DNA of 64,000 bases, from positions 2,542,001 through 2,606,000 of the forward strand of contig CP032931.1 of assembly GCA_003666485.1 (NCBI GenBank), given 5' to 3'. Below the pieces are notes generated by a model. The model was not told where the DNA came from and made no database searches. It saw only the letters and a list, made by a program, of their open reading frames with translations. This document shows, in pieces, positions 1 to 64,000 of this stretch (within the stretch, counting starts at the first letter, position 1; each line of letters opens with the position of its first letter). This DNA comes from Levilactobacillus brevis (lineage in GTDB: Bacteria > Bacillota > Bacilli > Lactobacillales > Lactobacillaceae). A program made the position numbers and the translations under genes.

Positions 1-917
1 ATACGCAAACTATTCCAAGCTATCAACGCCAAACGGATGGTTTAGAAGCCACGGTTGTCCAGCTCTACGAAAAAGGGATTACCACTAGTGAGATCGCGGA
101 TTTGATTGAGAAAATGTATGGCGCTCATTACACACCACAAACGGTTTCAAACCTCACGAAGGTCGTTGACCAACAGGTCAACGCCTTCAAGACGCGCCCT
201 CTAGCGAGCCGTTACGCAGTCATTTATGTGGACGCAACATACTTACCTCTGCGCCGGGACTCAGTGGCTAAAGAAGCCGTGCATATCGCCATTGGCATTC
301 GACCAAATGGGATGAAAGAGGTCCTAGCATATCAAGTCGCTCCAACTGAATCCAGTACCGTTTGGGAAGAACTTCTCGTGGACATCCAGCAGCGTGGTGT
401 AAAAGAAGTCCTCTTATTCGTGGCCGATGGCTTAGTCGGCCTTACCAACACAATTGGTGACCACTTCCCTAAGGCTAAGCTCCAGCAGTGCCTGGTCCAC
501 GTCAGCCGGAACATTGAAGCTCACGTTCGAACTAAGGACCGACAAGAGGCCCTTAACGACTTCAAACTGATCCATCAAGCAGCTACCATGGACGACGCAA
601 GACAAGCTTTAGCTGACTTCATAGACAAGTGGCAAAAGACGTATCAAAGAGTAACGGGCAAGCTAGAAAATAATCCTCATCTCTTGACCTGTTTCACGTT
701 TCCAGCTGCGATACGCAGTAGCATCTACAGCACAAATCTCATTGAGTCGTTCAACAAGAAGCTAAAACGGCAGACAAAGAAGAAAGAACAATTTCCAAAT
801 GAACCAGCACTAGAACGAGTTCTGGTCACAGTTATTCGTGACTACAACGGCCAAAATTTTGAGCGAACGCATCGAGGTTTCAAGCAAATTCAGGATACGT
901 TAGAATCCATGTATTAG
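1..917 (+). CDS. IS256-family transposase, 5' end missing
   Basis: This is the C-terminal part of a DDE transposase of the IS256 (mutator-type) family. The reading frame is open from the window edge (codon phase starts at base 3), so the apparent start at 102 is internal. The residues correspond to the C-terminal part of the 390-aa protein encoded at 10797-11969 and are identical over the last 271 residues. The catalytic Asp (VDATYLP), Asp (VADGLVG) and Glu (NLIESFN) are all visible. The enzyme acts on its own terminal inverted repeats. The gene ends 52 bp before the IS end. Confidence 0.95.
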   Translation, partial: TQTIPSYQRQTDGLEATVVQLYEKGITTSEIADLIEKMYGAHYTPQTVSNLTKVVDQQVNAFKTRPLASRYAVIYVDATYLPLRRDSVAKEAVHIAIGIRPNGMKEVLAYQVAPTESSTVWEELLVDIQQRGVKEVLLFVADGLVGLTNTIGDHFPKAKLQQCLVHVSRNIEAHVRTKDRQEALNDFKLIHQAATMDDARQALADFIDKWQKTYQRVTGKLENNPHLLTCFTFPAAIRSSIYSTNLIESFNKKLKRQTKKKEQFPNEPALERVLVTVIRDYNGQNFERTHRGFKQIQDTLESMY

Positions 918-969
918 AAGCTAGCTAATGGGAGAGGACTTCCATTTACACAAAAAATTTGACACTTCC
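1..969 (+). mobile_element. IS256-family insertion sequence, copy 1 (right part only)
   Basis: The window opens inside an IS whose right end is at 969. The terminal inverted repeat lies at about 942-969. It matches the end of the complete copy at 10745-12086, and the bases I compared are identical, which indicates recent transposition. The element sits inside the VapE gene that follows, so bases 970-977 should be one half of the 8-bp target duplication. The other half and the left end lie outside the window. Confidence 0.93.
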
Positions 970-1903
970 GAATATCATGATCGTTAGCTTTCCAAGGACT
1001 CTTAATAGCTTTTGTCACACCACAGCGAATGGGATAAAACCGGCGTTCACCGGTAGCATCCTTTAAATAGTCCTGCTGATTAGTGGTGCCAATAAAGACG
1101 TTCTTACGTGGGTGCCTAGTGGCTACGCGCCCATAACTGTTGCGGTAGTAATCCGAAACGGCACTGGTAAAATTCTTGATACCCTCAATATCCGTTTTCT
1201 TCATGGCTGAAAGCTCCGCAATTTCAATCACCCAACTACCAATTAGCTGCTGGTAATCATCCTTGTGTTTACCCATGCCTTTCATTGAGTCATTGAAGTA
1301 ATCCGGTGCCAGTAACCCCACTGTGGTACTTTTGCCTAACCCTTGCGGCCCTTCCAGTATGGGGATGATCTCAAACTTACAGCCGGGATGATAGACCCTA
1401 GCAATTGCCCCGGTTAACCACTTACGCGTAACCATTCGGGTATAGTGATTGTCGGCAGCTCCTAGGTAATCAATAAAGAAACTCTCCGCACGGGGCTTAC
1501 CATCCCACTTACCGCCTTTCATAATCCGCTCTTTCATAGGATTAACGGTGTGTTTCATGGCCGTGGTAACCAGCGCGTCTAACATATTATCCTTTGAGAA
1601 AGTAATGTTATAGGCACGATCCAAGTAAGCTCTTAGTAATGAGTCGTCGGCATCCACCCATGTTCCACGCTTAAAGCCGATTGCCTTACAGTCATGCCGT
1701 TTAAAAACTTGGTCGGTAAACTCATCAAATGCCAGCAATCCCTTTAACTTGGGGTCGTTATCTAAATACACACAGATATTAAAGATGCTTTTCTTAATAC
1801 CGCCATTAGTGGTTAATCTCAGCTCACTCTTCCAGTCGGACTTAGAGGCCGCTTCGATTTTCTTATCCCGATTAGCTGCTAACCGTTTAGCTTCTTCATC
1901 CAC
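970..1903 (-). pseudogene. VapE/D5-like replication helicase, disrupted by IS256
   Basis: This matches the virulence-associated E (VapE) family of superfamily 3-like helicases found in phages and phage satellites. A Walker A motif GPQGLGKST lies at residues 185-193, a Walker B-like segment (VIEIAEL) near 225-231, and the family hallmark IGTTNQQDYLKDATGERRF near 271-289. Native sequence stops at about residue 311, where the IS begins. The open frame continues 18 codons into the IS and ends at 914, so any product would carry a junk tail. The GTG start at 1903 has a GAGGTGAT ribosome binding site. It is the last visible gene of a leftward operon after the primase-polymerase, the usual order in satellites. 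The 3' part should lie beyond the IS, outside the window. Confidence 0.88.
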
Positions 1904-1912
1904 ACTATCACC

Positions 1913-2692
1913 TCACAATCGCTTCAAAACTGACTTAAATATCTGATTGACCTCACTACTTGGCAGTGGCGTGTCTAAATGGTCGTTGGCAACTTGCAAC
2001 AACTCATAGGCCGTCGCACTCTGGCAGCCGGTATTAAATATTTTGCCTACCAACGAGGTAAGAAACACGTTGCGGTTGCCCGCCGCCGTTCCTTGTACCA
2101 GATCATCTAACCAACGGCCTGTCCACGTTTTACGTGTTGGCGTGGCATTTCCTCGTGACACGTTCACTTTCTTTTTGGACAAGTCACTTAGTAGCCAGTC
2201 AGGGGCCGCCACTGCTTGAGTTAGCTGCTGACTACCTACCGGCTGGTACGATCGCCCACCAATCACACTAGGGGCAATCACCACAAAGTCAGTCAGTACA
2301 TCTACACCCGGCCGCCAATTTACCTTACGTTGGGGATGCTCGTTAGTCCCGGCCACACTCAGAAACAAATGCAGGCCACTACCCGGCGTCTTCTCAATGT
2401 AAGTGTCAGTCGGCAACTCATAGCCAGTCCGCTTTAATTCAGCAAGACTAGCCACACCATCACTACCGCTAGTATGCCGGTCAACGTCCACTACCAGCAG
2501 ATTAGACGTATCTAAACGCAATCCAATGTTAGTGGCTGGTTCTACTTCAAACCAGCCTGAAACGGCCTGTAAATCGCTTGTCGCTGACTTATAACCGTCC
2601 ATCCCTCTAGGTGGCTTCTTAGTGTTGGCAATCAGTGGGAATAGCTTAAATCCTTGCTTGGCTAGTGCCAGTGCATACGTCTTTCTATCCAC
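1913..2692 (-). CDS. Phage/satellite primase-polymerase (Prim-Pol, AEP family)
   Basis: This is a bifunctional DNA primase/polymerase N-terminal domain protein of about 259 aa. Residues 1-180 carry the typical pattern: KLFPL near the start, a KKPP segment, NIGLRLDTSNLLVVDVDRH containing the metal-binding aspartates, and the GSGLHLFLSV segment with the catalytic His. The C-terminal 80 residues resemble the helical PriCT-type extension. I chose the GTG at 2692 because AGGGGTGAT sits 8 nt upstream; a longer frame from a TTG at 2722 is possible. The gene sits just upstream of the VapE helicase. Together they would form the replication module of the island. Confidence 0.88.
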   Translation of the reverse strand: MDRKTYALALAKQGFKLFPLIANTKKPPRGMDGYKSATSDLQAVSGWFEVEPATNIGLRLDTSNLLVVDVDRHTSGSDGVASLAELKRTGYELPTDTYIEKTPGSGLHLFLSVAGTNEHPQRKVNWRPGVDVLTDFVVIAPSVIGGRSYQPVGSQQLTQAVAAPDWLLSDLSKKKVNVSRGNATPTRKTWTGRWLDDLVQGTAAGNRNVFLTSLVGKIFNTGCQSATAYELLQVANDHLDTPLPSSEVNQIFKSVLKRL

Positions 2693-2703
2693 CGTGATCA
2701 CCC

Positions 2704-2925
2704 CTAATCTACGCGGCCACAACGGGGGATGATGTTAAGTGAGTCCCGCACGCTAGCATTGTTGACTGTTAGCCGATGGATCTGTTGGTTAATAGCTTGT
2801 CGGCGCTTATCAGGCATATTTACCCTGCCAATAAGCTCTTGTAAGTGGTCCAATTGAATTAAGGTGCCATTTAAGGCAACGTTAGCTTCATGCAGTGTTT
2901 GTGAAAGATGCCGTGTTTTATTCAT
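2704..2925 (-). CDS. Small phage/satellite protein, function unknown
   Basis: This 73-aa hydrophilic protein is predicted to be mostly helical. I do not recognise a family. The ATG at 2925 has a GAGG site 9 nt upstream, inside the end of the preceding gene (8-bp overlap), so the two are translationally coupled. Its place between a small helical protein and the primase-polymerase is typical of accessory replication genes in satellites, but no function can be read from the sequence. Confidence 0.7.
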   Translation of the reverse strand: MNKTRHLSQTLHEANVALNGTLIQLDHLQELIGRVNMPDKRRQAINQQIHRLTVNNASVRDSLNIIPRCGRVD

Positions 2926-3283
2926 GGGTAGCTGCCTCGCTTTCGTCTTTGCTGGTTAGATAATCAACTGACTTTTTAAATGCATTCTCGGTATGGCCTA
3001 ACAGGCTATCCAAGTCCATTGCTTTATCTGCCAGCACCGCGATTACTTGGGCCGCTTGATAGATGATTAAATCGCGATCATCCAACATGCTCCTCAGTTC
3101 ACTGTCACTGTACTTAAAGTAGTCTTTCCCTTGGGATTTACTAACTAGCGTCGGCTGCACTAACTCGCACATTGCAATAGCAGCACTGTTAGTCTCTTGC
3201 CCCTTTGAAACTTGGGATTGTCCTTGTCGCAACGTCTCTAATGCTGCTGTCAGCACGGACGTATCTAATTGTTGTTTCTCCAT
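2918..3283 (-). CDS. Small phage/satellite protein, function unknown
   Basis: This is a 121-aa acidic, helical protein with no motif I recognise. The start ATG at 3283 (MEKQQ) is preferred over one five codons upstream because it has GAGG 9 nt upstream, while the upstream ATG has almost no spacing to its purine tract. It is the first gene after the non-coding block at 3284-3564, so it probably opens a transcript that continues through the 73-aa gene, Prim-Pol and VapE. Confidence 0.72.
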   Translation of the reverse strand: MEKQQLDTSVLTAALETLRQGQSQVSKGQETNSAAIAMCELVQPTLVSKSQGKDYFKYSDSELRSMLDDRDLIIYQAAQVIAVLADKAMDLDSLLGHTENAFKKSVDYLTSKDESEAATHE

Positions 3284-3332
3284 ATAGCATTGCCTCATTT
3301 CCTAAAATCCGCTAGAATAGACAATGAAAAAA

Positions 3333-3401
3333 GCATACAAGTGCTTGAAATCATTGCGTGTACCGGACTCGCCAAAGTTAGGGTACACGCTTTTTGTATG
3401 C
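3333..3401. repeat. Nested inverted repeat (imperfect cruciform or RNA hairpin)
   Basis: The outer arms are GCATACAA (3333-3340) and TTGTATGC (3394-3401). The inner arms are GCGTGTACC (3356-3364) and GGTACACGC (3382-3390). The left side has a 15-nt bulge between the arms. No U-run follows on the strand of the surrounding operon, so it is not a simple terminator. Confidence 0.75.
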
Positions 3402-3541
3402 TCTAATTCCATTACGCTATTCTCCAATCTAAAACTAAGTAGCAAGTTGCGTCCTTCTTACTTAAACCTCCTGTCCACCGTGCCATTTACCAATAACATG
3501 ATCCAACCACCTTCTTTCATGGCCCGCGTCTTAATTACTGA

Positions 3542-3559
3542 ATACCTACCACCGCTGGT
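3542..3559 (+). repeat. Partial copy (18 bp) of the island direct repeat
   Basis: ATACCTACCACCGCTGGT here is identical to the core of the 36-bp repeats at 5197-5232 and 6178-6213. Confidence 0.85.
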
Positions 3560-3564
3560 TTTGT

Positions 3565-3849
3565 CTACAACTTCAACATCCACTCAGTAATTTCTCGCTT
3601 ATTGCCAACTGCCTTATCTACCTCAGGAAGAAAATGGATTGGAAGGCCGTTGTTAATCAGTATGGTTAGTGTTCCCGGTGACAATTCTAGCCACTTCGCA
3701 ATGGCCTGCTTAGATGGCAACCAGGGGCTATCTATGGCGGTCTGTCGCCTAGCCTCTTTAATGGCCACCTCAATCGTTGTCATGACTTGCTTCTTTAGTT
3801 GTTCATCATATTCAGGCGGTAACATTACCCGCAACGCCTGTTCATCCAC
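3565..3849 (-). CDS. DUF771/excisionase-like DNA-binding protein
   Basis: This 94-aa protein has a helix-turn-helix-like centre (SKQAIAKWLELSPGTLTILI) followed by a segment resembling the tail of DUF771 and excisionase-type phage proteins (LPIHFLPEVDK, then KREITEWML). Such proteins bind DNA in phage early regions and may act in excision or early control. The GTG start at 3849 is preceded by GAGGGGG. The family assignment is from recalled similarity, so I hold it at moderate confidence. Confidence 0.65.
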   Translation of the reverse strand: MDEQALRVMLPPEYDEQLKKQVMTTIEVAIKEARRQTAIDSPWLPSKQAIAKWLELSPGTLTILINNGLPIHFLPEVDKAVGNKREITEWMLKL

Positions 3850-3911
3850 AATCTAAGCCCCCTCATTTTGCTGCTGTTGGCAACGCCAACGTAATCTGGA
3901 AAATCACCCCC

Positions 3912-4007
3912 TTAATGTTCAATCCCGGCATACTTTGCAATCACATCCCCGGTGGTAAACGTTTTGGCACCCACCCGCGGGGATGATAAGAAAACTAGGT
4001 CGTTCAC
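3912..4007 (-). pseudogene. Antirepressor-like N-terminal fragment (31 aa)
   Basis: This short frame starts with GTG at 4007, with a perfect AAGGAGG 8 nt upstream. It encodes MNDLVFLSSPRVGAKTFTTG and 11 more residues before a stop. The text resembles the first residues of phage Rha-type or antirepressor proteins, which normally continue for 100 residues or more. It is most likely a truncated remnant that still has its translation signals. Confidence 0.55.
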
Positions 4008-4010
4008 TAG

Positions 4011-4229
4011 CTAGGCCTCCTTGACCAATTCTTTTGGCGTGTACTCAATCAACTCTGATAACGGAATTTGCAAGTAATCACAAATAACTCTTAAAGTGGA
4101 TAACTTAGCATTTTTAGCTCTTTTGTAGTAAATATTTGCTAGAGTTTTTCTCGATATTCCCGTTGCCTCGTGCAAATCCGAAATGCTGATTAGACGTGCT
4201 CCAAGAATTGCTGACAGTCGATTTTCGAT
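4011..4229 (-). CDS. Cro-like HTH regulator with ATC in place of a start codon
   Basis: The 72-residue frame reads IENRLSAILGARLISISDL, then an HTH (EATGISRKTLANIYY), and ends in PKELVKEA. It has no ATG, GTG or TTG start. The codon in the expected start position is ATC (4227-4229), 7 nt after a GGAG ribosome binding site, and homologous text in the divergent repressor begins MIESNL. Either ATC is used as a rare start or the gene lost its ATG by one base change. It lies opposite the gene at 4380, the classic cro/repressor layout, and the two HTH domains are clearly related. The stop is just upstream of the antirepressor fragment. Confidence 0.7.
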   Translation of the reverse strand: MENRLSAILGARLISISDLHEATGISRKTLANIYYKRAKNAKLSTLRVICDYLQIPLSELIEYTPKELVKEA

Positions 4230-4321
4230 ATTACCACTCCGTTCTTATAGGTATCATATTATCGATTTATGTTAATCCTACTACCCAAATAAGTGTTTTG
4301 CAACCTTAACGTCACTTTTAT

Positions 4322-4336
4322 GTTCCTTTTTGGAAC
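4322..4336. promoter_or_regulatory. Inverted repeat between divergent regulators (candidate operator)
   Basis: GTTCC and GGAAC are separated by TTTTT. The site overlaps a weak candidate promoter for the repressor gene (TTGCAA at 4298-4303, TATGTT at 4319-4324, spacing 15). It lies in the 150-bp divergent region between the two HTH genes, so it is a good candidate binding site for one of them. Confidence 0.5.
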
Positions 4337-4379
4337 CTTTAAGAGTAGAATCGAACTTAAAAGGAGGAGTGGAGCTAAT

Positions 4380-5183
4380 ATGATTGAAAGCAATTTAAGA
4401 AAAATTCTAGATAAAAATAAAATATCCATCAGTGATTTATCCACTGCAACCCAAATATCAAGAAAAACTTTAACCCAACTAGCTGATAACAAAACAAACG
4501 GAATAAAATTCAATACGTTAAATTCCCTAATCAATATACTTGATGTTCCAGTTGAAGAGATTTTACATTTTAGTTCGGACGAGGTATTAAGCATTTCTAA
4601 GTTAAAGATCAATGATGATAGAATCAATTTTGTTGCTACCCAAAAGAACAAGACTACTGGACAACACTTTCAAGTATCTGGCAAAGCTACTTTTTCCTTT
4701 ATAGATGATATTTTTATTTTTTCTTCCCCTCAACCTGATTCTTCGGATAGAAGCATATTCAATAGAATTATTTTTAATGGCAAAAGCCATCCTGGATTTA
4801 ACCTACCTAGCAATCCTCTTAATGGACAAAGAGACGCAACCAAAAATATTCAAAAAAGTCTTAGCAATTCTTTAGACAACAAGGACACCAATAAAGCCGC
4901 AAAAAGCCTAACAGAACTGGTTGATAATTCTTTACAGTCACAAGACATGTTAACTCATGATTTTTCTATTAAATTCTTAATATCATTTTGTCTCGAACTC
5001 ATGAAAGTAGACGAACAACTAGCTGGAAAAGTATTTACTATCAAGAATTCTGCAGTTCCAATTTTCGTTATCCATTGGAATCTTAAACTTGTTGATTTTC
5101 AAGAAAAAGCCGAAAATATTAATTACACCACAGTGATAAAAACACGCCAACTGATGCCTTACTTGATGAAAGCAATTCTTTAA
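4380..5183 (+). CDS. Phage repressor-like HTH protein with uncharacterised C-terminal domain
   Basis: This is a 267-aa protein. Residues 1-65 form a Cro/CI-type HTH (ISISDLSTATQISRKTLTQL) closely related to the protein encoded divergently at 4011-4229. The remaining 200 residues have no SOS-repressor peptidase motif that I can see and no family I recognise. The ATG at 4380 is chosen because it follows AAGGAGG and a nearer GGAG; an upstream frame from 4293 would run through the operator. Base composition is markedly AT-rich compared with the backbone. It probably sets the lysogeny state of the island. Confidence 0.75.
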   Translation: MIESNLRKILDKNKISISDLSTATQISRKTLTQLADNKTNGIKFNTLNSLINILDVPVEEILHFSSDEVLSISKLKINDDRINFVATQKNKTTGQHFQVSGKATFSFIDDIFIFSSPQPDSSDRSIFNRIIFNGKSHPGFNLPSNPLNGQRDATKNIQKSLSNSLDNKDTNKAAKSLTELVDNSLQSQDMLTHDFSIKFLISFCLELMKVDEQLAGKVFTIKNSAVPIFVIHWNLKLVDFQEKAENINYTTVIKTRQLMPYLMKAIL

Positions 5184-5196
5184 TTTCTTAGATTTT

Positions 5197-5232
5197 CCTA
5201 CATACCTACCACCGCTGGTATGAAAGGAATAG
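5197..5232 (+). repeat. 36-bp direct repeat, left copy flanking kilA-N
   Basis: The sequence starts CCTACATACCTACCACCGCT and ends AAAGGAATAG. It is identical to 6178-6213 and contains a CATACC/GGTATG hairpin. In this copy the AAAGGA is not followed by a start codon, so it is not acting as a ribosome binding site here. Confidence 0.9.
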
Positions 5233-5251
5233 TGACGTATCTTAAAAAAAG

Positions 5252-5260
5252 TTATCCACA
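5252..5260 (+). promoter_or_regulatory. DnaA-box-like sequence
   Basis: TTATCCACA is a perfect match to the bacterial DnaA box consensus, found upstream of the KilA-N gene. It is a single site, so it may be chance. Confidence 0.3.
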
Positions 5261-5272
5261 GGCTCTACACTA

Positions 5273-5296
5273 AAACTGGTCGATTTCGACCAGTTT
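5273..5296. promoter_or_regulatory. Perfect 11+11 bp palindrome (candidate operator)
   Basis: AAACTGGTCGA and TCGACCAGTTT are separated by TT. The palindrome ends just before the AGGAAAGGAAG ribosome binding site of the KilA-N gene, so it could be an operator or an mRNA hairpin limiting translation. Confidence 0.7.
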
Positions 5297-5315
5297 AGGA
5301 AAGGAAGTACTATTA

Positions 5316-6170
5316 ATGACTCGTGAACACACATCAATTAACGTTAAGGGAACTGACATTGATTTATTTAACGACGGAACTAGCAATAATGATTTTATTA
5401 GTCTTACGGGTATCGCCAAATATAAGTCTCCTGATACCCCCGCTGACTTAATTAAGAACTGGCTTAGGAGCAGAAATACATTGGAGTTTCTTGGTATCTG
5501 GGAACAAATGAATAACCCCAAATTCGATAACGAAAAGTATGCTGAGATTCTATCTGAAACGGGTGCAAACTCATTTATTATGTCCCCCAAGAAGTGGATC
5601 ACCCTCACCCAAGCATCAGGTATCACTTCACAGCCCGGTCGTCACGGTGGTACCTACGCACATTCAGATATTGCCTTTGAATTTGCCTCCTGGATTTCTC
5701 CTGAATTTCGTCTTTACTTAATCAAGGACTATCAGCAACTGAAACAAAGTTCTGAAAGTCATTTCAACCTGGACTGGACTTTAAACCGCGCTCTCTCCAA
5801 AGCTAACTATCGACTACACACCGATGCCATTAAAGAGACGCTAATTCCTCAAAAACTTACTCCACAGGAAGTGAAATTCACTTATGCTAGTGAAGCTGAT
5901 CGTTTAAACATTGCACTTTTTGGTATCACGGCGGCTAATTGGCGATTACAAAATCCTAATGCCAAGGGAAACATACGTGACAACGCTTCTATGGAACAGC
6001 TACTTGTTCTTACAAACCTTGAAAACTTAAACGCACAAATGATTTTAGACAAGGTATCGAATGAAGAACGAACAAAGAAACTTAACAGCGTGGCACGTCG
6101 GCAACTTCAAACATTTCTTCAAAACAAAGCTGCAACTAGGAATATTAGACGTATCGAAAAGAAAGACTAG
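5316..6170 (+). CDS. KilA-N domain protein
   Basis: This is a 284-aa protein with a KilA-N DNA-binding domain over about residues 20-145: LIKNWLRSRNTLEFLGIWEQ, then SPKKWITLTQASGI, and the signature GGTYAHSDIAFEFASWISPE. KilA-N proteins are phage-encoded DNA-binding proteins often linked to early control or antirepression. The C-terminal half is helical and charged. The length fits intact homologues. A strong ribosome binding site precedes the ATG. The gene with its palindrome is bracketed by 36-bp direct repeats, suggesting an exchangeable cassette between the repressor and the integrase. Confidence 0.88.
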   Translation: MTREHTSINVKGTDIDLFNDGTSNNDFISLTGIAKYKSPDTPADLIKNWLRSRNTLEFLGIWEQMNNPKFDNEKYAEILSETGANSFIMSPKKWITLTQASGITSQPGRHGGTYAHSDIAFEFASWISPEFRLYLIKDYQQLKQSSESHFNLDWTLNRALSKANYRLHTDAIKETLIPQKLTPQEVKFTYASEADRLNIALFGITAANWRLQNPNAKGNIRDNASMEQLLVLTNLENLNAQMILDKVSNEERTKKLNSVARRQLQTFLQNKAATRNIRRIEKKD

Positions 6171-6177
6171 CTTTATC

Positions 6178-6213
6178 CCTACATACCTACCACCGCTGGT
6201 ATGAAAGGAATAG
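6178..6213 (+). repeat. 36-bp direct repeat, right copy flanking kilA-N
   Basis: Identical to 5197-5232. Here its AAAGGAA serves as the ribosome binding site of the integrase gene (ATG at 6220), and the CATACC/GGTATG hairpin ends just upstream of it. Confidence 0.9.
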
Positions 6214-6219
6214 AGAACC

Positions 6220-7374
6220 ATGGCAAGCATCAAACAATACACTGACCGTAACGGCCAAAAACGCTACCAGTTTCAACTCTACGTGGGAATCAATCCACAG
6301 ACTGGTAAGCCCCGTAAAACCTCACGCCGGGGCTTTAAAACGCAAAAAGAAGCCACCCTTGCCGCTTCTAGGTTAGAACTAGAAATCAGTAAGGGTAGCT
6401 TCAATGAAAAAGATAATAATATTTTATTTGAACAGGTCTATCAGGAATGGTACGCGTCTTATACCAACACCGTTCGCGAAAGTACGACCGTTCGGGTACC
6501 TAAGATATTCGATAACCATATTCTACCAGCTTTTGGTAAGAAGCGTATTAGGACAATCACGTTATCAGACGTCCAACGGGCGCTTAACCAGTGGTTTAAA
6601 GAGGTCAAGGTAAACTACAAGCGTTGGTACAACTTTGCCAACAAGGTCTTCCAGTACGCCTTAAAACAAGGCTATATCACTAAGAACCCGGCGGCAATGG
6701 TCACCATGCCTCAGCGTCGGGACGGTTGGCAGCGCGACGCCAATAAGTTTTGGACGAAAGAACAGCTCATCCACTTCTTTAGCTTCATTGACCCGGTGGA
6801 AGAAGCCGAAAAGTACACGCTGTTTCGGGTGCTGGCTTATACCGGCATTCGGCGCGGGGAGTGTCTGGCCCTGACTTGGCATGATATTAATTTCAAGCAA
6901 GGCACACTACAGGTCAACAAGACCATCACGCAAGGTACCGGGGGTAAGCAGATTATTCAGCCGCCTAAAACTAAGAGTGGTCGGCGAACAATTATCTTAG
7001 ATCCCACTACGGTAAAGTACCTGAAAAAATGGCGGGTTCGGCAACAACGGGTCTACCTCATACTTGGGTACAACACCATGCAGCCAGAACAATTGGTTTT
7101 CGCCAGTTCTAAGAACGGGATGAAATCCCTAAACACACCGGGTAAGTGGCTGCACGCTATCGTTGATGATAAACCTGAATTACCCAACATCACGATCCAC
7201 AAGTTACGTCACACTCACGCAACTATTCTTTTAGAAGCTGGTGCATCCCTCAAGGAAGTACAAGACCGTTTAGGCGATACCGATATTGATACTGTCATGA
7301 ATGTTTATGCTCACGTCTCAGACCAACAGCGGCAAAATACGACCGATAAATTAATCCGATTCATGGAATCCTAA
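6220..7374 (+). CDS. int: Tyrosine recombinase, island integrase
   Basis: This is a 384-aa phage-type integrase. Residues 1-50 are an arm-type DNA-binding domain, 65-155 the SAM-like core-binding domain, and 180-380 the catalytic domain. The catalytic set is Arg211 (TGIRRGE), Lys252, His327 and Arg330 (HKLRHTHAT) and Tyr363 (VMNVYAHVS). The position of the second catalytic His/Trp is Asp353 (LGDTD), which is common in lactobacillar phage integrases. The gene points at the attachment site 127 bp downstream, so it almost certainly catalyses insertion and excision at the 3' end of a tRNA-type gene. Confidence 0.95.
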   Translation: MASIKQYTDRNGQKRYQFQLYVGINPQTGKPRKTSRRGFKTQKEATLAASRLELEISKGSFNEKDNNILFEQVYQEWYASYTNTVRESTTVRVPKIFDNHILPAFGKKRIRTITLSDVQRALNQWFKEVKVNYKRWYNFANKVFQYALKQGYITKNPAAMVTMPQRRDGWQRDANKFWTKEQLIHFFSFIDPVEEAEKYTLFRVLAYTGIRRGECLALTWHDINFKQGTLQVNKTITQGTGGKQIIQPPKTKSGRRTIILDPTTVKYLKKWRVRQQRVYLILGYNTMQPEQLVFASSKNGMKSLNTPGKWLHAIVDDKPELPNITIHKLRHTHATILLEAGASLKEVQDRLGDTDIDTVMNVYAHVSDQQRQNTTDKLIRFMES

Positions 7375-7383
7375 CACCCACGA

Positions 7384-7423
7384 AACTGCCAAAAAACCGG
7401 CTAAAATTGACCGGATGGCAGTT
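7384..7423 (+). repeat. Inverted repeat after int
   Basis: AACTGCCA (7384-7391) and TGGCAGTT (7416-7423) form an 8-bp stem around a 24-nt interior with CCGG/CCGG. No U-run follows. It may be a weak terminator or part of the integrase arm-binding region. Confidence 0.5.
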
Positions 7424-7500
7424 AATATGGCATTTACTGAATTTTGAAAATGGCTTAGAACCCTATTAAACCGCGTCACAGCGGTAGTGTTAAAAATAGC

Positions 7501-7522
7501 GGTTCGATCCCCGCCAGCTCCA
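7501..7522 (+). other. attR core: 3' end of a tRNA-type gene
   Basis: The sequence has a T-loop (TTCGATC), the 3' strand of a T-stem (CCCGC), an acceptor strand (CAGCTCC) and a discriminator A. The 5' side does not complete the T-stem (AGCGG instead of the expected GCGGG), so this is a displaced 3' fragment, not a gene. Integrases often use such sites. The intact gene should lie at the left end of the island outside the window, reading rightward. I cannot say which tRNA, or whether it is tmRNA. Confidence 0.85.
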
Positions 7523-7558
7523 TAAAGCACCAGAAACGGATTGTTATAACCCCTTGAA

Positions 7559-7587
7559 ATGCCGGTAATACGGCATTTTTATTTTTC
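7559..7587 (+). terminator. Terminator after the attachment site
   Basis: ATGCCG/CGGCAT stem with a 6-nt loop followed by TTTTATTTTT. It is likely the original terminator of the tRNA-type gene that was the integration target, so chromosomal DNA resumes here. Confidence 0.8.
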
Positions 7588-7755
7588 TCCAATTTCATAA
7601 ATCAACACAATATGGTAACCGATGGTAACCTTTTGGTGACTGGCACACAAGAATCATCATGCACGGGCGGTGGGAACTGTTAGCTTAAATTGGCTAGCAG
7701 TTTTTATTTCTCTTTAAATGCTGCTTGTCACTATCACAAATGGAATCTACTACAT

Positions 7756-7783
7756 TTGAGGTATGACACAAGTGTGTTATACT
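7756..7783 (+). promoter_or_regulatory. Promoter of the Fst antitoxin RNA
   Basis: -35 TTGAGG (7756-7761), 16-bp spacer, -10 TATACT (7778-7783). It points at the short RNA that ends in the hairpin at 7823-7851. Confidence 0.7.
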
Positions 7784-7789
7784 GAAAGC

Positions 7790-7857
7790 ACAAAAGGATT
7801 TTGGAACATTGAGTTCACCAAAGGCCCTGACTATGTGGAGTAGTCAGGGCCTTTTTT
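7790..7857 (+). ncRNA. Antisense antitoxin RNA of an Fst-type type I TA locus
   Basis: The predicted RNA of about 65-70 nt carries GAGTTCACC (7811-7819) and ends in a strong hairpin (GGCCCTGACTA / TAGTCAGGGCC) with a U-run. The same nonamer recurs at 7991-7999, where its complement overlaps the ribosome binding site of the toxin mRNA on the other strand. Convergent RNAs sharing a terminator and short direct repeats at the toxin start site are the Fst/par (RNA I/RNA II) arrangement known from pAD1 and lactobacillar homologues. The 5' end is inferred from the promoter. Confidence 0.78.
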
Positions 7858-7901
7858 ATACGTCTATGTAAATAAACGGGTGGGTTGGATGTTACCTAAA
7901 A

Positions 7902-7988
7902 CTACCTATGCCGTCTACGATCTAACCAGTCCGTGAATAAGGCGACTAGGATGCCAACAACAAGTGGCGCAAAAAGATTTTGAAACAT
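7902..7988 (-). CDS. Fst/Ldr-family type I toxin peptide (28 aa)
   Basis: The peptide starts MFQNLFAPLVVGILVALFTD and ends in a Trp plus a basic tail (WLDRRRHR). It is one hydrophobic membrane helix followed by charged residues, the pattern of Fst-type toxins that insert in the membrane. The GGGGAGGTGA ribosome binding site is very strong and overlaps GGTGAACTC, the complement of the repeat in the antisense RNA, so translation should be blocked by pairing. The locus lies just outside the island attachment site, consistent with a stabilising or orphan accessory module. Confidence 0.85.
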   Translation of the reverse strand: MFQNLFAPLVVGILVALFTDWLDRRRHR

Positions 7989-8128
7989 AAGAGTTCACCT
8001 CCCCACTGTTGCTAGTGTGGGTTAGGCAACTTCTCTATTATCAAGTATGGCAATTAAGATTGCAATGCTTTGCAGTGAAAGTGGTACAAATGTTCAAGCC
8101 ATTCTCCCTCCTTTTAACATGAAGAGCA

Positions 8129-8314
8129 CTAAGAATTGTCCTTTTCCTTTTGCTCTTTTCTCTGATCCATTAACTCCTGACCACGTTTAGCAGCGGCTTT
8201 AAGGTCTTCATCTGATAACGACATAAACCGGTATTTAAGTAACTCATCCCACCCCATATGTTCAAAATCAATTTTAGGTTCTCTATTTTTTAAATCATCT
8301 AGTGTCAATCCCAT
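8129..8314 (-). CDS. Small charged protein, function unknown
   Basis: This 61-aa protein (MGLTLDDLKNREPKIDFEHM and onward) has an acidic and then lysine-rich helical tail (KRGQELMDQRKEQKEKDNS). The ATG at 8314 has AGGAGG 9 nt upstream, so the longer frame reaching 8482 is rejected. I do not recognise the family. It sits alone between the Fst locus and an empty region. Confidence 0.65.
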   Translation of the reverse strand: MGLTLDDLKNREPKIDFEHMGWDELLKYRFMSLSDEDLKAAAKRGQELMDQRKEQKEKDNS

Positions 8315-9054
8315 TACCCATGACCTCCTAAAATTATTTATTTCATAGTCCTTTATTAATAGTACACCTAGACTTCCCTTATAGGGATAGTAAACAGCTG
8401 TTAACGATGCCTGTATGCAAGCTCGAATTTCGGACTTCGCTCGGCCCCGAATACACGAATAGGTGTAGGCATTTGCAAGCACCTAAACTAACATTTACTT
8501 CTTGAACAGCCATAACCTCAGTTGCACTTGTCGACTGCCTTGCACCTGATCATATAACGATAATCAAGACTGTTTGCATACCCTAAAATAGATGCAACTT
8601 TAGGTGCACCCCTAAATTAACGAGTTGCGCCCTTTTCGTGTATCCTAAATGACTTCACCAAGGCTTTGTTTGTCAACAATTGCGAGCATTATACAACGTC
8701 CTCAGACTAGTAATCGTTAGTCCCTCATCCCTTGTTAATCCTGTATGAGTTGCACCCTTTACCTACCAATTTATCCGAGCATGTCTAAGGGTGTATCTCA
8801 TAGTGCAGACTTAACATTTACCAACAAATAATCTGATTAATTCGATTAGGGTTTACAAGGGTGTAATGAGCCGTTTCTTTCTCTAATCGTATTGGGGATG
8901 TTGATTAACAGAAAAAGCCCTGACAACTAACGTCAAGGCTACTCATTAAGCTGTTATCAAATTCGGACACGGGTACGAATTCAGGTCGCGTTACTATAAT
9001 TGACGACGAACGGTTACCGCTAGTCGCCACTCTTATTAGTCAGCCACGTTACCT
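8315..9054. other. Gene-free accessory DNA with degenerate repeats
   Basis: No credible reading frame was found in 740 bp. The motif GAGTTGCACCCTT and near copies occur at 8622-8637, 8745-8759, 8787-8801 (inverted) and 8857-8870 (inverted). The second and third copies form a 15-bp imperfect inverted repeat. A leftward terminator lies at 8911-8940. The rest looks like decayed DNA. Confidence 0.55.
8911..8940 (-). terminator. Leftward terminator
   Basis: The stem is AGCC/GGCT plus TGAC/GTCA with one mismatch; on the minus strand it is followed by a run of Us. It would end transcripts coming from the DUF3102-like and membrane protein genes. Confidence 0.65.
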
Positions 9055-9318
9055 AATACGACACCGATGTCGTATTTCAAATTATGATACGTATCATAAT
9101 TTTATGAAAGCAATCCAAATAAAGGTGTGACGTCGCACCGTTTAAAAAGCATCACCAAATGTAGAAACATTTCTACATTAGTTTCCCGCACGGTCATTTC
9201 ATCAGGCTTCTTAACCTCACCAGATGGTAGTTGCTGTGGCTTGTCACGCTCGGACTCAGGCATGGTAACAATTTCATAAAGTGCCTGCATACCCAAATTA
9301 TGCGACGTCGCATAATTT
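9055..9318. repeat. Cluster of five palindromes in and after the DUF3102-like pseudogene
   Basis: The sites are 9055-9076 (AATACGAC/GTCGTATT arms), 9080-9101 (22-bp perfect), 9124-9139 (16-bp near-perfect), 9158-9179 (10+10 bp arms around CA) and 9295-9318 (24-bp perfect). Cores differ but several share AAT..ATT outer bases. On the minus strand most are followed by TTTG or a close variant. Three of them lie inside the coding frame. Confidence 0.85.
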
Positions 9319-9476
9319 GAACTCAGCTCAGACGAAACCTTCATCGCTCTAGTTGCAAACGTCCGATTAATTTCCAAAGAATCGATCCACTTTCCAAATT
9401 CTCCATGTGCTAAATCATTTTCCTTAACCCACTTAAGTCGCCGGCCAATTTCGAAGATTGCCTGACCACCGATGAA
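9102..9476 (-). pseudogene. DUF3102-like phage/plasmid protein, degraded
   Basis: The frame is open from 9476 to the stop at 9102 and reads GGQAIFEIGRRLKWVKENDL, then HGEFGKWIDSLEINR, and later LGMQALYEIV and KPDEMTVRE. This matches the layout of DUF3102-type proteins of phages and plasmids. An in-frame TGA (9477-9479) cuts it off from the ATG at 9512, and after MTVRE the expected coiled-coil tail is replaced by unrelated residues encoded by palindromes. A shorter product from an internal start is possible but unlikely. Confidence 0.7.
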
Positions 9477-9524
9477 TCACCAAAACGTGCACTTAAGATT
9501 ATCCAGACTCATCAATTATATGCG

Positions 9525-10136
9525 CTAAGCCTGATCGCTTAGCTTATCTAATCTTCCCCGTATTTCAGTAGTAATCTGATTTGTTTCGTTCTTTATAGAC
9601 TCATGTAAATCGAGGTTTCGCTGCATTCCGTTCATACCAACAGCATGAGCTTTCATTTCCGGAATAAACCATTTGTATGTAAACAGGTTATGTAGCTCAT
9701 TCATATCCTTTGAAATACTTTCTAATTTCTTACTAATATTTTCCGAATAGAAAGGTGCATTTTCACGTCTTACTCGAGAAAAGTCATTAAACGCCTGAAC
9801 AAAATCTTTCTCTCTATGTTTCATAACTTCTAACTGTTCCTCGGGCTTTTCGGGTAAGCTATCCATAATCGGTTGCAGTAAACTCGAAGAATCATATGCC
9901 GCGACTAGGCTTTTAGATAAATCTTTATAAACTTCTAATTCTAAATCAAATCGTTTCTGGCTAATATGGGACTTATCATTTAATTGTTGCTTCACAGACT
10001 CCAATTCTTTTTCCGTTTCTTTTCGAGAACGTTCCGCATCATGTTGCTTAACTATAGTCCAGACTCCACCAACAATGGTAGTAAACCATAGAAACGGACT
10101 CATCTGACTTAAAATACCCACAACTATTTTCCACAT
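9525..10136 (-). CDS. Membrane-anchored coiled-coil protein, function unknown
   Basis: This is a 203-aa protein. Residues 5-30 form one membrane helix (ILSQMSPFLWFTTIVGGVWT). Residues 35-75 are strongly charged and heptad-like (coiled coil), and the rest is helical and cytoplasmic in character. AAAGGAG lies upstream of the ATG. I do not recognise a family. The setting between phage remnants makes an accessory role such as superinfection exclusion conceivable, but nothing in the sequence shows it. Confidence 0.65.
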   Translation of the reverse strand: MWKIVVGILSQMSPFLWFTTIVGGVWTIVKQHDAERSRKETEKELESVKQQLNDKSHISQKRFDLELEVYKDLSKSLVAAYDSSSLLQPIMDSLPEKPEEQLEVMKHREKDFVQAFNDFSRVRRENAPFYSENISKKLESISKDMNELHNLFTYKWFIPEMKAHAVGMNGMQRNLDLHESIKNETNQITTEIRGRLDKLSDQA

Positions 10137-10207
10137 TTTTCTTTTCTCCTTTGAGTATAACTATTCGTAGCATAACAAAGCCCTGGCGTCTCCGCTAGAC
10201 CAGTCTT

Positions 10208-10661
10208 CTATTCTGCTTGGTAAACATGTAAGTCATCCAGAAAGTAACAGTCAGCGAACTCTAGCAGCGCTCGTGTTTTATATTCGTGAGAGTAGCTAGA
10301 CTCGGAACGTTGGAGAGCCATGCAGCACTGCGTATCAGAAGTAGTTCTTGAAATACAGCATGTTCAATATATTCTGGCTTTCCTGATTGCATTGGCTAAT
10401 AGCCTGTTTGACCTGCTGAACGACCTGTTCGGCATACAGGTGCTGGACTATTCGGCGGTCGCTGTCATTGTCACTATCAGACGCTTTAGGCATGTCATTT
10501 AAGCGCTGTGACCGCAGTTCAGTCAATGAATTTGAAGTTATCCGAATCATACGCGGTAACGCTCGAGATAAGAAGCTAGCCACCTTCTGCCGAGCCTTCT
10601 TCTCGTCTACTTCTGGAAAGATTTCACTCATACTTACGTTCTTAAAATCAATATCTGCCAC
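10208..10661 (-). pseudogene. arpU: ArpU-family phage regulator, frameshifted
   Basis: The first 107 residues follow the ArpU pattern (FPEVDEKKARQKVASFLSRA, SNSLTELRSQ, DMPKASDSDN). The frame then stops at TAC TTC TGA near 10335-10340. Removing one T restores a C-terminal segment (SDTQCCMALQRSESSYSHEY, then a helix EFADCYFLDDLHVY) ending at 10208. ArpU proteins control late gene or lysozyme export in phages. The 1-nt frameshift would delete the second half of the recognition domain. The GTG start at 10661 has GGGAG 9 nt upstream. Confidence 0.78.
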
Positions 10662-10736
10662 CGTTAGCAGCTCCCATCCGTCTAGTTGTCAGTGGTACAA
10701 TATAGCTATTCGGAGTGATTGGTGAGGGCTGTTAGC

Positions 10737-10744
10737 GCGGTCTT
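10737..10744. repeat. 8-bp target-site duplication, left
   Basis: GCGGTCTT here is repeated exactly at 12087-12094 on the other side of the IS256 copy. Confidence 0.9.
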
Positions 10745-12086
10745 GGAAGTGTCAAATTTTTTGTGTAAATGGAAGTCCTCTCCCATTAGCTAGCTTCTAA
10801 TACATGGATTCTAACGTATCCTGAATTTGCTTGAAACCTCGATGCGTTCGCTCAAAATTTTGGCCGTTGTAGTCACGAATAACTGTGACCAGAACTCGTT
10901 CTAGTGCTGGTTCATTTGGAAATTGTTCTTTCTTCTTTGTCTGCCGTTTTAGCTTCTTGTTGAACGACTCAATGAGATTTGTGCTGTAGATGCTACTGCG
11001 TATCGCAGCTGGAAACGTGAAACAGGTCAAGAGATGAGGATTATTTTCTAGCTTGCCCGTTACTCTTTGATACGTCTTTTGCCACTTGTCTATGAAGTCA
11101 GCTAAAGCTTGTCTTGCGTCGTCCATGGTAGCTGCTTGATGGATCAGTTTGAAGTCGTTAAGGGCCTCTTGTCGGTCCTTAGTTCGAACGTGAGCTTCAA
11201 TGTTCCGGCTGACGTGGACCAGGCACTGCTGGAGCTTAGCCTTAGGGAAGTGGTCACCAATTGTGTTGGTAAGGCCGACTAAGCCATCGGCCACGAATAA
11301 GAGGACTTCTTTTACACCACGCTGCTGGATGTCCACGAGAAGTTCTTCCCAAACGGTACTGGATTCAGTTGGAGCGACTTGATATGCTAGGACCTCTTTC
11401 ATCCCATTTGGTCGAATGCCAATGGCGATATGCACGGCTTCTTTAGCCACTGAGTCCCGGCGCAGAGGTAAGTATGTTGCGTCCACATAAATGACTGCGT
11501 AACGGCTCGCTAGAGGGCGCGTCTTGAAGGCGTTGACCTGTTGGTCAACGACCTTCGTGAGGTTTGAAACCGTTTGTGGTGTGTAATGAGCGCCATACAT
11601 TTTCTCAATCAAATCCGCGATCTCACTAGTGGTAATCCCTTTTTCGTAGAGCTGGACAACCGTGGCTTCTAAACCATCCGTTTGGCGTTGATAGCTTGGA
11701 ATAGTTTGCGTATTAAAGATGCCATTTCGGTCGCGTGGAACCTTCAAGTTTAGTTCCCCATACTTAGTTTTAAAGGTTCGCAGATAATGCCCATTGCGTG
11801 AATTGCCGCTGTTAAAACCTTGGCGGTCGTAGGGTTCATAACCGAGGAACGATGAAAGTTCCTCGTGCATTAAATCATTGATGGCCGTTTCCAAATGTTG
11901 CCGAAAAATTTCGTCCAAATCTTGCTTTTGGGCTAGTGCAGCGATAATTTCTGTGGTAAGTTCATTCATGGGGAATGCCTCCTGTGATGTTTTCTGTGGT
12001 TACTAAATATCATAAGGGAAGGCATTCCCTATTTCTATACAATTCAGAAATCTTTTATGCATTTACACAAGATATTTTACGCTCTC
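10745..12086 (-). mobile_element. Complete IS256-family insertion sequence (1342 bp)
   Basis: The ends are imperfect inverted repeats of about 27 bp. The transposase-3' end starts GGAAGTGTCAAATTTTTTGT; the other end reads inward GAGAGCGTAAAATATCTTGT; both continue GTAAATG. An exact 8-bp duplication flanks it (10737-10744 and 12087-12094), so this copy moved here by itself. The sequence appears identical to the part of copy 1 that is visible. Confidence 0.95.
10797..11969 (-). CDS. IS256-family transposase
   Basis: This is a 390-aa intact transposase. The catalytic triad is Asp163 (VDATYLP), Asp228 (VADGLVG) and Glu334 (LIESFNKK), in the spacing of the IS256 family. The N-terminal 130 residues carry the DNA-binding region with the FRQHLETAINDLMHEELSSF segment common in this family. 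The start ATG at 11969 is preceded by AGGAGGCATTCCCC. With intact ends and an identical partner copy it is probably active or recently active. Confidence 0.95.
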   Translation of the reverse strand: MNELTTEIIAALAQKQDLDEIFRQHLETAINDLMHEELSSFLGYEPYDRQGFNSGNSRNGHYLRTFKTKYGELNLKVPRDRNGIFNTQTIPSYQRQTDGLEATVVQLYEKGITTSEIADLIEKMYGAHYTPQTVSNLTKVVDQQVNAFKTRPLASRYAVIYVDATYLPLRRDSVAKEAVHIAIGIRPNGMKEVLAYQVAPTESSTVWEELLVDIQQRGVKEVLLFVADGLVGLTNTIGDHFPKAKLQQCLVHVSRNIEAHVRTKDRQEALNDFKLIHQAATMDDARQALADFIDKWQKTYQRVTGKLENNPHLLTCFTFPAAIRSSIYSTNLIESFNKKLKRQTKKKEQFPNEPALERVLVTVIRDYNGQNFERTHRGFKQIQDTLESMY

Positions 12087-12094
12087 GCGGTCTT
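12087..12094. repeat. 8-bp target-site duplication, right
   Basis: GCGGTCTT, partner of 10737-10744. Confidence 0.9.
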
Positions 12095-12144
12095 TTTATT
12101 TTGGCCTGCTTTTCAGTTCCCTTTATCAACTAATATCCGTGATA

Positions 12145-12237
12145 ATGGTATTGTGAAAGAGGTTAAAATGTTACTATACCAAAGCCCCTGACTATTTGCG
12201 GTAGTCAGGGGCTCCTTCGTCTATGAAAATAAACCGG
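12145..12237 (+). pseudogene. Remnant of a second Fst-type type I TA locus
   Basis: The hairpin AGCCCCTGACTA (12183-12194) / TAGTCAGGGGCT (12202-12213) and the following CGTCTATGAAAATAAACCGG (12218-12237) match the terminator and downstream text of the Fst locus at 7823-7880. The stem bases change in a compensatory way (GGCCC/GGGCC against GCCCC/GGGGC). A promoter-like TTGTGA...TACTAT lies directly before the hairpin, but the antisense body and the toxin frame are missing. The matching text ends just before the stop of the TA antitoxin gene at 12241. Confidence 0.65.
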
Positions 12238-12240
12238 TCC

Positions 12241-13227
12241 CTAGTTATTTAAAACAGTTAGTGAATTAGCATAGTCATACGAAATCAGCTCAGCATTACC
12301 ATTGTCAATCCAAGCATTCTCTTTGTGGGAGAAAGCAGAGATTGACGTTGCATTCATATCTTTAAAGCGTTCTAATGTGTCATGCATAACTGCCAATTCT
12401 TCTTTTGAGAACAATGCAGCATTAAATTCTGCATTGGGAGCATAGCAACTCCACTCATACTTACTTGAACTATTCTCCTTCTCAACGATAAGATTAGCGC
12501 TCTCCATAGATCCGTACAACAAACTATATTGGTCTGGAACCGGGCCATGAGGTAGTCGTGCATAAGAAACACCGCTTATTGAGACCGTGTTACGTGCAAA
12601 GTGAGTAAAATCCGCATAAAACAGTAGTTTGTTAAGCTTGGTTTTAGTCAATTCTGGCACATTAATAACGAAGTATAAAACCATATTAGAAAACTTCTTT
12701 AAATCGAAAGCATTATACCCCGAAAATTCAGAGTAATTAATATCCGCAAATAGCGTATTAATTCCCTTTTCAATGAATTTCTTAGACTTTTCTACTTTCG
12801 ATGTTCCAACGTTTTCTTCAAAGGCCGCTTTGCCCCGTTCAGTCATCGCTTCTTTAGAGACGTCATACAACGGTTGCGCCACATCGGGGTCATTTTCTAA
12901 AGCTAGTAGTATCTTGTTATTAGCTTTTGAAGGCAATGATCCCGTTTCATAAGTTGCAATAGTCGTCGCACTCCAGCCCAATAGGGTAGCGAAATCTCTT
13001 TGACTTAAACCGAACGAATGACGTACTTTTTTAATTCGTTCAGGAGAAATAATTCCATGACTGTCCCGGTATTTATCGAATGCACTTAAAATTGCTTTAT
13101 TATCAAGTTTTTCATCAAATACTTGTTCACCACTGTCTACGTCAAACCGAGCACTAGTAACAACGTCAACCTTTTCTCCACGAATAGTGTAAGTTTCATC
13201 TATCAACTTTACTTCTGTTCTCATCAT
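12241..13227 (-). CDS. Antitoxin with MqsA-like HTH and Panacea (DUF4065/SocA-like) domain
   Basis: This is a 328-aa protein. About residues 60-120 form an HTH of the MqsA type (IKKVRHSFGLSQRDFATLLG, then SATTIATYETGSLPSKANN). Residues 165-320 carry the Panacea/DUF4065 domain (FSNMVLYFV, TKTKLNKLLFYADFTHFAR, YARLPHGPVPDQY, and near the end FSHKENAWIDN). Panacea proteins are antitoxins that neutralise many unrelated toxins. I prefer the ATG at 13227 because GGAGGGG precedes it; the frame begins at 13242, overlapping the toxin gene's stop codon. It lies directly after the putative toxin, and the HTH suggests it also represses the operon. Confidence 0.85.
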   Translation of the reverse strand: MMRTEVKLIDETYTIRGEKVDVVTSARFDVDSGEQVFDEKLDNKAILSAFDKYRDSHGIISPERIKKVRHSFGLSQRDFATLLGWSATTIATYETGSLPSKANNKILLALENDPDVAQPLYDVSKEAMTERGKAAFEENVGTSKVEKSKKFIEKGINTLFADINYSEFSGYNAFDLKKFSNMVLYFVINVPELTKTKLNKLLFYADFTHFARNTVSISGVSYARLPHGPVPDQYSLLYGSMESANLIVEKENSSSKYEWSCYAPNAEFNAALFSKEELAVMHDTLERFKDMNATSISAFSHKENAWIDNGNAELISYDYANSLTVLNN

Positions 13228-13241
13228 TACCGCCCCCTCCA

Positions 13242-13565
13242 TTAGTCGTAAATAGTTTCATGAAATGAGATAACCTTGGCATGTCCATCCATGAGTTTTA
13301 ACTTTATGTATAAGCGCTTTTCAGTTTCACCATTTTTGTAGAAAACCCACAAGTATTCACCGGGTCTGTCTCTATCTAATTCAGGCCCCCTTACATAATC
13401 ATCGGGGGTAAGCTTCATGAGTACGATTTTAATTGACTCGGGCGTCATTTCAGTTACCTGAGCGTACGCTACTCTGCGCTGAACAATTTCCCAGTCCCCA
13501 TGACTAAGGGCCTTTTTAAAATCTTGCAAGAATCGGCGAATTGTAGTTTTACTAGCTAAACTCAT
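13242..13565 (-). CDS. MqsR-like toxin paired with the Panacea antitoxin
   Basis: This is a 107-aa protein encoded directly upstream of the antitoxin. It resembles MqsR/RelE-fold mRNA interferases: a short helical N-terminus (TIRRFLQDFKKAL), a central strand region, and a C-terminal strand pair YIKLKLMDGHAKVISFHETI, where VISFH is typical of MqsR-type toxins annotated in Firmicutes. GGAGG 6 nt before the ATG at 13565 sets the start. The toxin function rests on this pattern and on the gene order. A RelE-like or BrnT-like call cannot be excluded. Confidence 0.72.
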   Translation of the reverse strand: MSLASKTTIRRFLQDFKKALSHGDWEIVQRRVAYAQVTEMTPESIKIVLMKLTPDDYVRGPELDRDRPGEYLWVFYKNGETEKRLYIKLKLMDGHAKVISFHETIYD

Positions 13566-13603
13566 GGCTATCCTCCACACTCATTTCTACATCTATCATA
13601 TCA

Positions 13604-13658
13604 TTGCTACAAAATTGTAGCAAGAATTGCAGATCAACAAAATGCTTAAGTTTTGTTG
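13604..13658. promoter_or_regulatory. Two inverted repeats upstream of the TA operon (candidate operators)
   Basis: TTGCTACAA / TTGTAGCAA (13604-13623, 2-nt centre) and CAACAAAA / TTTTGTTG (13635-13658, 8-nt centre) lie 40-90 bp upstream of the toxin start. They are likely sites for the HTH of the antitoxin. The rest of the gap 13659-13898 shows no clear feature. Confidence 0.6.
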
Positions 13659-13898
13659 CATTCAATTACTATCAGCCGTGCTTCAAAGTAATTTTTACTT
13701 TTCTCTGATTTTCGTATCGGGCCCTCACCTTATCGTTCTTAACGCTCACCGCTTAAATCGTTAATTACAACTACAAACCCAGTACGAACACTAACACTCC
13801 CCCCAATATTTACGATAGGCTAAATACGTGGAACTCGTTAAGGTTATCACAAAAAAGGGGGAGAGAGAGGCCTGGATGCACCGGTCCTTTCGTGTAAA

Positions 13899-14291
13899 AT
13901 GAAAACTGAATTCCAGAATACCAAATATCTAGCACACGCAATGAAACGGATTGCTGAAAAGTATGGCTTCGAGTTATTTTCCGTTGATCTCATTGCCGCA
14001 TTCAATGAATCACCCTATCGGCAATGTCGGCCCAAGACGATTATCTTTTTTACACCGAACACCGACCAGCAGCTAATTGCCTTCCTGAGCTTTTGGCAAG
14101 GCCACTGGCACCCACTGATTAATCCGCGGAAATACAAGGTTTATTTCAACGTGACGCAGCCCAAGTTCACGCGTGCCATGGCCGTCAAGTTTGCGGATGA
14201 ATTAAATCGTTTGACCGACACCGATGTCTCACCACTCAGGCCCCATGACTTCATCTCGGATGAAGATTGGCTGGCGATGGCTACTGAGTAA
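13899..14291 (+). CDS. Conserved-looking cytoplasmic protein, function unknown
   Basis: This 130-aa protein (MKTEFQNTKYLAHAMKRIAE and onward) has no signal peptide or membrane segment. It is Phe/Trp/His-rich in the middle (FLSFWQGHWHPLINPRKYKV). Codon use and GC resemble the backbone genes rather than the AT-rich island. Ribosome binding is weak at the ATG (GGAGAG is about 35 nt away). It faces asnS and shares a bidirectional terminator with it. I do not recognise the family. Confidence 0.6.
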   Translation: MKTEFQNTKYLAHAMKRIAEKYGFELFSVDLIAAFNESPYRQCRPKTIIFFTPNTDQQLIAFLSFWQGHWHPLINPRKYKVYFNVTQPKFTRAMAVKFADELNRLTDTDVSPLRPHDFISDEDWLAMATE

Positions 14292-14324
14292 TTAAAGCTA
14301 TGACAACATCTCACCTAGCAAAAA

Positions 14325-14364
14325 GGCGCTCACCCCACCAGTTTGACTGATGGACGTGAGCGCC
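14325..14364. terminator. Bidirectional terminator between the 130-aa gene and asnS
   Basis: GGCGCTCAC (14325-14333) / GTGAGCGCC (14356-14364) with A-runs and T-runs on both sides serves both convergent genes. Confidence 0.85.
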
Positions 14365-14379
14365 AATTTTTGTGTGTCT

Positions 14380-15771
14380 TTAGAATTCAGCGTTACCTGG
14401 TGTCCGTGGGTAAGGGATTACGTCGCGGATGTTTTCCATCCCCGTGACGTACATCAATAACCGTTCGAACCCGATACCGTAACCGGAGTGAGGCGTTTCG
14501 CCGTACTTCCGCAGGTCAAGGTACCACTGGTATTCTTCTGGTGGCAAGTTATAATCCTTGATCTTTTGGGCCAATTCGGCTTGACGTTCCTCCCGTTGGC
14601 TCCCACCGATCAGTTCCCCAATCCGTGGTACCAGCAAGTCAGCCGCCGCAACCGTCTTGCCATCCGCGTTATCGCGCATGTAGAACGCCTTGATTTCCTT
14701 TGGATAGTCCGTCAGGAAGGTTGGCCGCTTGTAAACTTGTTCGCAGAGGTAACGTTCGTGTTCCGCCTGCAGGTCCAGTCCCCAGTATACGGGCACGTCG
14801 AAGTCAACCGGGGCCTTCTTCAGCTCCTCGATGGCTTGCGTGTAGGTAATCTGCGCGAACTTCTCGTCACAGGTTTGGTGTAACCGGTTCAACAGGTCGT
14901 CGTCCACGGCGCCGTTCAAGAAGTCCAATTCGTCCTTGGCGTGTTCCAACAGGTAGGCCACGACGTACTTCAGGAGTCCTTCGGCTTCGTTGATGGTGTC
15001 TTGCAGATCAGCGAACGCCATTTCTGGTTCGATCATCCAGAATTCAGACGCGTGCCGGGCCGTATGGGAGTTTTCAGCCCGGAAAGCGGGCCCGAACGTG
15101 TAAACGTCACGTAAGGCTAGCGCAAAGGCCTCAACTGGTAATTGACCACTAACCGTCAAGTTGGTTTCCTTCTTGAAGAAGTCCGCGTGGTCATCGACCT
15201 TGCCATCGTCCGTCTTAGGCAGGTTGTTCATGTCTAACGTCGTGACCCGGAACATTTCCCCGGCCCCTTCGCTATCACTACTGGTGATGATAGGCGTGTT
15301 GACGTAGGTGAAACCGTGTTCTTGCAGGTATTGGTGAATGGCAAAGGCTGCCAATGACCGAATCCGGAAGACCGCGTAGAACGTGTTGGTCCGGGGCCGC
15401 AAGTGAGCCATGGTCCGCAGATATTCATAGGAATGCTTCTTCTTTTGCAGCGGGTAATCGTTGTCAGAAGCCCCTTCCAACACGATTTCCTTGGCGTGAA
15501 CCTCCAGTGGTTGCTTGGCTTCGGGCGTGTAAACGACCGTGCCGACGACCTTAATGGTTGAGCTCAGTGGCAACTTCGTCCATTCGGCATAGTTGTCGAT
15601 GTCACTCTTCATGACGATCTGTGCGTTCTTAATAGTCGAACCATCACTTAATTCGATAAAGCCGACCCGCTTGGACCCCCGGACCGTCTTGACCCAGCCG
15701 TGTAAGACAATTTCTTCACTTTCGGCAAAATGCGTTTTACCAAATAAATCTCTTACTAAAACTTCTGTCAT
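14380..15771 (-). CDS. asnS: Asparaginyl-tRNA synthetase
   Basis: This is a 463-aa class IIb aminoacyl-tRNA synthetase that charges tRNA-Asn. Residues 15-110 form the OB-fold anticodon-binding domain ([20 protein letters not shown]). The catalytic core follows with motif 2 ([20 protein letters not shown]) and motif 3 ([20 protein letters not shown]). The C-terminus [14 protein letters not shown] is typical of AsnRS rather than AspRS. The ATG at 15771 follows AAGGAG by 7 nt; the longer frame would run into the T-box. The upstream T-box leader implies induction by uncharged tRNA-Asn. Confidence 0.96.
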
Positions 15772-15789
15772 ATCTATTCTCCTTTTCTG

Positions 15790-16085
15790 AGCACTAAAAA
15801 AAGATCCAACATCCCTATCACTAGGGACGAAAGATCTTTCCGCGGTACCACCCAAATTGTCTTTTAATGTGCAAAACCAACTTTAAATAACGTACTAACA
15901 TACGTTCCGCTGGATAACGTGGCGGGGCACGGCGCAACCTACTCTCGTAATTTCAGTTGGCAACGAAAACGGGGTTATCCTCAATCGGCATGACACTAAG
16001 CTCTCACTACCCTTAGCTCGCTTACCCATGGTGCAGATTAGGCGTTGTCCGTTCTTATTGTTTTTAAAGTTATGCAACTGTTGAC
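15790..16085 (-). promoter_or_regulatory. T-box leader of asnS
   Basis: On the minus strand the leader contains the T-box GGGTGGTACCGCGG (15840-15853). It is followed by a terminator made of AAAGATC/GATCTTT arms (15799-15839) around a CCCTA/TAGGG inner stem and a U-run. The structured 5' part reaches about 16085. Uncharged tRNA would pair with the T-box and switch off the terminator. The specifier codon was not assigned with confidence; AAC is expected. Confidence 0.9.
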
Positions 16086-16114
16086 AGATTATCACAAGTT
16101 GCGGCGAGTTACAA
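16086..16114 (-). promoter_or_regulatory. Promoter of the asnS leader
   Basis: On the minus strand: -35 TTGTAA (16109-16114), 17-bp spacer, -10 TAATCT (16086-16091), just before the T-box leader. Confidence 0.55.
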
Positions 16115-16146
16115 CTGTTATTTCCCCACCGTGTCGCAAAACGCGA

Positions 16147-16899
16147 TCATATCAGTTGTGCAATTTGTGCTGCCACCGCCTGGCTCGTTGGGGCGCAGGT
16201 CACCGTCGCTTGGGTACTTAGATGCGCCAGTTGGGGCTTACTGGTGACCCAAACGCTGTGTTGAGCGCCGGCCAGCATCGCCAAATCATTTTGGTCATTG
16301 CCAAAAGCCACGTAATCAGTCACGCCCAACCGCAGGAGGGTCGTGGCCTTATCAATGTGCCGTGCGGTGATATCCAAGTTACCCTCTTCGGCGTTAGCCA
16401 CGACAGTTAACGTTCGACGTACCTGCAGCGTCTCTTGGAGTTCACGGGTTTGTTGCGCTGGTAGGCCGATCAAAGTGACCTTAATGGCCGCCCTGATTGC
16501 GGACAGCGGCACACATTGCGCCAGTTTAGCTGGATCGATGCGTTTGGCCAACGGATGCGTGGCGGCTACTCGCGCGGCGTAGTTCCAACGGGCGTCAACC
16601 ACATAATCGAGATTTGCTTGTGAGATCACACCCCGTAGTCGCCGTAGATCCGCTGGTGGAATCGTCGCAATCGTCTGCACATCACCATTTTGAGAAATCA
16701 AGGCACCATTGGCCCCAATCAGCTGAGACTCGTGAAAACCTGGAATAATCGGCAACAGGTCCCGAATCGGCCGCGCCGATGCAAAAATCACGCGATGGCC
16801 GTGATTGACCAACTGCTGAAGCGCCTGCCGCACCTCTTGCGCAATCTCTTGGCCGTCAAAGCTCAGTGTCCCGTCCACATCGAATACAAAAGTTTTCAT
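16147..16899 (-). CDS. Cof-type HAD-superfamily phosphatase
   Basis: This is a 250-aa HAD hydrolase of the IIB (Cof) cap type. Motif I is FDVDGTLS with the nucleophile Asp, motif II is FASARP, and motif IV is FGNDQNDLAML. The large cap domain spans about residues 80-190. Such enzymes dephosphorylate sugar phosphates or flavin/PLP-type substrates; the substrate cannot be read here. The ATG at 16899 is preferred over a TTG two codons upstream. It lies between the asnS leader and a divergent surface-protein gene and appears to be transcribed alone. Confidence 0.9.
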   Translation of the reverse strand: MKTFVFDVDGTLSFDGQEIAQEVRQALQQLVNHGHRVIFASARPIRDLLPIIPGFHESQLIGANGALISQNGDVQTIATIPPADLRRLRGVISQANLDYVVDARWNYAARVAATHPLAKRIDPAKLAQCVPLSAIRAAIKVTLIGLPAQQTRELQETLQVRRTLTVVANAEEGNLDITARHIDKATTLLRLGVTDYVAFGNDQNDLAMLAGAQHSVWVTSKPQLAHLSTQATVTCAPTSQAVAAQIAQLI

Positions 16900-17208
16900 C
16901 CCCAACTGCCCCCAACCTCTGAAGTTTAGAAGTTAATTTTAGCATGAACCCCTGCCGCTGCCTACCGCATTCGTATCGACCCATTTAGCTGCTTAATGGC
17001 CTACTGGTCAGTGCACTATGCTGTTTATTTGCCCACTGATTTGCCGGTTAAATCGTCTTGGCAGCGAGACAGATTTATCCCTAAATGTCACTTAATTTAT
17101 GCATAAGTCATTCACCCCCGCGACTAACTCGTTCATAAATACCGTAAAATCAAGGATAACGCGGTATTCGACCAGTTAACAAACGAACCGTCTGATTGAA
17201 CGTCTAGC

Positions 17209-17231
17209 CTATAAACATGTTAATTTATAGG
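17209..17231. promoter_or_regulatory. Inverted repeat upstream of the surface protein gene
   Basis: CCTATAAA / TTTATAGG with a 7-nt centre, 40 bp before the start codon, could be an operator or a 5'UTR hairpin. The rest of the gap 16906-17208 shows no other clear feature. Confidence 0.45.
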
Positions 17232-17270
17232 TGTTGAGAGAGAGGGAATCTCGATAGGAGGTATTTATTT

Positions 17271-18569
17271 ATGCGAAGATTTTGGCGTTTTAGTTTAATC
17301 GCTGCCGCCAGCCTGATTGGTCTTTGCTTATTTACCCACCCAATCGTCGGTGAAGCAAAGGTCATTGAAGGCCACGGTACAAACGCGACCGATGCGGTAA
17401 TTGTTGATAAGAAAGGTACGGTTTACAGTCACTCTGCAGTCTTACCTGAAGATCTCACTTACTACGTCAAATACAAGTTGTCCATTGATAATTGGTTGAA
17501 GATCGACCCTGGGGATGAAATGTACTTCTACGTTCCAGCTAACGTTCGGATTCCTGCGGACGACACATTCCCAATGTCCGCCGGTTTGGGCCTTTCCTTT
17601 GGGCAAGCCACAATCAAGCAGGGATCACATGTTGGGGTAGTCGTCTTTAACAGCGCCTTCTCCAACACGGCCATCCTGCGTGTCGGCTACATTCGTCTTT
17701 ATGTCAAAGGTGCCGGCGACGTGGATAATCCTGAAGCGCCTGGTACCGAAGAGCCTGAACCTGAAGAACCAGGGATTGAACCTGGCGAACCTGGCACTGA
17801 GGAACCCGGAACTGAAGAGCCTGGGACCGAAGAACCTGGCACTGAAGAACCCGGAACTGAAGAGCCTGGCACTGAGGAACCTGGCACTGAAGAACCTGGG
17901 ACTGAGGAACCCGGAACCGAAGAACCTGGCACTGAAGAACCTGGCACTGAAGAACCTGGCACTGAAGAACCTGGAACCGAAGAGCCCGGAACCGAACAAC
18001 CTGGCACTGAGTACCCAGAAGCACCTGGCGTTGAAGAACCTGGGACTGAACAACCCGGAACTACAGAACCTGGTACTGAACAACCTGGGACCACGACACC
18101 AACTGAACCAGAAAATCCTAGTGAATTCCCTGGCGATGAACAAGTGCCTGGTGTCACCTATCCAGGTCATCCTGGCCAAGTCACCCCTGGAACCAGCCTG
18201 CCAGTTATTCCCGGCGGCTCTGGCAGCTATGTAACTGGCAGTACGACTGGTGCCAACACCAGTACTCACCGGCCAACTTACACCACGCAAAAGCCTAATA
18301 CCACGACCACGATGCACCAGACCGAACAACCAGCAACTTCTGCTAGTCAGTCTAGTGAGCCGGCAACGGCCAGTGAATCTGGTTCCGGTGCAACTGGTCA
18401 AGTTGCTGATCAAACCAATAATAGTTCAGCAACCACTGAACAGCCTGCCAAGAAGTTGCCACAAACCAATGAGCAACCTCATGATGGCTTAGTCATTTTA
18501 GGCTTAAGCCTCTTGAGCTTCACGCTTGGTTTGGGCTATCTGGATCGCCGTCAGCGTAAGGAAAACTAA
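17271..18569 (+). CDS. Sortase-anchored surface protein with GTEEP repeats
   Basis: This is a 432-aa cell-wall protein. Residues 1-29 form a signal peptide. About residues 30-150 are a small beta-rich exported domain I do not recognise. Then come 13 tandem GTEEP pentapeptides plus variants, a Ser/Thr-rich stalk, and a sorting signal at residue 396 (LPQTN in place of LPxTG) followed by a hydrophobic helix and RRQRKEN. The proline- and acid-rich repeat should form a rigid, negatively charged spacer through the wall. A strong AGGAGG lies before the ATG. The N-terminal domain should carry the function, which is unknown. Confidence 0.88.
   Translation: MRRFWRFSLIAAASLIGLCLFTHPIVGEAKVIEGHGTNATDAVIVDKKGTVYSHSAVLPEDLTYYVKYKLSIDNWLKIDPGDEMYFYVPANVRIPADDTFPMSAGLGLSFGQATIKQGSHVGVVVFNSAFSNTAILRVGYIRLYVKGAGDVDNPEAPGTEEPEPEEPGIEPGEPGTEEPGTEEPGTEEPGTEEPGTEEPGTEEPGTEEPGTEEPGTEEPGTEEPGTEEPGTEEPGTEEPGTEQPGTEYPEAPGVEEPGTEQPGTTEPGTEQPGTTTPTEPENPSEFPGDEQVPGVTYPGHPGQVTPGTSLPVIPGGSGSYVTGSTTGANTSTHRPTYTTQKPNTTTTMHQTEQPATSASQSSEPATASESGSGATGQVADQTNNSSATTEQPAKKLPQTNEQPHDGLVILGLSLLSFTLGLGYLDRRQRKEN
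17793..18017 (+). repeat. 15-bp tandem repeat, 15 units
   Basis: The units are variants of GGCACTGAAGAACCT: thirteen encode GTEEP, then one GTEQP and one GTEYP. Units differ mainly at silent positions, with identical blocks of neighbours (three identical units near 17928-17972), which suggests copy-number change by slippage or recombination. Confidence 0.92.
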
Positions 18570-18819
18570 TCAGAATTAGCTTGAGGACCACCCGCTTACA
18601 ACGCCTGGCCCTTTCCTTGACCGATTACTTAAGCCCCTTAGCGACCCAGCGGATAAGTCATTAGGTATTTTAAATGTTGGTCGTACCTGACATCTGCCGT
18701 TACCGAACTGACTTAATCTGTTAAAACACTGTGACATCCCCGCAACTTTTTACCGGTATACTCAACAGTGTTGTTAGCCCTCAGCAATTCGGCCGGCAAC
18801 AAATACTTATAATGATGGA

Positions 18820-19395
18820 GTGACATTTATCAAGACACAGACGCGCTTTTTAATCAGCACCTTAGCTGCGGGGGCTTTATTCCTGGCTGGAACCAGCACC
18901 ACCGCCTCCGCTCACATGGCAACGAGCCAACAGCCGGCCCAAACACAAACGACAACGACGCCAACGACCAACACGAACTACCAACATACCTCAACCACAC
19001 CAACGACGAATACGTCTACGTCCACGACGACCACGACCGGTAGCCAAGTTGCTGGTGGTAACGGCGTCGCGACAGCACTGGCAATCGCCAACAGCGGCAC
19101 CCCGTACGTTTACGGCGGAAATACCACGGCTGGGTTCGACTGCTCCGGCTTGGTTCAATACGCCTTGGGCTTGAGCGCCCGGACGACGACCCAGCAAGCC
19201 GCACTGGGCACCCACCACTACGACGTGGCCAACGCACCAGCTGGCGCCATCCTGTTCTGGGGCTCAGAAAGTAACCCTTACCACGACGGTCTGTCCTTAG
19301 GAAACGGGTCTTACGTAGCCGCACAAAACCCGACTGACGGCATCGGCGTCTTCAGTCAAACCTACTTCACCCCTAGTTTCTACGTGATTCCTTAA
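18820..19395 (+). CDS. Secreted NlpC/P60 peptidoglycan hydrolase
   Basis: This 191-aa protein has a signal peptide (cleavage near SAHM, residue 32), a Thr-rich linker (residues 38-80) and a C-terminal NlpC/P60 domain. The catalytic Cys is in GFDCSGLVQYAL and the His in YHDGLSLGNG. It should cut D-Glu to diamino-acid or similar peptide bonds in peptidoglycan outside the cell. The start is unclear: the GTG at 18820 overlaps its only GGAG, so translation may begin a few codons later at a non-standard codon. It is followed by a terminator. Confidence 0.85.
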   Translation: MTFIKTQTRFLISTLAAGALFLAGTSTTASAHMATSQQPAQTQTTTTPTTNTNYQHTSTTPTTNTSTSTTTTTGSQVAGGNGVATALAIANSGTPYVYGGNTTAGFDCSGLVQYALGLSARTTTQQAALGTHHYDVANAPAGAILFWGSESNPYHDGLSLGNGSYVAAQNPTDGIGVFSQTYFTPSFYVIP

Positions 19396-19445
19396 CTCCC
19401 CCTTCCACTAAAAATAGATTGACTGAAGGTGTACTCACTTTCGGC

Positions 19446-19492
19446 AAAAAAGCAGTGACGCCAACTGGATTTCCAGCGGGTCACTGCTTTTT
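19446..19492 (+). terminator. Terminator after the NlpC/P60 gene
   Basis: AGCAGTGAC (19451-19459) / GTCACTGCT (19480-19488) with flanking A-run and T-run. Confidence 0.85.
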
Positions 19493-19510
19493 CATTTGTC
19501 CTTATGTTAC

Positions 19511-20010
19511 GCCTTACTGTCCGCAAAATATGGGCTGGAACGCGGTGGGCGGACGGGTCGAGCCAAAGATCGGTCTCGACGCCTCGCTTTGAGCCGAAGA
19601 CCACGTCTCAAAGGCGCCAGTTTCCTAAGCGACATGAACCGCGCCGCTAAGGAAACTCCCACGGCTGAGCCCATATTTTGCGGGCTCACGGCTACGGTAG
19701 TGATTGGTCGACAACGACTGACTGAAACTACAATCGATTCCACGACCGTACTGGCAACGTGGTCTAAATCTGTGTGAGTATCAGCCGCTACTTTGCCGGA
19801 AGCCACTAGGGATGGCGCCAGCTGTGATAACGATGTTTCCTGGCGTTTTTTGCCAGGTTACATCGTGGGGCGACTTCGGAGACTTGCGGGCTTGGCAAGG
19901 CTTCGAAGCGAGGTGGAAGCCCGCTTCCCAGGCTGGAGCCAGTCCCCATAGCAGGCAGAATCCCTGGTGGCTGCAGGCACTGGTTTAGGCAACTTTGCGG
20001 ACGGTAAGGC
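19511..20010. repeat. Composite intergenic repeat unit U1 (A half + B half, 500 bp)
   Basis: The ends are inverted: GCCTTACTGTCCGCAAA (19511-19527) against TTTGCGGACGGTAAGGC (19994-20010), one mismatch. An A-type half faces right (19511-19696), with the core GAGCCAAAG, then GGTCTCGACGCC and TTTGAGCCGAAGACC. A B-type half faces left (19820-20010), with GAAGCGAGGTGGAAGCCCGC. The unit lies between two convergent genes. Confidence 0.85.
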
Positions 20011-20040
20011 AACCAGTACCACCATTTATGACTAGCTAAG

Positions 20041-21663
20041 CTACTTCCAGTAAGCGTAGCGGTATTGGGCGGCGGTACTGAAGGTACTGTACTTGATGCC
20101 GCCGACTTTCTTGCTGACCAGGTTGACCTGTGCTTGCTGGTACAGTGGGTTGAAGACGCCCAATTGTGACAGCCGCTGGTTTGCCGTCTTCAGTAATGCG
20201 AAACGCTTCTTGGCGTTCGTTTCCGTTTGTGCCGCCAACATCAAGCGGTTGAATTTCTGATCGACGTAATTCGAGAAGTTGATGGAATTTCCCTTCATGA
20301 ACAGGTCCAGATCAGTTGTCGGGTCCGGTTCATCCCCGGTCCAGCCAAAGGTCGAGACGTCAAAGTTGCCCTTGAACATCTTGTTGATCTGTTGCGTCAG
20401 TGGCATTGAGGAGATCGTAACGGTCAGCCCCGGCATGTTCTTTTGCCATTGACTCTGGATGTACTCGGCCACGTTCTTGGAGCCGTCCGAATCGTTGGTC
20501 AACAGCGTCAGCTTGAAGTTGCCCCCGCCCAATTCTGCGCGGGCCTTCCGCCACAGCTTGCGGGCCTTGGCCGCGTTGTACGGCGTGTAGTTCCCCGTGC
20601 TGACCGCGAAGTCTTGCCCGTTGTTCGGATCCTTGGCCACACCCTGGGCGACCATATTCTTCAACGGTACCGACCCATCTTGATTGACCTTCGACGTCAG
20701 TTCCTGGCGATTGATGGCCAGACTGGCCGCCGTCCGGAAGTTTTGATTACCTCCTAATTTTGTATGCGTATTGAAGTACTGGATGGAAACGGCCGTGGTC
20801 AACGTCTTGCGCATCTGCTTCTTGAGTTGCGGATTGTTGGCGGTCCCGGTAACCGTGGTCCCGGCAATCTTGGTTTCTTGAACCTTCCCGGCAGCAAATA
20901 ACTTTTCAGCCGTCGAATCTGTCTTGACCACCTGCACGTTGACCCGGTTGATCTTCACTTGCTTCTTGCCGTAGTAGCGCTGATTCTTGACGTAGACCCA
21001 GTTGTCCTTGGTTCCGTTCCACTTCTTCAACACGTACGGACCGTTGGCCACGACGCGACTGGAATTGGTGCCGTACTTGGCGCCATATTTCTTTACCAAA
21101 TGACGGTTGACCGGCAAGAATTCTGTGGCCGCATCGTAGTTAAATGCTGGATCTTGGCGGCTTAGCGTGACCTGGAGCTTGTATTTGCCCAGTGCCTTGA
21201 CACCTAAGTCACTCGGCTGTTTCGTACCCTTTTGAATAGCTGCATAATTGGTAAATGTCGCAAATCGGTTGGCATACTGTGCTTTGGTCGTTGGATCGAC
21301 CTGGCGCCGGAACGACGTGACAAAGTCTTGGGCCGTGACCTGGTCGCCGTTACTCCAACGCGCATCGCGCCGTAGCGTAAAGGTATAAGTCTTCCCGTTG
21401 TTCGTGGGTTTGACGACTTTGGTTGCCATCGCCGGCACCACCTTACCGTCATTATTTTGCCGGTACAAGCCCTCCGTGGTCTGCTTCATCATGTAAAAAG
21501 AATACGCGTCGGTCGCCTTGTTGGGGTCGGCCGTTTGTAGTTCAGCCGGCATGGTCACGCTCAACGCTTTATTTTGCGTCGTCGCTGACTTGCCTGATTG
21601 ACAGCCCGCTAACGTGCCCACCACTAACAATCCTAATAATCCTAATCCCATTCGTTTATCCAT
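20041..21663 (-). CDS. Peptide ABC transporter substrate-binding lipoprotein, OppA family
   Basis: This is a 540-aa lipoprotein. The signal sequence ends in the lipobox LAGC (Cys20). The SBP_bac_5 fold follows, with YTFTLRRDARWSNGDQVTAQ near residues 90-110 and the family pattern FNYDAATEFLPVN. It binds oligopeptides outside the membrane for an ABC importer; no permease or ATPase gene is adjacent, so it must share one encoded elsewhere. GGAGGG precedes the ATG. The T-box leader upstream shows control by an amino acid's tRNA, so its cargo probably supplies that amino acid. Confidence 0.92.
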   Translation of the reverse strand: MDKRMGLGLLGLLVVGTLAGCQSGKSATTQNKALSVTMPAELQTADPNKATDAYSFYMMKQTTEGLYRQNNDGKVVPAMATKVVKPTNNGKTYTFTLRRDARWSNGDQVTAQDFVTSFRRQVDPTTKAQYANRFATFTNYAAIQKGTKQPSDLGVKALGKYKLQVTLSRQDPAFNYDAATEFLPVNRHLVKKYGAKYGTNSSRVVANGPYVLKKWNGTKDNWVYVKNQRYYGKKQVKINRVNVQVVKTDSTAEKLFAAGKVQETKIAGTTVTGTANNPQLKKQMRKTLTTAVSIQYFNTHTKLGGNQNFRTAASLAINRQELTSKVNQDGSVPLKNMVAQGVAKDPNNGQDFAVSTGNYTPYNAAKARKLWRKARAELGGGNFKLTLLTNDSDGSKNVAEYIQSQWQKNMPGLTVTISSMPLTQQINKMFKGNFDVSTFGWTGDEPDPTTDLDLFMKGNSINFSNYVDQKFNRLMLAAQTETNAKKRFALLKTANQRLSQLGVFNPLYQQAQVNLVSKKVGGIKYSTFSTAAQYRYAYWK

Positions 21664-21704
21664 CGAATCCCTCCAAACCTCAAAATGACAGTCAGTCAGC
21701 GAAT

Positions 21705-21998
21705 CGGGGTAAAAAAAGACGCCCTCAGCAGAATTTGACTTCTGCTAAGGGCGCTAAACACGCGGTACCACCTTATTTACGACAAAAAAACTGTCGTCGC
21801 TTCGCGGACTGCCGGGGCAATCCGTTTGCACGATAATGGGTGCCACCAACGCGGTTACGAGTTTCTTCACCGTTTCGCTCCGAAGTGATTTTCGATCAGT
21901 GGCCTGTCTCCCCTCACACCAAACGGGAGTCGCTAGTCAGGCCGACCCTGATCTAGTCGTCTTCATCAACGCAAATTATTCTGTTGCTTGCTAACTTG
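21705..21998 (-). promoter_or_regulatory. T-box leader of the OppA-family gene
   Basis: On the minus strand, AAGGTGGTACCGCG (21761-21774) is followed by a strong terminator, GCGCCC..TAGCAGAA / TTCTGCT..GGGCG plus a U-run (21714-21754). The leader starts after the promoter at 22005-22033. I could not assign the specifier codon safely. Confidence 0.88.
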
Positions 21999-22004
21999 TC
22001 CATA

Positions 22005-22033
22005 AGATTAGACTTTGATTAGAGAAATGTCAA
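22005..22033 (-). promoter_or_regulatory. Promoter of the OppA T-box leader
   Basis: On the minus strand: -35 TTGACA (22028-22033), 17-bp spacer, -10 TAATCT (22005-22010). Confidence 0.8.
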
Positions 22034-22058
22034 GATAATTTCATCATTTTCTTAAAAT

Positions 22059-23444
22059 TTATTTTGGCCGGTCACTATTCGTCATGGCCAAGGGGTCGAC
22101 CCAAGCCGCAAATTGCTCGGCCGTTACCTTGCCAGACTTCAGCGCCGCCTCCCGCAGCGTCCAGCCGTTGCGGTCCGCTGCCTGGGCAATCAGCGCGCTG
22201 TCGTGATACCCAATGTGTGGCGACAGGGCCGTCACGGTCATCAACGACTGATCGACCAGTGCCGCCATGCGGTCGGCATTAACGGTTAGACCGTGAACTA
22301 ATTTGGTCGTGAACCCCCGCATCGTCCCCGTCAATAAATCGGCAGACTCCAAGAACGTCGCAATCAAAACGGGTTTATACACATTCATTTCAAAATTTCC
22401 CTGCGAGGCGGCCACCGTGATGGTCACGTCATTGCCCATGACCCGCGTCGCCGCCATCGTTAAAGCCTCGGCTTGCGTGGGGTTGACCTTGCCGGGCATG
22501 ATGGAGGAGCCAGGTTCATTGGCGGGAATATTCAGCTCGCCGTAGCCCGCCCGGGGACCACTCGCTAGGAAGCGAATGTCGTTGGCAATCTTCAACAGGT
22601 CGCCGGCCAACGTCTTCAGCGCGCCGTGAACCACGTTGAGCCCGGAATGTGCGGCTAAACCGAAGAACTTGTTGGTCTTGGCGGTAAAGGGCTGGCCGTA
22701 CACCTGAGCCAGCTGGGCCGCTACGGCTTCGGCAAAGCCAGGTGCGGCGTTGAGCCCCGTACCGACCGCGGTCCCGCCAATCGGCAGTTCCAATAGGGTC
22801 GGTGCCAACTGGGTCAGGTAGTCCTGATTGTGGCGCAACATGCTGATCCACCCACTGACTTCTTGGCCAAACGTTAGCGGCGTCGCGTCCTGCAAATGGG
22901 TCCGGCCAATCTTGACCACCCGCCAATAGGCCTGCTGCTTGGTCGTGAGCTCGTCGATCAGTTGCTGGATGGCGGTCAGCAGTGGTTGCAGGGCTAAGGT
23001 CGCCGTAATGGCCATCGCCGTGGGAAACGTGTCGTTGGAACTCTGACCATGATTGACGTCATCGTTGGGCAACACGCCGCTGGTCGGGTCGAATTTCACC
23101 GTTTGGTGGGCAATAACTTCGTTGACGTTCATGTTGGTCTGCGTCCCCGACCCCGTTTGGTACACGTGCAAGGGAAAATCACGTTGCAGCTGGTCGTCTG
23201 GTAAGGCCAACAGCGCATCGGCCGCGCGGATAATCAGGGTCGCCTTAGCCTCTTGCACCTCGCCCAAGTCCCGGTTAGCCACCGCCGCGGCCCGTTTCAA
23301 CTGAATCAAGGCGCGAATCAGGACCAATGGCATTAACGGTCCGGTCGTAAAATTGTGGCGGCTCCGCTCAGTCTGCGCCCCCCACAACGCGTCAGCAGGT
23401 ACTTTCACGGTGCCCAACGCATCCGCTTCTTCTCGATAATCCAT
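22059..23444 (-). CDS. fumC: Fumarate hydratase, class II
   Basis: This 461-aa fumarase interconverts fumarate and malate. The signature GSSIMPGKVNPTQ lies near residues 315-327, and the active-site segments GSGTQTNMNVNEV, NHGQSSNDTFPTAM and GRTHLQDATPL are all present. The length matches class II fumarases (about 460 aa). AGAGGAAG precedes the ATG. In lactobacilli fumarase works in the malate/fumarate/succinate branch rather than a full citrate cycle. It seems to be transcribed alone. Confidence 0.96.
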   Translation of the reverse strand: MDYREEADALGTVKVPADALWGAQTERSRHNFTTGPLMPLVLIRALIQLKRAAAVANRDLGEVQEAKATLIIRAADALLALPDDQLQRDFPLHVYQTGSGTQTNMNVNEVIAHQTVKFDPTSGVLPNDDVNHGQSSNDTFPTAMAITATLALQPLLTAIQQLIDELTTKQQAYWRVVKIGRTHLQDATPLTFGQEVSGWISMLRHNQDYLTQLAPTLLELPIGGTAVGTGLNAAPGFAEAVAAQLAQVYGQPFTAKTNKFFGLAAHSGLNVVHGALKTLAGDLLKIANDIRFLASGPRAGYGELNIPANEPGSSIMPGKVNPTQAEALTMAATRVMGNDVTITVAASQGNFEMNVYKPVLIATFLESADLLTGTMRGFTTKLVHGLTVNADRMAALVDQSLMTVTALSPHIGYHDSALIAQAADRNGWTLREAALKSGKVTAEQFAAWVDPLAMTNSDRPK

Positions 23445-23570
23445 GGCACTCTTCCTCTCATAAATGTAAAATTGTCTAACGGTTTGAAAAACGAAAATCG
23501 ACTGTAACCATTGTTACCATGCACTTCATGGTGTTAAGATCAGTCGTTTACAGCTTCTTGGTGAGAACTG

Positions 23571-23930
23571 GCCGCCTGCCGTCCGCCAAATATGGGTCGG
23601 AACGCGGTGGGCGGACGGGTCGAGCCAAAGAGCGGTCTCGACACCTCGCCTTTGAGCCGAAGATCACGTCTCAAAGACGCCAGTTTCCTAAGCGACATGA
23701 ACCATGCCGTTTAGGAAACTCCCACGGCTGAACCCATATTTAGCGGACTCTCGGCTACAGAAATGCTTACCAACAATAATTGACTTGACCCTTAGTAACA
23801 GCTAGATCGTCAACTGTGTTGGCTGGAGTTTTATCTCAGCCTAAAGCGTGAGACGACTTAAAATTTTGGCAGTTTTTGCCAAGATTTTAAGCAAGCCTGA
23901 AGACCACACCCCATAGCAGGCGCCTGGTTC
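23571..23930. repeat. Composite intergenic repeat unit U2 (A half + diverged B half)
   Basis: The A-type half (23571-23758) has the conserved GAGCCAAAG, GAGCGGTCTCGACACCTCGC and CGTCTCAAAGACGCCAG segments. A diverged B-type half (23806-23930, leftward) keeps the hairpin AAATTTTGGCA / TGCCAAGATTT and GCAGGCGCC. The right outer terminus is not recognisable. It lies upstream of fumC and downstream of the AP2-like gene. Confidence 0.75.
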
Positions 23931-24130
23931 CACTAATTTTAACAGACAAAGCACTGTCATTCCGTGGATCAACACGTTAAGTCTATCATTTCGTAACTAT
24001 AGCCAGCATACCCAGCCCGCCAGCCGAGCGTCAACACTTTTTTAACAATTTAACCACCAAAAAAGTCGTTCCCCAATGACGGGAACGACCGGTTTTGGCT
24101 TCTATTACTTTGCTGGTTAAGTCTGCTGAA

Positions 24131-24625
24131 TTAGCCTTCAGCGGAGGCGTCTAATTGTAAGTTGTCTTTTTTAGCCAGCTTAAGTTCCGCTTCTTTCCGT
24201 GCCGCAACGGCATCGTAAAAGTCGGTAAAAGTCTGGTTTAAAATGTAACGGCCGTGGTAAAATAGACGTGCTGCCCACTTACCGGAGCGCTTATCAAAAC
24301 TGACGCCGATAACACCGGAAATGTTCCGGGAACTAATCTTTGTCAGCGCAGCAACGTTACTCCCATTCACTAATGGCAAGTTCATTGCGTTACCGATCTG
24401 CTTCTTCGTCCGGGGATCTTTCGTCAACCGGGCCTTGCTGACGTCGCGCCGGTAGCAACCGCAACTCACCGTGATGCCATGACGTAGCCGATAGCTGTCA
24501 ACGGTGACCAGGTTGCCACAATTACATTTACATAGCCAAGTGGCATTCCCGTTCTTTGCTGTGCCGTCCCGACGAATAACCGTCAGTCTGCCGAATTGTT
24601 GTCCGCTCAAGTCTAGGAGTCTCAT
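24131..24625 (-). CDS. AP2-like DNA-binding protein with Cys cluster (homing-endonuclease-like)
   Basis: This is a 164-aa protein. Residues 1-60 carry a Cys cluster (WLCKCNCGN and SCGC) that could bind zinc. Residues 100-150 resemble a bacterial AP2 domain (SGVIGVSFDKRSGKWAARLF, then YHGRYILNQTFTDFYDAVAA). This domain pair is common in free-standing HNH/AP2 genes of phages and lactobacilli. No HNH catalytic motif is visible, so it may only bind DNA. The ATG at 24625 follows GGAGG by 8 nt. It is a probable selfish or phage-derived insertion. Confidence 0.78.
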   Translation of the reverse strand: MRLLDLSGQQFGRLTVIRRDGTAKNGNATWLCKCNCGNLVTVDSYRLRHGITVSCGCYRRDVSKARLTKDPRTKKQIGNAMNLPLVNGSNVAALTKISSRNISGVIGVSFDKRSGKWAARLFYHGRYILNQTFTDFYDAVAARKEAELKLAKKDNLQLDASAEG

Positions 24626-24845
24626 GGGTAATTCCTCCATTCATTATTTTCAAAAGCTCGCTATACTGCCATTCTCCCCGTGAATGACTCAAGTTTCTTT
24701 GGTAAATTTAATCCTCACTAATTATTCTACACGCCAAACTAAAAATTAGCTTAAAGTTTCAAATGTTTTTGTCCGCAATGGGTAATTGCCCACATTGTCT
24801 CCACTAGCTCTACTATACTAACCACTAATAAAGAAGGCAATTATA

Positions 24846-25217
24846 ATGATTATAATTTTAACATTCTTAATTTATTTTGTCGCGATTGAGCACCTGGGTA
24901 TCATGGCTTTGGAGATCTTTGGTAAGCCCACACAACAAGCCAAAGCGTTCGGTATGCCCCTCAGTTTCGTCCATCAAGCGCCGGCTAAAGCGGCATTAGG
25001 GAATATGGGCATTTACAATGGTATGCTCGCCGTAACGATCCTCGTCAGCCAGTGGGTCTTGACCGGCCGCGCCCGGCTGATCACCACGGCGTTGCTGCTG
25101 GTTTATATTGTGATTGTTGCCATTTATGGCAGTCTGACGGTAAAAAAGTCTATTTTTTGGCTGCAAGGAATGCCGGCGTTATTGACGTTTCTCGTTTTAC
25201 TAACCGTCCTAGTTTAA
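24846..25217 (+). CDS. DUF1304 family membrane protein
   Basis: This 123-aa protein has four predicted membrane helices (about residues 2-20, 50-70, 77-95 and 103-123). The DUF1304 pattern is visible in ALGNMGIYNGMLA and YGSLTVKKSIFWLQGMPALL. The function of the family is unknown. The start is the ATG at 24846 with AAGG upstream. It faces away from the AP2-like gene and appears to be monocistronic. Confidence 0.88.
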   Translation: MIIILTFLIYFVAIEHLGIMALEIFGKPTQQAKAFGMPLSFVHQAPAKAALGNMGIYNGMLAVTILVSQWVLTGRARLITTALLLVYIVIVAIYGSLTVKKSIFWLQGMPALLTFLVLLTVLV

Positions 25218-25430
25218 GTGAATCTTTAAATTTGTGGTTTACAGCGGCGGGTGTCAACGTTATAATGAAGTTACATATTCAGGTGAGAGCCTGCCACGGG
25301 ACTTCAATCGTTGGAGGAGTTAATTGACATTTAGCCATTATTAACACCGTTGAAGCCGTACACATACTTCTATTCTGCTGGTTGCGTCCAAACGTGACTA
25401 GCTTTTTTAATACATACTTTCAAAAAAACA

Positions 25431-25482
25431 AAATCACCAGGCGACGTTGAGAACGTGTTCTCAACCGCCTAGTGATTTTTTC
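25431..25482. terminator. Long hairpin terminator
   Basis: AAATCACCAGGCG (25431-25443) / CGCCTAGTGATTT (25466-25478), one mismatch, with an inner GTTGAGAAC/GTTCTCAAC stem and U-runs on both strands. It can serve the small leftward genes at 25497-25872. Confidence 0.85.
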
Positions 25483-25496
25483 GTCTGTGTTCATGG

Positions 25497-25613
25497 CTAC
25501 ATGCTGCTAGCGGTAATCCACAACTTGATCATTTGAAAAACGACCACCGCCATTGTCCCGATAAACAAACAACCTGCTAAGTAATAGATGTAATACACCA
25601 TTGGATGTTTCAT
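25497..25613 (-). CDS. Small single-span membrane protein (38 aa)
   Basis: This short frame has one hydrophobic helix (YYIYYLAGCLFIGTMAVVVF) with a short tail. A GGGGG tract lies before the ATG at 25613, and a terminator follows the stop. It is probably a real small membrane protein, but there is no homology evidence. Confidence 0.5.
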   Translation of the reverse strand: MKHPMVYYIYYLAGCLFIGTMAVVVFQMIKLWITASSM

Positions 25614-25692
25614 CTGCTTACCCCCTAACCCGCCATAGCGTACCACGAATGGCGAGACAGTTGTCCAAATCGTCTTCGGTAGCCCCAGTTGA

Positions 25693-25872
25693 CTAACTAA
25701 CCGCTGAAGTCTCTTGCCGCCGAGCCGCTGCGACGATTGCCTGTTGCTCAGCCACGGTGTCCGTGAAGCGCTGCATCATTTTCTTCTCAACAACTTGGGC
25801 GCCGTGCTGTTTGGCGCGCCAAGTAATCATCTGAAACCGTCTGCGTTCATCTAAAACCTCTTCATTCAACAT
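25693..25872 (-). CDS. Small charged protein (59 aa), function unknown
   Basis: The frame MLNEEVLDERRRFQMITWRA and onward is helical and strongly charged, with an Ala/Gln-rich end (EQQAIVAAARRQETSAVS). A GGGGGGAG tract precedes the ATG at 25872. It lies 79 bp upstream of the 38-aa membrane protein in the same direction, so the two may form a small operon. Confidence 0.55.
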   Translation of the reverse strand: MLNEEVLDERRRFQMITWRAKQHGAQVVEKKMMQRFTDTVAEQQAIVAAARRQETSAVS

Positions 25873-26262
25873 TTGGCTCCCCCCAAACTTGTTCGCCAGT
25901 GTCTATTACCAATTGACTATATTATAAACATAAAACAGGATGTGGTCTACCCCTGATACACAATTATTACAAAATTTTTACATAAAACCGTTTACGCCGA
26001 TTAACCGTGATTACAGCGTTCTGACAATCTCGCAAGGTTCAAATGTTCTTCCTGGCGGACAATTTAATCTGTAATTGGTATGGTCGTTCCGCGCAACCGC
26101 TTGTCACCACGGCTGGCCTATGCTGAGCACAATTGTTCAATTGGTTAACAGTCATTGGTTTAGCTCTAGTGGAGGCCCTTACATTTTTACGGCCTTTTAA
26201 TTGTTTTTTCCCGGAAAACAGGGTAATCTAAAAGTAAATTGAACGAAAGAAGTTGATGTTTT
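25873..26262. other. Intergenic, nothing recognised
   Basis: 390 bp between the 59-aa gene and the OsmC gene. It must hold the promoters of both divergent units. I see no hairpin, repeat or convincing frame. Confidence 0.4.
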
Positions 26263-26712
26263 TTGGCTATTGACCGCAGTAAATTCCCACCACGTTACCG
26301 GACCGTTGCCATCAACGACGACGGCTTGGAGAGCCACTCCTATGTTCCGGGCGGTTTAGACGCCCTGACCAGCAGTCCTGAAAATGATCGACCGGGAGCC
26401 AACCCCGAACAATTCGTTGGACTGGCGTTGAGTACCTGTCTGAATGCCACGCTGGAAGCTATCGAACAACGGCGCGACCTGCCGCACACGTCTCAGGTCC
26501 ACACCATCGTGGAAATGGCCCGCGACACCCGCGGCTTACAATTCTACGTCACCGCCCAGGTTCGCATTCCTGGCGTCGACCAAGCCACGGCCGAATCCAT
26601 GGTCGACCTGGCCGAACGGCGCTGTCCAGTGGCCAAGCTCTTGAGCGGCAGTGACAACGTCCGCGTCGAGCTGGTCAAAGAATTCACCCCCGTTGAACCA
26701 ATCACTGACTAG
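26263..26712 (+). CDS. OsmC/Ohr-family peroxide-reducing protein
   Basis: This 149-aa protein has the OsmC fold. The two redox cysteines lie in STCLNATLEAIEQ (near residue 65) and ERRCPVAKLL (near residue 125). Such proteins reduce organic hydroperoxides. The start is TTG at 26263 with a weak AAAGAAG upstream; no in-frame ATG precedes it. It does not form an operon with the MarR gene that lies beyond a repeat on the other strand. Confidence 0.88.
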   Translation: MAIDRSKFPPRYRTVAINDDGLESHSYVPGGLDALTSSPENDRPGANPEQFVGLALSTCLNATLEAIEQRRDLPHTSQVHTIVEMARDTRGLQFYVTAQVRIPGVDQATAESMVDLAERRCPVAKLLSGSDNVRVELVKEFTPVEPITD

Positions 26713-26741
26713 CCACTTGGCGGTTACCTAACACCGCGTCC

Positions 26742-26926
26742 GCCTTACCGTTCGCCAAATATGAGCCGGAACGCGGTGGGCGGCGGGACGAGCCAAAGTG
26801 CGGTCTCGTCTCCTCGACTTTGAGCCGAAGACCGCGTCTCAAAGTCGCCAGTTCCCTAACCGGCATGAACCACGCCGCTAAGGGAACTCCCACGGCTGAG
26901 CTCATATTTGGCGAACTATCGGCTAC
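26742..26926 (+). repeat. Single A-type half repeat (S3)
   Basis: It has a perfect 17-bp terminal stem, GTTCGCCAAATATGAGC (26750-26766) / GCTCATATTTGGCGAAC (26900-26916). Inner hairpins are GCGGTCT/AGACCGC and AGTTCCCT/AGGGAACT. It lies between convergent genes. Confidence 0.9.
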
Positions 26927-27060
26927 TATTGCGAATCGTCAATAAATAATCGTTACGCTAGTCAATCCGTTACCATTCAACAGCGGCACACTCAGTCCAG
27001 AGTTCACGCACATGTCCACCTGATATTCCGCACGATGGCAAGGAGGCCAGCAACATAAAA

Positions 27061-27100
27061 AAGCGGACCACCGACTCAAGTTCAGTCGTGTGGTCCGCTT
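27061..27100. terminator. Bidirectional terminator
   Basis: AAGCGGACCA and CGACT pair with AGTCG and TGGTCCGCTT, with A-runs and T-runs outside. It ends the small gene at 27106. Confidence 0.88.
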
Positions 27101-27105
27101 TTCAT

Positions 27106-27279
27106 TTAGCGCCGGCCAAAGTGCTGGGTCAGCCGTTCCCACCATGATCGTTTCGCCGGTTCCCCGTACACGTACGACCGTGATTGGCGTGGCGACCGCT
27201 TGTCATCGTGGCCATCATCCATGAAGACAATCTTGCGCCAGCGCTTTGCCTCTTGGTCACTCATGCGCTTTTTGCTCAT
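27106..27279 (-). CDS. Small basic protein (57 aa), function unknown
   Basis: The protein is MSKKRMSDQEAKRWRKIVFM and onward, rich in Arg and Lys. The ATG at 27279 follows AAGGAG by 10 nt. It lies 53 bp after the MarR gene on the same strand and before a terminator, so it is probably the last gene of that transcript. No family was recognised. Confidence 0.65.
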   Translation of the reverse strand: MSKKRMSDQEAKRWRKIVFMDDGHDDKRSPRQSRSYVYGEPAKRSWWERLTQHFGRR

Positions 27280-27332
27280 TGACTTCAATCTCCTTCTCCC
27301 CCAAGAACATTCTCGGGGTTACACCGAAATTT

Positions 27333-27776
27333 TTACTTTTTCATGCGGGTAACCTGGCTGAAGTCCCGAATGAAATTCAAGATTTCATGGGCCCGGTCAT
27401 CGCCGTAGACATCGACCCAGCCTTGAAAACGCCGGTTGATGCGATCACGAATCGCGCGTTCAGCCTTGGCCCCCGCTGGCGTTGCTAGCAAGTACAGGCG
27501 CCGCCGGTCATTTTCATCGGGCTGTTGCTGCAAGTACCCTTGCTTCAACAGAACCTTGATCTGCCGGGAAATCGCACTACGCGTGACCTGCCGTTTACTG
27601 GCAATATCCATCAGGGTCACGTGGTCATTACGCGTGATCTCGCGGAGGATCAGATACTGTTCAAAAGACAAGTGAAACGCCTTGGCTGGTTCGGAAACGA
27701 ACTCATCCAAATATTTTAATGAACTCATATAAACATCAATAAACGCGTCCAACAGCGGCTCTTCTGCTTCAGCCAT
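27333..27776 (-). CDS. MarR-family transcriptional regulator
   Basis: This is a 147-aa winged-helix regulator. The recognition region is LMDIASKRQVTRSAISRQIK, the wing DENDRRRLYLLAT, and the dimerisation helices lie at both ends. It lacks the N-terminal redox Cys of OhrR, so it is probably not the partner of the nearby OsmC protein. AGGTGG precedes the ATG. Its target may be itself and the small basic gene downstream. Confidence 0.9.
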   Translation of the reverse strand: MAEAEEPLLDAFIDVYMSSLKYLDEFVSEPAKAFHLSFEQYLILREITRNDHVTLMDIASKRQVTRSAISRQIKVLLKQGYLQQQPDENDRRRLYLLATPAGAKAERAIRDRINRRFQGWVDVYGDDRAHEILNFIRDFSQVTRMKK

Positions 27777-28070
27777 GATTACCCACCTACATTTCTCAAA
27801 ATACGATTTTTATCTTAGCATTTACGACCAGCAAATACCAGTCTTTTTCCTGGGTCATTAAGCGCTAGTTGCCGCCGTCCTATGCTAGAATAGAGGCGTA
27901 GCCAGCCACAGGTCCACCCGGTCATTTGCGAATCATTATTTTGCCATGACGGTGTAGTTCTATTGTACCGTCTATTCGCTGGTATTGCGGCAAAAATGCT
28001 TGTGGCGTGACCTAATTTTAGCGTTTCTTTACTTCTGGCTACGTATTACTGGTTTTAGGGGGAGTTTTTC

Positions 28071-28640
28071 ATGTCACATCTTAAATTATTGGCCGTCCTG
28101 GGCAGCTTACTGATCCTGGGCGGCTGTGGCGCGACGAAGCAGCCCAGTAGCCAACAGGAGCCGCGGCAATCTTCATCGACCGTCGTCAGCAGCAGTCAGT
28201 CTAAGCAACGGGCCTCATCCAGTAGTCAAAAGCAAGCGTCGAGCACAACTTTTCACAATCAGACACTGACGGTCGACCACACCACGTTTAAACTGACGGG
28301 AACCAAGGTCACGGCCAGTGCGACAGCCAATCGCAACCTGTTCGTGCTGTACTACACCTTTACGAATCATCAAAGCAAGGCCGTCGTGCCAATCGATCTT
28401 TGGCAGACTGCCGTCAGCGCTACTCAAAGCGGCAAGACCCTCACGACAGGTAACCTGGCCTTCACCACTAGCCAGACCAGCGACAACAATAAGTTGAACC
28501 GCACCGTGATGCCAGTCAAGGCGGGGCAAACGATCAGTGGGCTGGCCACCTTTGAGCCCAAGTCATCCCAACCTGTAACCGTCATTTTCAAGGACACCAC
28601 TAGCAAGATCATTCATCAGAGTCGTTACTCACTCGACTAA
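28071..28640 (+). CDS. Lipoprotein with DUF5067-like domain
   Basis: This is a 189-aa lipoprotein with lipobox LGGC (Cys19). A Ser/Gln-rich linker occupies residues 22-60. The beta-sandwich domain (residues 65-189) resembles DUF5067/DUF4352 proteins (LFVLYYTFTNHQSKAVVPID). GGGGGAG precedes the ATG. The LicD gene follows after 25 bp, so the two are probably co-transcribed. The function is unknown. Confidence 0.8.
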   Translation: MSHLKLLAVLGSLLILGGCGATKQPSSQQEPRQSSSTVVSSSQSKQRASSSSQKQASSTTFHNQTLTVDHTTFKLTGTKVTASATANRNLFVLYYTFTNHQSKAVVPIDLWQTAVSATQSGKTLTTGNLAFTTSQTSDNNKLNRTVMPVKAGQTISGLATFEPKSSQPVTVIFKDTTSKIIHQSRYSLD

Positions 28641-28665
28641 ATTATTATTTAGAAAGGACCACCTT

Positions 28666-29487
28666 ATGCCGCGTTTAATTGACCGTATCCATCAGGTGGA
28701 GCTGGGCAATCTGACCCAGTTCACCCAACTCTGCCACGACCTGAACCTCCCGTACTTTTTGATGGGCGGTTCCCTCCTGGGGGCAATTCGCCATCAGGGC
28801 TTCATCCCCTGGGACGATGACGTCGACGTTGGCCTGTTGCGTGCCGACTATGACCGCTTCATCGACCAGGCGCCAGCCGCCTTAGTTGGCACCCACTATT
28901 TCTTACAAACACCCGCCAGCGACAAGAACTATGCGCTGAGCTACGCCAAGCTCCTCGACCGCAACACTTACATTGAAGAGAAAAACAATGTCAACAACGC
29001 CCGCAAAGGCATCTTCATTGACATTTTCCCGCTCGACCGCATCCCCACGGATACCGCCGCTCAGCGCGAGCAATTGGGCAAATTCCAGCTACTAAACACC
29101 CGCTTGCTCTTGCAACTACGCTATCACTTGGTGGACAATCCCCTCCGGAAGCTACAGAGCCCGTTGAATGGCGAACAACTCGCCGCCGCCACTGAATTGA
29201 AGGTGCAACGCGAGGCGCTTATGACGCGCTATCAGGCGGACACGCAGTTGCCTCAGGTCAAAAATCTGGCCTCGCAATACGCCTATGACAAGGAAATTTA
29301 TGACGTTGCGGAGTTAACAGACCTCATTTCCGTACCGTTTGAGCAGTTAACTGTTCGCGTCCCCCGTAACTATGATAAAATTCTCCAACGGCTTTACGGG
29401 GACTACCAAACCCTGCCGCCAGAGAGTCAGCGCACGGAAAAGCACTTGGAACGGGTCATCATGGACAATCAGGTGTTCACGGAATAA
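28666..29487 (+). CDS. licD: LicD-family nucleotidyl/phosphotransferase
   Basis: This is a 273-aa LicD protein. The signature FLMGGSLLGAIRHQGFIPWD continues into the metal-binding DDDVDVGLLR (about residues 31-62). LicD enzymes attach phosphocholine or similar groups to cell-surface glycans such as teichoic acids. Here the acceptor is unknown. It follows a lipoprotein gene by 25 bp and ends in its own terminator. Length and motifs fit an intact enzyme. Confidence 0.9.
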   Translation: MPRLIDRIHQVELGNLTQFTQLCHDLNLPYFLMGGSLLGAIRHQGFIPWDDDVDVGLLRADYDRFIDQAPAALVGTHYFLQTPASDKNYALSYAKLLDRNTYIEEKNNVNNARKGIFIDIFPLDRIPTDTAAQREQLGKFQLLNTRLLLQLRYHLVDNPLRKLQSPLNGEQLAAATELKVQREALMTRYQADTQLPQVKNLASQYAYDKEIYDVAELTDLISVPFEQLTVRVPRNYDKILQRLYGDYQTLPPESQRTEKHLERVIMDNQVFTE

Positions 29488-29494
29488 TGGCGGC

Positions 29495-29540
29495 AAGTCA
29501 AAATTCATCTGCTGCGCTACGAATTTTGACTTTTTGCCCA
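29495..29540 (+). terminator. Terminator after licD
   Basis: AAGTCAAAATTC (29495-29506) / GAATTTTGACTT (29521-29532), 12-bp stem followed by TTTT. Confidence 0.88.
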
Positions 29541-29586
29541 TGGTCCAGACCAATTCTGGTATCATTATGAGTTAGCTAGCTTGCAT

Positions 29587-30031
29587 GTTGGGTCTTGCTG
29601 GTCGCCTTGCCGTTCACTAGATTTGGGCCGGAACGTTGTGACAGTCGTATCTTAGGCTTCACTTTGAACCGAAAATGCTCATCTCAAAGCTGTCATTTTG
29701 CTAGCGTTGTGATGCGCAAATTCAACAGTGATTGCCAATTCACTGTTTTTCAGTTGGCAGAACGTACTAATTGGAAATGTTCACTGTGGAAAACGTAATG
29801 AGCTGGTGAATGTTGCTGATAACAACCAACGTAGCCGAGAGTTCACCAAATATGAGTTCAGCCGTGGGAGTGCCCTTAGCGGCACGGTTCACGCCGGTTA
29901 GGGCACTGGCGATTTTGAGACGTGCTCTTCGGCTCAAAGTCGAGGAGACGAGACCGCCCTTTGGCTCGTCCCGCCGCCCACCGCGTTCCAGCTCATATTT
30001 GGCGAACGGCAGGCGGTCAGTAAGACCCAAC
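29587..30031. repeat. Composite intergenic repeat unit U4 (degraded A + A, 445 bp)
   Basis: The outer inverted ends begin GTTGGGTCTTGCTGGTCGCC on the left and, inverted, GTTGGGTCTTACTGACCGCC on the right. The left rightward half (29601-29710) is eroded. The leftward A half (29831-30016) is intact, with an AAATATGAG / CTCATATTT terminal stem. It lies between licD and the ppx operon. Confidence 0.82.
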
Positions 30032-30090
30032 GTACAGTCACACCGTGAACACCAGTTTTGCAGGTTTTAGATAAAATTAGTAGAAAGTAG

Positions 30091-31629
30091 ATGAAGTTTA
30101 TGGCTGATGATTATTTTGGCGCAATGCTCGTCAATGTTTCTAGCATCGAACTGTCGATTGTGAACTTGAAGACCGGCACCCAAACCGAACGGGTCAAATC
30201 GACCGTTGCCATCGGGGAAAATATTTACAACCATGAAGAAATCAGCTTCGAAACTGTGGCCGATGCCGTTGAGGCGCTGCGTGGATTTCTTCAGATTTTG
30301 AAGGACTACGGCGTCACGCATTACAAGCTTTGGGGGTCACAGGCCCTGTCATCAGCACCCAACGCGGAATTCATGCGCGACCAGCTTTACGTGCGGACTG
30401 GGCTGCACATCGAGTGGCTGTCGCTGGGCGAGGAATCCTTCGTCCGCAACGAGGCTATCGCGTTGAAGCTTGACCGGTATCATCACCTGGTCAAGGAGCA
30501 CGCAGCCATCATCGGCCTTAATTCCGGGAGCACCACCCTCTCCTTCTTTGCTCACGAGGACCTGGTTGCCTCCCACAACATGAAGCTGGGGCCGATTCGG
30601 ATCAAAGAAGTCTTGCAAAACTTGCGGGCAACGGCGCCGAATCCGGTCGATGTGCTGGACGATTACATCAATAGTAAGGTCGATGACTTTTACCGGTTTC
30701 TTCCCGACGAGATGCAAACGGTTCCCAACCAGGTCATGCTGGTAGGTGCCGCACCGCTCAATACCTACTTCATCCCCAAGGGCGACACCAGTTACAGCCT
30801 TTCCATCAAGGATTTCAACAAGTTCTGTTCTGAAGTCGCCGGTGCCTCCAACCAATACCTAATGGAGCGCCTACACCTGACCGAGGAAAACGTGGAGATC
30901 GTGTTACCGGTCGTCCTTTTGATCAAAAAGTTACTGACCGTGGTTCACGCCGAAAAGCTCCACCTGGTCAATTTAAACGTGTTAGACGGCTTGACCACCA
31001 ACCAGGCCATTGAGGCTGGCTACCACAAATATCATTTCGAAAACCAGATCTTAGCCTCCGCCGATGACTTGGCCCGGCGCTACCGGGTGGAACCCAACCA
31101 CATGAATCTGGTACGGCGCTTCGCCTTACACCTCTTCGACCAACTTAAACCGTTGCACCATTTGACGGCACGCGACCGTTTGTTGCTTCAAGTGGCGGCC
31201 ATCGTGCACGACATTGGCGGGTTCATCGACACCCATCAGCACTACCTCCACTCCGATTACGTGCTAAAGCAATCCGAAATGTTGGGCTTGTCGACCGAGG
31301 AAACGCAGATCATCGCGGCCGTTTCCCGTTACCACAGCACCCGGACGCCGGCCGAGGACCTGGCGCATTTCCGCCAACTCGACAGTGAAAAACGGCTGGT
31401 CGTGGCCAAATTATCCGCCATCTTGCGGATTGCGGACGCCTTAGATGATGCCCACCAACAGACGATCCAGCGCATCTCCGTTTCCGTGCGGACCAACAAA
31501 GTGATTATTACCGTCTTCAGTGATGACGAACTGTCCCTCATTCGCTGGGCCTTTAACTATAAGGCTGATTTCTTCGCGGACGTCTTCGGCTTACAACCGG
31601 TATTGAAACAAAGGAGATTACACAAATGA
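30091..31629 (+). CDS. ppx: Ppx/GppA-like phosphatase with HD domain
   Basis: This is a 512-aa protein. Residues 10-290 resemble the actin-like Ppx/GppA fold, with a degenerate phosphate loop (IGLNSGSTTLSFF). Residues 320-480 are an HD domain (IVHDIGGFIDTHQHYLHSDY). Family members hydrolyse polyphosphate or (p)ppGpp. It overlaps the polyphosphate kinase gene by 4 bp (ATGA) and starts the operon ppx-ppk-ppx. The start is uncertain: the ATG at 30100 is an alternative. The weak glycine loop suggests an activity different from the second Ppx. Confidence 0.85.
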   Translation: MKFMADDYFGAMLVNVSSIELSIVNLKTGTQTERVKSTVAIGENIYNHEEISFETVADAVEALRGFLQILKDYGVTHYKLWGSQALSSAPNAEFMRDQLYVRTGLHIEWLSLGEESFVRNEAIALKLDRYHHLVKEHAAIIGLNSGSTTLSFFAHEDLVASHNMKLGPIRIKEVLQNLRATAPNPVDVLDDYINSKVDDFYRFLPDEMQTVPNQVMLVGAAPLNTYFIPKGDTSYSLSIKDFNKFCSEVAGASNQYLMERLHLTEENVEIVLPVVLLIKKLLTVVHAEKLHLVNLNVLDGLTTNQAIEAGYHKYHFENQILASADDLARRYRVEPNHMNLVRRFALHLFDQLKPLHHLTARDRLLLQVAAIVHDIGGFIDTHQHYLHSDYVLKQSEMLGLSTEETQIIAAVSRYHSTRTPAEDLAHFRQLDSEKRLVVAKLSAILRIADALDDAHQQTIQRISVSVRTNKVIITVFSDDELSLIRWAFNYKADFFADVFGLQPVLKQRRLHK

Positions 31630-33791
31630 CAGTAGATTTTACAAAGCCCAAGTACTACACCAACCGGGAACTGAGCTGGCTTGACTTTAACGACCGGGTC
31701 TTGGAAGAGGCTCGCGACAAGGCCAACCCTTTGCTGGAACGGGTGCGGTTCCTCGGCATCACGCAGAGTAACGTTGATGAATTCTTCATGGTCCGGGTGG
31801 CCTCTTTGTCCAAATTAGCCGCGGTCAACTATCCCAAGCCCGATGCTTCCGGCATGACGGCCGAAGACCAACTGTTGGCCGTTAACGCCAAGGCCCACGA
31901 CCAAGTGATCAAGCAGTATTCCACGTTGAATCGGATGTTGATTCCCGCGCTAAACAACCTGGACATCCACGTCCTGACGCCGGAAGAATTGACGCCGCAA
32001 CAGACCCGGTTCATCGAAAAGTATTTTAATGACGAAATTTCCCCGGCTCTGACACCCATGGCCGTCGACAGCTCACGGCCGTTTCCATTTATCGGGAACA
32101 ACACCTTGAACATCGCGCTACGACTGTACAAGAACGGCGACAAGAAGGACAAACGCTTCGCCACCGTCCAAGTTCCCGACATTTTCCCACGAACCGTCCG
32201 GCTGCCTGGTGCCGACAACAGCTTTGTCATGCTTGAAGATATCATCAAGACTTTCATCGGCAATCTGTTCATTGGCTACCAGGTCAAGGAAGCTGCCAAC
32301 TACCGGGTCATTCGGGACATGGACTTGGACGTGGCCGAGGAAGATACATCCGACCTCTTGAAGGAAGTCGAACAACAGCTCAAGAAGCGGGAACACGGGC
32401 GCGCCGTCCGCATGGAAGTCGAAGCGGGCATCAGCCAATCGCTGCGGACCCGTCTGATCAACTCCGTAGAAATTGCGGACTACGCCGTTTACGAGATTGG
32501 CGGCCCCATTGACCTGACCTACCTCAGCAAGTTAGTCAAGCAGATCAGTGGCCACGATGACGAGAGCTATCCCGCCTTCACCGCTGCCCGGACCCCCGGC
32601 CTGCAGCATGACGACGACATTTTTCAGACCATTCGCCAACACGATGTTTTGGTTCACCACCCCTTCGATACCTTCGCTGGGGTCACGGAATTGATTCGGC
32701 AAGCGGCTTGTGACGACGGCGTTTTGGCCATCAAGATGACGCTCTACCGGGTCTCCTCGAACTCGCCGATCATCAAGTACCTGGGCAACGCCGCGCAAAA
32801 TGGCAAGCAGGTCACCGTCTTGGTCGAAGTTAAGGCGCGGTTCGATGAGGAAAACAACGTCCACTGGGCCCAACAACTGGAAAAGATGGGCTGTCACGTA
32901 ATTTACGGTCTGATTGGCCTGAAGACCCACTGTAAGTTGGCGTTGATCGTGCGTCGGGAACCCGACGGCATCCGTCGCTACATGCACATGGGAACCGGGA
33001 ACTACAACGACGTCACCGCCCACTTCTACACCGATTTGGGCTTGATGACCACCAACACGGACATGGGGATCGACGCCTCCAACATCTTTAACATGTTGTC
33101 CGGCTACTCCGAACCCCCTTACTTCCACCAGCTGCACATGTCGCCCAACGGCATCCGCAACTTCATCGTGTCTAAGATCGACCAGGAAATCACCAACGCC
33201 CGCAACGGCCAAGACGCCTGGATCGAAATGAAGATGAACTCACTGTCCGACTCCGCCATGATCGCCAAACTCTACGAAGCGTCACACGCCGGGGTTAAGA
33301 TCAAATTGATCGTTCGGGGTATCTGCTGTTTAAACGTTGGCATTCCCGAGCTCAGTGAAAACATTGAAGTGCACTCCATCGTCGGCCGCTTCCTGGAACA
33401 CAGCCGGATCTACGCGTTCGCTAACGCCGGCGACCCGCAGCTGTACCTGTCCAGTGCCGACCTGATGACCCGGAACCTCAATCGGCGGGTCGAACTGCTT
33501 TTCCCCATCCTGCAAGACGATTTGCGGCAACGGGTCTTTGACATTTTCGCCACGCTCTGGCATGATAACGTCAAAACACGGGTTCTGCTGGCCGACCGCA
33601 CCTATGCGCGCGTTGACCGGCGGGGGCTGGAACCGCTGGACGCTCAAGAAACCTTCATGGCGCAGGCAACGGCCAAGATCAAGGCCAACGCCACCCACAA
33701 ACCGCAAGACAGCAATGCGCCGCGGCAGTTCAAACCCATGTTAAGTCCGAAAAATCAGCCTGAATCCCCAATCGATCGGAGTCTAGAATAA
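31626..33791 (+). CDS. ppk: Polyphosphate kinase 1
   Basis: This 721-aa PPK1 makes polyphosphate from ATP reversibly. The four-domain layout is complete: N-terminal YTNRELSWLDFNDRVLEEAR; the head domain; and the two phospholipase D-like catalytic domains with VHHPFDTF, IYGLIGLKTHCKL (catalytic His), MHMGTGNYNDVTAHFYTD and LIVRGICCL. It overlaps the upstream gene by 4 bp and is followed immediately by the second ppx (ATG right after TAA), so the operon couples synthesis and breakdown. Confidence 0.96.
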   Translation: MTVDFTKPKYYTNRELSWLDFNDRVLEEARDKANPLLERVRFLGITQSNVDEFFMVRVASLSKLAAVNYPKPDASGMTAEDQLLAVNAKAHDQVIKQYSTLNRMLIPALNNLDIHVLTPEELTPQQTRFIEKYFNDEISPALTPMAVDSSRPFPFIGNNTLNIALRLYKNGDKKDKRFATVQVPDIFPRTVRLPGADNSFVMLEDIIKTFIGNLFIGYQVKEAANYRVIRDMDLDVAEEDTSDLLKEVEQQLKKREHGRAVRMEVEAGISQSLRTRLINSVEIADYAVYEIGGPIDLTYLSKLVKQISGHDDESYPAFTAARTPGLQHDDDIFQTIRQHDVLVHHPFDTFAGVTELIRQAACDDGVLAIKMTLYRVSSNSPIIKYLGNAAQNGKQVTVLVEVKARFDEENNVHWAQQLEKMGCHVIYGLIGLKTHCKLALIVRREPDGIRRYMHMGTGNYNDVTAHFYTDLGLMTTNTDMGIDASNIFNMLSGYSEPPYFHQLHMSPNGIRNFIVSKIDQEITNARNGQDAWIEMKMNSLSDSAMIAKLYEASHAGVKIKLIVRGICCLNVGIPELSENIEVHSIVGRFLEHSRIYAFANAGDPQLYLSSADLMTRNLNRRVELLFPILQDDLRQRVFDIFATLWHDNVKTRVLLADRTYARVDRRGLEPLDAQETFMAQATAKIKANATHKPQDSNAPRQFKPMLSPKNQPESPIDRSLE

Positions 33792-34727
33792 ATGGAAAAT
33801 TTAGTTGTCATTGACTTAGGGTCAAACTCAGTCCGTATGACGATCAGCGAAATCGATGAGGCCGGCAACCACAAGACTGTGGCCGAGGAAAAACGCTACG
33901 TGCGCCTCTCCGAAAACATGGGCACCGAGCAGATCTTACAACCGGCCGCCATTGAACGCACCCTAGCAGCTTTGGCCGACTTCAAGACCGTCTACGATAA
34001 ATTAGATGATGCCAACATCGTCGCCGTCGCCACGGCGGCCGTGCGTCAGGCCACCAACCAGAAGTACTTCTTGAAGCAGGTCAAAGAAAAATTCGACCTA
34101 GACTTCGATGTGATCTCTGGGGCGGCTGAGGCCCGCTACGACTACATCGGCGTGGTCCACACCCTCCCCATCATCAACGGCTTGCTGGTCGACACTGGGG
34201 GCGGTTCGTCCGAACTGATTCTGGTCCAAAACCGGCAAATGAAGCACGTGGTCTCGATTCCACTGGGATCGGTCACCCTGTCACAAACCTACTTGGAAAG
34301 CGACAAGGTCCAAGCAGACTCCCTCTTCGCCGCCATGACGTTCGTCAACAACGTGTTCAACGACGTCTGGTGGCTACGCGAGGCCGCCAACCTCCCCGTG
34401 ATTGGGCTGGGCGGCGCGAACCGGACGCTGGCCAAGATCAACCGCCGCAACAAGAACTTCTTGAATTTTGAAGACGTCCACGGCTACAAGCTAAACGCCA
34501 CCGACGTATACAACACTCTGACGCAACTGCTGGGCCTCGACTTGGCAGAACGCAAAAAGGTCCCGGGTCTGTCTAAGGACCGGGCCGACATCATCATCGG
34601 TGGGTTGATTCCGGTGGCGCTGTTGATGCGGCTGCTGGATTCCCAACAGATCACGTTCTCCAACGCCGGCTTGCGCGATGGTGTCCTGTTCGACCGCATC
34701 GAGCAAATCAAAGCAGCGATTGACTAA
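33792..34727 (+). CDS. ppx: Exopolyphosphatase, Ppx/GppA family
   Basis: This is a 311-aa protein with the full actin-like Ppx/GppA fold. IDLGSNSVRMTI lies at residues 7-18, the second phosphate loop is LLVDTGGGSSELILV near residues 135-149, and IIGGLIPVALLM lies near the end. It releases phosphate from polyphosphate ends. Unlike the first gene of the operon it keeps canonical glycine-rich loops and lacks the HD domain. Its start codon directly follows the ppk stop. Confidence 0.93.
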   Translation: MENLVVIDLGSNSVRMTISEIDEAGNHKTVAEEKRYVRLSENMGTEQILQPAAIERTLAALADFKTVYDKLDDANIVAVATAAVRQATNQKYFLKQVKEKFDLDFDVISGAAEARYDYIGVVHTLPIINGLLVDTGGGSSELILVQNRQMKHVVSIPLGSVTLSQTYLESDKVQADSLFAAMTFVNNVFNDVWWLREAANLPVIGLGGANRTLAKINRRNKNFLNFEDVHGYKLNATDVYNTLTQLLGLDLAERKKVPGLSKDRADIIIGGLIPVALLMRLLDSQQITFSNAGLRDGVLFDRIEQIKAAID

Positions 34728-34770
34728 CCGATTCGTTACGGCCGCTTTGCATCTTACAGTGGTGGTAACT

Positions 34771-34950
34771 GGCCGCCTACCGTTCGCCAAATATGGGACT
34801 GGAACGCGGTGGGCGGACCGATCGAGCCAAAGGGTGGTCTCGCTCTCGCTTTGAGCCGAAATTCACGTCTCAAAGACGCCAGTTTCCTAAGCAGCAAGCT
34901 GCTAACGAAACTCCCACGGCTGAGCCCATATTTGGCGAACTCCCGGCTAC
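34771..34950 (+). repeat. Single A-type half repeat (S6)
   Basis: It has a perfect 16-bp terminal stem, GTTCGCCAAATATGGG (34782-34797) / CCCATATTTGGCGAAC (34925-34940). Compared with S3, the A/T to G/C change occurs in both arms. It lies between convergent ppx and norZ. Confidence 0.9.
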
Positions 34951-35111
34951 GGTGGTGGTTGTTGGCGACATTGGGTTGTTAGTCGTTTCTGGTCATTGAG
35001 TCGCTCATCGCCGGTCCTGATATAAACGTCGGCCTCGGATCTGAATTGTTTGCCAATGCGTTCAATCCCACCGGCAGGCAGTTTAAGTCACCATCGTTGG
35101 CCATAACATCC

Positions 35112-35174
35112 AAAACACAAAACGCCTGACTACTCGCACCGAATTGGTGTGAATAGTCAGGCGTTTTGTGTTTT
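35112..35174. terminator. Very long bidirectional terminator
   Basis: 21-bp perfect stem: AAAACACAAAACGCCTGACT..(35112-35132) pairs with 35154-35174. The inner hairpin is CGCACC/GGTGTG. It ends norZ and the ppx side. Confidence 0.9.
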
Positions 35175-35229
35175 AACCATTACAGATTGACTGATGCCTC
35201 ACAAGACAGGCTACATCAACCTAATCAGT

Positions 35230-37527
35230 CTATTTAATATCGTAATCCACTGGATTGATCGTCTTTGAAGCTGGCTTCAAGTGGAACATTGCCCGCAAGA
35301 AGATCACCCCAATGATGACCACACCGGCCGTGAAGATGAGGTCTGGTACCGACCGGGCAATCGTTAAGCCCTGAATGATCGGTTCCTTGTAGAAGCTCAT
35401 CTGCCGTGCATGCCAGTAACCGAAGTCCAGCGCATCCTTTAATTGCAGGAAGCCCATTGGCATCAAGGTAATGAAGACCATGCCGGCCAAGCCGATGTTG
35501 AATAACCAGCAAGCCCATTTGACCCATTTATCGACCTTGGCCGTCCAGAATTCTGGCTTGGTCAAGTGCCTCATGGCAAAGAGCATGATGGCAATCGAGA
35601 AGAAGCCGTAGACTCCGGCCATTGACGCGTGCGCGTGGGCTGACGTCCATTGCGTCCCGTGTTCAAAGAAGTTGATGGCTGGTGCGTTGATCAAGAAGCC
35701 TAAGGCCCCGGCACCCAGCGCGTTCCACAACCCGGTTGAAACCAGGAACATGAAGGTCCCCTTGTACGGGAAGTCCAACTGACTGTCACGGTAGACCTTG
35801 TAATGCGTGTAGGCCTCCCAAACCAGCAAACACAGCGGAATAACTTCCAGCGCGGAGAAACATGATCCGAGGGCCAACCAAATGGAGTGGTCCCCTTCCC
35901 AGAAGTAGTGGTGACCCATCCCAACGACCCCGGTCCCCAGTAACAGAATCAACTGGAAGTACAGGGCTCGAATGGTCGACTTGATCGTCGTTAATTTCAT
36001 ATCGACCAGCAGGTACCCGATCAAAATGACGGCAAAGGACTCGAAGATCCCTTCAACCCACAGATGGACGATCCACCAACGCCAGTAATCGGCGAAGGTC
36101 ACGTGAGAATTTGGCAAAATGAACAGCGATGCCAGGTAGAAAGCTGGAATGGCGATTGACCCACTCAGCAACAGCTGTAGCAGGCGCGACCGGTCCAGGT
36201 TCTTCTTGATCTTGATGGCTGGCAAAAATCCGCGGCAAAGAATGATGACCCACAGAACCATGCCCAAGATAAAGAGAATCTGCCAGAACTTACCCATTTC
36301 TGCGTATTCCCAGCCATAGTGACCGAACAGCCACCACTTGCTGTTGATGATACCTAACGTGGAGCCCCATTCACCAAGCATTGAGCCGGCCACCACGATC
36401 AGCAGTGCGTAAAATAAGGTATCGACCAAGAAGCCTTGGCGTTTCGGTTCGCGGCCCAAGACCCGCGGCGTGATGTAGATCCCCGTCGCCAGCCAAGCCG
36501 TGGCCACCCAGAAGATGACCAGCTGTAAGTGCCAGGTCTTCGCCAGGTTAAATGGCCAGATATTTTGCAGTGGAATTCCGAAGAACCCATTTTCCACATA
36601 GTAGTGCGCCAGTAACTCGCCCAACAGGACTTGAATGAAGAACATTCCCATGACGATCAGGAAGTACTTCGCCGCCTTGCGTTGGGATGGCGTGATTGGC
36701 TCATCCGTCTTGATAGCGCCAATCTTGTCGTAGTCCAGCGTGTATTCCATGTCGAAGTGGTACCGCTTGTAAAAGTAAATAACCACACCGACACCAGCGA
36801 CCAATAAGGCCACGGACAAGGCTGTCCAGACCATCGCGTCACTGGTCATGACGTTGCCAGCTTCCAGGTCGTACGGCCAGTTATTGGTGTACGAGTAGGT
36901 CTGCCCCGGCCGATTGGTCGATGACAACCAGGCGCCCCAGAAGAAGAAGAACGTCAGCTGGTCGATCTTGTCGCCTCGCTGCATGAAATCATCCGTGTTG
37001 TTGCGAATCATATTTTCTGGCATCCCAGCCTGCCGCGGGTTATTACGTAATTGATGCCGATAATAGCTGGTTAAATGATTTAACCCCGCAGTTTGGGCAG
37101 TCGTCAGTGTTAATTGATCCGTCTTCGCATCGTAACGGTTTTGGCGAATCTCCTCTTTGACCTTGCCCTTGATGCCGGCCTGTTGCTCAGCAGTCAAGGC
37201 TTTAAAGGATTTATCATACTGCTTATTGCTATAGTATTGATACATCCCCTGAATATAAACATGTAACGCCTGGGCCGTGTAGTCGGGACCAAAGTAAGTC
37301 CCATTTCCCAGATAGCTCCCGTAATCGGTAAGCCCGTACTTTTCGTAGACCGCTTGGCCGGAAATTAACTGTTGCTTAGTCACTAACGTCGTCCCATTTT
37401 GACTGACGATTTTCGTAGGCCGTGGTGCTTCATTCTTAAAAATCAGCAGCCCGCCCGCAATCAGAATCGAAAACGCAATCACCAACACCCACAAAAGTGT
37501 TTTGTTAAGCCGTCGATAGGTGCTCAT
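35230..37527 (-). CDS. norZ: Quinol-dependent nitric oxide reductase (qNor)
   Basis: This 765-aa single-subunit NO reductase takes electrons from menaquinol to turn two NO into N2O. The N-terminal helix is followed by an extracytoplasmic cytochrome-c-like fold without haem-binding CxxCH (QAVYEKYGLTDYGSYLGNGT). About twelve membrane helices follow with the haem and FeB histidine motifs (KTWHLQLVIFW, VHLWVEGIFE, GMGHHYFWEG, SAHAHASMAGVYGF). The ATG at 37527 with GGAAGG is preferred over a longer frame of 34 more codons. It needs two b-type haems, and a haem-uptake cluster lies next to it on the same strand. Confidence 0.95.
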   Translation of the reverse strand: MSTYRRLNKTLLWVLVIAFSILIAGGLLIFKNEAPRPTKIVSQNGTTLVTKQQLISGQAVYEKYGLTDYGSYLGNGTYFGPDYTAQALHVYIQGMYQYYSNKQYDKSFKALTAEQQAGIKGKVKEEIRQNRYDAKTDQLTLTTAQTAGLNHLTSYYRHQLRNNPRQAGMPENMIRNNTDDFMQRGDKIDQLTFFFFWGAWLSSTNRPGQTYSYTNNWPYDLEAGNVMTSDAMVWTALSVALLVAGVGVVIYFYKRYHFDMEYTLDYDKIGAIKTDEPITPSQRKAAKYFLIVMGMFFIQVLLGELLAHYYVENGFFGIPLQNIWPFNLAKTWHLQLVIFWVATAWLATGIYITPRVLGREPKRQGFLVDTLFYALLIVVAGSMLGEWGSTLGIINSKWWLFGHYGWEYAEMGKFWQILFILGMVLWVIILCRGFLPAIKIKKNLDRSRLLQLLLSGSIAIPAFYLASLFILPNSHVTFADYWRWWIVHLWVEGIFESFAVILIGYLLVDMKLTTIKSTIRALYFQLILLLGTGVVGMGHHYFWEGDHSIWLALGSCFSALEVIPLCLLVWEAYTHYKVYRDSQLDFPYKGTFMFLVSTGLWNALGAGALGFLINAPAINFFEHGTQWTSAHAHASMAGVYGFFSIAIMLFAMRHLTKPEFWTAKVDKWVKWACWLFNIGLAGMVFITLMPMGFLQLKDALDFGYWHARQMSFYKEPIIQGLTIARSVPDLIFTAGVVIIGVIFLRAMFHLKPASKTINPVDYDIK

Positions 37528-37619
37528 TGACCTTCCCTCCATCACTAAGATTTTAGCCAAATCCAAGTTGACTAACCCCCCAGTTAGCTGAACTGAACTT
37601 CGCACGCTTCTAGAATAAA

Positions 37620-37690
37620 ACGCTTTCATTGTTTTGTAAATATAATTTCATACACTATCGTATATAATTTATTATATATTTAGCGACTGA
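37620..37690 (-). promoter_or_regulatory. AT-rich region upstream of norZ
   Basis: A short, strongly AT-rich stretch with TATATAAT-type sequences (37660-37682) lies 90-160 bp upstream of norZ and is the likely promoter. I do not see a clear NsrR, Fnr or Rex site. Confidence 0.35.
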
Positions 37691-37746
37691 TAACCGGCTA
37701 AACGCTGGTCTTATCACCTTCACCAACAACTATTTCACCCGATAAA

Positions 37747-37787
37747 AAATCGCAATTGTTCACCAATCAGGTGATTAATTGCGATTT
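37747..37787. terminator. Hairpin with A/T runs upstream of norZ
   Basis: AAATCGCAATT (37747-37757) / AATTGCGATTT (37777-37787), with an inner ACC/GGT. The stem reads the same both ways. Three short TTTGGTTTA-like repeats follow at 37790-37815. Confidence 0.6.
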
Positions 37788-37840
37788 GCTTGGTTTATTT
37801 GGTTTATTTGGTTTGCGTTGATTGGGCGACTTGGGTTGGT

Positions 37841-38336
37841 GCTGGCCGCCTTACCGCCCGCGCGATATGAGCCGGAACGCTGTAGGCGGACGGGTCGAGC
37901 CAAGAAGCGGTCTCGACACCTCGCCTTTGAGCCGAAAACCGCGTCTCAAAGACGCCAGTTTCCTAACCGGCATGAACCCTGCCGCTAAGCAAACTCCTAC
38001 GGCTGAGCTCATATCGCACGAGCTCACGGCTACGGTAGTGGTGGCCACCCACAAAGCGTGTCAACTGCACCAGCAATCAGCTACCGAATGCCTGCCAACA
38101 ATGCTGCAAGGCAGTTCAGTTCTTGACCAATTGCTGTGGCAATCCATTACAGTAGCCGAGAGTGGAGCGAAACTAGGCTCAGCCGGGGAATTTGGCAGCG
38201 ATTTTGGCTGACAAATTGGTATCTTTGAGACGGCGGTTTTCCGGCTCAAAGTAAGCCACGAGACCGCTTCTCAGGCTCGGGGCGGTCCTTCCCCAGCGTT
38301 CCAGCCTAGCTTTCGCGGAACGGTAAGGCGGCCAGC
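37841..38336. repeat. Composite intergenic repeat unit U7 (A + A, 496 bp)
   Basis: Perfect 16-bp inverted ends: GCTGGCCGCCTTACCG (37841-37856) and CGGTAAGGCGGCCAGC (38321-38336). The rightward A half (to 38033) has a GATATGAGC/GCTCATATC stem. The leftward A half (38152-38336) has a different but still paired stem, GCGAAACTAGGCT / AGCCTAGCTTTCGC. A 118-bp spacer separates them. Confidence 0.9.
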
Positions 38337-38365
38337 CCCAACAACCATACCGGTCCACAACAAAA

Positions 38366-39124
38366 TCACTCAGGAATCTGCACGATGTAAGGGCCGAGCT
38401 GGGGGACATCCACGATTTCGATTGGCGTGGCAAAGGCCTGCGCCAATAAAGTGGCGTCCCGCAAGTCCGTCGGCGTGCCGCTAGCCACCAATTTGCCCGC
38501 CTGCAGCAACCACAACCAGTCACTCTCGCGAAAGGCCTGGTTGATGTCATGGAGCACCTGAATGACCGTCATCCCCCGCGCCGCCAACTGTCGCAGCTGC
38601 GTCATGAGGACCTGCTGGTAGTGCACATCCAGGTAAGTCGTCGGCTCGTCTAGCAACAGAACGCTAGGCTCTTGTGCCAGGGCCGCTGCTAACCAGACGC
38701 GTTGCTGCTGACCACCGGAGAGATCTTGCATCACCATATCGGCCAAGTCCGTCAGCCCACTCTGTGCTAGGTAGGGCGTGACCTCGGTCGGCGGTACCGC
38801 CTGTAACAACCCGTGATACGGCAACCGGCCCGTCGCCACGACCTCGCGCACCGTCAGCTCATCGTACAGCTGATGGCGCTGCGTGACCATGGCAACCTGC
38901 TGGGCCAGCGCCTTGGGTTTCAGCTGCGTCACGGGGTGTTGATCCAACAAGATTTGCCCCGCTTGTATTGGGAGTCGCTGCGCCAATAGATTGAGCAGCG
39001 TGGATTTGCCCGCACCATTGGGGCCAATGATGGTGGTGACCTGTCCCGGCGGAAAAGTCCCGGTCAGGTCGTGAAGCCCCTGCGTTTGGTGGGGATACTG
39101 ATAGCTAACGTGTTGACATTCCAT
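38366..39124 (-). CDS. Haem/iron ABC transporter, ATP-binding protein
   Basis: This is a 252-aa ATPase of the FecE/FhuC type. Walker A is GPNGAGKST, the signature LSGGQQQRVWLAAAL, and Walker B VLLLDEPTTYLD. It would power the FecCD-type permease encoded just upstream (20-bp overlap). The ATG at 39124 has GAGG 5 nt upstream. As the last gene of a run with NEAT-domain surface proteins, its likely cargo is haem. Confidence 0.9.
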   Translation of the reverse strand: MECQHVSYQYPHQTQGLHDLTGTFPPGQVTTIIGPNGAGKSTLLNLLAQRLPIQAGQILLDQHPVTQLKPKALAQQVAMVTQRHQLYDELTVREVVATGRLPYHGLLQAVPPTEVTPYLAQSGLTDLADMVMQDLSGGQQQRVWLAAALAQEPSVLLLDEPTTYLDVHYQQVLMTQLRQLAARGMTVIQVLHDINQAFRESDWLWLLQAGKLVASGTPTDLRDATLLAQAFATPIEIVDVPQLGPYIVQIPE

Positions 39125-40073
39125 GGAATCCTCGCCCCCGTTGTAGCAAAATAATGACAAATGGTCCGCCGATGACGGCCATCATGGTCGCCGCCGAAAT
39201 CTCGCTGGGCACGATCACGGTCCGCCCCAACGTGTCCGCGGCCAGCATCAGCCAGGCCCCGGCCAACATGGAGAACGGCACCAGCGTTTGGTAATCGTGG
39301 CCAACTAGCCGCCGCGCCACGTTGGGAACCACGATGCCGACAAACGGAATCGCACCGACCACGGCCGTCACGCTCACGGCCAGGTACATCCCCAGCAACA
39401 GCAGGCTCCAGCGAATCACGCTAACCGGCACTCCGACGTTCTTTAAGGCACTATCGGTCAGTTTCAGGTAATTGGCCCAGGGTGTCAGTAACAGCGCCCC
39501 TATGAGCCCGAGAACGCCAAGAATCAGGACGGTCGTCGTATCGGCCCAGGTCGTTCCATTAAACGTGCTGTGACTGACCTGAGCGGCCCCACTGCTCAAG
39601 AGCTGTTGAAGTCCGACGAACGTGGCGTCCAACGCTACCCCAACGATAATTAGGCGATACGGATCTGCGAGGGCTCGGCCGCTGGTCAAGATGATCAGGA
39701 CCACTAGCCCACCAACCACGGCCATCAGCCAATTGCGGCCCGGAAGCCACGGCAGGAGCAAGGCCCCGCCTAATTTGAAAAAGTCCGCCGCCGAACTGAT
39801 TCCCAGAATGCTGGGGTCGGCGATAGGGTTGCGGAAGACCGCTTGAAACAAGGCTCCCGCCACGGCCAGACTCCCCCCGCAGATCAAGCTACTCAAGATC
39901 CGCGGCAGTCGCAAAGAAAAGGCCGTCACAAAGGCCGTGCTCCCGGGATGCCCCGCGGCTTGGACCAGTTGCGGAAGACCCAGCCATGTGGTCCCGGCCA
40001 TGAGGGCAATCACGCTGGTGGCTAGTAAGAGCACGATGACGCCACCGTACCACCAGCCGCTATTTTTCGTCAT
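39105..40073 (-). CDS. Haem/iron ABC transporter, FecCD-type permease
   Basis: This 322-aa permease has about nine membrane helices and the FecCD patterns LRLPRILSSLICGGSLAVAG, FRNPIADPSILGISS and, near the end, AIPFVGIVVPNVARRLVG. The ATG at 40073 follows GGGGGTGA. It overlaps the ATPase gene and overlaps the binding-protein gene by 4 bp, so the three form a tight transporter operon. Confidence 0.92.
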   Translation of the reverse strand: MTKNSGWWYGGVIVLLLATSVIALMAGTTWLGLPQLVQAAGHPGSTAFVTAFSLRLPRILSSLICGGSLAVAGALFQAVFRNPIADPSILGISSAADFFKLGGALLLPWLPGRNWLMAVVGGLVVLIILTSGRALADPYRLIIVGVALDATFVGLQQLLSSGAAQVSHSTFNGTTWADTTTVLILGVLGLIGALLLTPWANYLKLTDSALKNVGVPVSVIRWSLLLLGMYLAVSVTAVVGAIPFVGIVVPNVARRLVGHDYQTLVPFSMLAGAWLMLAADTLGRTVIVPSEISAATMMAVIGGPFVIILLQRGRGFHGMSTR

Positions 40074-40963
40074 GCGGTCACCCCCTTGGGATACAGCCAC
40101 TGGCTCACTTGATCCAAGGCTGTCACGACGCGCATGTTGGCGGTCGCGTCAAAGATGGGTTCCTGCAGGTCATAGACGCGATGGTGCTTGACCGCCGACG
40201 TCTTGGCCCACATCGCATTGCGTTTGAATTCTTGCTTGAATTGTTGCGTGACCATCTTCGGCATGGCATGCTCCAGGCGCAAAATCACCTGGGGGTTGGC
40301 CTTTTGAATGGCCTCATCATTGGGTTGTTGATACTCTTGACTACTGCTGGTAAAGACATTCCGTCCACCCGCTAGTCGGACCAGATCCCCCACGTAGGCG
40401 CGATTGGTGGCCACCATGTAGCTGGCGCCAGGTAGGCCCATCAGGACCAATACCCGCGGCCGGGTGCGACCCTGGGCCCGGTTTTTGGCATGGCGCTTGG
40501 CCAGATTAATACGGGCATTTTGCTTGGTTGCGGCTGACTGCCGGTCGTAGCGCTTGCCCAGTTGCGTCAAAGTCGTTTGTAAATGAGCCACACTGGTCAG
40601 GTCCAAAAAATGGGGCATGACGTGTTGGGCCTTGAAGGCTTTGCCAAACTGGTCATTCAACGTGGTCACGGAATAGACCGCGGTCGGCTTTAACGCCGTG
40701 ATCTTTTCCACGCTGGGATTCATCGGACTGCCGACCTTGGTGAGGTGCTGGTAGCGCTGCGGCAAGGTGTTCGCCGTCGTCGGCACGCCCACTAGGGGCA
40801 AGTTCAGCTTATCCGCAATCTGGACGATGGCATAGGTGGTAGCCACGATCCGCGGTTGCGCTGCTCGCCGTTGGTGCTGGTGCCAAGCGAACCCACCGCC
40901 AGCTACCCCCACAATCAGGATGACGGCTAGAGTCACCAACCCGATAGTTCTTGGATTTTTCAT
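40070..40963 (-). CDS. Haem/iron ABC transporter, substrate-binding protein
   Basis: This is a 297-aa periplasmic-binding-protein-like (Fe3+-hydroxamate/BtuF/IsdE type) protein. The N-terminal hydrophobic segment (residues 5-26) has no lipobox Cys, so it seems to be held by an uncleaved membrane helix, which is unusual. The conserved parts are RIVATTYAIVQIADKLNLPL, VGSPMNPSVEKITALKPTAV and VLVLMGLPGASYMVATNRAY. AGGAGG 9 nt before the ATG at 40963 sets the start. It lies between the NEAT proteins and the permease. Confidence 0.88.
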   Translation of the reverse strand: MKNPRTIGLVTLAVILIVGVAGGGFAWHQHQRRAAQPRIVATTYAIVQIADKLNLPLVGVPTTANTLPQRYQHLTKVGSPMNPSVEKITALKPTAVYSVTTLNDQFGKAFKAQHVMPHFLDLTSVAHLQTTLTQLGKRYDRQSAATKQNARINLAKRHAKNRAQGRTRPRVLVLMGLPGASYMVATNRAYVGDLVRLAGGRNVFTSSSQEYQQPNDEAIQKANPQVILRLEHAMPKMVTQQFKQEFKRNAMWAKTSAVKHHRVYDLQEPIFDATANMRVVTALDQVSQWLYPKGVTA

Positions 40964-40976
40964 TTTCGTCATCCTC

Positions 40977-41771
40977 CTAATGCCGACCGAAGTACCACCA
41001 GCTGCCACCGCCGACTAAGACGATGATGGCCACGGCACCGCCAATCAGGCCGCCCCAGTGGGTCTTTTGTTGGGGAACCTGATCCGCTTCAGCCGTGGTT
41101 TGTTGACTGGAACTGCTACTCGTCTGCGTTGCTTGACTGGCCTGACTGCTCGTCTTGTTCGAGCTGGACTGGCTGGTCTGACGACTGTGATGGCGCTTGG
41201 ATGTCTTCGTGTTTGGCTTAGCTGTGGATGCGCTACTGCTCTTAGCGGCCGCTTGCTGGTGACGACGACTGGTTGCCGCCGGCGTCGACTGCGTTGTCTT
41301 CGCAGCGGTTGTGGCCGTCTTAGCCGTCGTCAGAGCTGGCAAATGGGCCGTCTTAAATTTGAACGCAATCAGGTGCTTGGCCTTGTACACGTCCGGGACG
41401 TCGATCGCCAATTTGGCAGTGACCTTGCGTTTCAGATCAGTCGTGGTAAACGCGTAGTACAGGTGTGAATTACCGGCGCTGTCCTTGGTCTTGCGCACAT
41501 TTTCCGGGGCGTGGCCGTCCACCGACAGGACCGTCACCGGCCAGCTCGTCAGCTTCTTGGCCGTCTTAATGTCCATAGTCACCACGTAGGCGTGATTCTT
41601 CACGGTCACCTGGGCGGGATGGACGAAATACCCGCTGGCCATGGACGTCTGGTTAGTCCCGTACTTCAGCGCTGCGTAATCCAGCGACTGCGCGTGCCCC
41701 ACCACTGGTGTCAGACTGGCGAGCACGCCCAGTATCAGGGCGAGGATCACCACTTTAATGCTTTTTAACAT
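40977..41771 (-). CDS. NEAT-domain haem-binding protein, membrane-anchored (IsdC-like)
   Basis: This is a 264-aa surface protein. A signal peptide (to about residue 28) is followed by one NEAT domain (residues 30-140: SMASGYFVHPAQVTVKNHAY, then NSHLYYAFTTTDLKRKVTAK). A Ser/Thr/Gln-rich stalk and a C-terminal membrane helix (GGLIGGAVAIIVLVGGGSWW) with a short tail follow. No LPxTG motif is present. NEAT domains bind and pass on haem. It should take haem from the sortase-anchored NEAT protein upstream and hand it to the ABC binding protein encoded next. Confidence 0.88.
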   Translation of the reverse strand: MLKSIKVVILALILGVLASLTPVVGHAQSLDYAALKYGTNQTSMASGYFVHPAQVTVKNHAYVVTMDIKTAKKLTSWPVTVLSVDGHAPENVRKTKDSAGNSHLYYAFTTTDLKRKVTAKLAIDVPDVYKAKHLIAFKFKTAHLPALTTAKTATTAAKTTQSTPAATSRRHQQAAAKSSSASTAKPNTKTSKRHHSRQTSQSSSNKTSSQASQATQTSSSSSQQTTAEADQVPQQKTHWGGLIGGAVAIIVLVGGGSWWYFGRH

Positions 41772-42936
41772 AAATGCTGCCTCCTAACCCGATACCGAGA
41801 ACCACGACGCCAATCAACGACGCCAGGCCGCGATACTCACCGGTTGCCGGTAACTCGGCCTTGCGTTGTGGTTGCTCGCTTGAACTGGTGGCAGCTTGAC
41901 TCGTCGCCGATGCGGCCGCCACGTTTTTCGTTTGCGGCAACGCACTCACGTTAGCCGCAGCCGCCTGATTCGCTGCCCCGCTACGGGCAAAGCGGAAGCG
42001 GACGGGGAAAGTCTGGCTAATGTTCATGGCGGGGACCGTCACGTGGATGCGCCCGGGAATTAGTTTTTGCGTCAATTGACTGGGCCGCTTGATTGTAAAG
42101 GCATAGTGCATGGTGTAGGTCTTGCCCTGCTGCCCGTACGTCACGTTTTGCGGCTGCTGACCGTTGATCGATTCAGGCACAACGGCCTTGCTGCCCAGCT
42201 TCAACGACTTGGCGTAGGCGACCTTGAGCGTTACCTGATAGCCGCTTCCCTGTGGTGTGACCGTGGCCACGTCCGTATAGTACTGGTCGGCCTCAGATTT
42301 GGCCATCTTATTGCCCTGTAAGACCTGGTAGCGCCAGTACTCGGTCTTAGCCGAACGAGTCGTCGCAGCCTTAGACGTCTTGGTACTGGTCGTGGTGCCC
42401 GTCGTTTTAGGAACCTTGATGCTCGAAGAACTGCTCGTCGCCGGAATTAATTTAACGGTCTGGGCAATCAGGTCACTGGTCGCCGTACTGGTACTCAACG
42501 ACTTGGCCTGCCCCCAGCCCAACGTTAGCCGCGCCGTTTCTTTCATGGCGCCCAATGGCGTGGTCAGGCTAAAGGTCGTCGTCAACGGGCTCTTCTGCTT
42601 CGTCAGGTTAAACTGATAAATGGCCTGCGACTTGACCGTCTTGACCTTGGTCACGGCTTGATCGGCAACCTTCATCGACTTGATGTACTGCGCCCCGTTG
42701 GAGGTGATCAGCACCGTATACTGGTCGTCGTTCACCCGCACGACCGCTGACTTACCAAAGAACTGACTGGCCGTGGAGGTTGCGGAACTGTCGGCTTTTA
42801 AAATTTTCAGTGGCACTTGATAAATGCCATTGCTCAAAGTGGCCGCGTGACTGCTCACGGGTTGACCCCAGGCAAAGAGTGCCAGGCCCACCACGAGCCA
42901 GCCAATCAGCCGGAATAATTGCTGGATGTGTTTCAT
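41755..42936 (-). CDS. Sortase-anchored protein with two NEAT domains
   Basis: This is a 393-aa cell-wall protein. It has a signal peptide (to about residue 31), NEAT 1 (residues 35-145, FGKSAVVRVNDDQYTVLITS), a Ser/Thr linker and NEAT 2 (residues 198-320, with YTMHYAFTIKRPSQL). A stalk leads to the sorting signal LPATG followed by a hydrophobic helix and KKH. It should capture haem at the cell surface. It overlaps the next NEAT gene by 17 bp. The canonical NEAT iron-ligand tyrosines appear only partly kept, so haem affinity is not certain. Confidence 0.88.
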   Translation of the reverse strand: MKHIQQLFRLIGWLVVGLALFAWGQPVSSHAATLSNGIYQVPLKILKADSSATSTASQFFGKSAVVRVNDDQYTVLITSNGAQYIKSMKVADQAVTKVKTVKSQAIYQFNLTKQKSPLTTTFSLTTPLGAMKETARLTLGWGQAKSLSTSTATSDLIAQTVKLIPATSSSSSIKVPKTTGTTTSTKTSKAATTRSAKTEYWRYQVLQGNKMAKSEADQYYTDVATVTPQGSGYQVTLKVAYAKSLKLGSKAVVPESINGQQPQNVTYGQQGKTYTMHYAFTIKRPSQLTQKLIPGRIHVTVPAMNISQTFPVRFRFARSGAANQAAAANVSALPQTKNVAAASATSQAATSSSEQPQRKAELPATGEYRGLASLIGVVVLGIGLGGSIYVKKH

Positions 42937-42961
42937 GAGTGCTCCCCCATTTCTTTATTTT

Positions 42962-42979
42962 ATTGGTTTTAAATTGGTT
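42962..42979. promoter_or_regulatory. Two ATTGGTT direct half-sites upstream of the NEAT/ABC operon
   Basis: ATTGGTT at 42962-42968 and 42973-42979, 11 bp apart, just upstream of the operon. The same half-site forms an inverted repeat upstream of the other NEAT gene (44076-44099), suggesting a shared regulator. Confidence 0.45.
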
Positions 42980-42991
42980 GCGTTGTGAAAA

Positions 42992-43135
42992 ACATCCGCC
43001 TACCGTCCATCAAAGATGGGTCGGAATGCGGTGGGCGGACGTGTCGAGCCAAAGCCCGGTCTCGACACCTCGTCTTTGAGCCGAAGTTCGCGTCTCAAAG
43101 ACGCCAGAGCAGACGGAACTGCTGGCTGGCGGAGG
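42992..43135 (+). repeat. Single A-type half repeat, right end lost (S9)
   Basis: It keeps CCGCCTACCGTCC, the GTCGAGCCAAAG core and CGTCTCAAAGACGCCAG but lacks the right terminal stem. It lies inside the haem cluster, between two transcription units. Confidence 0.78.
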
Positions 43136-43208
43136 TATCCTGGTTTCGCTAGTCTTAGCGTTTACTAGATACCTGCCAACACCTCGTCCACGCTGACTTG
43201 TATAACCA

Positions 43209-43238
43209 AAAAATCACCACCGAAAACCGGTAGTGACT
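43209..43238 (-). terminator. Terminator after the NEAT/Ig-like gene
   Basis: TCACCACCG / CGGTAGTGA with an AAAAC loop and flanking A-runs; on the minus strand it ends with Us. Confidence 0.75.
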
Positions 43239-43250
43239 TTACCACTTCAC

Positions 43251-43988
43251 TTACTTAACAGTAACAGTCTTCGTCACGGTCTTGTAGCCCGCCTTGGTTG
43301 CGGTGACCTTTAGCTTCCAGCTCTTCTTCACAGCCTTCTTCAGCTTGACCGTGTAAGCCTTCTTCTTGGTCGTGACCTTACCTAAGGTCTTCTTGTTGTG
43401 CTTGACCGTCACCTTGGCGCCCTTGGTCGCGGTCCCGCTTAACTTCTTGGCTTTGGCCTTGATCTTCTTGGTGCTCAAAGCAACCTTCTTGGCCTTAGCC
43501 TTGCTGGTGGCCTTTAAACTGCTAGTGTTAAATTTCAGGGTCGCAGATTCTTGCATCTTAATGGTTTGGCCGTTCATTGGGACTGCCAAACTAAATCCGA
43601 TGACTTGGTCCTTCTTCAAGTTAACGTTACTGAAGGTGTATGTATTGCCGCTTGCCGCCTTCGTTACTTGGGCGTCCTTGCCATTTAATGTCAGTGCTTG
43701 GATAAATTGGTTACCAGCAGTGGTGCCCTTAATGGTGACCGTTGCCTTCTTACTCTTCACGCTGACCGTTACCTTGCTGTTGAGGTATTGGGCCGCTTCA
43801 GAAGCCGTCGTGGTCCCGGTCTTGTAGACGTTGAAGTTGATGCTGTACTTACCATTAGCCAATTTAGCTGCGTTCAAAGCAGCCGCTTGCGCCGTCGACG
43901 TTGGGGTAACGACTTGATTCAGGGAAATACCGGCACCCGCACTAGTCAGCATTAATAAAACACTCATCACAGTTAAAGATTTTTTCAT
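43251..43988 (-). CDS. Secreted NEAT-domain protein with lysine-rich Ig-like tail
   Basis: This is a 245-aa exported protein. The signal peptide ends at TAQA (about residue 35). One NEAT-like domain (residues 40-155: NGKYSINFNVYKTGTTTASE, GNTYTFSNVNLKKDQVIGFS) is followed by a very basic Ig-like module (about 80 residues, about one third Lys). It has no LPxTG or membrane anchor; the basic tail may hold it on teichoic acids. It would act as a soluble or wall-bound haemophore feeding the downstream NEAT/ABC system. GGAGG 8 nt before the ATG at 43988 sets the start. It has its own promoter and terminator. Confidence 0.82.
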   Translation of the reverse strand: MKKSLTVMSVLLMLTSAGAGISLNQVVTPTSTAQAAALNAAKLANGKYSINFNVYKTGTTTASEAAQYLNSKVTVSVKSKKATVTIKGTTAGNQFIQALTLNGKDAQVTKAASGNTYTFSNVNLKKDQVIGFSLAVPMNGQTIKMQESATLKFNTSSLKATSKAKAKKVALSTKKIKAKAKKLSGTATKGAKVTVKHNKKTLGKVTTKKKAYTVKLKKAVKKSWKLKVTATKAGYKTVTKTVTVK

Positions 43989-44075
43989 AAAATGTCCCTC
44001 CAAAACAAAAAATGTGTGTATTAATGAATCCGTTTTCATAGTAGCACGATTACTAGTTGAGTACCACAATTTTGT

Positions 44076-44099
44076 AACCAATTTAACTAACAATTGGTT
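44076..44099. promoter_or_regulatory. Inverted repeat AACCAATT-N8-AATTGGTT (candidate operator)
   Basis: Perfect 8-bp arms about 90 bp upstream of the NEAT/Ig-like gene. The half-site recurs upstream of the NEAT/ABC operon. Confidence 0.55.
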
Positions 44100-44227
44100 T
44101 ATATACTGATAGATGACTGTCCGCTAATGCCATGAAAAAAGCCCCAACGACGGCATTTACCGCGTTAGAGCTTTCACAGTTTTTGTTAGCGTTATCGGGT
44201 CAGTTGGGTTTGACCATTAACTATCGA

Positions 44228-44536
44228 CTACCCAATGTGATTTTCATGTAAAATCGCTGCCACTTCTTCTTGCATTTCCGGCGTGCGTTTCCACTCCTGA
44301 AATTCGGTGAAGTCTTCTTCAGGCATCGTGTAATTCTCATTGACATAGTCCTCGTACGCCTGCACGTGCGGCGTGTGGGCAATGTTGAGCTGGAGGATGC
44401 GGACCTGCTTGATCAGCTTCCGTTCGACCGCCAACTCCGCCCGGCCGTTTTGGACCATGTCACTGATTTCCATGTACTTGCTCCCATCGAGGCGTGTAAT
44501 TTCCTCGATCAATGTAAATGTCTCATGACTTTTCAT
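44228..44536 (-). CDS. Small acidic cytoplasmic protein, function unknown
   Basis: This 102-aa protein (MKSHETFTLIEEITRLDGSK and onward) is helical and acidic with no membrane segment. The ATG at 44536 follows GGAGGTGA. The promoter 130 bp upstream overlaps a CcpA cre site, so expression should fall when a preferred sugar is present. I do not recognise the family. Confidence 0.72.
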   Translation of the reverse strand: MKSHETFTLIEEITRLDGSKYMEISDMVQNGRAELAVERKLIKQVRILQLNIAHTPHVQAYEDYVNENYTMPEEDFTEFQEWKRTPEMQEEVAAILHENHIG

Positions 44537-44673
44537 CACAATCACCTCCACACAATATTTCTATTATACCGTGATTTTGGGCAAAACAAAACCACTACCA
44601 GGGAATGGCAGTGGTCGGCATAAGAGAGAAAGAGAATTGATTAGAAGGTAATTATTAATACCTTACGAGATAT

Positions 44674-44703
44674 AATATACCGGTTTTTGTAAGCGCTGTC
44701 AAT
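44674..44703 (-). promoter_or_regulatory. Promoter with overlapping cre site
   Basis: On the minus strand: -35 TTGACA (44698-44703), 17-bp spacer, -10 TATATT (44674-44679). TGACAGCGCTTACA (44688-44701) matches the CcpA cre consensus and covers the -35 box, which fits repression of the 102-aa gene. Confidence 0.72.
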
Positions 44704-44831
44704 GCTTTTCAAAAAATAGTTGGTAATTTTCACTATTTTTTTGTGACATGGCCATGGGGCTTGATGATTTGTGGGCCGTAGTTGCCGATTGGCGGGGCTT
44801 TCCACGTTCACCCACGCATCCACCACATTTC

Positions 44832-44875
44832 CTAAATAAAAAAGAAACAGCCACCTGCGCAGCCGTCTCTTCCGT
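44832..44875 (-). terminator. Hairpin terminator on the minus strand
   Basis: On the minus strand AGAGACGGC pairs with GCTGTTTCT (two G-U pairs) and is followed by TTTTTTATTT. No gene was found directly upstream of it, so it may end a short untranslated RNA or an old transcript. Confidence 0.5.
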
Positions 44876-44986
44876 TAATTTCACGATTTACTTACCTAAA
44901 AGTTGCAAGTACAAAAACACCTGATAATACTCAGCTGACAAGGATTTGTGAACACTAAATTAGTCCACACCGCCATCTGCGGCTGT

Positions 44987-45022
44987 CAGAGATTACCCGC
45001 CAAATTTGCAGGGAAATCTCTG
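44987..45022. repeat. Hairpin in the intergenic gap
   Basis: CAGAGATT and CCC pair with GGG and AATCTCTG around a 12-nt loop. It lies between the terminator at 44832 and the repeat at 45063. Confidence 0.55.
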
Positions 45023-45062
45023 AAATGGCAACGTTCATCCACACTAGTGGGTAACCTGTCAC

Positions 45063-45240
45063 GTAGCCGAGAGTGAGCTAAATTTGGACTCAGCCGTGGG
45101 AGTTTTCAAGTGACCTGCTTGGAAACTGGCGTCTTCGAGACGTGATTTTCGGCTCGAAGCGAGGTTGAAGACCGACTTTTGGCTTCGACCGGTCCTTCCC
45201 ACAGCGTCACGGTCCAAATTTGGCGAACGGTAAGGCGACC
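45063..45240 (-). repeat. Single A-type half repeat, leftward (S10)
   Basis: The terminal stem pairs TAAATTTGGAC with GTCCAAATTTG, a sequence different from other copies but still paired. The core (CGAAGCGAGG, TTCGAGACG) is conserved. Confidence 0.85.
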
Positions 45241-45330
45241 AGCACCGATCACATGACATTCAAAGACTACTTTTGTCCTTGTGGTATCACCATAAATCTG
45301 GCTACTTTCGAGCTTGCAACCTTTAATTAC

Positions 45331-46062
45331 TTATCCCTGATTGCGGGCAACCACGATCAGCATCATTGGCCGCCGCAACTCGTCGCGCATGCCAGGTAGG
45401 TCCAGCATGGACACCGGTGGCTGCGGCTCGACGACGTGCTCTAGTACAAAGCCCCGTTGTAGGAGCGTCTCCAAGTAAGTCGTCAATGTCCGGTGGTATT
45501 TACGAACTGGTGTATCAAGAAACTCCGTCGTCCGTTCGCCTTCCTCAAAGTACCGGTCGACCGGAAAATCTTGAATCTGCCCTTGACTGTCACGGTGCCA
45601 CTGCTCGCTACCAGCTGCCGTGAAGACGGGATGCTCCACGGAAAAGATAAATTGCCCGTTCGGTTTCAGGTAGCGCGCCACTTGTTCGACGACCGCAGCA
45701 AAGTCTGGTACGTAGTGCAGGGCCAGCGAGCTAAGTACCGTCTCATACTGATCAGCCGGTAAGTCTAACTTGGTCAGGTCGCCTCGCTGATAGGTGATGA
45801 CCGGACTCGTCGTCTTTTGCCGGGCCACGGCCAGCATCTTTTCAGAAATATCGATGCCCAGTACGGACCGTGCGCCGTGTTCCGCCGCATAACGGGCGTG
45901 CCAACCATAGCCACAGCCCAGGTCCAGCACGTCTTGATTCGTGAAGTCTGGCAAGAGTGGTGCTAGTGTCGCCCACTCCCCGGCTCCGGCTAAGCCCTGT
46001 TGGCTCCGCGGCATTTGTTGGTAGCGTTCAAAAAATTTTTCATTGTCATAAATTGCTGTCAT
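45331..46062 (-). CDS. Class I SAM-dependent methyltransferase
   Basis: This 243-aa enzyme has the SAM-binding motif VLDLGCGYGWHARYAAEHGA (near residues 50-69), an acidic motif II (VLGIDISEKML) and motif IV (LSSLALHYVPDF). It belongs to the UbiE/Methyltransf_11 type; the substrate cannot be told from sequence. The ATG at 46062 follows GGAGG. It stands alone between a repeat and tagH. Confidence 0.9.
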   Translation of the reverse strand: MTAIYDNEKFFERYQQMPRSQQGLAGAGEWATLAPLLPDFTNQDVLDLGCGYGWHARYAAEHGARSVLGIDISEKMLAVARQKTTSPVITYQRGDLTKLDLPADQYETVLSSLALHYVPDFAAVVEQVARYLKPNGQFIFSVEHPVFTAAGSEQWHRDSQGQIQDFPVDRYFEEGERTTEFLDTPVRKYHRTLTTYLETLLQRGFVLEHVVEPQPPVSMLDLPGMRDELRRPMMLIVVARNQG

Positions 46063-46388
46063 GATTTTTCCTCCATGTGAATTGACTAAGCGCAACAAGT
46101 CACATGGCCCAATACCCGCTTATATGCAATCATGAGACCACCCCTAACGTTTTGGATTGGCCCCAGTATAGCAACTTCTGACAATTCTGACAATTTAAAA
46201 CCAACATCGCGGTCGAAAGACAAAAAAAGAGGCCGGATTGCTCCAGCCCCACCATTTAGTTTCCACCAAATGAGAGATAAACCTTTATTCAATTCATTGG
46301 GAAATTAAATAAAGGGGTAAATAAATGGTAACTTAAAGATACCACGATAAATGATAAAAATCTATCCATTTTATTACCGTGTTCTAAT
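46063..46388. other. Intergenic gap between methyltransferase and tagH
   Basis: 326 bp with no credible frame. An inverted repeat CCTTTATT (46282-46289) / AATAAAGG (46308-46315) lies near the end of tagH and may be its terminator, although the U-run is poor. Confidence 0.4.
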
Positions 46389-47474
46389 TTATTTAACGTT
46401 AGTTGTCTTGTTCTGGTCGTGCAGTACTGTTTCGGGGTGCACGATGTTACTTGGATGCTCGATGACCTCACCCAGCGAATGCCCAGAAATATTGACCAGG
46501 CAGGCCACCACAAAGACGATGGCCACGGCACTGGTCAGTAACCGGTTGCCCCAGCTCATCTTTTCGCTGATGACCGACCCATAGAAATCTTTCTTGACCT
46601 CAGCCGCTACGTTGCGATCCGTTGGCGCCGCCGCTTGGCGTTCCTCGGTGACCTGCTTTTGGTAAGCGTCGATGTCAAACGACTTCTGGTTGGTCTTCAT
46701 TTGGCGTTGGAAGTGCTTTTTTTCCTTCTTGGTCTGGCCCTTGAACCACTTGGTGAATTCGCGGTAATGCTTGACCACGTCCTTGGTGGCGCCAAGTTCT
46801 TTCAGCGTACCGTAGTGGATCCAAGCAACCCGGTCACACAAGATTTCCACTTGCTTTAAGGAGTGACTGACGAAGACGATGGTCTTGCCCTCATCCTTGA
46901 ATTCAGAAATCTTGTCCACACATTTTTGGTAGAAAGTATCATCCCCGACGGACAGCGCTTCATCAATGATGAGGATATCCGGGTTGACGTGCACGGCGAT
47001 GGAGAACCCTAGCCGGGACTTCATCCCTGAGGAGTAACTCTTGACTGGTTGGTACAAGAAATCACCAATATCAGCAAACGACACGATGTCGTCCATCAAC
47101 GCATCGATCTCGGGATTGGTCAGCCCCTGCATCAAGGCCTTCAACCGGATGTTTTCCAATCCAGTCAGGTTGCCCCGCAGTCCAGCCCCAATCGCAATGA
47201 TCGAGGTATCGCCGCGAACATCGACCGTCCCCGTCGTTTGGGGAATGATGCCGGAAATGATGTTGGACAAGGTGGACTTTCCAGAGCCGTTGACCCCGAT
47301 CAAGCCCAGCGTTTCGCCCGGCTTCACTTCCAGGGAAATGCCCATCAGTGACCAGAAGTGCGGCACCGTTGAGTTGCGCAGCGAGAAGAACGACCGCAGC
47401 TTTTCAGCCTGGCTCTTGTAAAGATCGTATTCCTTCGTAACGTGTTGTACCTTAATTTTGTAAGAATTATCCAT
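46389..47474 (-). CDS. tagH: Teichoic acid export ATPase TagH
   Basis: This is a 361-aa ABC ATPase. Walker A is GVNGSGKST, the signature YSSGMKSRLGFS (the TagH-type variant), and Walker B ILIIDEALSVGDD. The C-terminal part (residues 250-361) has a charged linker and one membrane helix (LLTSAVAIVFVVACLVNI) with an extracytoplasmic tail. With TagG it moves wall teichoic acid across the membrane. No tagG gene is adjacent here, which is unusual, since the two are usually an operon. Confidence 0.92.
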   Translation of the reverse strand: MDNSYKIKVQHVTKEYDLYKSQAEKLRSFFSLRNSTVPHFWSLMGISLEVKPGETLGLIGVNGSGKSTLSNIISGIIPQTTGTVDVRGDTSIIAIGAGLRGNLTGLENIRLKALMQGLTNPEIDALMDDIVSFADIGDFLYQPVKSYSSGMKSRLGFSIAVHVNPDILIIDEALSVGDDTFYQKCVDKISEFKDEGKTIVFVSHSLKQVEILCDRVAWIHYGTLKELGATKDVVKHYREFTKWFKGQTKKEKKHFQRQMKTNQKSFDIDAYQKQVTEERQAAAPTDRNVAAEVKKDFYGSVISEKMSWGNRLLTSAVAIVFVVACLVNISGHSLGEVIEHPSNIVHPETVLHDQNKTTNVK

Positions 47475-47544
47475 GAATTAAACTTCCTAACTCAGTTTTT
47501 GCGTTACCTACGCGCCCGTAAATGGACCGGGCTCAGTCTGTTGT

Positions 47545-47553
47545 ATTATACCA
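47545..47553 (-). promoter_or_regulatory. Extended -10 promoter of tagH
   Basis: On the minus strand TGGTATAAT, a consensus extended -10 (TGnTATAAT), lies about 70 bp before the tagH start. Confidence 0.6.
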
Positions 47554-47625
47554 AAAAATACTGCCTTGTGGGTAGTTTACGATGAGCTTTAGAACTTTAT
47601 TAAAGGACCGAGGTACAAAAAACAA

Positions 47626-47652
47626 AAGTTCCAGCCATGACGGCTAGAACTT
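47626..47652 (-). terminator. Terminator after the GH73 gene
   Basis: AAGTTCCAGCC (47626-47636) / GGCTAGAACTT (47642-47652), one mismatch. On the minus strand it is followed by TTGTTTTTT. Confidence 0.8.
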
Positions 47653-47665
47653 CCAGTGAATTGAC

Positions 47666-49105
47666 TTAAGCTAATGCGCGTGAATCGACCCAGTAATTGG
47701 TCTTATCGCCGTTGAATTTGAACCGGTACCACGTTGTGCCATAAGTCGTTTTGACGCCCTTATAGTTCACGGTAACCTTGGTCCCCTTCTTGACCCCCTT
47801 CGGCCAATCAAAGGTCTGCTGGTCGAAGTGCGTCTTCTTCACGTGATTGTACAAATGATACTTGCTGTACTTGGCACTCAACCTCTTGGTACCACTGGCA
47901 TTGGCATAGGTCACGTAATCATACTGTGGGCTGGCCGCCGCTTCGTTGGCCGCGATCCAGTACTTCTTATCGCCGACCTTGATGCGGTACCAGGTCGTTT
48001 TGATGCCATCCTGGGTGCGAACGGCTTGATTGTCCGCCGTATAGGACTTGGCGGTCAGTGCCTTTAACTTGCCCATCGACTTGGCCAAGTAGGGTGAATT
48101 GTACACGTGGTTGTAGTAATACCCACTCAATGCACTGTTGACCTTCACCTTTGCTGTTCCTTTGCTGTAGGTCACCTTTGGCAACGTCAATGCCTTACTG
48201 TAGAGCCAGTATCGCTTTGCGGAGGCGCCATTGCTAAAGGTAATGCGGTACCACGTGGTCTTGTTGCCATTCTTAGTGGTTTTCACGCCCCGCATGTTCA
48301 AATAGACCTGTACGTCTTGGCCGGCCTTCACTTTCTTCCAAGCCGTCTTGGTAATGTCAGCTCGCGTGCCCTTCACGTGATTGTACAGCCGATAGCTGGT
48401 GTACTTACTGTTCAACCGCGCTGTTTGCCCGCCAGCCGCGCCGTAATACTTGGCCGTCGCGTACGTCGGTTCTGGGGTGGTATCCGTTGAAGACTCGCTG
48501 GACGAACTACTGCTAGATGACGAAGAACTACTTGCGCTCCCGTCCAACAACGTGTTCAGACCATACGTCTTAATGATGGAAATCAAGCTGGATCCATACG
48601 TCGGTGCCGTCGCATAAGTATTGGTCAAGGCATTGGCCGCATCGCTGTAAGTCGCCGCGTTTTCCCGCCACGTCCCACTATAGAGTGTGGGATTGTAGCT
48701 GGTACCACCGCGCAAAAGCGTTGCGTTGTCGGTCATTGAAGCCTTGGCACTTGGATATTTTCGGAAATTGGCGTTCGTGTAATACAGTTGGCCATCACTG
48801 TCGTACTCGGCCGTTTGCATCGTCACGGACTGCCCGTTATAACTGCCTTTGATTCCAAAATAATTGTTAGCCGTCGTGGTCAGCGTACTGGTTCCCCAGG
48901 CACTTTCCAACGCCGCCTGCGCCATCATGACGGACGGGTACAATTTATACTGGTTCGCCACCGAGGTGACGGGACTTTTCAACGTTGAAATGAAAGATTG
49001 AGGATCGGTAGTCGCCGCATGACCCGTTCCCTTACTCATGGTGAGACCGCCGAGACCCACGCCGACAATCAGCGTGGCCAGCAGCCATCTTTTTGTTCGT
49101 TTCAT
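47666..49105 (-). CDS. Secreted endo-beta-N-acetylglucosaminidase (GH73) with GW modules
   Basis: This is a 479-aa cell-wall hydrolase. It has a signal peptide (to about residue 31), a GH73 glucosaminidase domain (residues 36-190, catalytic Glu in QAALESAWGTS, then YFGIKGSYNG), a Ser-rich linker and three GW/SH3-like modules ending in YWxxxxAL-type repeats. GW modules bind lipoteichoic acid or wall polymers. It would cut the glycan backbone and help daughter-cell separation. Length and order fit lactobacillar autolysins. Confidence 0.92.
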   Translation of the reverse strand: MKRTKRWLLATLIVGVGLGGLTMSKGTGHAATTDPQSFISTLKSPVTSVANQYKLYPSVMMAQAALESAWGTSTLTTTANNYFGIKGSYNGQSVTMQTAEYDSDGQLYYTNANFRKYPSAKASMTDNATLLRGGTSYNPTLYSGTWRENAATYSDAANALTNTYATAPTYGSSLISIIKTYGLNTLLDGSASSSSSSSSSSSSESSTDTTPEPTYATAKYYGAAGGQTARLNSKYTSYRLYNHVKGTRADITKTAWKKVKAGQDVQVYLNMRGVKTTKNGNKTTWYRITFSNGASAKRYWLYSKALTLPKVTYSKGTAKVKVNSALSGYYYNHVYNSPYLAKSMGKLKALTAKSYTADNQAVRTQDGIKTTWYRIKVGDKKYWIAANEAAASPQYDYVTYANASGTKRLSAKYSKYHLYNHVKKTHFDQQTFDWPKGVKKGTKVTVNYKGVKTTYGTTWYRFKFNGDKTNYWVDSRALA

Positions 49106-49207
49106 CTTACCGGTTTCCCCCTTAAAATCGTTTCCAAGTCAAGAATACCATATCTCGACCGGGTGCAGAAAGGGGAATTTAAGAGAAAACGCCTTTGACA
49201 CAAAGAC

Positions 49208-49930
49208 TTAATCTAACTGACTTGCAGCGGCTTCATCCAAAATCACGGTCACGTTCGGATGAGTCTGCAAATAGCTGGCCGGCACGTCTGGCGTGACTGG
49301 ACCTTGAATCATGGCTGCCACTGCGGCTGCCTTGGCTTCACCGTAGGCCACAATCAGAATCTGCTTGGCTTTCAGAATGGATCCAATACCCATGGAGTAA
49401 GCGTAACGGGGTACTTTATCGGCGTTGGTAAAGAAACGGGCATTGGCGTCAATCGTTGATTCTGTCAGCGTCACCTTGTGCGTCGTGGATTCGGGATCCG
49501 TGCCGGGTTCGTTGAAGCCAATGTGCCCGTTCTTACCTAAGCCCAACAGTTGGAGATCAATCGGGTTGTCCGCGATAATTTGGTCGTATTCGCTGGTAGC
49601 GGCCGCTGCGTCTAAGTTAGACCCATCTGGCACGTAGGAATGCGCAAATGGCTTGGCGTTAAATAAGTGTTGTTGCATGAAGTAGTGGTAGCTTTGGGGA
49701 TGATCCGCATTCAGCCCCACGTATTCGTCCAGGTTGACCGACGTTAACTGACTGAAGTCCAAATCGCTGGCCACGAGTTGTCCATAAATCGTGACTGGCG
49801 TGCTCCCAGTGGCCAAGCCTAGAACCTTCGCATCATTTTGTAAGGCATCTTCAAAGACTTTGAACCCCGCTTTGCCGCCTGCTTGCTTGTCACTGACAAT
49901 TTGTACATTCATATTTGTTAATTGTTCCAT
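49208..49930 (-). CDS. nagB: Glucosamine-6-phosphate deaminase
   Basis: This 240-aa enzyme turns glucosamine-6-phosphate into fructose-6-phosphate and ammonia. [12 protein letters not shown] lies near residue 42, [20 protein letters not shown] holds the catalytic Asp, and [18 protein letters not shown] is the NagB signature. The start chosen is the ATG at 49930 with GGGAG upstream; an ATG six codons later is also used in homologues. NagR-like operators lie upstream. It opposes GlmS, encoded 1 kb away. Confidence 0.95.
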
Positions 49931-49950
49931 ATCATTCAGTCTCCCTCTCT

Positions 49951-49989
49951 TAATGGTATAGCCCAATTATAAATGCTCTAGACCAGTTT
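49951..49989. promoter_or_regulatory. Two NagR (GntR)-type operators upstream of nagB
   Basis: AATGGTATAGCCCAATT (about 49952-49968) and ATGCTCTAGACCAGTT (about 49972-49987) resemble the palindromic ANTGGTNTAGACCANT sites of NagR/YvoA regulators. Confidence 0.65.
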
Positions 49990-50060
49990 TTCAAGCTTTT
50001 TGCTCAGGAGTTTGGTAAATTTTCTGTAAACAAAAAGGGCGACCGCCAATGGCTATCGTC

Positions 50061-50183
50061 CTACTTCCGCCGGATTCCCCGTCGGTTCGCGCTTAAATCG
50101 TTTTGCTGCTTACGGAATTTTTCAAAGGTCGCATCCCGTTGCTTCTGGTTCTTGTGACTATCGACTCGCTTCGTATACTTCAT
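50061..50183 (-). CDS. Small basic protein (40 aa), function unknown
   Basis: The protein is MKYTKRVDSHKNQKQRDATF and onward, with a basic end (NRRGIRRK). GGAGGTG 8 nt before the ATG at 50183 strongly supports translation. No family is recognised. It sits alone between nagB and a repeat unit. Confidence 0.6.
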   Translation of the reverse strand: MKYTKRVDSHKNQKQRDATFEKFRKQQNDLSANRRGIRRK

Positions 50184-50307
50184 GGTCTGCACCTCCGTTC
50201 CTCGTTTAGATGATTTGCAATTACTATACAACTAAACCTAAATTTAGGCAAGGAAAACACTTGATCTGTGTCGAACAAAGTCGGTTGTTGGGCAACTCAT
50301 TTTGAAG

Positions 50308-50799
50308 GCCGCCTTACCGTTCGTCTATTGTCCAAGCCAGTCGCCTACGGCTGCCAGGGGTTCCGCCTGCTCTGGGGAACGGCTACAGCCAAAGAGCGGG
50401 CTTCCACCTCGCTTCAAAGCCTCGCAAGGTCCGCGAGTCTCTGAAGTCGTCCTACCCAGTAACCTGGCACAAGACGCCAGCTAACTGGGTCGACACAGCT
50501 GGCTCCACCCCTGGCCTCCTCCGGCAGATTGATTAGGTCAAGTCAACTGACATTGGGTCGGCAACAATGCAATCACCAATTGACCAAAACCAGATACATT
50601 GACAACCACCAGTGTAGCCGAGAGTTCGGCTAATATGAGCTCAGCCGTGGGAGTTCCCTTAGCGGTGGGCTTTACCGGTTAGGGAACTGGCGTCTTTGAG
50701 ACGTGGTCTTCGGCTCAAAGCGAGGTGTCGAGACCGCTCTGTGGCTCGACCCGTCCGCCCACCGCGTTCCAGCTCATATTGGCCGAACGGTAAGGCGGC
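50308..50799. repeat. Composite intergenic repeat unit U11 (B + A, 492 bp)
   Basis: Perfect 16-bp inverted ends: GCCGCCTTACCGTTCG (50308-50323) and CGAACGGTAAGGCGGC (50784-50799). The rightward half is B-type, with its own GCCAGGGG (50353-50360) / CCCCTGGC (50508-50515) stem. The leftward half is A-type (50614-50799). It lies between the 40-aa gene and glmS. Confidence 0.9.
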
Positions 50800-50820
50800 A
50801 AACTATGCCTACATAGTTGC

Positions 50821-50872
50821 AAAAAACGGCCACCTCTCAGTTTGACCTGAGACGTGACCGCTTCGTTTTGTT
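50821..50872 (-). terminator. Terminator after glmS
   Basis: On the minus strand the stem CGGTCAC..TCTCAG / CTGAGA..GTGGCCG is followed by TTTTTT. Confidence 0.82.
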
Positions 50873-50884
50873 TTAAGTTAAACC

Positions 50885-52702
50885 CTATTCAACAGTGACA
50901 CTCTTAGCCAAGTTCCGTGGCTTGTCGACATCCAGGCCCTTGTTCAGGCTGGTGTAGTAAGCCAACAGTTGGGCAGGCACGACACTCAGCAATGGCATCA
51001 ACATTTCGTCAACGTCTGGCAAGATCAGGTCGTCGCCGTCAACGGCTAAGCCTTCACGCACGATGGTCAAGGTCTTGGCCCCACGTGCCATGGTTTCTTG
51101 CAAGTTGCTGCGCGTCAAACCGGCCGTCTTCGCCTGGGTGATGAAGCCGATAACCGGCGTACCATCTTCAATCAAGGCAATCGTCCCGTGCTTCAATTCA
51201 CCTGAAGCGAATCCTTCACATTGGATGTAAGAGATTTCCTTCAGCTTCAAAGCGGCTTCCAAGGAAACGGCGTGGTCGAGTCCCCGACCGATGTAGAAGG
51301 CCCGGTTGGTCTTCATCAAGTAGTCGTTGGAGATCTTTTCCAGCTTATCTTTTTCGTCGACGATGGCTTGCATCCCTGTTGCCACCAAACCTAATTGTTG
51401 ACGAACGTTAAAGTTTTGGGCAATGATTTGTCCCGTCACTTCACCCAACGCCTTGGCCAAGATGGCTTCGAGCGCAATTTGGGCAGTGTACGCCTTGGTT
51501 GAGGCCACGGCGATTTCAGGACCGGCATGCAGTAACAGCGTGTAAGTGGCTTCACGAGACAACGTGGAGTTTTGCACGTTGGTGATCGTCAGGCTTGGGT
51601 AACCCGCGTCGTTGACGTTGACCAAGACTTCACGGCTATCGGCCGTTTCCCCTGATTGCGTCAGGAAAATGAAGAATGGTTTGTCAGCCAACATCGGTTG
51701 TTCGTAGGCAAATTCGGAAGACACGTGGACTTCCGTTGGGATGTGGGCCAGATTTTCAAACAGGCGCTTCCCAATCAAGCCGGCGTGATAACTGGTCCCG
51801 GCACCGACGATGTAAAGCCGGTCAGCGGCTTGCATTGCCTTCAACAACTTGTCATCAATTTCGGGCTCGCCGTGTTCTGACAGGTAAGTTTGGGCTAATT
51901 TCCGCATCACGTTAGGTTGTTCGTCGACTTCCTTCAACATGTAGAATGGGTAAGTCCCCTTGTCTGCTTCGTCAGGGTTCATGTCGACGTGGAAGGTCTT
52001 ACGTTCAACGGGTTGGCCGTTGGCGTCTTGGATAGCGACCTTGTCAGGCGTGATGGTCACGACTTCGCCGTCCATCAATTCTAAGAAGTCGTGCGTTTGC
52101 CGCAACATAGCCAAAGCATCGGAGCAGACCACGTTGAAGCCGTCACCGACCCCAATCAACAGTGGGCTCTTGTTCTTGGCAACGAATAACGTATCTGGTT
52201 GATCGCGGTCCATCATCAAGAAGGCGTAAGAAGACCCCTTCAACAGGCTCAGCGTCTTCAAGAAGGCTTGCTTAGCGTCTAAATTGTCTTCAACGGCAAA
52301 TTTGTCGATCAATTGCACAACGACTTCCGTATCCGTTTGGCTTCTGAACGGCACGTCACTCAAGTACTGCGCCTTTAATTCTTGGAAGTTGTCGATCACA
52401 CCATTGTGGACCAAGTAGAACCGGTTGTCATTTGAAAAATGTGGGTGCGCATTGTCCACGCTAACGACCCCATGCGTGGCCCAACGCGTGTGCCCAATCC
52501 CCGTGGAACCGTGAACGTCAGGCGTAATCTTTGCCCGTAATTGCGAAATCCGGCCCTTGGTCTTAACCAAGTAGTCCTGACCCTTTTGGTCGTTAACGTA
52601 AATACCGGCTGAATCGTAACCCCGGTATTCCAATTTTTGCAAACCGTCAACTAAAATCTTAACGGCGTTGTCGTTCCCCGTAACACCAACAATTCCACAC
52701 AT
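50885..52702 (-). CDS. glmS: Glutamine-fructose-6-phosphate aminotransferase
   Basis: This 605-aa enzyme makes glucosamine-6-phosphate from fructose-6-phosphate and glutamine, the entry to peptidoglycan precursors. The N-terminal glutaminase starts MCGIVGVTGN with the nucleophile Cys2. Two SIS sugar-isomerase domains follow (YIVGAGTSYHAGLIGKRLFE, FLTQSGETADSREVLV), and the C-terminus KPRNLAKSVTVE is the standard end. GGAAG precedes the ATG. No glmS ribozyme is visible in the leader; a NagR-like site is present instead. Confidence 0.97.
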   Translation of the reverse strand: MCGIVGVTGNDNAVKILVDGLQKLEYRGYDSAGIYVNDQKGQDYLVKTKGRISQLRAKITPDVHGSTGIGHTRWATHGVVSVDNAHPHFSNDNRFYLVHNGVIDNFQELKAQYLSDVPFRSQTDTEVVVQLIDKFAVEDNLDAKQAFLKTLSLLKGSSYAFLMMDRDQPDTLFVAKNKSPLLIGVGDGFNVVCSDALAMLRQTHDFLELMDGEVVTITPDKVAIQDANGQPVERKTFHVDMNPDEADKGTYPFYMLKEVDEQPNVMRKLAQTYLSEHGEPEIDDKLLKAMQAADRLYIVGAGTSYHAGLIGKRLFENLAHIPTEVHVSSEFAYEQPMLADKPFFIFLTQSGETADSREVLVNVNDAGYPSLTITNVQNSTLSREATYTLLLHAGPEIAVASTKAYTAQIALEAILAKALGEVTGQIIAQNFNVRQQLGLVATGMQAIVDEKDKLEKISNDYLMKTNRAFYIGRGLDHAVSLEAALKLKEISYIQCEGFASGELKHGTIALIEDGTPVIGFITQAKTAGLTRSNLQETMARGAKTLTIVREGLAVDGDDLILPDVDEMLMPLLSVVPAQLLAYYTSLNKGLDVDKPRNLAKSVTVE

Positions 52703-52787
52703 ATTAATATCTTCCTTTGCTCGACACCAATTCCGGTTAACCGGCCGGGTCGGATAGTTTGATTAACGAAATGAATCCCTTTTCTCA

Positions 52788-52806
52788 GAAATTGGTATAG
52801 ACTGAA
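52788..52806. promoter_or_regulatory. NagR-like operator upstream of glmS
   Basis: AATTGGTATAGACTGAAA resembles the left half and centre of NagR/YvoA sites and parallels those upstream of nagB. Co-control by one GntR regulator would balance GlcN6P synthesis and breakdown. The rest of the gap 52703-52992 shows no other clear feature. Confidence 0.6.
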
Positions 52807-52993
52807 ATCTTATGAAAATCATCTCTGAATGACTATACTTTACAGCCTTTGGCCAAGGTTGTCAATCAGAAAAGTCTAAACCGGTCTATCGAAATTTTAA
52901 TAATAATTTTTCCGTAAATTTTGCCCCCTATTTTCCGGTGAAAACAGGGCAATTGGCCCACCAAAACCGGCCTACGAAGCTTTCTGGCAGCAA

Positions 52994-53035
52994 AAACGGG
53001 ATTGGTGGCTCACCTTTGAGTCAGCAATCCCGTTT
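52994..53035 (-). terminator. Terminator after glmM
   Basis: AAACGGGATT (52994-53003) / AATCCCGTTT (53026-53035), with an inner GGTGGCTCACC region and, on the minus strand, a run of Us. Confidence 0.85.
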
Positions 53036-53044
53036 GATAAATGC

Positions 53045-54400
53045 TTAATCAATCCCAACTTCGGCACGGACCACATCCGCAATACGATCAACGTAGCCTG
53101 CCACCGTTTCTTCGGTTGGCGCTTCCGCCATCACCCGTAGCAGTGGTTCAGTCCCGGAAGGCCGTACTAAGACGCGGCCATCGCCGTTCATTTCCTTTTC
53201 CACCGTTGCAATCATTGCTTGGACTTGTGGGTTTTCCAGTGCAGCTTGCTTGTCGGCCACTTTAATGTTGACCAACTTTTGGGGGTACGTCTTGACATCA
53301 GCGGCCAGTTCGGACAAGCTCTTGCCCGTGACCTTTAGGATGTGCAGCAGTTGCAGGCTGGTCAACAGGCCATCCCCGGTCGTGTTGAAGTCCAAAAAGA
53401 CGATGTGGCCAGATTGTTCGCCACCCAGATTGTAGCCGGACTTACGCATTTCTTCCACCACGTAACGGTCCCCGACCTTGGTCTTGACCGACTTCAATTC
53501 GTGCGCAGCCATGGCCTTGTACATCCCCAGGTTGCTCATGACGGTCGTCACGATGGTGTCCTTTTTCAGGCGACCATGTTCCGCCATGTATTTTCCGCAA
53601 ATGTACATGATCTTGTCACCATCGACAATGTTGCCGTTCTCGTCGACCGCGATGCACCGGTCGCCATCACCGTCAAAGGCCAAGCCAATCTCAGCGCCCT
53701 TTTCCACGACGAACTTCTGTAATTGTTCAGGATGCGTCGAGCCGACTTGGTCGTTGATGTTCAAGCCGTTCGGTGTCGTCGCAATCGTGTCAAAGTCCAG
53801 GTTCAGGTCCGCGTACAGCCGGGAAACCAGTCCACTGGTGGCCCCGTTAGCGGAGTCGACCGCGATATGTAACCCGTCTAAGTCATCGGCAATCGTTTGT
53901 TCCAGGAATTGAATGTACTTTTGGCTACCTTCGGAGTAATCTTCGACGGTCCCTAAGCCATCGGTCGTTGGCCGTGGCAGGTCGTCGCTCTTGGCGTCCA
54001 GTAAAGCTTCGATTTCTTCTTCCATTTCATCAGACAACTTGTAGCCGTCGTTACCGAAATACTTGATGCCGTTGTATTCTACCGGGTTGTGTGAGGCCGT
54101 GATCATAACACCAGCTGCGGCGCCTTGCGTCCGGACCAAATAGGCCACGGCTGGCGTGGTGATGACACCCAAGCGCAGCACCTCAATGCCGACGGACAAT
54201 AAACCAGCGACCAGCGCGTTTTCCAGCAGTTGGCCAGAAATCCGGGTATCACGGGCAACTAAGACTTGGGGATGCGCGTTATCGCTATCGGCGTGTTGGG
54301 TCAACACGTAACCGCCAAAGCGGCCGACCTTAAACGCTAATTCGGGTGACAAATCTTGGTTCGCAACGCCCCGCACACCATCAGTTCCAAAATACTTCAT
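53045..54400 (-). CDS. glmM: Phosphoglucosamine mutase
   Basis: This 451-aa mutase converts glucosamine-6-phosphate to glucosamine-1-phosphate. It begins [14 protein letters not shown]. The active-site Ser lies in [20 protein letters not shown], the metal loop is [11 protein letters not shown], and the sugar-phosphate loop is [16 protein letters not shown] 9 nt before the ATG at 54400 is used. It is the last gene of the cdaA-cdaR-glmM operon, and CdaA activity is known to be modulated by GlmM in related bacteria. Confidence 0.97.
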
Positions 54401-54435
54401 ATCAAAATTCCTCATTTCTCAATCTGTTTGTTGGT

Positions 54436-55410
54436 TTATTTGTTCGACACGTTGACCGTCACTTGAATCGTGGTTGGGTCAATGGCCGTCACATTGTTTT
54501 CATCCGCATCTAGGGTGATCGTCTTGGTGGTCTTGCTGGTGATATCACTGAGATCCACCGATGCGGCCACACTGCTACCTAGCTTACTCAACTGGCTCGC
54601 ACTCCCATACGCCATGACCTTCTTGGGGTTGGCCGTGATCGAATAGGACGAGTCACTACTGCCATTTTTGCCGGAAACATCGACGCTAACCTTTTTGCCC
54701 TCACCATCCGAGGTAACGGGCAGGTTCACCGTGGTCGTCGACGGCGTCAAAATGACGTTGACCGTCTTGCCACTACTATCCAACGCCTCAATCACCGCTT
54801 GGCTCTTGACCGTCTTCTTGGTATTGGCGGGTACCGTCAACTGGGCCACCACTTGCTTGACACGGGCAATCTCGTTAGCCGCCCCGGTCGCCTTGACTGT
54901 GGTGGTGTCTGAGGTCGCCTTGCCAGCACTGTACCCGGCAGCGATGTTTTGACTATTATACCGAACCTTGACCGGGAATGAAACCGTCCGTCGTGGTTCG
55001 ATGTCCACTGAGATCTTTGCTGGCGAAATCGTCGAGGAGATCTCGTGGTTCAACCCTTCTTGATGCAGCGTGACGGTGTGCTTTCCCACCCCCAGGTCAC
55101 TCAAGGCGGCGTACACCTTAAAATTTTGGGTGTTGGCCGTCGTGGTCACCAGGGCGAGCGGCCCCTTCAGCTTCACTTTCACTTTAGACGGGTAGCCGGT
55201 CACGAAGTATTTATTACTATTCACATTTAGTTGCAGGGGCACCGACACTGTCATGGTCTTGGTCGCCGTCAACGAGGTGTTGTTGCTGCTGGTGCTGGTT
55301 GACGACCCATTGCTGGATGACTTGGTGCTGTTGACGTAGAAGAACAACAGGATCGCTAAGATGAGGGCGAGAATGCGGTACAGCCACGTGGTGTAACGTT
55401 CGTTTTTCAT
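54436..55410 (-). CDS. cdaR: CdaR (YbbR-domain) regulator of diadenylate cyclase
   Basis: This is a 324-aa membrane-anchored protein. One N-terminal helix (ILALILAILLFFYVNS) is followed by extracytoplasmic YbbR repeats (three visible, for example FPVKVRYNSQNIAAGYSAGK). It binds and modulates CdaA. Its start codon overlaps the cdaA stop by one base (TAATG), so translation is coupled. It lies between cdaA and glmM as in most Firmicutes. Confidence 0.93.
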   Translation of the reverse strand: MKNERYTTWLYRILALILAILLFFYVNSTKSSSNGSSTSTSSNNTSLTATKTMTVSVPLQLNVNSNKYFVTGYPSKVKVKLKGPLALVTTTANTQNFKVYAALSDLGVGKHTVTLHQEGLNHEISSTISPAKISVDIEPRRTVSFPVKVRYNSQNIAAGYSAGKATSDTTTVKATGAANEIARVKQVVAQLTVPANTKKTVKSQAVIEALDSSGKTVNVILTPSTTTVNLPVTSDGEGKKVSVDVSGKNGSSDSSYSITANPKKVMAYGSASQLSKLGSSVAASVDLSDITSKTTKTITLDADENNVTAIDPTTIQVTVNVSNK

Positions 55411-56258
55411 TAACGCCGCCCCCCTCTAAACCGTTGATCGAACCAGTCCAACGCCTTTAGAAACACGTTGTTGGTCTCTGTGGCCTCATCGTTGACCAGT
55501 TCATTGCGCAAGAACTTCAGGTAATCCGTCTGCGTCAACCCGCGCAACAGCTCGTTGTTCTTGGTGATGGAGACTTCCCCGGTTTCTTCGGAAATGACGA
55601 TGGTCAAAGCATCGGTGACTTCGGAAATGCCGACGGCCGCCCGGTGCCGCGTCCCCAATTCTTTGGGAATCAGATTACTTTCGGACAACGGCAGATAGGC
55701 CGCGGCGACGGCGATGCGGTTGTCCCGGATGATGACGGCGCCATCGTGCAACGGGGTATTGGGAATGAAGATATTGATCAGCAATTCACCAGTCAATTCC
55801 GCATCCAAATCAATCCCCGTTTCAATGTAGTCCTCCAATCCGGTATCGCGCTGAATCGTCATCAACGCCCCGATTCGCCGTTTGGACATGTACTGGATAG
55901 CCTTATCCAGGCCCTCGATCATCTTATTGGCCGCCTCATTTTCATGACGGACCCGGACGAACAAAGACCCCCGGCCGAGGTGCTCCAACCCCCGCCGAAT
56001 TTCTGGTTGAAAAACAATAATGATGGCAATAACGCCCCAGTTGATCACTTGGTCGACCAGCCACGACACCGTGTTCAGTCCCATGTAGGCACTGACAAAG
56101 CGGACGATCAGAATTAAAATGACACCCCGGAACAGCTGAATTGCCTTAGTCCCGCGTAGCATCACGATTAATTCATAGATGACGAACCACACCACAAGAA
56201 TGTCGAGAACGTTGACCAGATTGCCGATAGTTAGGAGATTTCCCCAATCCAGGTTCAT
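55410..56258 (-). CDS. cdaA: Diadenylate cyclase CdaA
   Basis: This 282-aa enzyme makes cyclic di-AMP from two ATP. Three N-terminal membrane helices (residues 15-90) are followed by the DAC domain with the catalytic DGAVIIRDNRIAVAAAYLPL and LGTRHRAAVGISE motifs (both DGA and RHR kept). c-di-AMP controls potassium, osmolytes and cell-wall balance. It is the first gene of the operon; the upstream gap holds its promoter. Confidence 0.96.
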   Translation of the reverse strand: MNLDWGNLLTIGNLVNVLDILVVWFVIYELIVMLRGTKAIQLFRGVILILIVRFVSAYMGLNTVSWLVDQVINWGVIAIIIVFQPEIRRGLEHLGRGSLFVRVRHENEAANKMIEGLDKAIQYMSKRRIGALMTIQRDTGLEDYIETGIDLDAELTGELLINIFIPNTPLHDGAVIIRDNRIAVAAAYLPLSESNLIPKELGTRHRAAVGISEVTDALTIVISEETGEVSITKNNELLRGLTQTDYLKFLRNELVNDEATETNNVFLKALDWFDQRFRGGRR

Positions 56259-56496
56259 GACTTTCCCTCCAAATTGAATTCAAATTTCATTATAGCACGG
56301 CGCCGCTGACATTTCGCCCCGATTCCGCTTGATTCGGCGAAAGTCCCCGTGTCAGCCGTAAAAACTTACAGATTCCTTAAAGTGAACGATTGTCATTATT
56401 TATCTGCTAATAATCTGCTAAGATAGAAGTCATATTCTGTTCGTTTCTGACAGAGACGCTGTAAAATAAAGGTAGTAGCTTGTGAAAGGATTGGTG

Positions 56497-57156
56497 ATGG
56501 TAATGAAACGGCGAGCAAAGTGGGAAATCCGCGTATTCTTTGTGGCGTGGCTCGTTTTTCTCTTTTTCCGTGCCAAGGATCCCTTCTCCTTCTTAGTGCT
56601 CAACACCTTTCTAGGGGCCATCCCCATTGAATTGAGCTTTCACCTGGGCAGCAAACACCCTCGCGGCTGGCTCTTTTGGCCGCTGGTGATCTTGTGGTTG
56701 CTCTTCTATCCCAACGCGCCCTACCTGTTAACGGACTTGTTCCACTTGTCGCTCCTGCAGCCATACGCCGTGAGTGGCCTGTTGCGGGTCACGCCGCACT
56801 TGTGGATCTACTTCACCTACATGATCATCAGCGCCATCAGCTGCTCGTTTTTGGGCTTCTGGAGCCTCAATCACGTCAGCCAGGCTATCACTCACCGCTT
56901 GGCGAAGGATAATGGCATTGCCCACCTGTTCGTCGTGCTGGTGCTCACCTTCTTGACGTCGGTGGGCCTGTACATCGGCCGTTTTCTCCGCATTCACACG
57001 GTCTATCTCTTCCTCAATCCCGAGCAGTTCATCCGCCCGTTGATGGACATGTGGACCACGAACATGTGGGTCTTCGTGGGCTTGATGACGCTGATTCAGC
57101 TGTTCTGTTACTGGATCTTGTACCTGATCATGGACAATCGCGAAGTAACCGACTAA
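56497..57156 (+). CDS. DUF1361 family membrane protein
   Basis: This 219-aa protein has six predicted membrane helices. The DUF1361 pattern is clear in LLFYPNAPYLLTDLFHLSLL and SVGLYIGRFLRIHTVYLFLN. The function of the family is unknown. The ATG at 56497 has AAAGGA 6 nt upstream; earlier GTG codons in frame lack a site. It is divergent from cdaA and ends in its own terminator. Confidence 0.88.
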   Translation: MVMKRRAKWEIRVFFVAWLVFLFFRAKDPFSFLVLNTFLGAIPIELSFHLGSKHPRGWLFWPLVILWLLFYPNAPYLLTDLFHLSLLQPYAVSGLLRVTPHLWIYFTYMIISAISCSFLGFWSLNHVSQAITHRLAKDNGIAHLFVVLVLTFLTSVGLYIGRFLRIHTVYLFLNPEQFIRPLMDMWTTNMWVFVGLMTLIQLFCYWILYLIMDNREVTD

Positions 57157-57185
57157 CACCTGAGACATTTGAAAATGACTTACCC

Positions 57186-57220
57186 AGTTGCGGGCCATCA
57201 CTGATGGGCCGCAACTTTTT
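57186..57220 (+). terminator. Terminator after the DUF1361 gene
   Basis: AGTTGCGG (57186-57193) / CCGCAACT (57209-57216), with an inner GCCATCA/TGGGC pairing and TTTTT after it. Confidence 0.88.
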
Positions 57221-57237
57221 GATTGGTGGACGCATTA

Positions 57238-57943
57238 TTGCCGCCTCCATCCGCCAAATATGGGTCGTGACGCGGTGGGCGGACGGGGCTACACAATCAA
57301 GCTGTCCACCGCACAACCTCCGGCTGCCAGGGGTTCCGCCTGCTATGGGGGACACCTCCAGCCAAAGAGCGGGCTTCCGGTTCGCTTGAAAGCCTGGCAA
57401 AATCGCCAGTCTCTCAAGTCGCCCCACGCTGTAGGCTGAGAAGAAACCTCAGCCAACACCGTCGACACAGCTGGCTCCACCCCTGGCCTCCTCCGGAACT
57501 CTTGTGTATCGAGACAACTTTGTCGCGTCCAAACTCCTCAGTTACCCATGTGATGGTATCTGATTGATTATCCAATCCCAATCTTACACAACCAATTTAC
57601 CATGGTTTACGCCAGCGCATTCCCATTGTGCCGCTCACGTTCTTAGTTTGCGCCATTAACTAACATCCCCGCTACTCTTACTAACGAAATCCAACCTGAT
57701 TTTGTCACCCTTTTTCGGTGGTTGGGTCGGTTGCCTTACTAATGGAATTAGTCATTTTCCGTATCAACGATGCTGCTAAACATTTATTCTAGTGAAAAAC
57801 CACCCATCACCTGTGACCGCTAGTGCTTTCGGTAGTAACGCAGGTTTCTCGGCTCGAAGCGAGGTTGAAGACCGCTCTGTGGCTTCGACTGGCCCTTCCC
57901 ACAGCGTCACGGCCTAAATTTGACGAACGGTAAGGCAGCCAGT
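57238..57943. repeat. Composite intergenic repeat unit U12 (A/B chimera + truncated A)
   Basis: It starts like an A half (CCGCCTCCATCCGCCAAATA, to 57288) and then switches to a B half (57310-57497, TGCCAGGGGTTCCGCCTGCT and CACCCCTGGCC). The right part (57845-57943, leftward) is a truncated A half ending CGAACGGTAAGGCAGCC. About 350 bp of other DNA separates them. It lies between convergent genes. Confidence 0.8.
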
Positions 57944-57960
57944 ACGAACCACTTGGCGCA

Positions 57961-57998
57961 AAAAAAGGAGCCTAGGTACATTTAAACCCAAACTCCTT
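57961..57998 (-). terminator. Weak terminator after the antiporter gene
   Basis: On the minus strand AAGGAG / CTCCTT, with a long loop, is followed by TTTTT. Confidence 0.5.
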
Positions 57999-58036
57999 GC
58001 ATCTATTCGAATTCGCTAAACCAGGAACAACGCGCA

Positions 58037-60169
58037 CTAAGCTTCGTCGTTATTGAGCGACATCACCAGCACATTTTCCGAATAGTTCACGTACTGGCGC
58101 AAATGTGACGCCATGTTCCAAGTGATATTGCCGGCCTCTAACAACGACTGAATCCCGGTCCGTTCGGCGCCCAGTGCCCGCACCCGCAACTTGTTGATCT
58201 GGTGTTGGTAGAGTTCCTCGTGGTCCGGTGCCGTTTCTGCCTTGGCCCGTTCGATCCGGTTTCGGTATTGGACCAGCAGGTGGTAAACGGCCTGGTTGTC
58301 GAATTGCGTTTCGTCCACATCTGAACTGGCGAGGTACTGCGACAAGGACTTAATGGCCGCCTTGGCCGTCTCCCGCTCAATCAGGTTGTTTTCCGCGTGC
58401 AACCGGTCGGTATCCTCGGAATGCAGCCAGTAGGCCGCGTTTCTGAACATGTGCTTGAAGAAGACCCGCCAGTACCGTAACACGCTGGGCATGGTGTGGC
58501 CGGCCACTTGGGTCAACCGACTTTCCATGTTTTCAATGCGCCGAATGGCCCCGACGTAACTGGTCTGGGTAATCTTTTCGCCCTTCCGCAGCTCCTTCAA
58601 GGATGTGCGTTCGCCCTCCAGCGTGACCTCGCGTAACTTGATTTCGTCTTCCAAGACCTTCTGCATCGCTGTATCCGCCCGGTAATTCATTTCCAACCGT
58701 CGGATGACGAATTGGTAATCCAAAATCAAGTCGTAGGCCGCCCGCTGATTGTTGGGCCGCCGCAGCTCCTCGATTTTCGAAATAGCCAGTCGCATGATGT
58801 AGGCCCGCGCCTCGTCCTCGCTGATTTGCCGCACGGTATCCACGGGAATCTCCTCACCGTCCGCGTCCAAATCAATCTCGTTGGCGCTCTCATCACTGGC
58901 ACTCGCCCGCGTCTGGAGGGGTTGCCCCGACGTAGAAATCAGTGGCAAGGTCACTGTGGCCGCCACCAGACTAATGATGATAACACCAGACGCCACGAAT
59001 AGCATCAAAGAACGCGTCGGGAAACCAGCCCCAGAGGCAATCGTCATTGGCACGGATAAGACCCCGGCCATGGTAACGGCGCCCCGGACCCCAGATAGGC
59101 CCGACAGAATCGACATTCGCAAGCCAGGCTTATTGGGCTGTTCCTTGTGATTGAGGCGTTCAAATAAGACGTACCCGTAAGTCCAGACCGTCCGAATGAC
59201 GACAATGATGACCCAGGTCATGAAGGCGAAGAACAGCGCCTGCCAGGTATTGAATTGCCCACCCTTGATGACCTTCGAAGTGGCCACGGGTAGCTCGATT
59301 CCTAGAATGACAAACACGATACCGTTTAACGAATAAATAATAATATCCCAAACTTTTTCCGTGACCAATTTCAATTCCGGTGAATCTTCCACAATCCGGT
59401 TTTCCCGGGCATGATAGAGCACACCGGCCGTCACCACGGCAATCACGCCGGATGCGTGGGTCACTTCTTCCGTGACCAGGTAGACCACGAACGGCGTGGC
59501 AATCTGCAAAACTGTGTTAAAGATCACATCATCAATGCCTTGACGCCGCAAGATATCCATCAACAGCTGAATGGCCGTCATAAAGATCAGTCCGGACAAA
59601 AAGCCGACGATACTGATGTAAAAGAAGTCACCCACGGCGGTCCCCATGGAAAAGGCACCGGTAACCGTGGCGGCGATGGCGTATTTGAAGGCAATCAGGC
59701 CACTGGCATCGTTGATCAGACTTTCACCACTGACCAAATGCATCAGGCTATCTGGCAGCTTGGCCTGCTTGGAGATCGATTGCACGGCCACGGGGTCGGT
59801 CGGCGACAAGATGGCCGCCAGGGCCAACGCCACCGTGAAGGGCATCTTGGGAATCAATTCATAGATCAAGAAGCCACCCAAAATCGTGGTCAAGAAGACC
59901 AGCCAGATGGCATTGGCAAAAATCGGTCCCCGCAATCGCCAGAGTTCTCGTCTGGGAAAGCGCCGCCCATCGTTATACAGCAACGGGGCGATGAACAAAA
60001 GCAAAAACCAGTCAGTCTCCAGTGGCACTTCAAATCGCCAAACCAAGGCGACAATCAGCCCCAGGGCAATTTGAATCAAACTGACGGGTATAAACGTGAG
60101 GTAGTGACTGATAATATTAGAGAACAAAACTAACACGATCAACAGGATCACTGCTTCAACTATAGGCAC
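58037..60169 (-). CDS. Na+/H+ antiporter, CPA1 (NhaP) family
   Basis: This 710-aa antiporter has 12 or so membrane helices over residues 1-410, with the ion-binding AILSPTDPVAVQSI, ESLINDASGLIAFK and LSGLSGVRGAVTMAG segments of CPA1 exchangers. A 300-residue cytoplasmic helical domain follows (residues 430-710), longer than usual, and may be regulatory. The GTG at 60169 follows GGGGGAAC. The role is sodium and pH homeostasis. It is transcribed after murB in the same direction with a 29-bp gap, so they may be one operon. Confidence 0.92.
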   Translation of the reverse strand: MPIVEAVILLIVLVLFSNIISHYLTFIPVSLIQIALGLIVALVWRFEVPLETDWFLLLFIAPLLYNDGRRFPRRELWRLRGPIFANAIWLVFLTTILGGFLIYELIPKMPFTVALALAAILSPTDPVAVQSISKQAKLPDSLMHLVSGESLINDASGLIAFKYAIAATVTGAFSMGTAVGDFFYISIVGFLSGLIFMTAIQLLMDILRRQGIDDVIFNTVLQIATPFVVYLVTEEVTHASGVIAVVTAGVLYHARENRIVEDSPELKLVTEKVWDIIIYSLNGIVFVILGIELPVATSKVIKGGQFNTWQALFFAFMTWVIIVVIRTVWTYGYVLFERLNHKEQPNKPGLRMSILSGLSGVRGAVTMAGVLSVPMTIASGAGFPTRSLMLFVASGVIIISLVAATVTLPLISTSGQPLQTRASASDESANEIDLDADGEEIPVDTVRQISEDEARAYIMRLAISKIEELRRPNNQRAAYDLILDYQFVIRRLEMNYRADTAMQKVLEDEIKLREVTLEGERTSLKELRKGEKITQTSYVGAIRRIENMESRLTQVAGHTMPSVLRYWRVFFKHMFRNAAYWLHSEDTDRLHAENNLIERETAKAAIKSLSQYLASSDVDETQFDNQAVYHLLVQYRNRIERAKAETAPDHEELYQHQINKLRVRALGAERTGIQSLLEAGNITWNMASHLRQYVNYSENVLVMSLNNDEA

Positions 60170-60198
60170 ATAAGGTTCCCCCTTTTAATTTGTTGTGA

Positions 60199-61119
60199 TT
60201 ATGGGCGCTCCGCTACCGGCGCTTCCCCAATAATCCGGACTTCTGTTTCTAACTTAACGTGATCCTTTTCCCAAATCACTGATTGAATGTGGTGAATCAG
60301 GTCTAAGTAATCAGTCGCCGTGGCGTGGTCAATGTTGACGATGAACCCGGCGTGTTTCGTGGACACTTGGGCACCGCCCCACTTGAGGCCTTGTAGCCCG
60401 GCTTCTTGAATCAGTTGGCCTGTATAGTGGCCTTCAGGGCGTTTGAACACACTCCCACAAGACGGCAGGTCCAACGGCTGCTTAGCGGCTCGCCGCGCGT
60501 TCAGGTCGTCCATTTTGGCTTGAATGGCCTGACCATCCCCCGGCTTCAAGGCAAAAGTCGCGGTCAACACGATGTCGTTGTAATCTTGAATCGAGCTGTG
60601 CCGGTAACCAAAGTCAAATTCGTCTTGGTTCAGCGTCCGGATCTCGCCATCAGTCGTCAAGACTTCCGCAGAAAAGGCGACTTCACTGATTTCACCGCCG
60701 TAAGCACCGGCGTTCATGAAGACCGCTCCGCCGACACTGCCAGGGATGCCCGCCGCAAATTCCAAGCCGGTTAGCGACTGACTTTGGGCGACTTGCGTGG
60801 TCTTGATCAAGGACGCACCCGCCTCAGCCGTTACCGTTTGACCGTCCGTCGTAATCTGATTCATCTTGGTCAAAATCATGACCAGCCCCCGAATACCGCC
60901 ATCACGCACGATCAGGTTGCTAGCATTGCCAACGACCGTGACGGGTAAGTGGCAGTCATTGGCATATGCCAACAGGGACTTGGTTTCTTGGATATTGGTT
61001 GGAAAAGCCAGGTAATCCGCTGGGCCCCCGGTCTTCGTGTGCGTAAAATGCGCTAAGGGTTCATTTTTTAAAATTTCAATTGCCGGGAAAGCCGTTGCGA
61101 TATCTTCTGCCATCATCAT
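60199..61119 (-). CDS. murB: UDP-N-acetylenolpyruvoylglucosamine reductase
   Basis: This 306-aa flavoenzyme reduces UDP-GlcNAc-enolpyruvate to UDP-MurNAc with NADPH. The FAD domain motifs [33 protein letters not shown] and [20 protein letters not shown] are all present, and the catalytic Ser lies in [20 protein letters not shown]. The ATG at 61119 follows AGAGGAT. The 280-bp upstream gap has GC-rich complementary stretches but no clear named element. Confidence 0.95.
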
Positions 61120-61407
61120 GTTTATCCTCTCGTTCTGCAAAAATTTTAACCGCGTTACGCCAGTAAGTGACTGAACGCGCGACACGTTAACTTATCCTCA
61201 CGACTGGTCAGTAAAATCGGTCGCGCATCTGCAATCAGACCGCGATGTCGTGAGTGCCGTTGGCTTGACCCGTGAGCCAGGTCTCAGCCTTTTTGGTCAA
61301 TAGACCTATTTTACCATGAATCCCCTGTCAACCGGGAATGAACGCATCAATCAAAGCAAAATCTAACATTTCTGGTATACTAAAATCAGTTAGTGGAGGT
61401 GCGAAAA

Positions 61408-62172
61408 TTGAAATTTATTTCTTGGAACGTGAACGGGCTACGCGCAATTGTGAAAAAGAACTTTGGTGAGACCTTTAAGGATCTGGATGCGGACTTCTTC
61501 GGCGTGCAGGAAACCAAGCTGCAAGAAGGCCAGATCGACCTTGACCTGCCCGGCTACTATCAGTACTGGAACTACGCCGAACGCAAGGGTTACTCCGGCA
61601 CGGCACTCTTTACCAAGCACAAACCGTTAAACGTCATCTACGGTATCGATGCGCCCGACTTCGATCATGAAGGCCGAGCCATTACACTGGAATATCCGGA
61701 CTTTTATGTGTTAACCTGTTATACACCGAATTCCGGTAGTGGTTTGAAGCGGCTGAACTTTCGGATGGGCTGGGAGGAAGCCTTCTTGGCCTTCATTCAA
61801 AAGCTAGACGCCAAGAAGCCCATCATTTTCTGTGGGGACCTAAACGTGGCCCACACGGAGATCGACCTGCGCAATCCCAAAACCAATCACAAGAACGCCG
61901 GCTTTACCGACGACGAACGGGAAAAAATGACGCACCTGTTGGCCTCAGGCTTTACGGACACCTTCCGTTACTTCAATCCTGACGCCACCGACCGCTACTC
62001 CTGGTGGAGCTACCGGTTCCACGCCCGCGACAATAACGCCGGCTGGCGGATCGACTACTTCATCACCAGCAATCGTCTCCAACCGCAATTACAGAAGGCA
62101 GAAATTTTAGACCAAGTCATGGGGTCGGACCACTGTCCCGTTGAATTAGACGTGGACGAACTGACCGTCTAG
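61408..62172 (+). CDS. xth: Exodeoxyribonuclease III (AP endonuclease)
   Basis: This 254-aa DNA repair enzyme of the exonuclease III type acts at abasic sites. KFISWNVNGLRAIVKK lies at the start, QETKLQ has the metal-binding Glu, LTCYTPNSG the Tyr, FCGDLNVAH the Asp/Asn pair, and the end is GSDHCPVELDV with the catalytic His. The start is a TTG at 61408 with GGAGG 8 nt upstream; a GTG five codons earlier overlaps that site. A DEDDh exonuclease gene follows 31 bp later. Confidence 0.95.
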   Translation: MKFISWNVNGLRAIVKKNFGETFKDLDADFFGVQETKLQEGQIDLDLPGYYQYWNYAERKGYSGTALFTKHKPLNVIYGIDAPDFDHEGRAITLEYPDFYVLTCYTPNSGSGLKRLNFRMGWEEAFLAFIQKLDAKKPIIFCGDLNVAHTEIDLRNPKTNHKNAGFTDDEREKMTHLLASGFTDTFRYFNPDATDRYSWWSYRFHARDNNAGWRIDYFITSNRLQPQLQKAEILDQVMGSDHCPVELDVDELTV

Positions 62173-62203
62173 CCCCGGCATCATCAGAGAGGAAGATTAT
62201 TCA

Positions 62204-62740
62204 GTGAACTTTGTTGCCATGGATTTTGAAACCGCGAGTGGCAAACGTTACAGCGCCTGCTCGCTAGCATTGACCATCGTTCGCGACAGCCAAGTCGTCG
62301 ATGAATTTTATTCGTTGATCAAGCCTGATACGGACTTTTTCTGGCGCAACGTCCAGATTCACGGCATCCACGAACGCGACGTTGCCAACGCCCCGACCTT
62401 TCCTGAGGTTTGGGAGCACGTTGCCCCCTTCTTCCAACGCGATCGCCTCGTCATCGCGCACAACGCGCCCTTTGACAACGGGGTCTTACGGAGCAGTCTG
62501 GAGCACTACAACCTGCCACCAGCCCGTTATTTGACGTTAGACACCGTCAAAACCAGTCGGAAGTTCTTCCCGGAATTTCCGAACCACAAGTTGGACACGG
62601 TCTGTGATGAGTTAAACATCGACCTACACCATCACCACAACGCGCTGGATGACAGCCTGGCCTGCGCCAACATCCTGCTGTACGAAGCCAATCATTTTGG
62701 CACCCAGCCGTTGAAGTCATTTGTTAAGGTGACGGCTTAA
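62204..62740 (+). CDS. DnaQ-like 3'-5' exonuclease (DEDDh)
   Basis: This 178-aa protein has the DEDDh active site: FVAMDFETAS (Asp, Glu), VIAHNAPFDNGVLR (Asp) and HHNALDDSLACA (His and Asp). It resembles the stand-alone exonucleases related to DNA polymerase III epsilon. The GTG start at 62204 follows AGAGGAAG. The gene is in a likely operon with exonuclease III, which fits a DNA-repair role. Confidence 0.92.
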   Translation: MNFVAMDFETASGKRYSACSLALTIVRDSQVVDEFYSLIKPDTDFFWRNVQIHGIHERDVANAPTFPEVWEHVAPFFQRDRLVIAHNAPFDNGVLRSSLEHYNLPPARYLTLDTVKTSRKFFPEFPNHKLDTVCDELNIDLHHHHNALDDSLACANILLYEANHFGTQPLKSFVKVTA

Positions 62741-62826
62741 ACCGACAGAGCTAACAGGGTGCCGTAAACTTCTGATTTAGCTAATCTTAGCAGGTAGGCG
62801 TTTTCAACCTGTCAATCAACGACACA

Positions 62827-62873
62827 AAACCCGTAGATCAGTCGCATTCGTCGCGATTGGCCTACGGGTTTTT
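62827..62873. terminator. Bidirectional terminator
   Basis: AAACCCGTAG (62827-62836) / CTACGGGTTT (62862-62871), with TCGC-rich inner pairing and T-runs. It serves the exonuclease operon and the aldo/keto reductase gene. Confidence 0.88.
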
Positions 62874-62926
62874 ATTTTGTCCGGCCACCACAGACACCCG
62901 GTCAAACCAGCTTGTTCAACAGCACG

Positions 62927-63946
62927 TTAGGCCTTGGCAGACCAGTCGATTGGGGCTTGAGCCGCCAAGATATTGTCAATGGCTGTGAGCTCTGCTGCAC
63001 TGAACGTCAGATTCTCTAGCGCCGCCACATTGGCCACCACCTGTTCCGGTCGGCTGGCGCCAATCAGAACGCTGGCGATTGCCGGTTGCCGCAGGTTCCA
63101 TGCCAGCGCCATTTGCGCCAGGCTCTGTCCCCGGTCCGCCGCCACGGCATTGAGCTGCTTGATGGTTCCCAGCGTTTGTTCGACCTGGGCTGGGTGGAGG
63201 AACGGAATCGTGGCCTTCATGGCGCGGGAGTCGGCGGGGATGCCGTGCAAATATTTGTTGGTCAATAATCCCTGGCACAACGAACTGAAGCTGACGGCGC
63301 CCTTCTTTTCCGCAGTCAGTTCCGGTAAGACGTCCGTTTCAATCTGCCGGTTCAAGAGGTTGTAGCGCGGCTGGTCGATAATAAATGGCGTATGTAAGTC
63401 CTTGAAAATGCCGGCCATCACCTTGATCTGCGCACCACTGTAGTTGGATAAGCCAACGTACAGCGCCTTGCCTGATCGAACCAATTGATCCAGTGCCAAC
63501 GCCGTTTCTGCCGGATTGGTCTGCGGGTCCGCCCGGTGGCTGTAGAAAATGTCGAAGTAATCCAAACCGGTCCGCCGCAAACTCTGGTCGGCGCTGGCGA
63601 TGATACTCTTGCGTGACCCCCAGTTACCGTAGGGTCCCGGCCACATTACATAACCCGCCTTGCTGGCAATCACTAGTTCGTCCCGGTATGGCTTCAGGTC
63701 CGTTGCCAACATTTTACCGAAATTGGTTTCGGCGCTGCCTGGTTCTGGTCCGTAATTGTTGGCTAGGTCAAAATACGTAATGCCTAAATCAAAGGCCTGC
63801 TGGACGATGGCCTTTTGGGTGGCATAGGCATCCACACTGCCAAAGTTATTCCACAGCCCCAACCCAATTGCCGAGAGTTTGAGGCCGCTGTCGCCGACCC
63901 GGTTATAAACCATTTTTTGATAACGCTGTTCATCTGCACGATACAT
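62927..63946 (-). CDS. Aldo/keto reductase (YghZ-like)
   Basis: This is a 339-aa TIM-barrel oxidoreductase. YFDLANNYGP holds the catalytic Asp and Tyr, KAGYVMWPGPYG the Lys region, and YFDIFYSHRADPQ the His. The C-terminal NADPH-binding SVLIGASRPEQV is present. It resembles the YghZ/AKR14 group that reduces aldehydes such as L-glyceraldehyde-3-phosphate or methylglyoxal. AGGAGG precedes the ATG. A cre-like site and a palindrome lie upstream, so it is probably under carbon catabolite control. Confidence 0.92.
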   Translation of the reverse strand: MYRADEQRYQKMVYNRVGDSGLKLSAIGLGLWNNFGSVDAYATQKAIVQQAFDLGITYFDLANNYGPEPGSAETNFGKMLATDLKPYRDELVIASKAGYVMWPGPYGNWGSRKSIIASADQSLRRTGLDYFDIFYSHRADPQTNPAETALALDQLVRSGKALYVGLSNYSGAQIKVMAGIFKDLHTPFIIDQPRYNLLNRQIETDVLPELTAEKKGAVSFSSLCQGLLTNKYLHGIPADSRAMKATIPFLHPAQVEQTLGTIKQLNAVAADRGQSLAQMALAWNLRQPAIASVLIGASRPEQVVANVAALENLTFSAAELTAIDNILAAQAPIDWSAKA

Positions 63947-63960
63947 CTGACACCCTCCTC

Positions 63961-63996
63961 AAAGCGAATCGCTTTAAGTTAAGGATACCGCTTTCA
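63961..63996 (-). promoter_or_regulatory. Palindrome and cre-like site upstream of the aldo/keto reductase
   Basis: AAAGCGA-A-TCGCTTT (63961-63975) is a 15-bp palindrome overlapping the 5'UTR. TGAAAGCGGTATCC (63983-63996, minus strand) matches the CcpA cre consensus at all but the last base. Confidence 0.6.
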
Positions 63997-64000
63997 TGGT

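Follow-up and report, generated by a model that had tools for sequence, protein, structure and literature searches.

REPINs are partnered by RAYT, a tyrosine (Y1) transposase, and are not known to make a target duplication. The repeats considered in this study, which lie between genes in 64,000 nucleotides of Levilactobacillus brevis DNA (the window), share with REP doublets and REPINs (in part after PMC3116915) two inverted structured units, a spacer, high copy number and intergenic placement. They are much larger than REPINs, and they have target duplications and a DDE-type partner in place of a tyrosine transposase; in view of these last two properties the idea of a giant REPIN was given up. 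The BOX and RUP sequences of Streptococcus pneumoniae (in part after PMC3049150) are likewise intergenic, structured, small and presumed to be moved in trans. Unlike those, the halves of the present element match no Rfam family, a comparison made with the window at the gathering score, with positions 37000-52000 at E ≤ 5 and with ten further loci at E ≤ 0.5, and its layout and ends differ from theirs as generally described.

Prokaryotic MITEs such as QMITE2 of Coxiella, as far as the account in PMC10969869 goes, come closer, with terminal repeats (TIRs), duplications of 7-9 bp, non-coding and intergenic sequence, and a transcript predicted to fold. There, however, the folds are mFold predictions only, whereas the body of the present element consists of two homologous, multibranched, covarying units placed head to head. 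The main text of that review contains no word starting with Lactobac or IS4. MRSC-65-2, in the part of PMC11109978 that describes it, is similar in its covarying structure, its dozens of copies per genome and its suspected selfish nature, but is one long stem, while here hairpins sit within a closing stem, the structure is paired, and TIRs and an insertion sequence accompany it. The literature searched, outside of which lie ISfinder, most subscription papers and preprints, has no description of the element.

I consider it probable that the units in the window are old copies of a Lactobacillaceae MITE whose body is a pair of twin folds, and that an IS4-family (ISPepr1-like) transposase mobilizes it in trans. 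The halves, of two types (A and B), and fragments listed below come from profile searches (nhmmer); R1 denotes a separate model score, and strands are given in the sense leading away from the spacer, on which the fold favours G-U pairs.

19510..19702, minus strand: U1 left half, type A (nhmmer 176 bits; R1 182 bits)
19796..19990, plus strand: U1 right half, type B (profile 117 bits; member of B alignment A2)
23482..23575, minus strand: remnant at U2 of the complete element's outer arm E (E profile match, 1-94)
23575..23763, minus strand: U2 half, type A (profile match; R1 174 bits)
23809..23923, plus strand: U2 decayed B half, fragment (profile 34 bits)
26741..26931, minus strand: half A, partner decayed (profile match)
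29603..29705, minus strand: decayed A half, fragment, partner of 29825..30013 (profile 37 bits)
29825..30013, plus strand: half A (profile match)
34776..34957, minus strand: half A (profile match; R1 165 bits)
37847..38040, minus strand: U7 left half, type A (profile match; R1 172 bits)
38146..38330, plus strand: U7 right half, diverged A type (profile match; R1 137.5 bits)
42999..43107, minus strand: partial A half, fragment (profile match; R1 66 bits over 43003-43179)
44896..45326, no strand: TIR-bounded 431-bp element (2 mismatches per TIR; duplication TTACTTAC/TTACTTAT, 7 of 8)
45061..45237, plus strand: A-type half within element 44896..45326 (profile match; R1 165 bits)
50329..50524, minus strand: U11 left half, type B (profile match)
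50607..50797, plus strand: U11 right half, type A (profile match; R1 185.5 bits)
57247..57290, minus strand: U12 A fragment (profile 21 bits)
57316..57496, minus strand: U12 half, type B (profile 138 bits)
57844..57936, plus strand: U12 partial A half, fragment (profile 64 bits; R1 29 bits over 57761-57930)

A preliminary description of the window had recognized a family of units of about 495 bp with inverted ends, and its three regular members, U1 (19511-20010, 500 bp), U7 (37841-38336, 496 bp) and U11 (50308-50799, 492 bp), are where it placed them; by blastn against the window each retrieves the others as well as half units. The loci align over whole halves and not just over short motifs, and, as had been noted, no unit encodes a credible protein: the longest stop-to-stop frames are 115 (U1), 122 (U7) and 75 aa (U11). 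Four halves described as single stand as such only in part, since the one at 45063 lies inside the TIR-bounded 431-bp element, and after the one at 26742 comes a stretch that, judged by eye, resembles a decayed right end. Abundance in the 3.1-Mb genome is far above chance: the hairpin pattern of half A, with up to 3 mismatches, has 123 and 134 matches on the two strands (the pattern is near-palindromic, so these counts may overlap), and the reversed pattern has none.

The inward layout, with the first half reading rightward and the second leftward, is general. Among 388 halves and fragments from 44 pieces of the L. brevis genome itself and 107 other loci (two of which, L158 and L166, contain sequence already present in L125 and L068), inward-facing neighbours are separated by less than 450 bp in 113 of 125 cases; no two of the 39 outward-facing neighbours come closer than 683 bp. 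The spacer of A/B pairs measures 75-99 bp in 48 of 80. Of 20 further loci, all but one of them from outside Levilactobacillus, 10 show the same head-to-head arrangement. CAACAAT and TTGACC, said to be frequent in the spacer, occur together in U2, U7 and U11, not in U1 or U12; they are enriched in spacers of the same genome (6 and 9 of 37, as against 0.6 and 2.0 in shuffled sequence) yet occupy a minority of spacers there and among all pairs (7 and 14 of 113, as against 2.9 and 7.4). The idea that pairing continues into the flanks outside the 16-bp inverted ends was rejected (mean complementarity 6.44 versus 6.39 for shuffled partners, 50 units), and a scan for element ends with a loose pattern gave only noise.

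These 16-bp ends are not the ends of the element, nor is the 495-bp unit the whole of it. Ten intact copies in related Levilactobacillus measure 627-640 bp and have terminal repeats (CTRAAGGTTGAAAG) at both ends, some 60-100 bp farther out, so that the units first described are the inner core. Part of the intact copies are flanked by target duplications of 7-8 bp. A search of 162 pieces and loci (the 44 own-genome pieces and 107 loci, plus 11 from the further 20, exclusive of L168-L242) gave 26 pairs of TIRs 380-800 bp apart, 8 of which have a duplication of at least 7 of 8 bases, compared with a mean of 0.38 and a maximum of 4 after shuffling; the other 18 lack such a duplication in register, a few of them showing 7-bp repeats by eye. 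In the window a TIR pair bounds 44896-45326, none being found for U1, U7 and U11, and the whole genome has just 2+2 TIR matches at one mismatch or less. The halves and the same TIR co-occur in two genera. TIRs, target duplications, the lack of a transposase gene and ends held in common with an autonomous element are traits of a MITE; of the natures proposed earlier for the units, the MITE-like one is supported by the TIRs, the duplications and a matching insertion sequence, and that the element is a non-autonomous transposable element is well supported.

IS4 transposases carry signature residues with the spacing Y2R3E6K. The matching insertion sequence, at positions 1348-2906 of a locus (L235) from a Levilactobacillus relative, is 1559 bp long, has perfect 14-bp TIRs identical to the 14-bp TIR of the MITE, and is flanked by an 8-bp duplication, CTGATTAA. 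Its 450-aa transposase matches the IS4 transposase profile NF049925 with 470 bits (cut-off 250), and Y-R-E-K residues are recognizable by eye (YARRWQIEGYFKVAK). The ISPepr1 subgroup of IS4, in the part of PMC2266710 that defines it, has ends YT-AA-YTT---A, duplications of 7-8 bp and lengths of 1500-1600 bp. The present insertion sequence resembles it in size, in its 5'-CT end, in its Y-R-E-K residues and in its AT-rich 8-bp duplication, and 7 of the 8 end letters given in Table 1 of that source fit; the exception is position 7, G here and Y in the table. A search with R1 found no twin structure within it. An intact transposase of this kind was found neither in the genome of the window, which has only a fragment, nor in that of L. 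suantsaiihabitans, despite many intact ends (drafts may hide copies of insertion sequences). I infer that a transposase of this sort acts on the MITE in trans.

Each half, roughly 150-200 nt, is multibranched, a closing stem that encloses hairpins, and its pairing has been kept by compensatory change while the sequence changed. Alignments A1 and A2 comprise the full-length halves of the same genome that exceed 100 bits. In A1 (66 A halves) 97.6% of cells are paired, compared to 87.5 in shuffles, and 26 of 41 pairs show double change, compared to 14.6, a value reached by none of 500 shuffles. In A2 (16 B halves) the figures are 98.6% versus 90.1 and 22 of 60 pairs versus 12.9; extra pair types in the B halves do not exceed those of shuffles (71 of 500). 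A4, whose 51 matches come from the window together with 26 other loci, gives 93.5% versus 65.1 and double change at 45 of 48 pairs versus 36.0, counts that lean toward the structure of the model, to which A4 was fitted. Hairpin loop letters are conserved across genera. A preserved fold of this extent in the non-coding body of a MITE, despite great change of sequence, suggests that the body may carry something selected.

Relatives of the halves are widespread. A search with a covariance model, as had been proposed, matches at least 33 of the 35 Levilactobacillus genomes and at least 85 of 301 from the family (E-values rough; up to 79 and 9 matches per genome scored, respectively), and 11 of 40 sampled genera of Lactobacillaceae are represented. 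The exact hairpin, present in 14 of 35 genomes at the level of the genus and in 14 of 397 at that of the family, implies a patchy distribution that is misleading, the covariance model finding far more. Five genomes from a different family in the order have a single weak match each (E from 1e-7 to 6e-7), which is taken as chance, and U11 has no match in plasmid and phage collections (blastn, "distant").

Counted over pairs predicted from both strands, G-U exceeds A-C by 48 to 14 in A (31 pairs) and by 18 to 4 in B (57 pairs); over pairs predicted from the opposite strand the counts are 52 to 58 in A (38 pairs) and 18 to 12 in B (58 pairs). For A and B halves alike, the strand with more G-U pairs is the one leading away from the spacer, a preference that some pair sets lack. 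Of the structured RNA pair once suggested, the covarying pair of folds is supported, and for its action at the RNA level I see an even chance, an estimate lowered because the wobble bias of A is absent from opposite-strand pairs. If the halves act as RNA, they would do so once transcription crosses the element, and transcription from either side would yield the far, exit-side half in the favoured sense. The element might thereby be tolerated in 3' untranslated regions; that it resides there harmlessly, for example by way of transcript stability or read-through, is a possibility I hold tentatively. It is unlikely that the twin halves represent a novel class of large structured RNA with a selected function of its own, spread by the transposon to more than 100 copies per genome and outliving it, symmetric so that transcription from either side gives one working exit-side copy, and with loops bound by some protein.

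Five other explanations concern the role of the halves and retain the MITE identity. IS4-family transposases bind double-stranded ends, which does not favour the view that the halves serve as DNA, as cruciforms or single-strand folds aiding excision, target capture or transposase binding, with no role as RNA. Nor does a one-strand fold of the whole element lead one to expect that, on the common set of pairs, the wobble asymmetry has the same sense in each half though the halves lie on opposite strands, an objection weakened by the faintness of the asymmetry on other sets. The association of halves and TIR in two genera is what selection for mobility would give, and small hairpin-dependent mobile elements, such as REPINs, are a precedent; on balance I judge this role unlikely.

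Also unlikely is that the halves are neutral debris whose fold goes back to active copies and has been propagated by gene conversion. Halves above 80 bits were compared at six of ten orthologous sites, and in 5 of these 6 comparisons a paralogue from the same species resembles the half more than its orthologue does. Gene conversion or replacement could thus maintain the folds without any local role. L. angrenensis has deletion remnants of the element. Against this, neutral decay should open stems as the arms are erased, and the stems of the 66 A halves remain paired (standard pairs in the 97.6% given above) in a genome where no intact transposase and few TIRs were found. The halves of this genome are.818 and.819 identical to the intact consensus, while the outer arms, at.595 and.590, are at the background level of the controls (.573 and.583); arm E exceeds the control's 95th percentile in 7 of 66 A halves and arm F in 0 of 19 B halves. 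The ancestor of the copies in this genome may itself have lacked complete outer arms.

That the element is a bidirectional terminator, each half stopping transcription on its way out, is improbable, although units flanked to left and right by ORFs no more than 600 bp away (simple ORF caller) are rarer between divergent genes (12 of 173, versus 62 of 319 element-free spacers) and commoner between convergent genes (62 of 173 versus 66 of 319), and 24 of 213 contain a terminator-like site. By a simple, purpose-made finder, 59 of the 213 gene ends adjoining units have an intrinsic terminator ahead of the unit and 42 have one past it, as against 85 of 282 other gene ends. Where the unit begins no more than 60 bp from a stop codon (75 cases), the terminator lies past it in 20 and ahead of it in 1. 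No U-run shows in a consensus of 78 tails from this genome. Thus neither the U-run after a hairpin nor the replacement of gene terminators, as expected of intrinsic terminators, is seen.

Equally improbable is a separate small RNA gene in each half, domesticated by the host and driven from a promoter in the spacer. The conserved loop letters and the retention of halves beside arms at background speak for it; but the spacers of this genome diverge, and promoters show no clear excess (strong scores in 4 of 106 tests, 53 spacers in both directions, versus about 2 in mononucleotide shuffles, with mean scores barely above shuffles). A chromosome-organising role, as a BIME-like site for gyrase or a nucleoid protein, is very improbable, for despite the high copy number, intergenic position and avoidance of divergent spacers, compensatory changes point to a folded strand and not a duplex binding site.

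A signature hairpin stands at more than 100 places in one genome within large structures that match no Rfam family; annotation of Levilactobacillus intergenic regions calls for caution, and the element offers a ready system to probe large folded segments in 3' untranslated regions. Two single sites may be added. Four other genomes have an A-type half at the site of 29825..30013, but the sequences of their P1 stems are unlike that of the window. By eye, half A at 26741..26931 has a stop codon on one side and on the other a terminator-like hairpin common to relatives.

The preliminary description placed three regular units of about 495 bp in the window, and these coordinates are confirmed:

19511-20010, unit U1
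37841-38336, unit U7
50308-50799, unit U11

The repeat family it proposed is real and large, the units aligning with one another and with sequence at about ten other sites in the window. Iterated profile searches covered 214.5 kb of the window's genome, in 44 pieces, together with 107 loci of relatives, among them two that duplicate other loci, and yielded 388 structured halves or fragments (type A, 245; type B, 143). The two types appear homologous, since the B profile recruits A halves upon iteration. Inward-facing neighbors are separated by less than 450 bp in 113 of 125 pairs (39 AB, 41 BA, 25 AA, 8 BB), and the spacer between A and B measures 75-99 bp in 48 of 80 pairs; the nearest of 39 outward-facing neighbors are 683 bp apart. 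The half-A hairpin pattern, allowing up to three mismatches, was found 123 times on one strand of the 3.1-Mb genome and 134 times on the other, counts that may overlap because the pattern is nearly palindromic, and the reversed pattern, serving as control, had no match in the same genome. The matches listed in the named hairpin scan include Levilactobacillus species, one "Lactobacillus sp.", and two Lactiplantibacillus.

Copies in L. angrenensis and L. suantsaiihabitans carry, outward of half A, a conserved arm (E) that terminates in CTTTCAACCTTCAG, and the B-side end (arm F) has the same terminus. A majority consensus of 639 bp was built from ten copies of 627-640 bp.

Parts of the 639-bp consensus (TIR, terminal inverted repeat)
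Arm E including TIR, 98 bp
Half A, 183 bp
Spacer, 95 bp
Half B, 199 bp
Arm F including TIR, 64 bp

TIR pairs spaced 380-800 bp number 26 in the 44 pieces and 118 loci searched, and 8 of the 26 have a target duplication matching in at least 7 of 8 bases, as compared to a mean of 0.38 and a maximum of 4 with shuffled flanks. Examples are GAAGTTAA, TTATTTCA, and ATGATTTA, and, in the window's own genome but outside the window, TTAAATAA. The window itself contains:

44896-45326, TIR-bounded element, TIRs with two mismatches each, duplication TTACTTAC/TTACTTAT

TIR matches with at most one mismatch number 2+2 in the window's genome versus 49+52 in genome G003 and 40+46 in G026 (L. suantsaiihabitans), the two species with young copies. 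Among the readings first offered for the family, that of a MITE-like element holds: it is a TIR-bounded MITE whose twin structured body is unusual and conserved, and no description of this element was found in the literature searched. A TIR-like pair in L. suantsaiihabitans spanning only 134 bp (locus L214, 16762-16895; two mismatches each) may be a minimal MITE of the partner insertion sequence (IS) described below, or chance.

From the ends and duplications I infer that the MITE would be moved in trans by an IS4-type transposase. Several contigs of L. mulengensis break off inside an IS whose end bears the MITE's TIR, and a complete related IS of 1559 bp, with perfect CTAAAGGTTGAAAG TIRs and the duplication CTGATTAA, is present in genome G014 (locus L235, 1348-2906). 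Its 450-aa transposase matches the IS4 family model NF049925 (470 bits, cut-off 250) and contains the Pfam domains DDE_5 and DDE_Tnp_1. As far as Table 1 of PMC2266710 describes ISPepr1 (1500-1600 bp, ends YT-AA-YTT---A, duplication 7-8 bp), the L235 IS fits in all but one end letter. A piece of the transposase, used as query against 35 genus genomes, found matches in 10 and none in the window's genome. There the family profile finds one transposase fragment (113-aa frame, E 1.5e-11); its cut-off was reached in none of seven genomes searched. The window's genome (contig C1) also has an IS with a 440-aa frame, at 14 places with identical scores (e.g., 55991-56446), weakly related to IS4_4 (24.7 bits).

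In the window's genome, 66 A halves, full-length and above 100 bits, have standard pairs in 97.6% of 2695 pair cells (shuffled, 87.5%) and changes on both sides at 26 of 41 pairs (shuffled, 14.6; reached in 0 of 500 shuffles). For 16 B halves chosen likewise the corresponding figures are 98.6% (shuffled, 90.1%) and 22 of 60 pairs (shuffled, 12.9), with extra pair types not above shuffles (71/500). Sliding the partners by 1-3 columns, as a control, lowers pairing to 31-47%. The gap at the 29817 site also holds an A half in four other genomes; their closing stems are unlike the window's, and each is paired. A wider set, drawn from the window and 26 further loci (51 matches), has double changes at 45 of 48 pairs, in an alignment that had been fitted to the covariance model. 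By eye, hairpin H1 or H2 is absent in some relatives, and in one pair (L165, 1214-1572) the halves lost arms differently, the left retaining H1 and H3, the right H3 and H2.

On pairs predicted from both strands, the ratio of G-U to A-C cells is 48:14 in A (31 pairs) and 18:4 in B (57 pairs), favoring the strand read from the spacer outward. Pairs predicted from the outward strand alone give 247:23 and 54:4, those from the opposite strand 52:58 and 18:12. Since the halves lie on opposite strands yet share the outward sense, this points more readily to RNA than to a single folded DNA strand, though it is no proof of transcription. A role of the halves as DNA in transposition is possible. I favor a role at the RNA level, within read-through transcripts, and would put it at an even chance. 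Given the head-to-head layout, a transcript from either side would have one half in the favored sense at its exit, where it might, at a guess, affect transcript stability or the tolerance of insertion in 3' regions.

Of the 173 units flanked on each side by a gene no more than 600 bp away, 62 lie between convergent genes, 99 between tandem, and 12 between divergent ones; for 319 element-free spacers the counts are 66, 191, and 62. Where a gene end faces a unit, a terminator precedes the unit in 59 of 213 cases and follows it in 42, and in 24 a terminator-like site lies within the unit; among gene ends elsewhere, 85 of 282 have a terminator. Where the unit lies within 60 bp of the stop codon, a terminator follows beyond it in 20 of 75 cases, and the unit should therefore be within the transcript. 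Near U1 are found:

21744-21978, minus strand, T-box leader (Rfam RF00230, 103.6 bits)
20041-21663, 540-aa ORF downstream of the leader, its 3' end abutting U1

A pair of halves in Lactiplantibacillus nangangensis (L095, 6134-6643) lies upstream of an ileS-like ORF and after a T-box-like leader (by eye), hence in a 5' leader, not a 3' region.

Ten other genomes have the gene abutting U1: five with adjoining halves (G003, G030, G015, G017, G006), G026 with a remnant, and four with no half (G033, G001, G025, G034). By eye, the window unit sites U7, 26742, and 29817 hold short fused outer ends in L. angrenensis, and units are therefore lost by internal deletion. In five of six comparisons a half has its closer match in a paralogue of the same genome and not in the same-site half elsewhere, the exception being U7, for the window's half. 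Within the window's genome, two unit pairs show a similarity of 92.5% and 91.6% that extends over about 475 bp and no farther, which fits conversion of the core. It is possible that the units are plain debris kept uniform by such conversion. Identity to the intact consensus is 81.8% and 81.9% for the halves of this genome; its arms are close to the level of the controls, and the tails retain a weak trace of E's first bases. One unit at about 1208247-1208881 of the same genome has older-looking B-half pieces on both sides and a repeated B outer end, an arrangement that looks like nesting or conversion.

A covariance model built on 20 A halves (R1; its E-values are rough) has hits, at E up to 1e-5, in 33 of 35 genus genomes. 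In the family it hits 85 of 301 genomes (11 of 40 genera), and across the order 17 of 295, 5 of these outside the family with one weak match each. Among twenty fetched loci, 19 of which come from other genera, an outward-strand pair with a gap of 1 to 714 bp is present in 10, a same-strand double match in 1, and a single match in 9. At least one TIR-like site (up to two mismatches) lies within 600 bp outside the halves in 7 of the 20, as compared to 1 anywhere in the shuffled set. Genomes G155 and G331 agree in coordinates with the Lactiplantibacillus contigs of the hairpin scan, which identifies their genus. Two Lactiplantibacillus loci have the same TIR as the MITE and a perfect 8-bp duplication, one of 549 bp with both halves (L245) and one of 414 bp with one half (L251).
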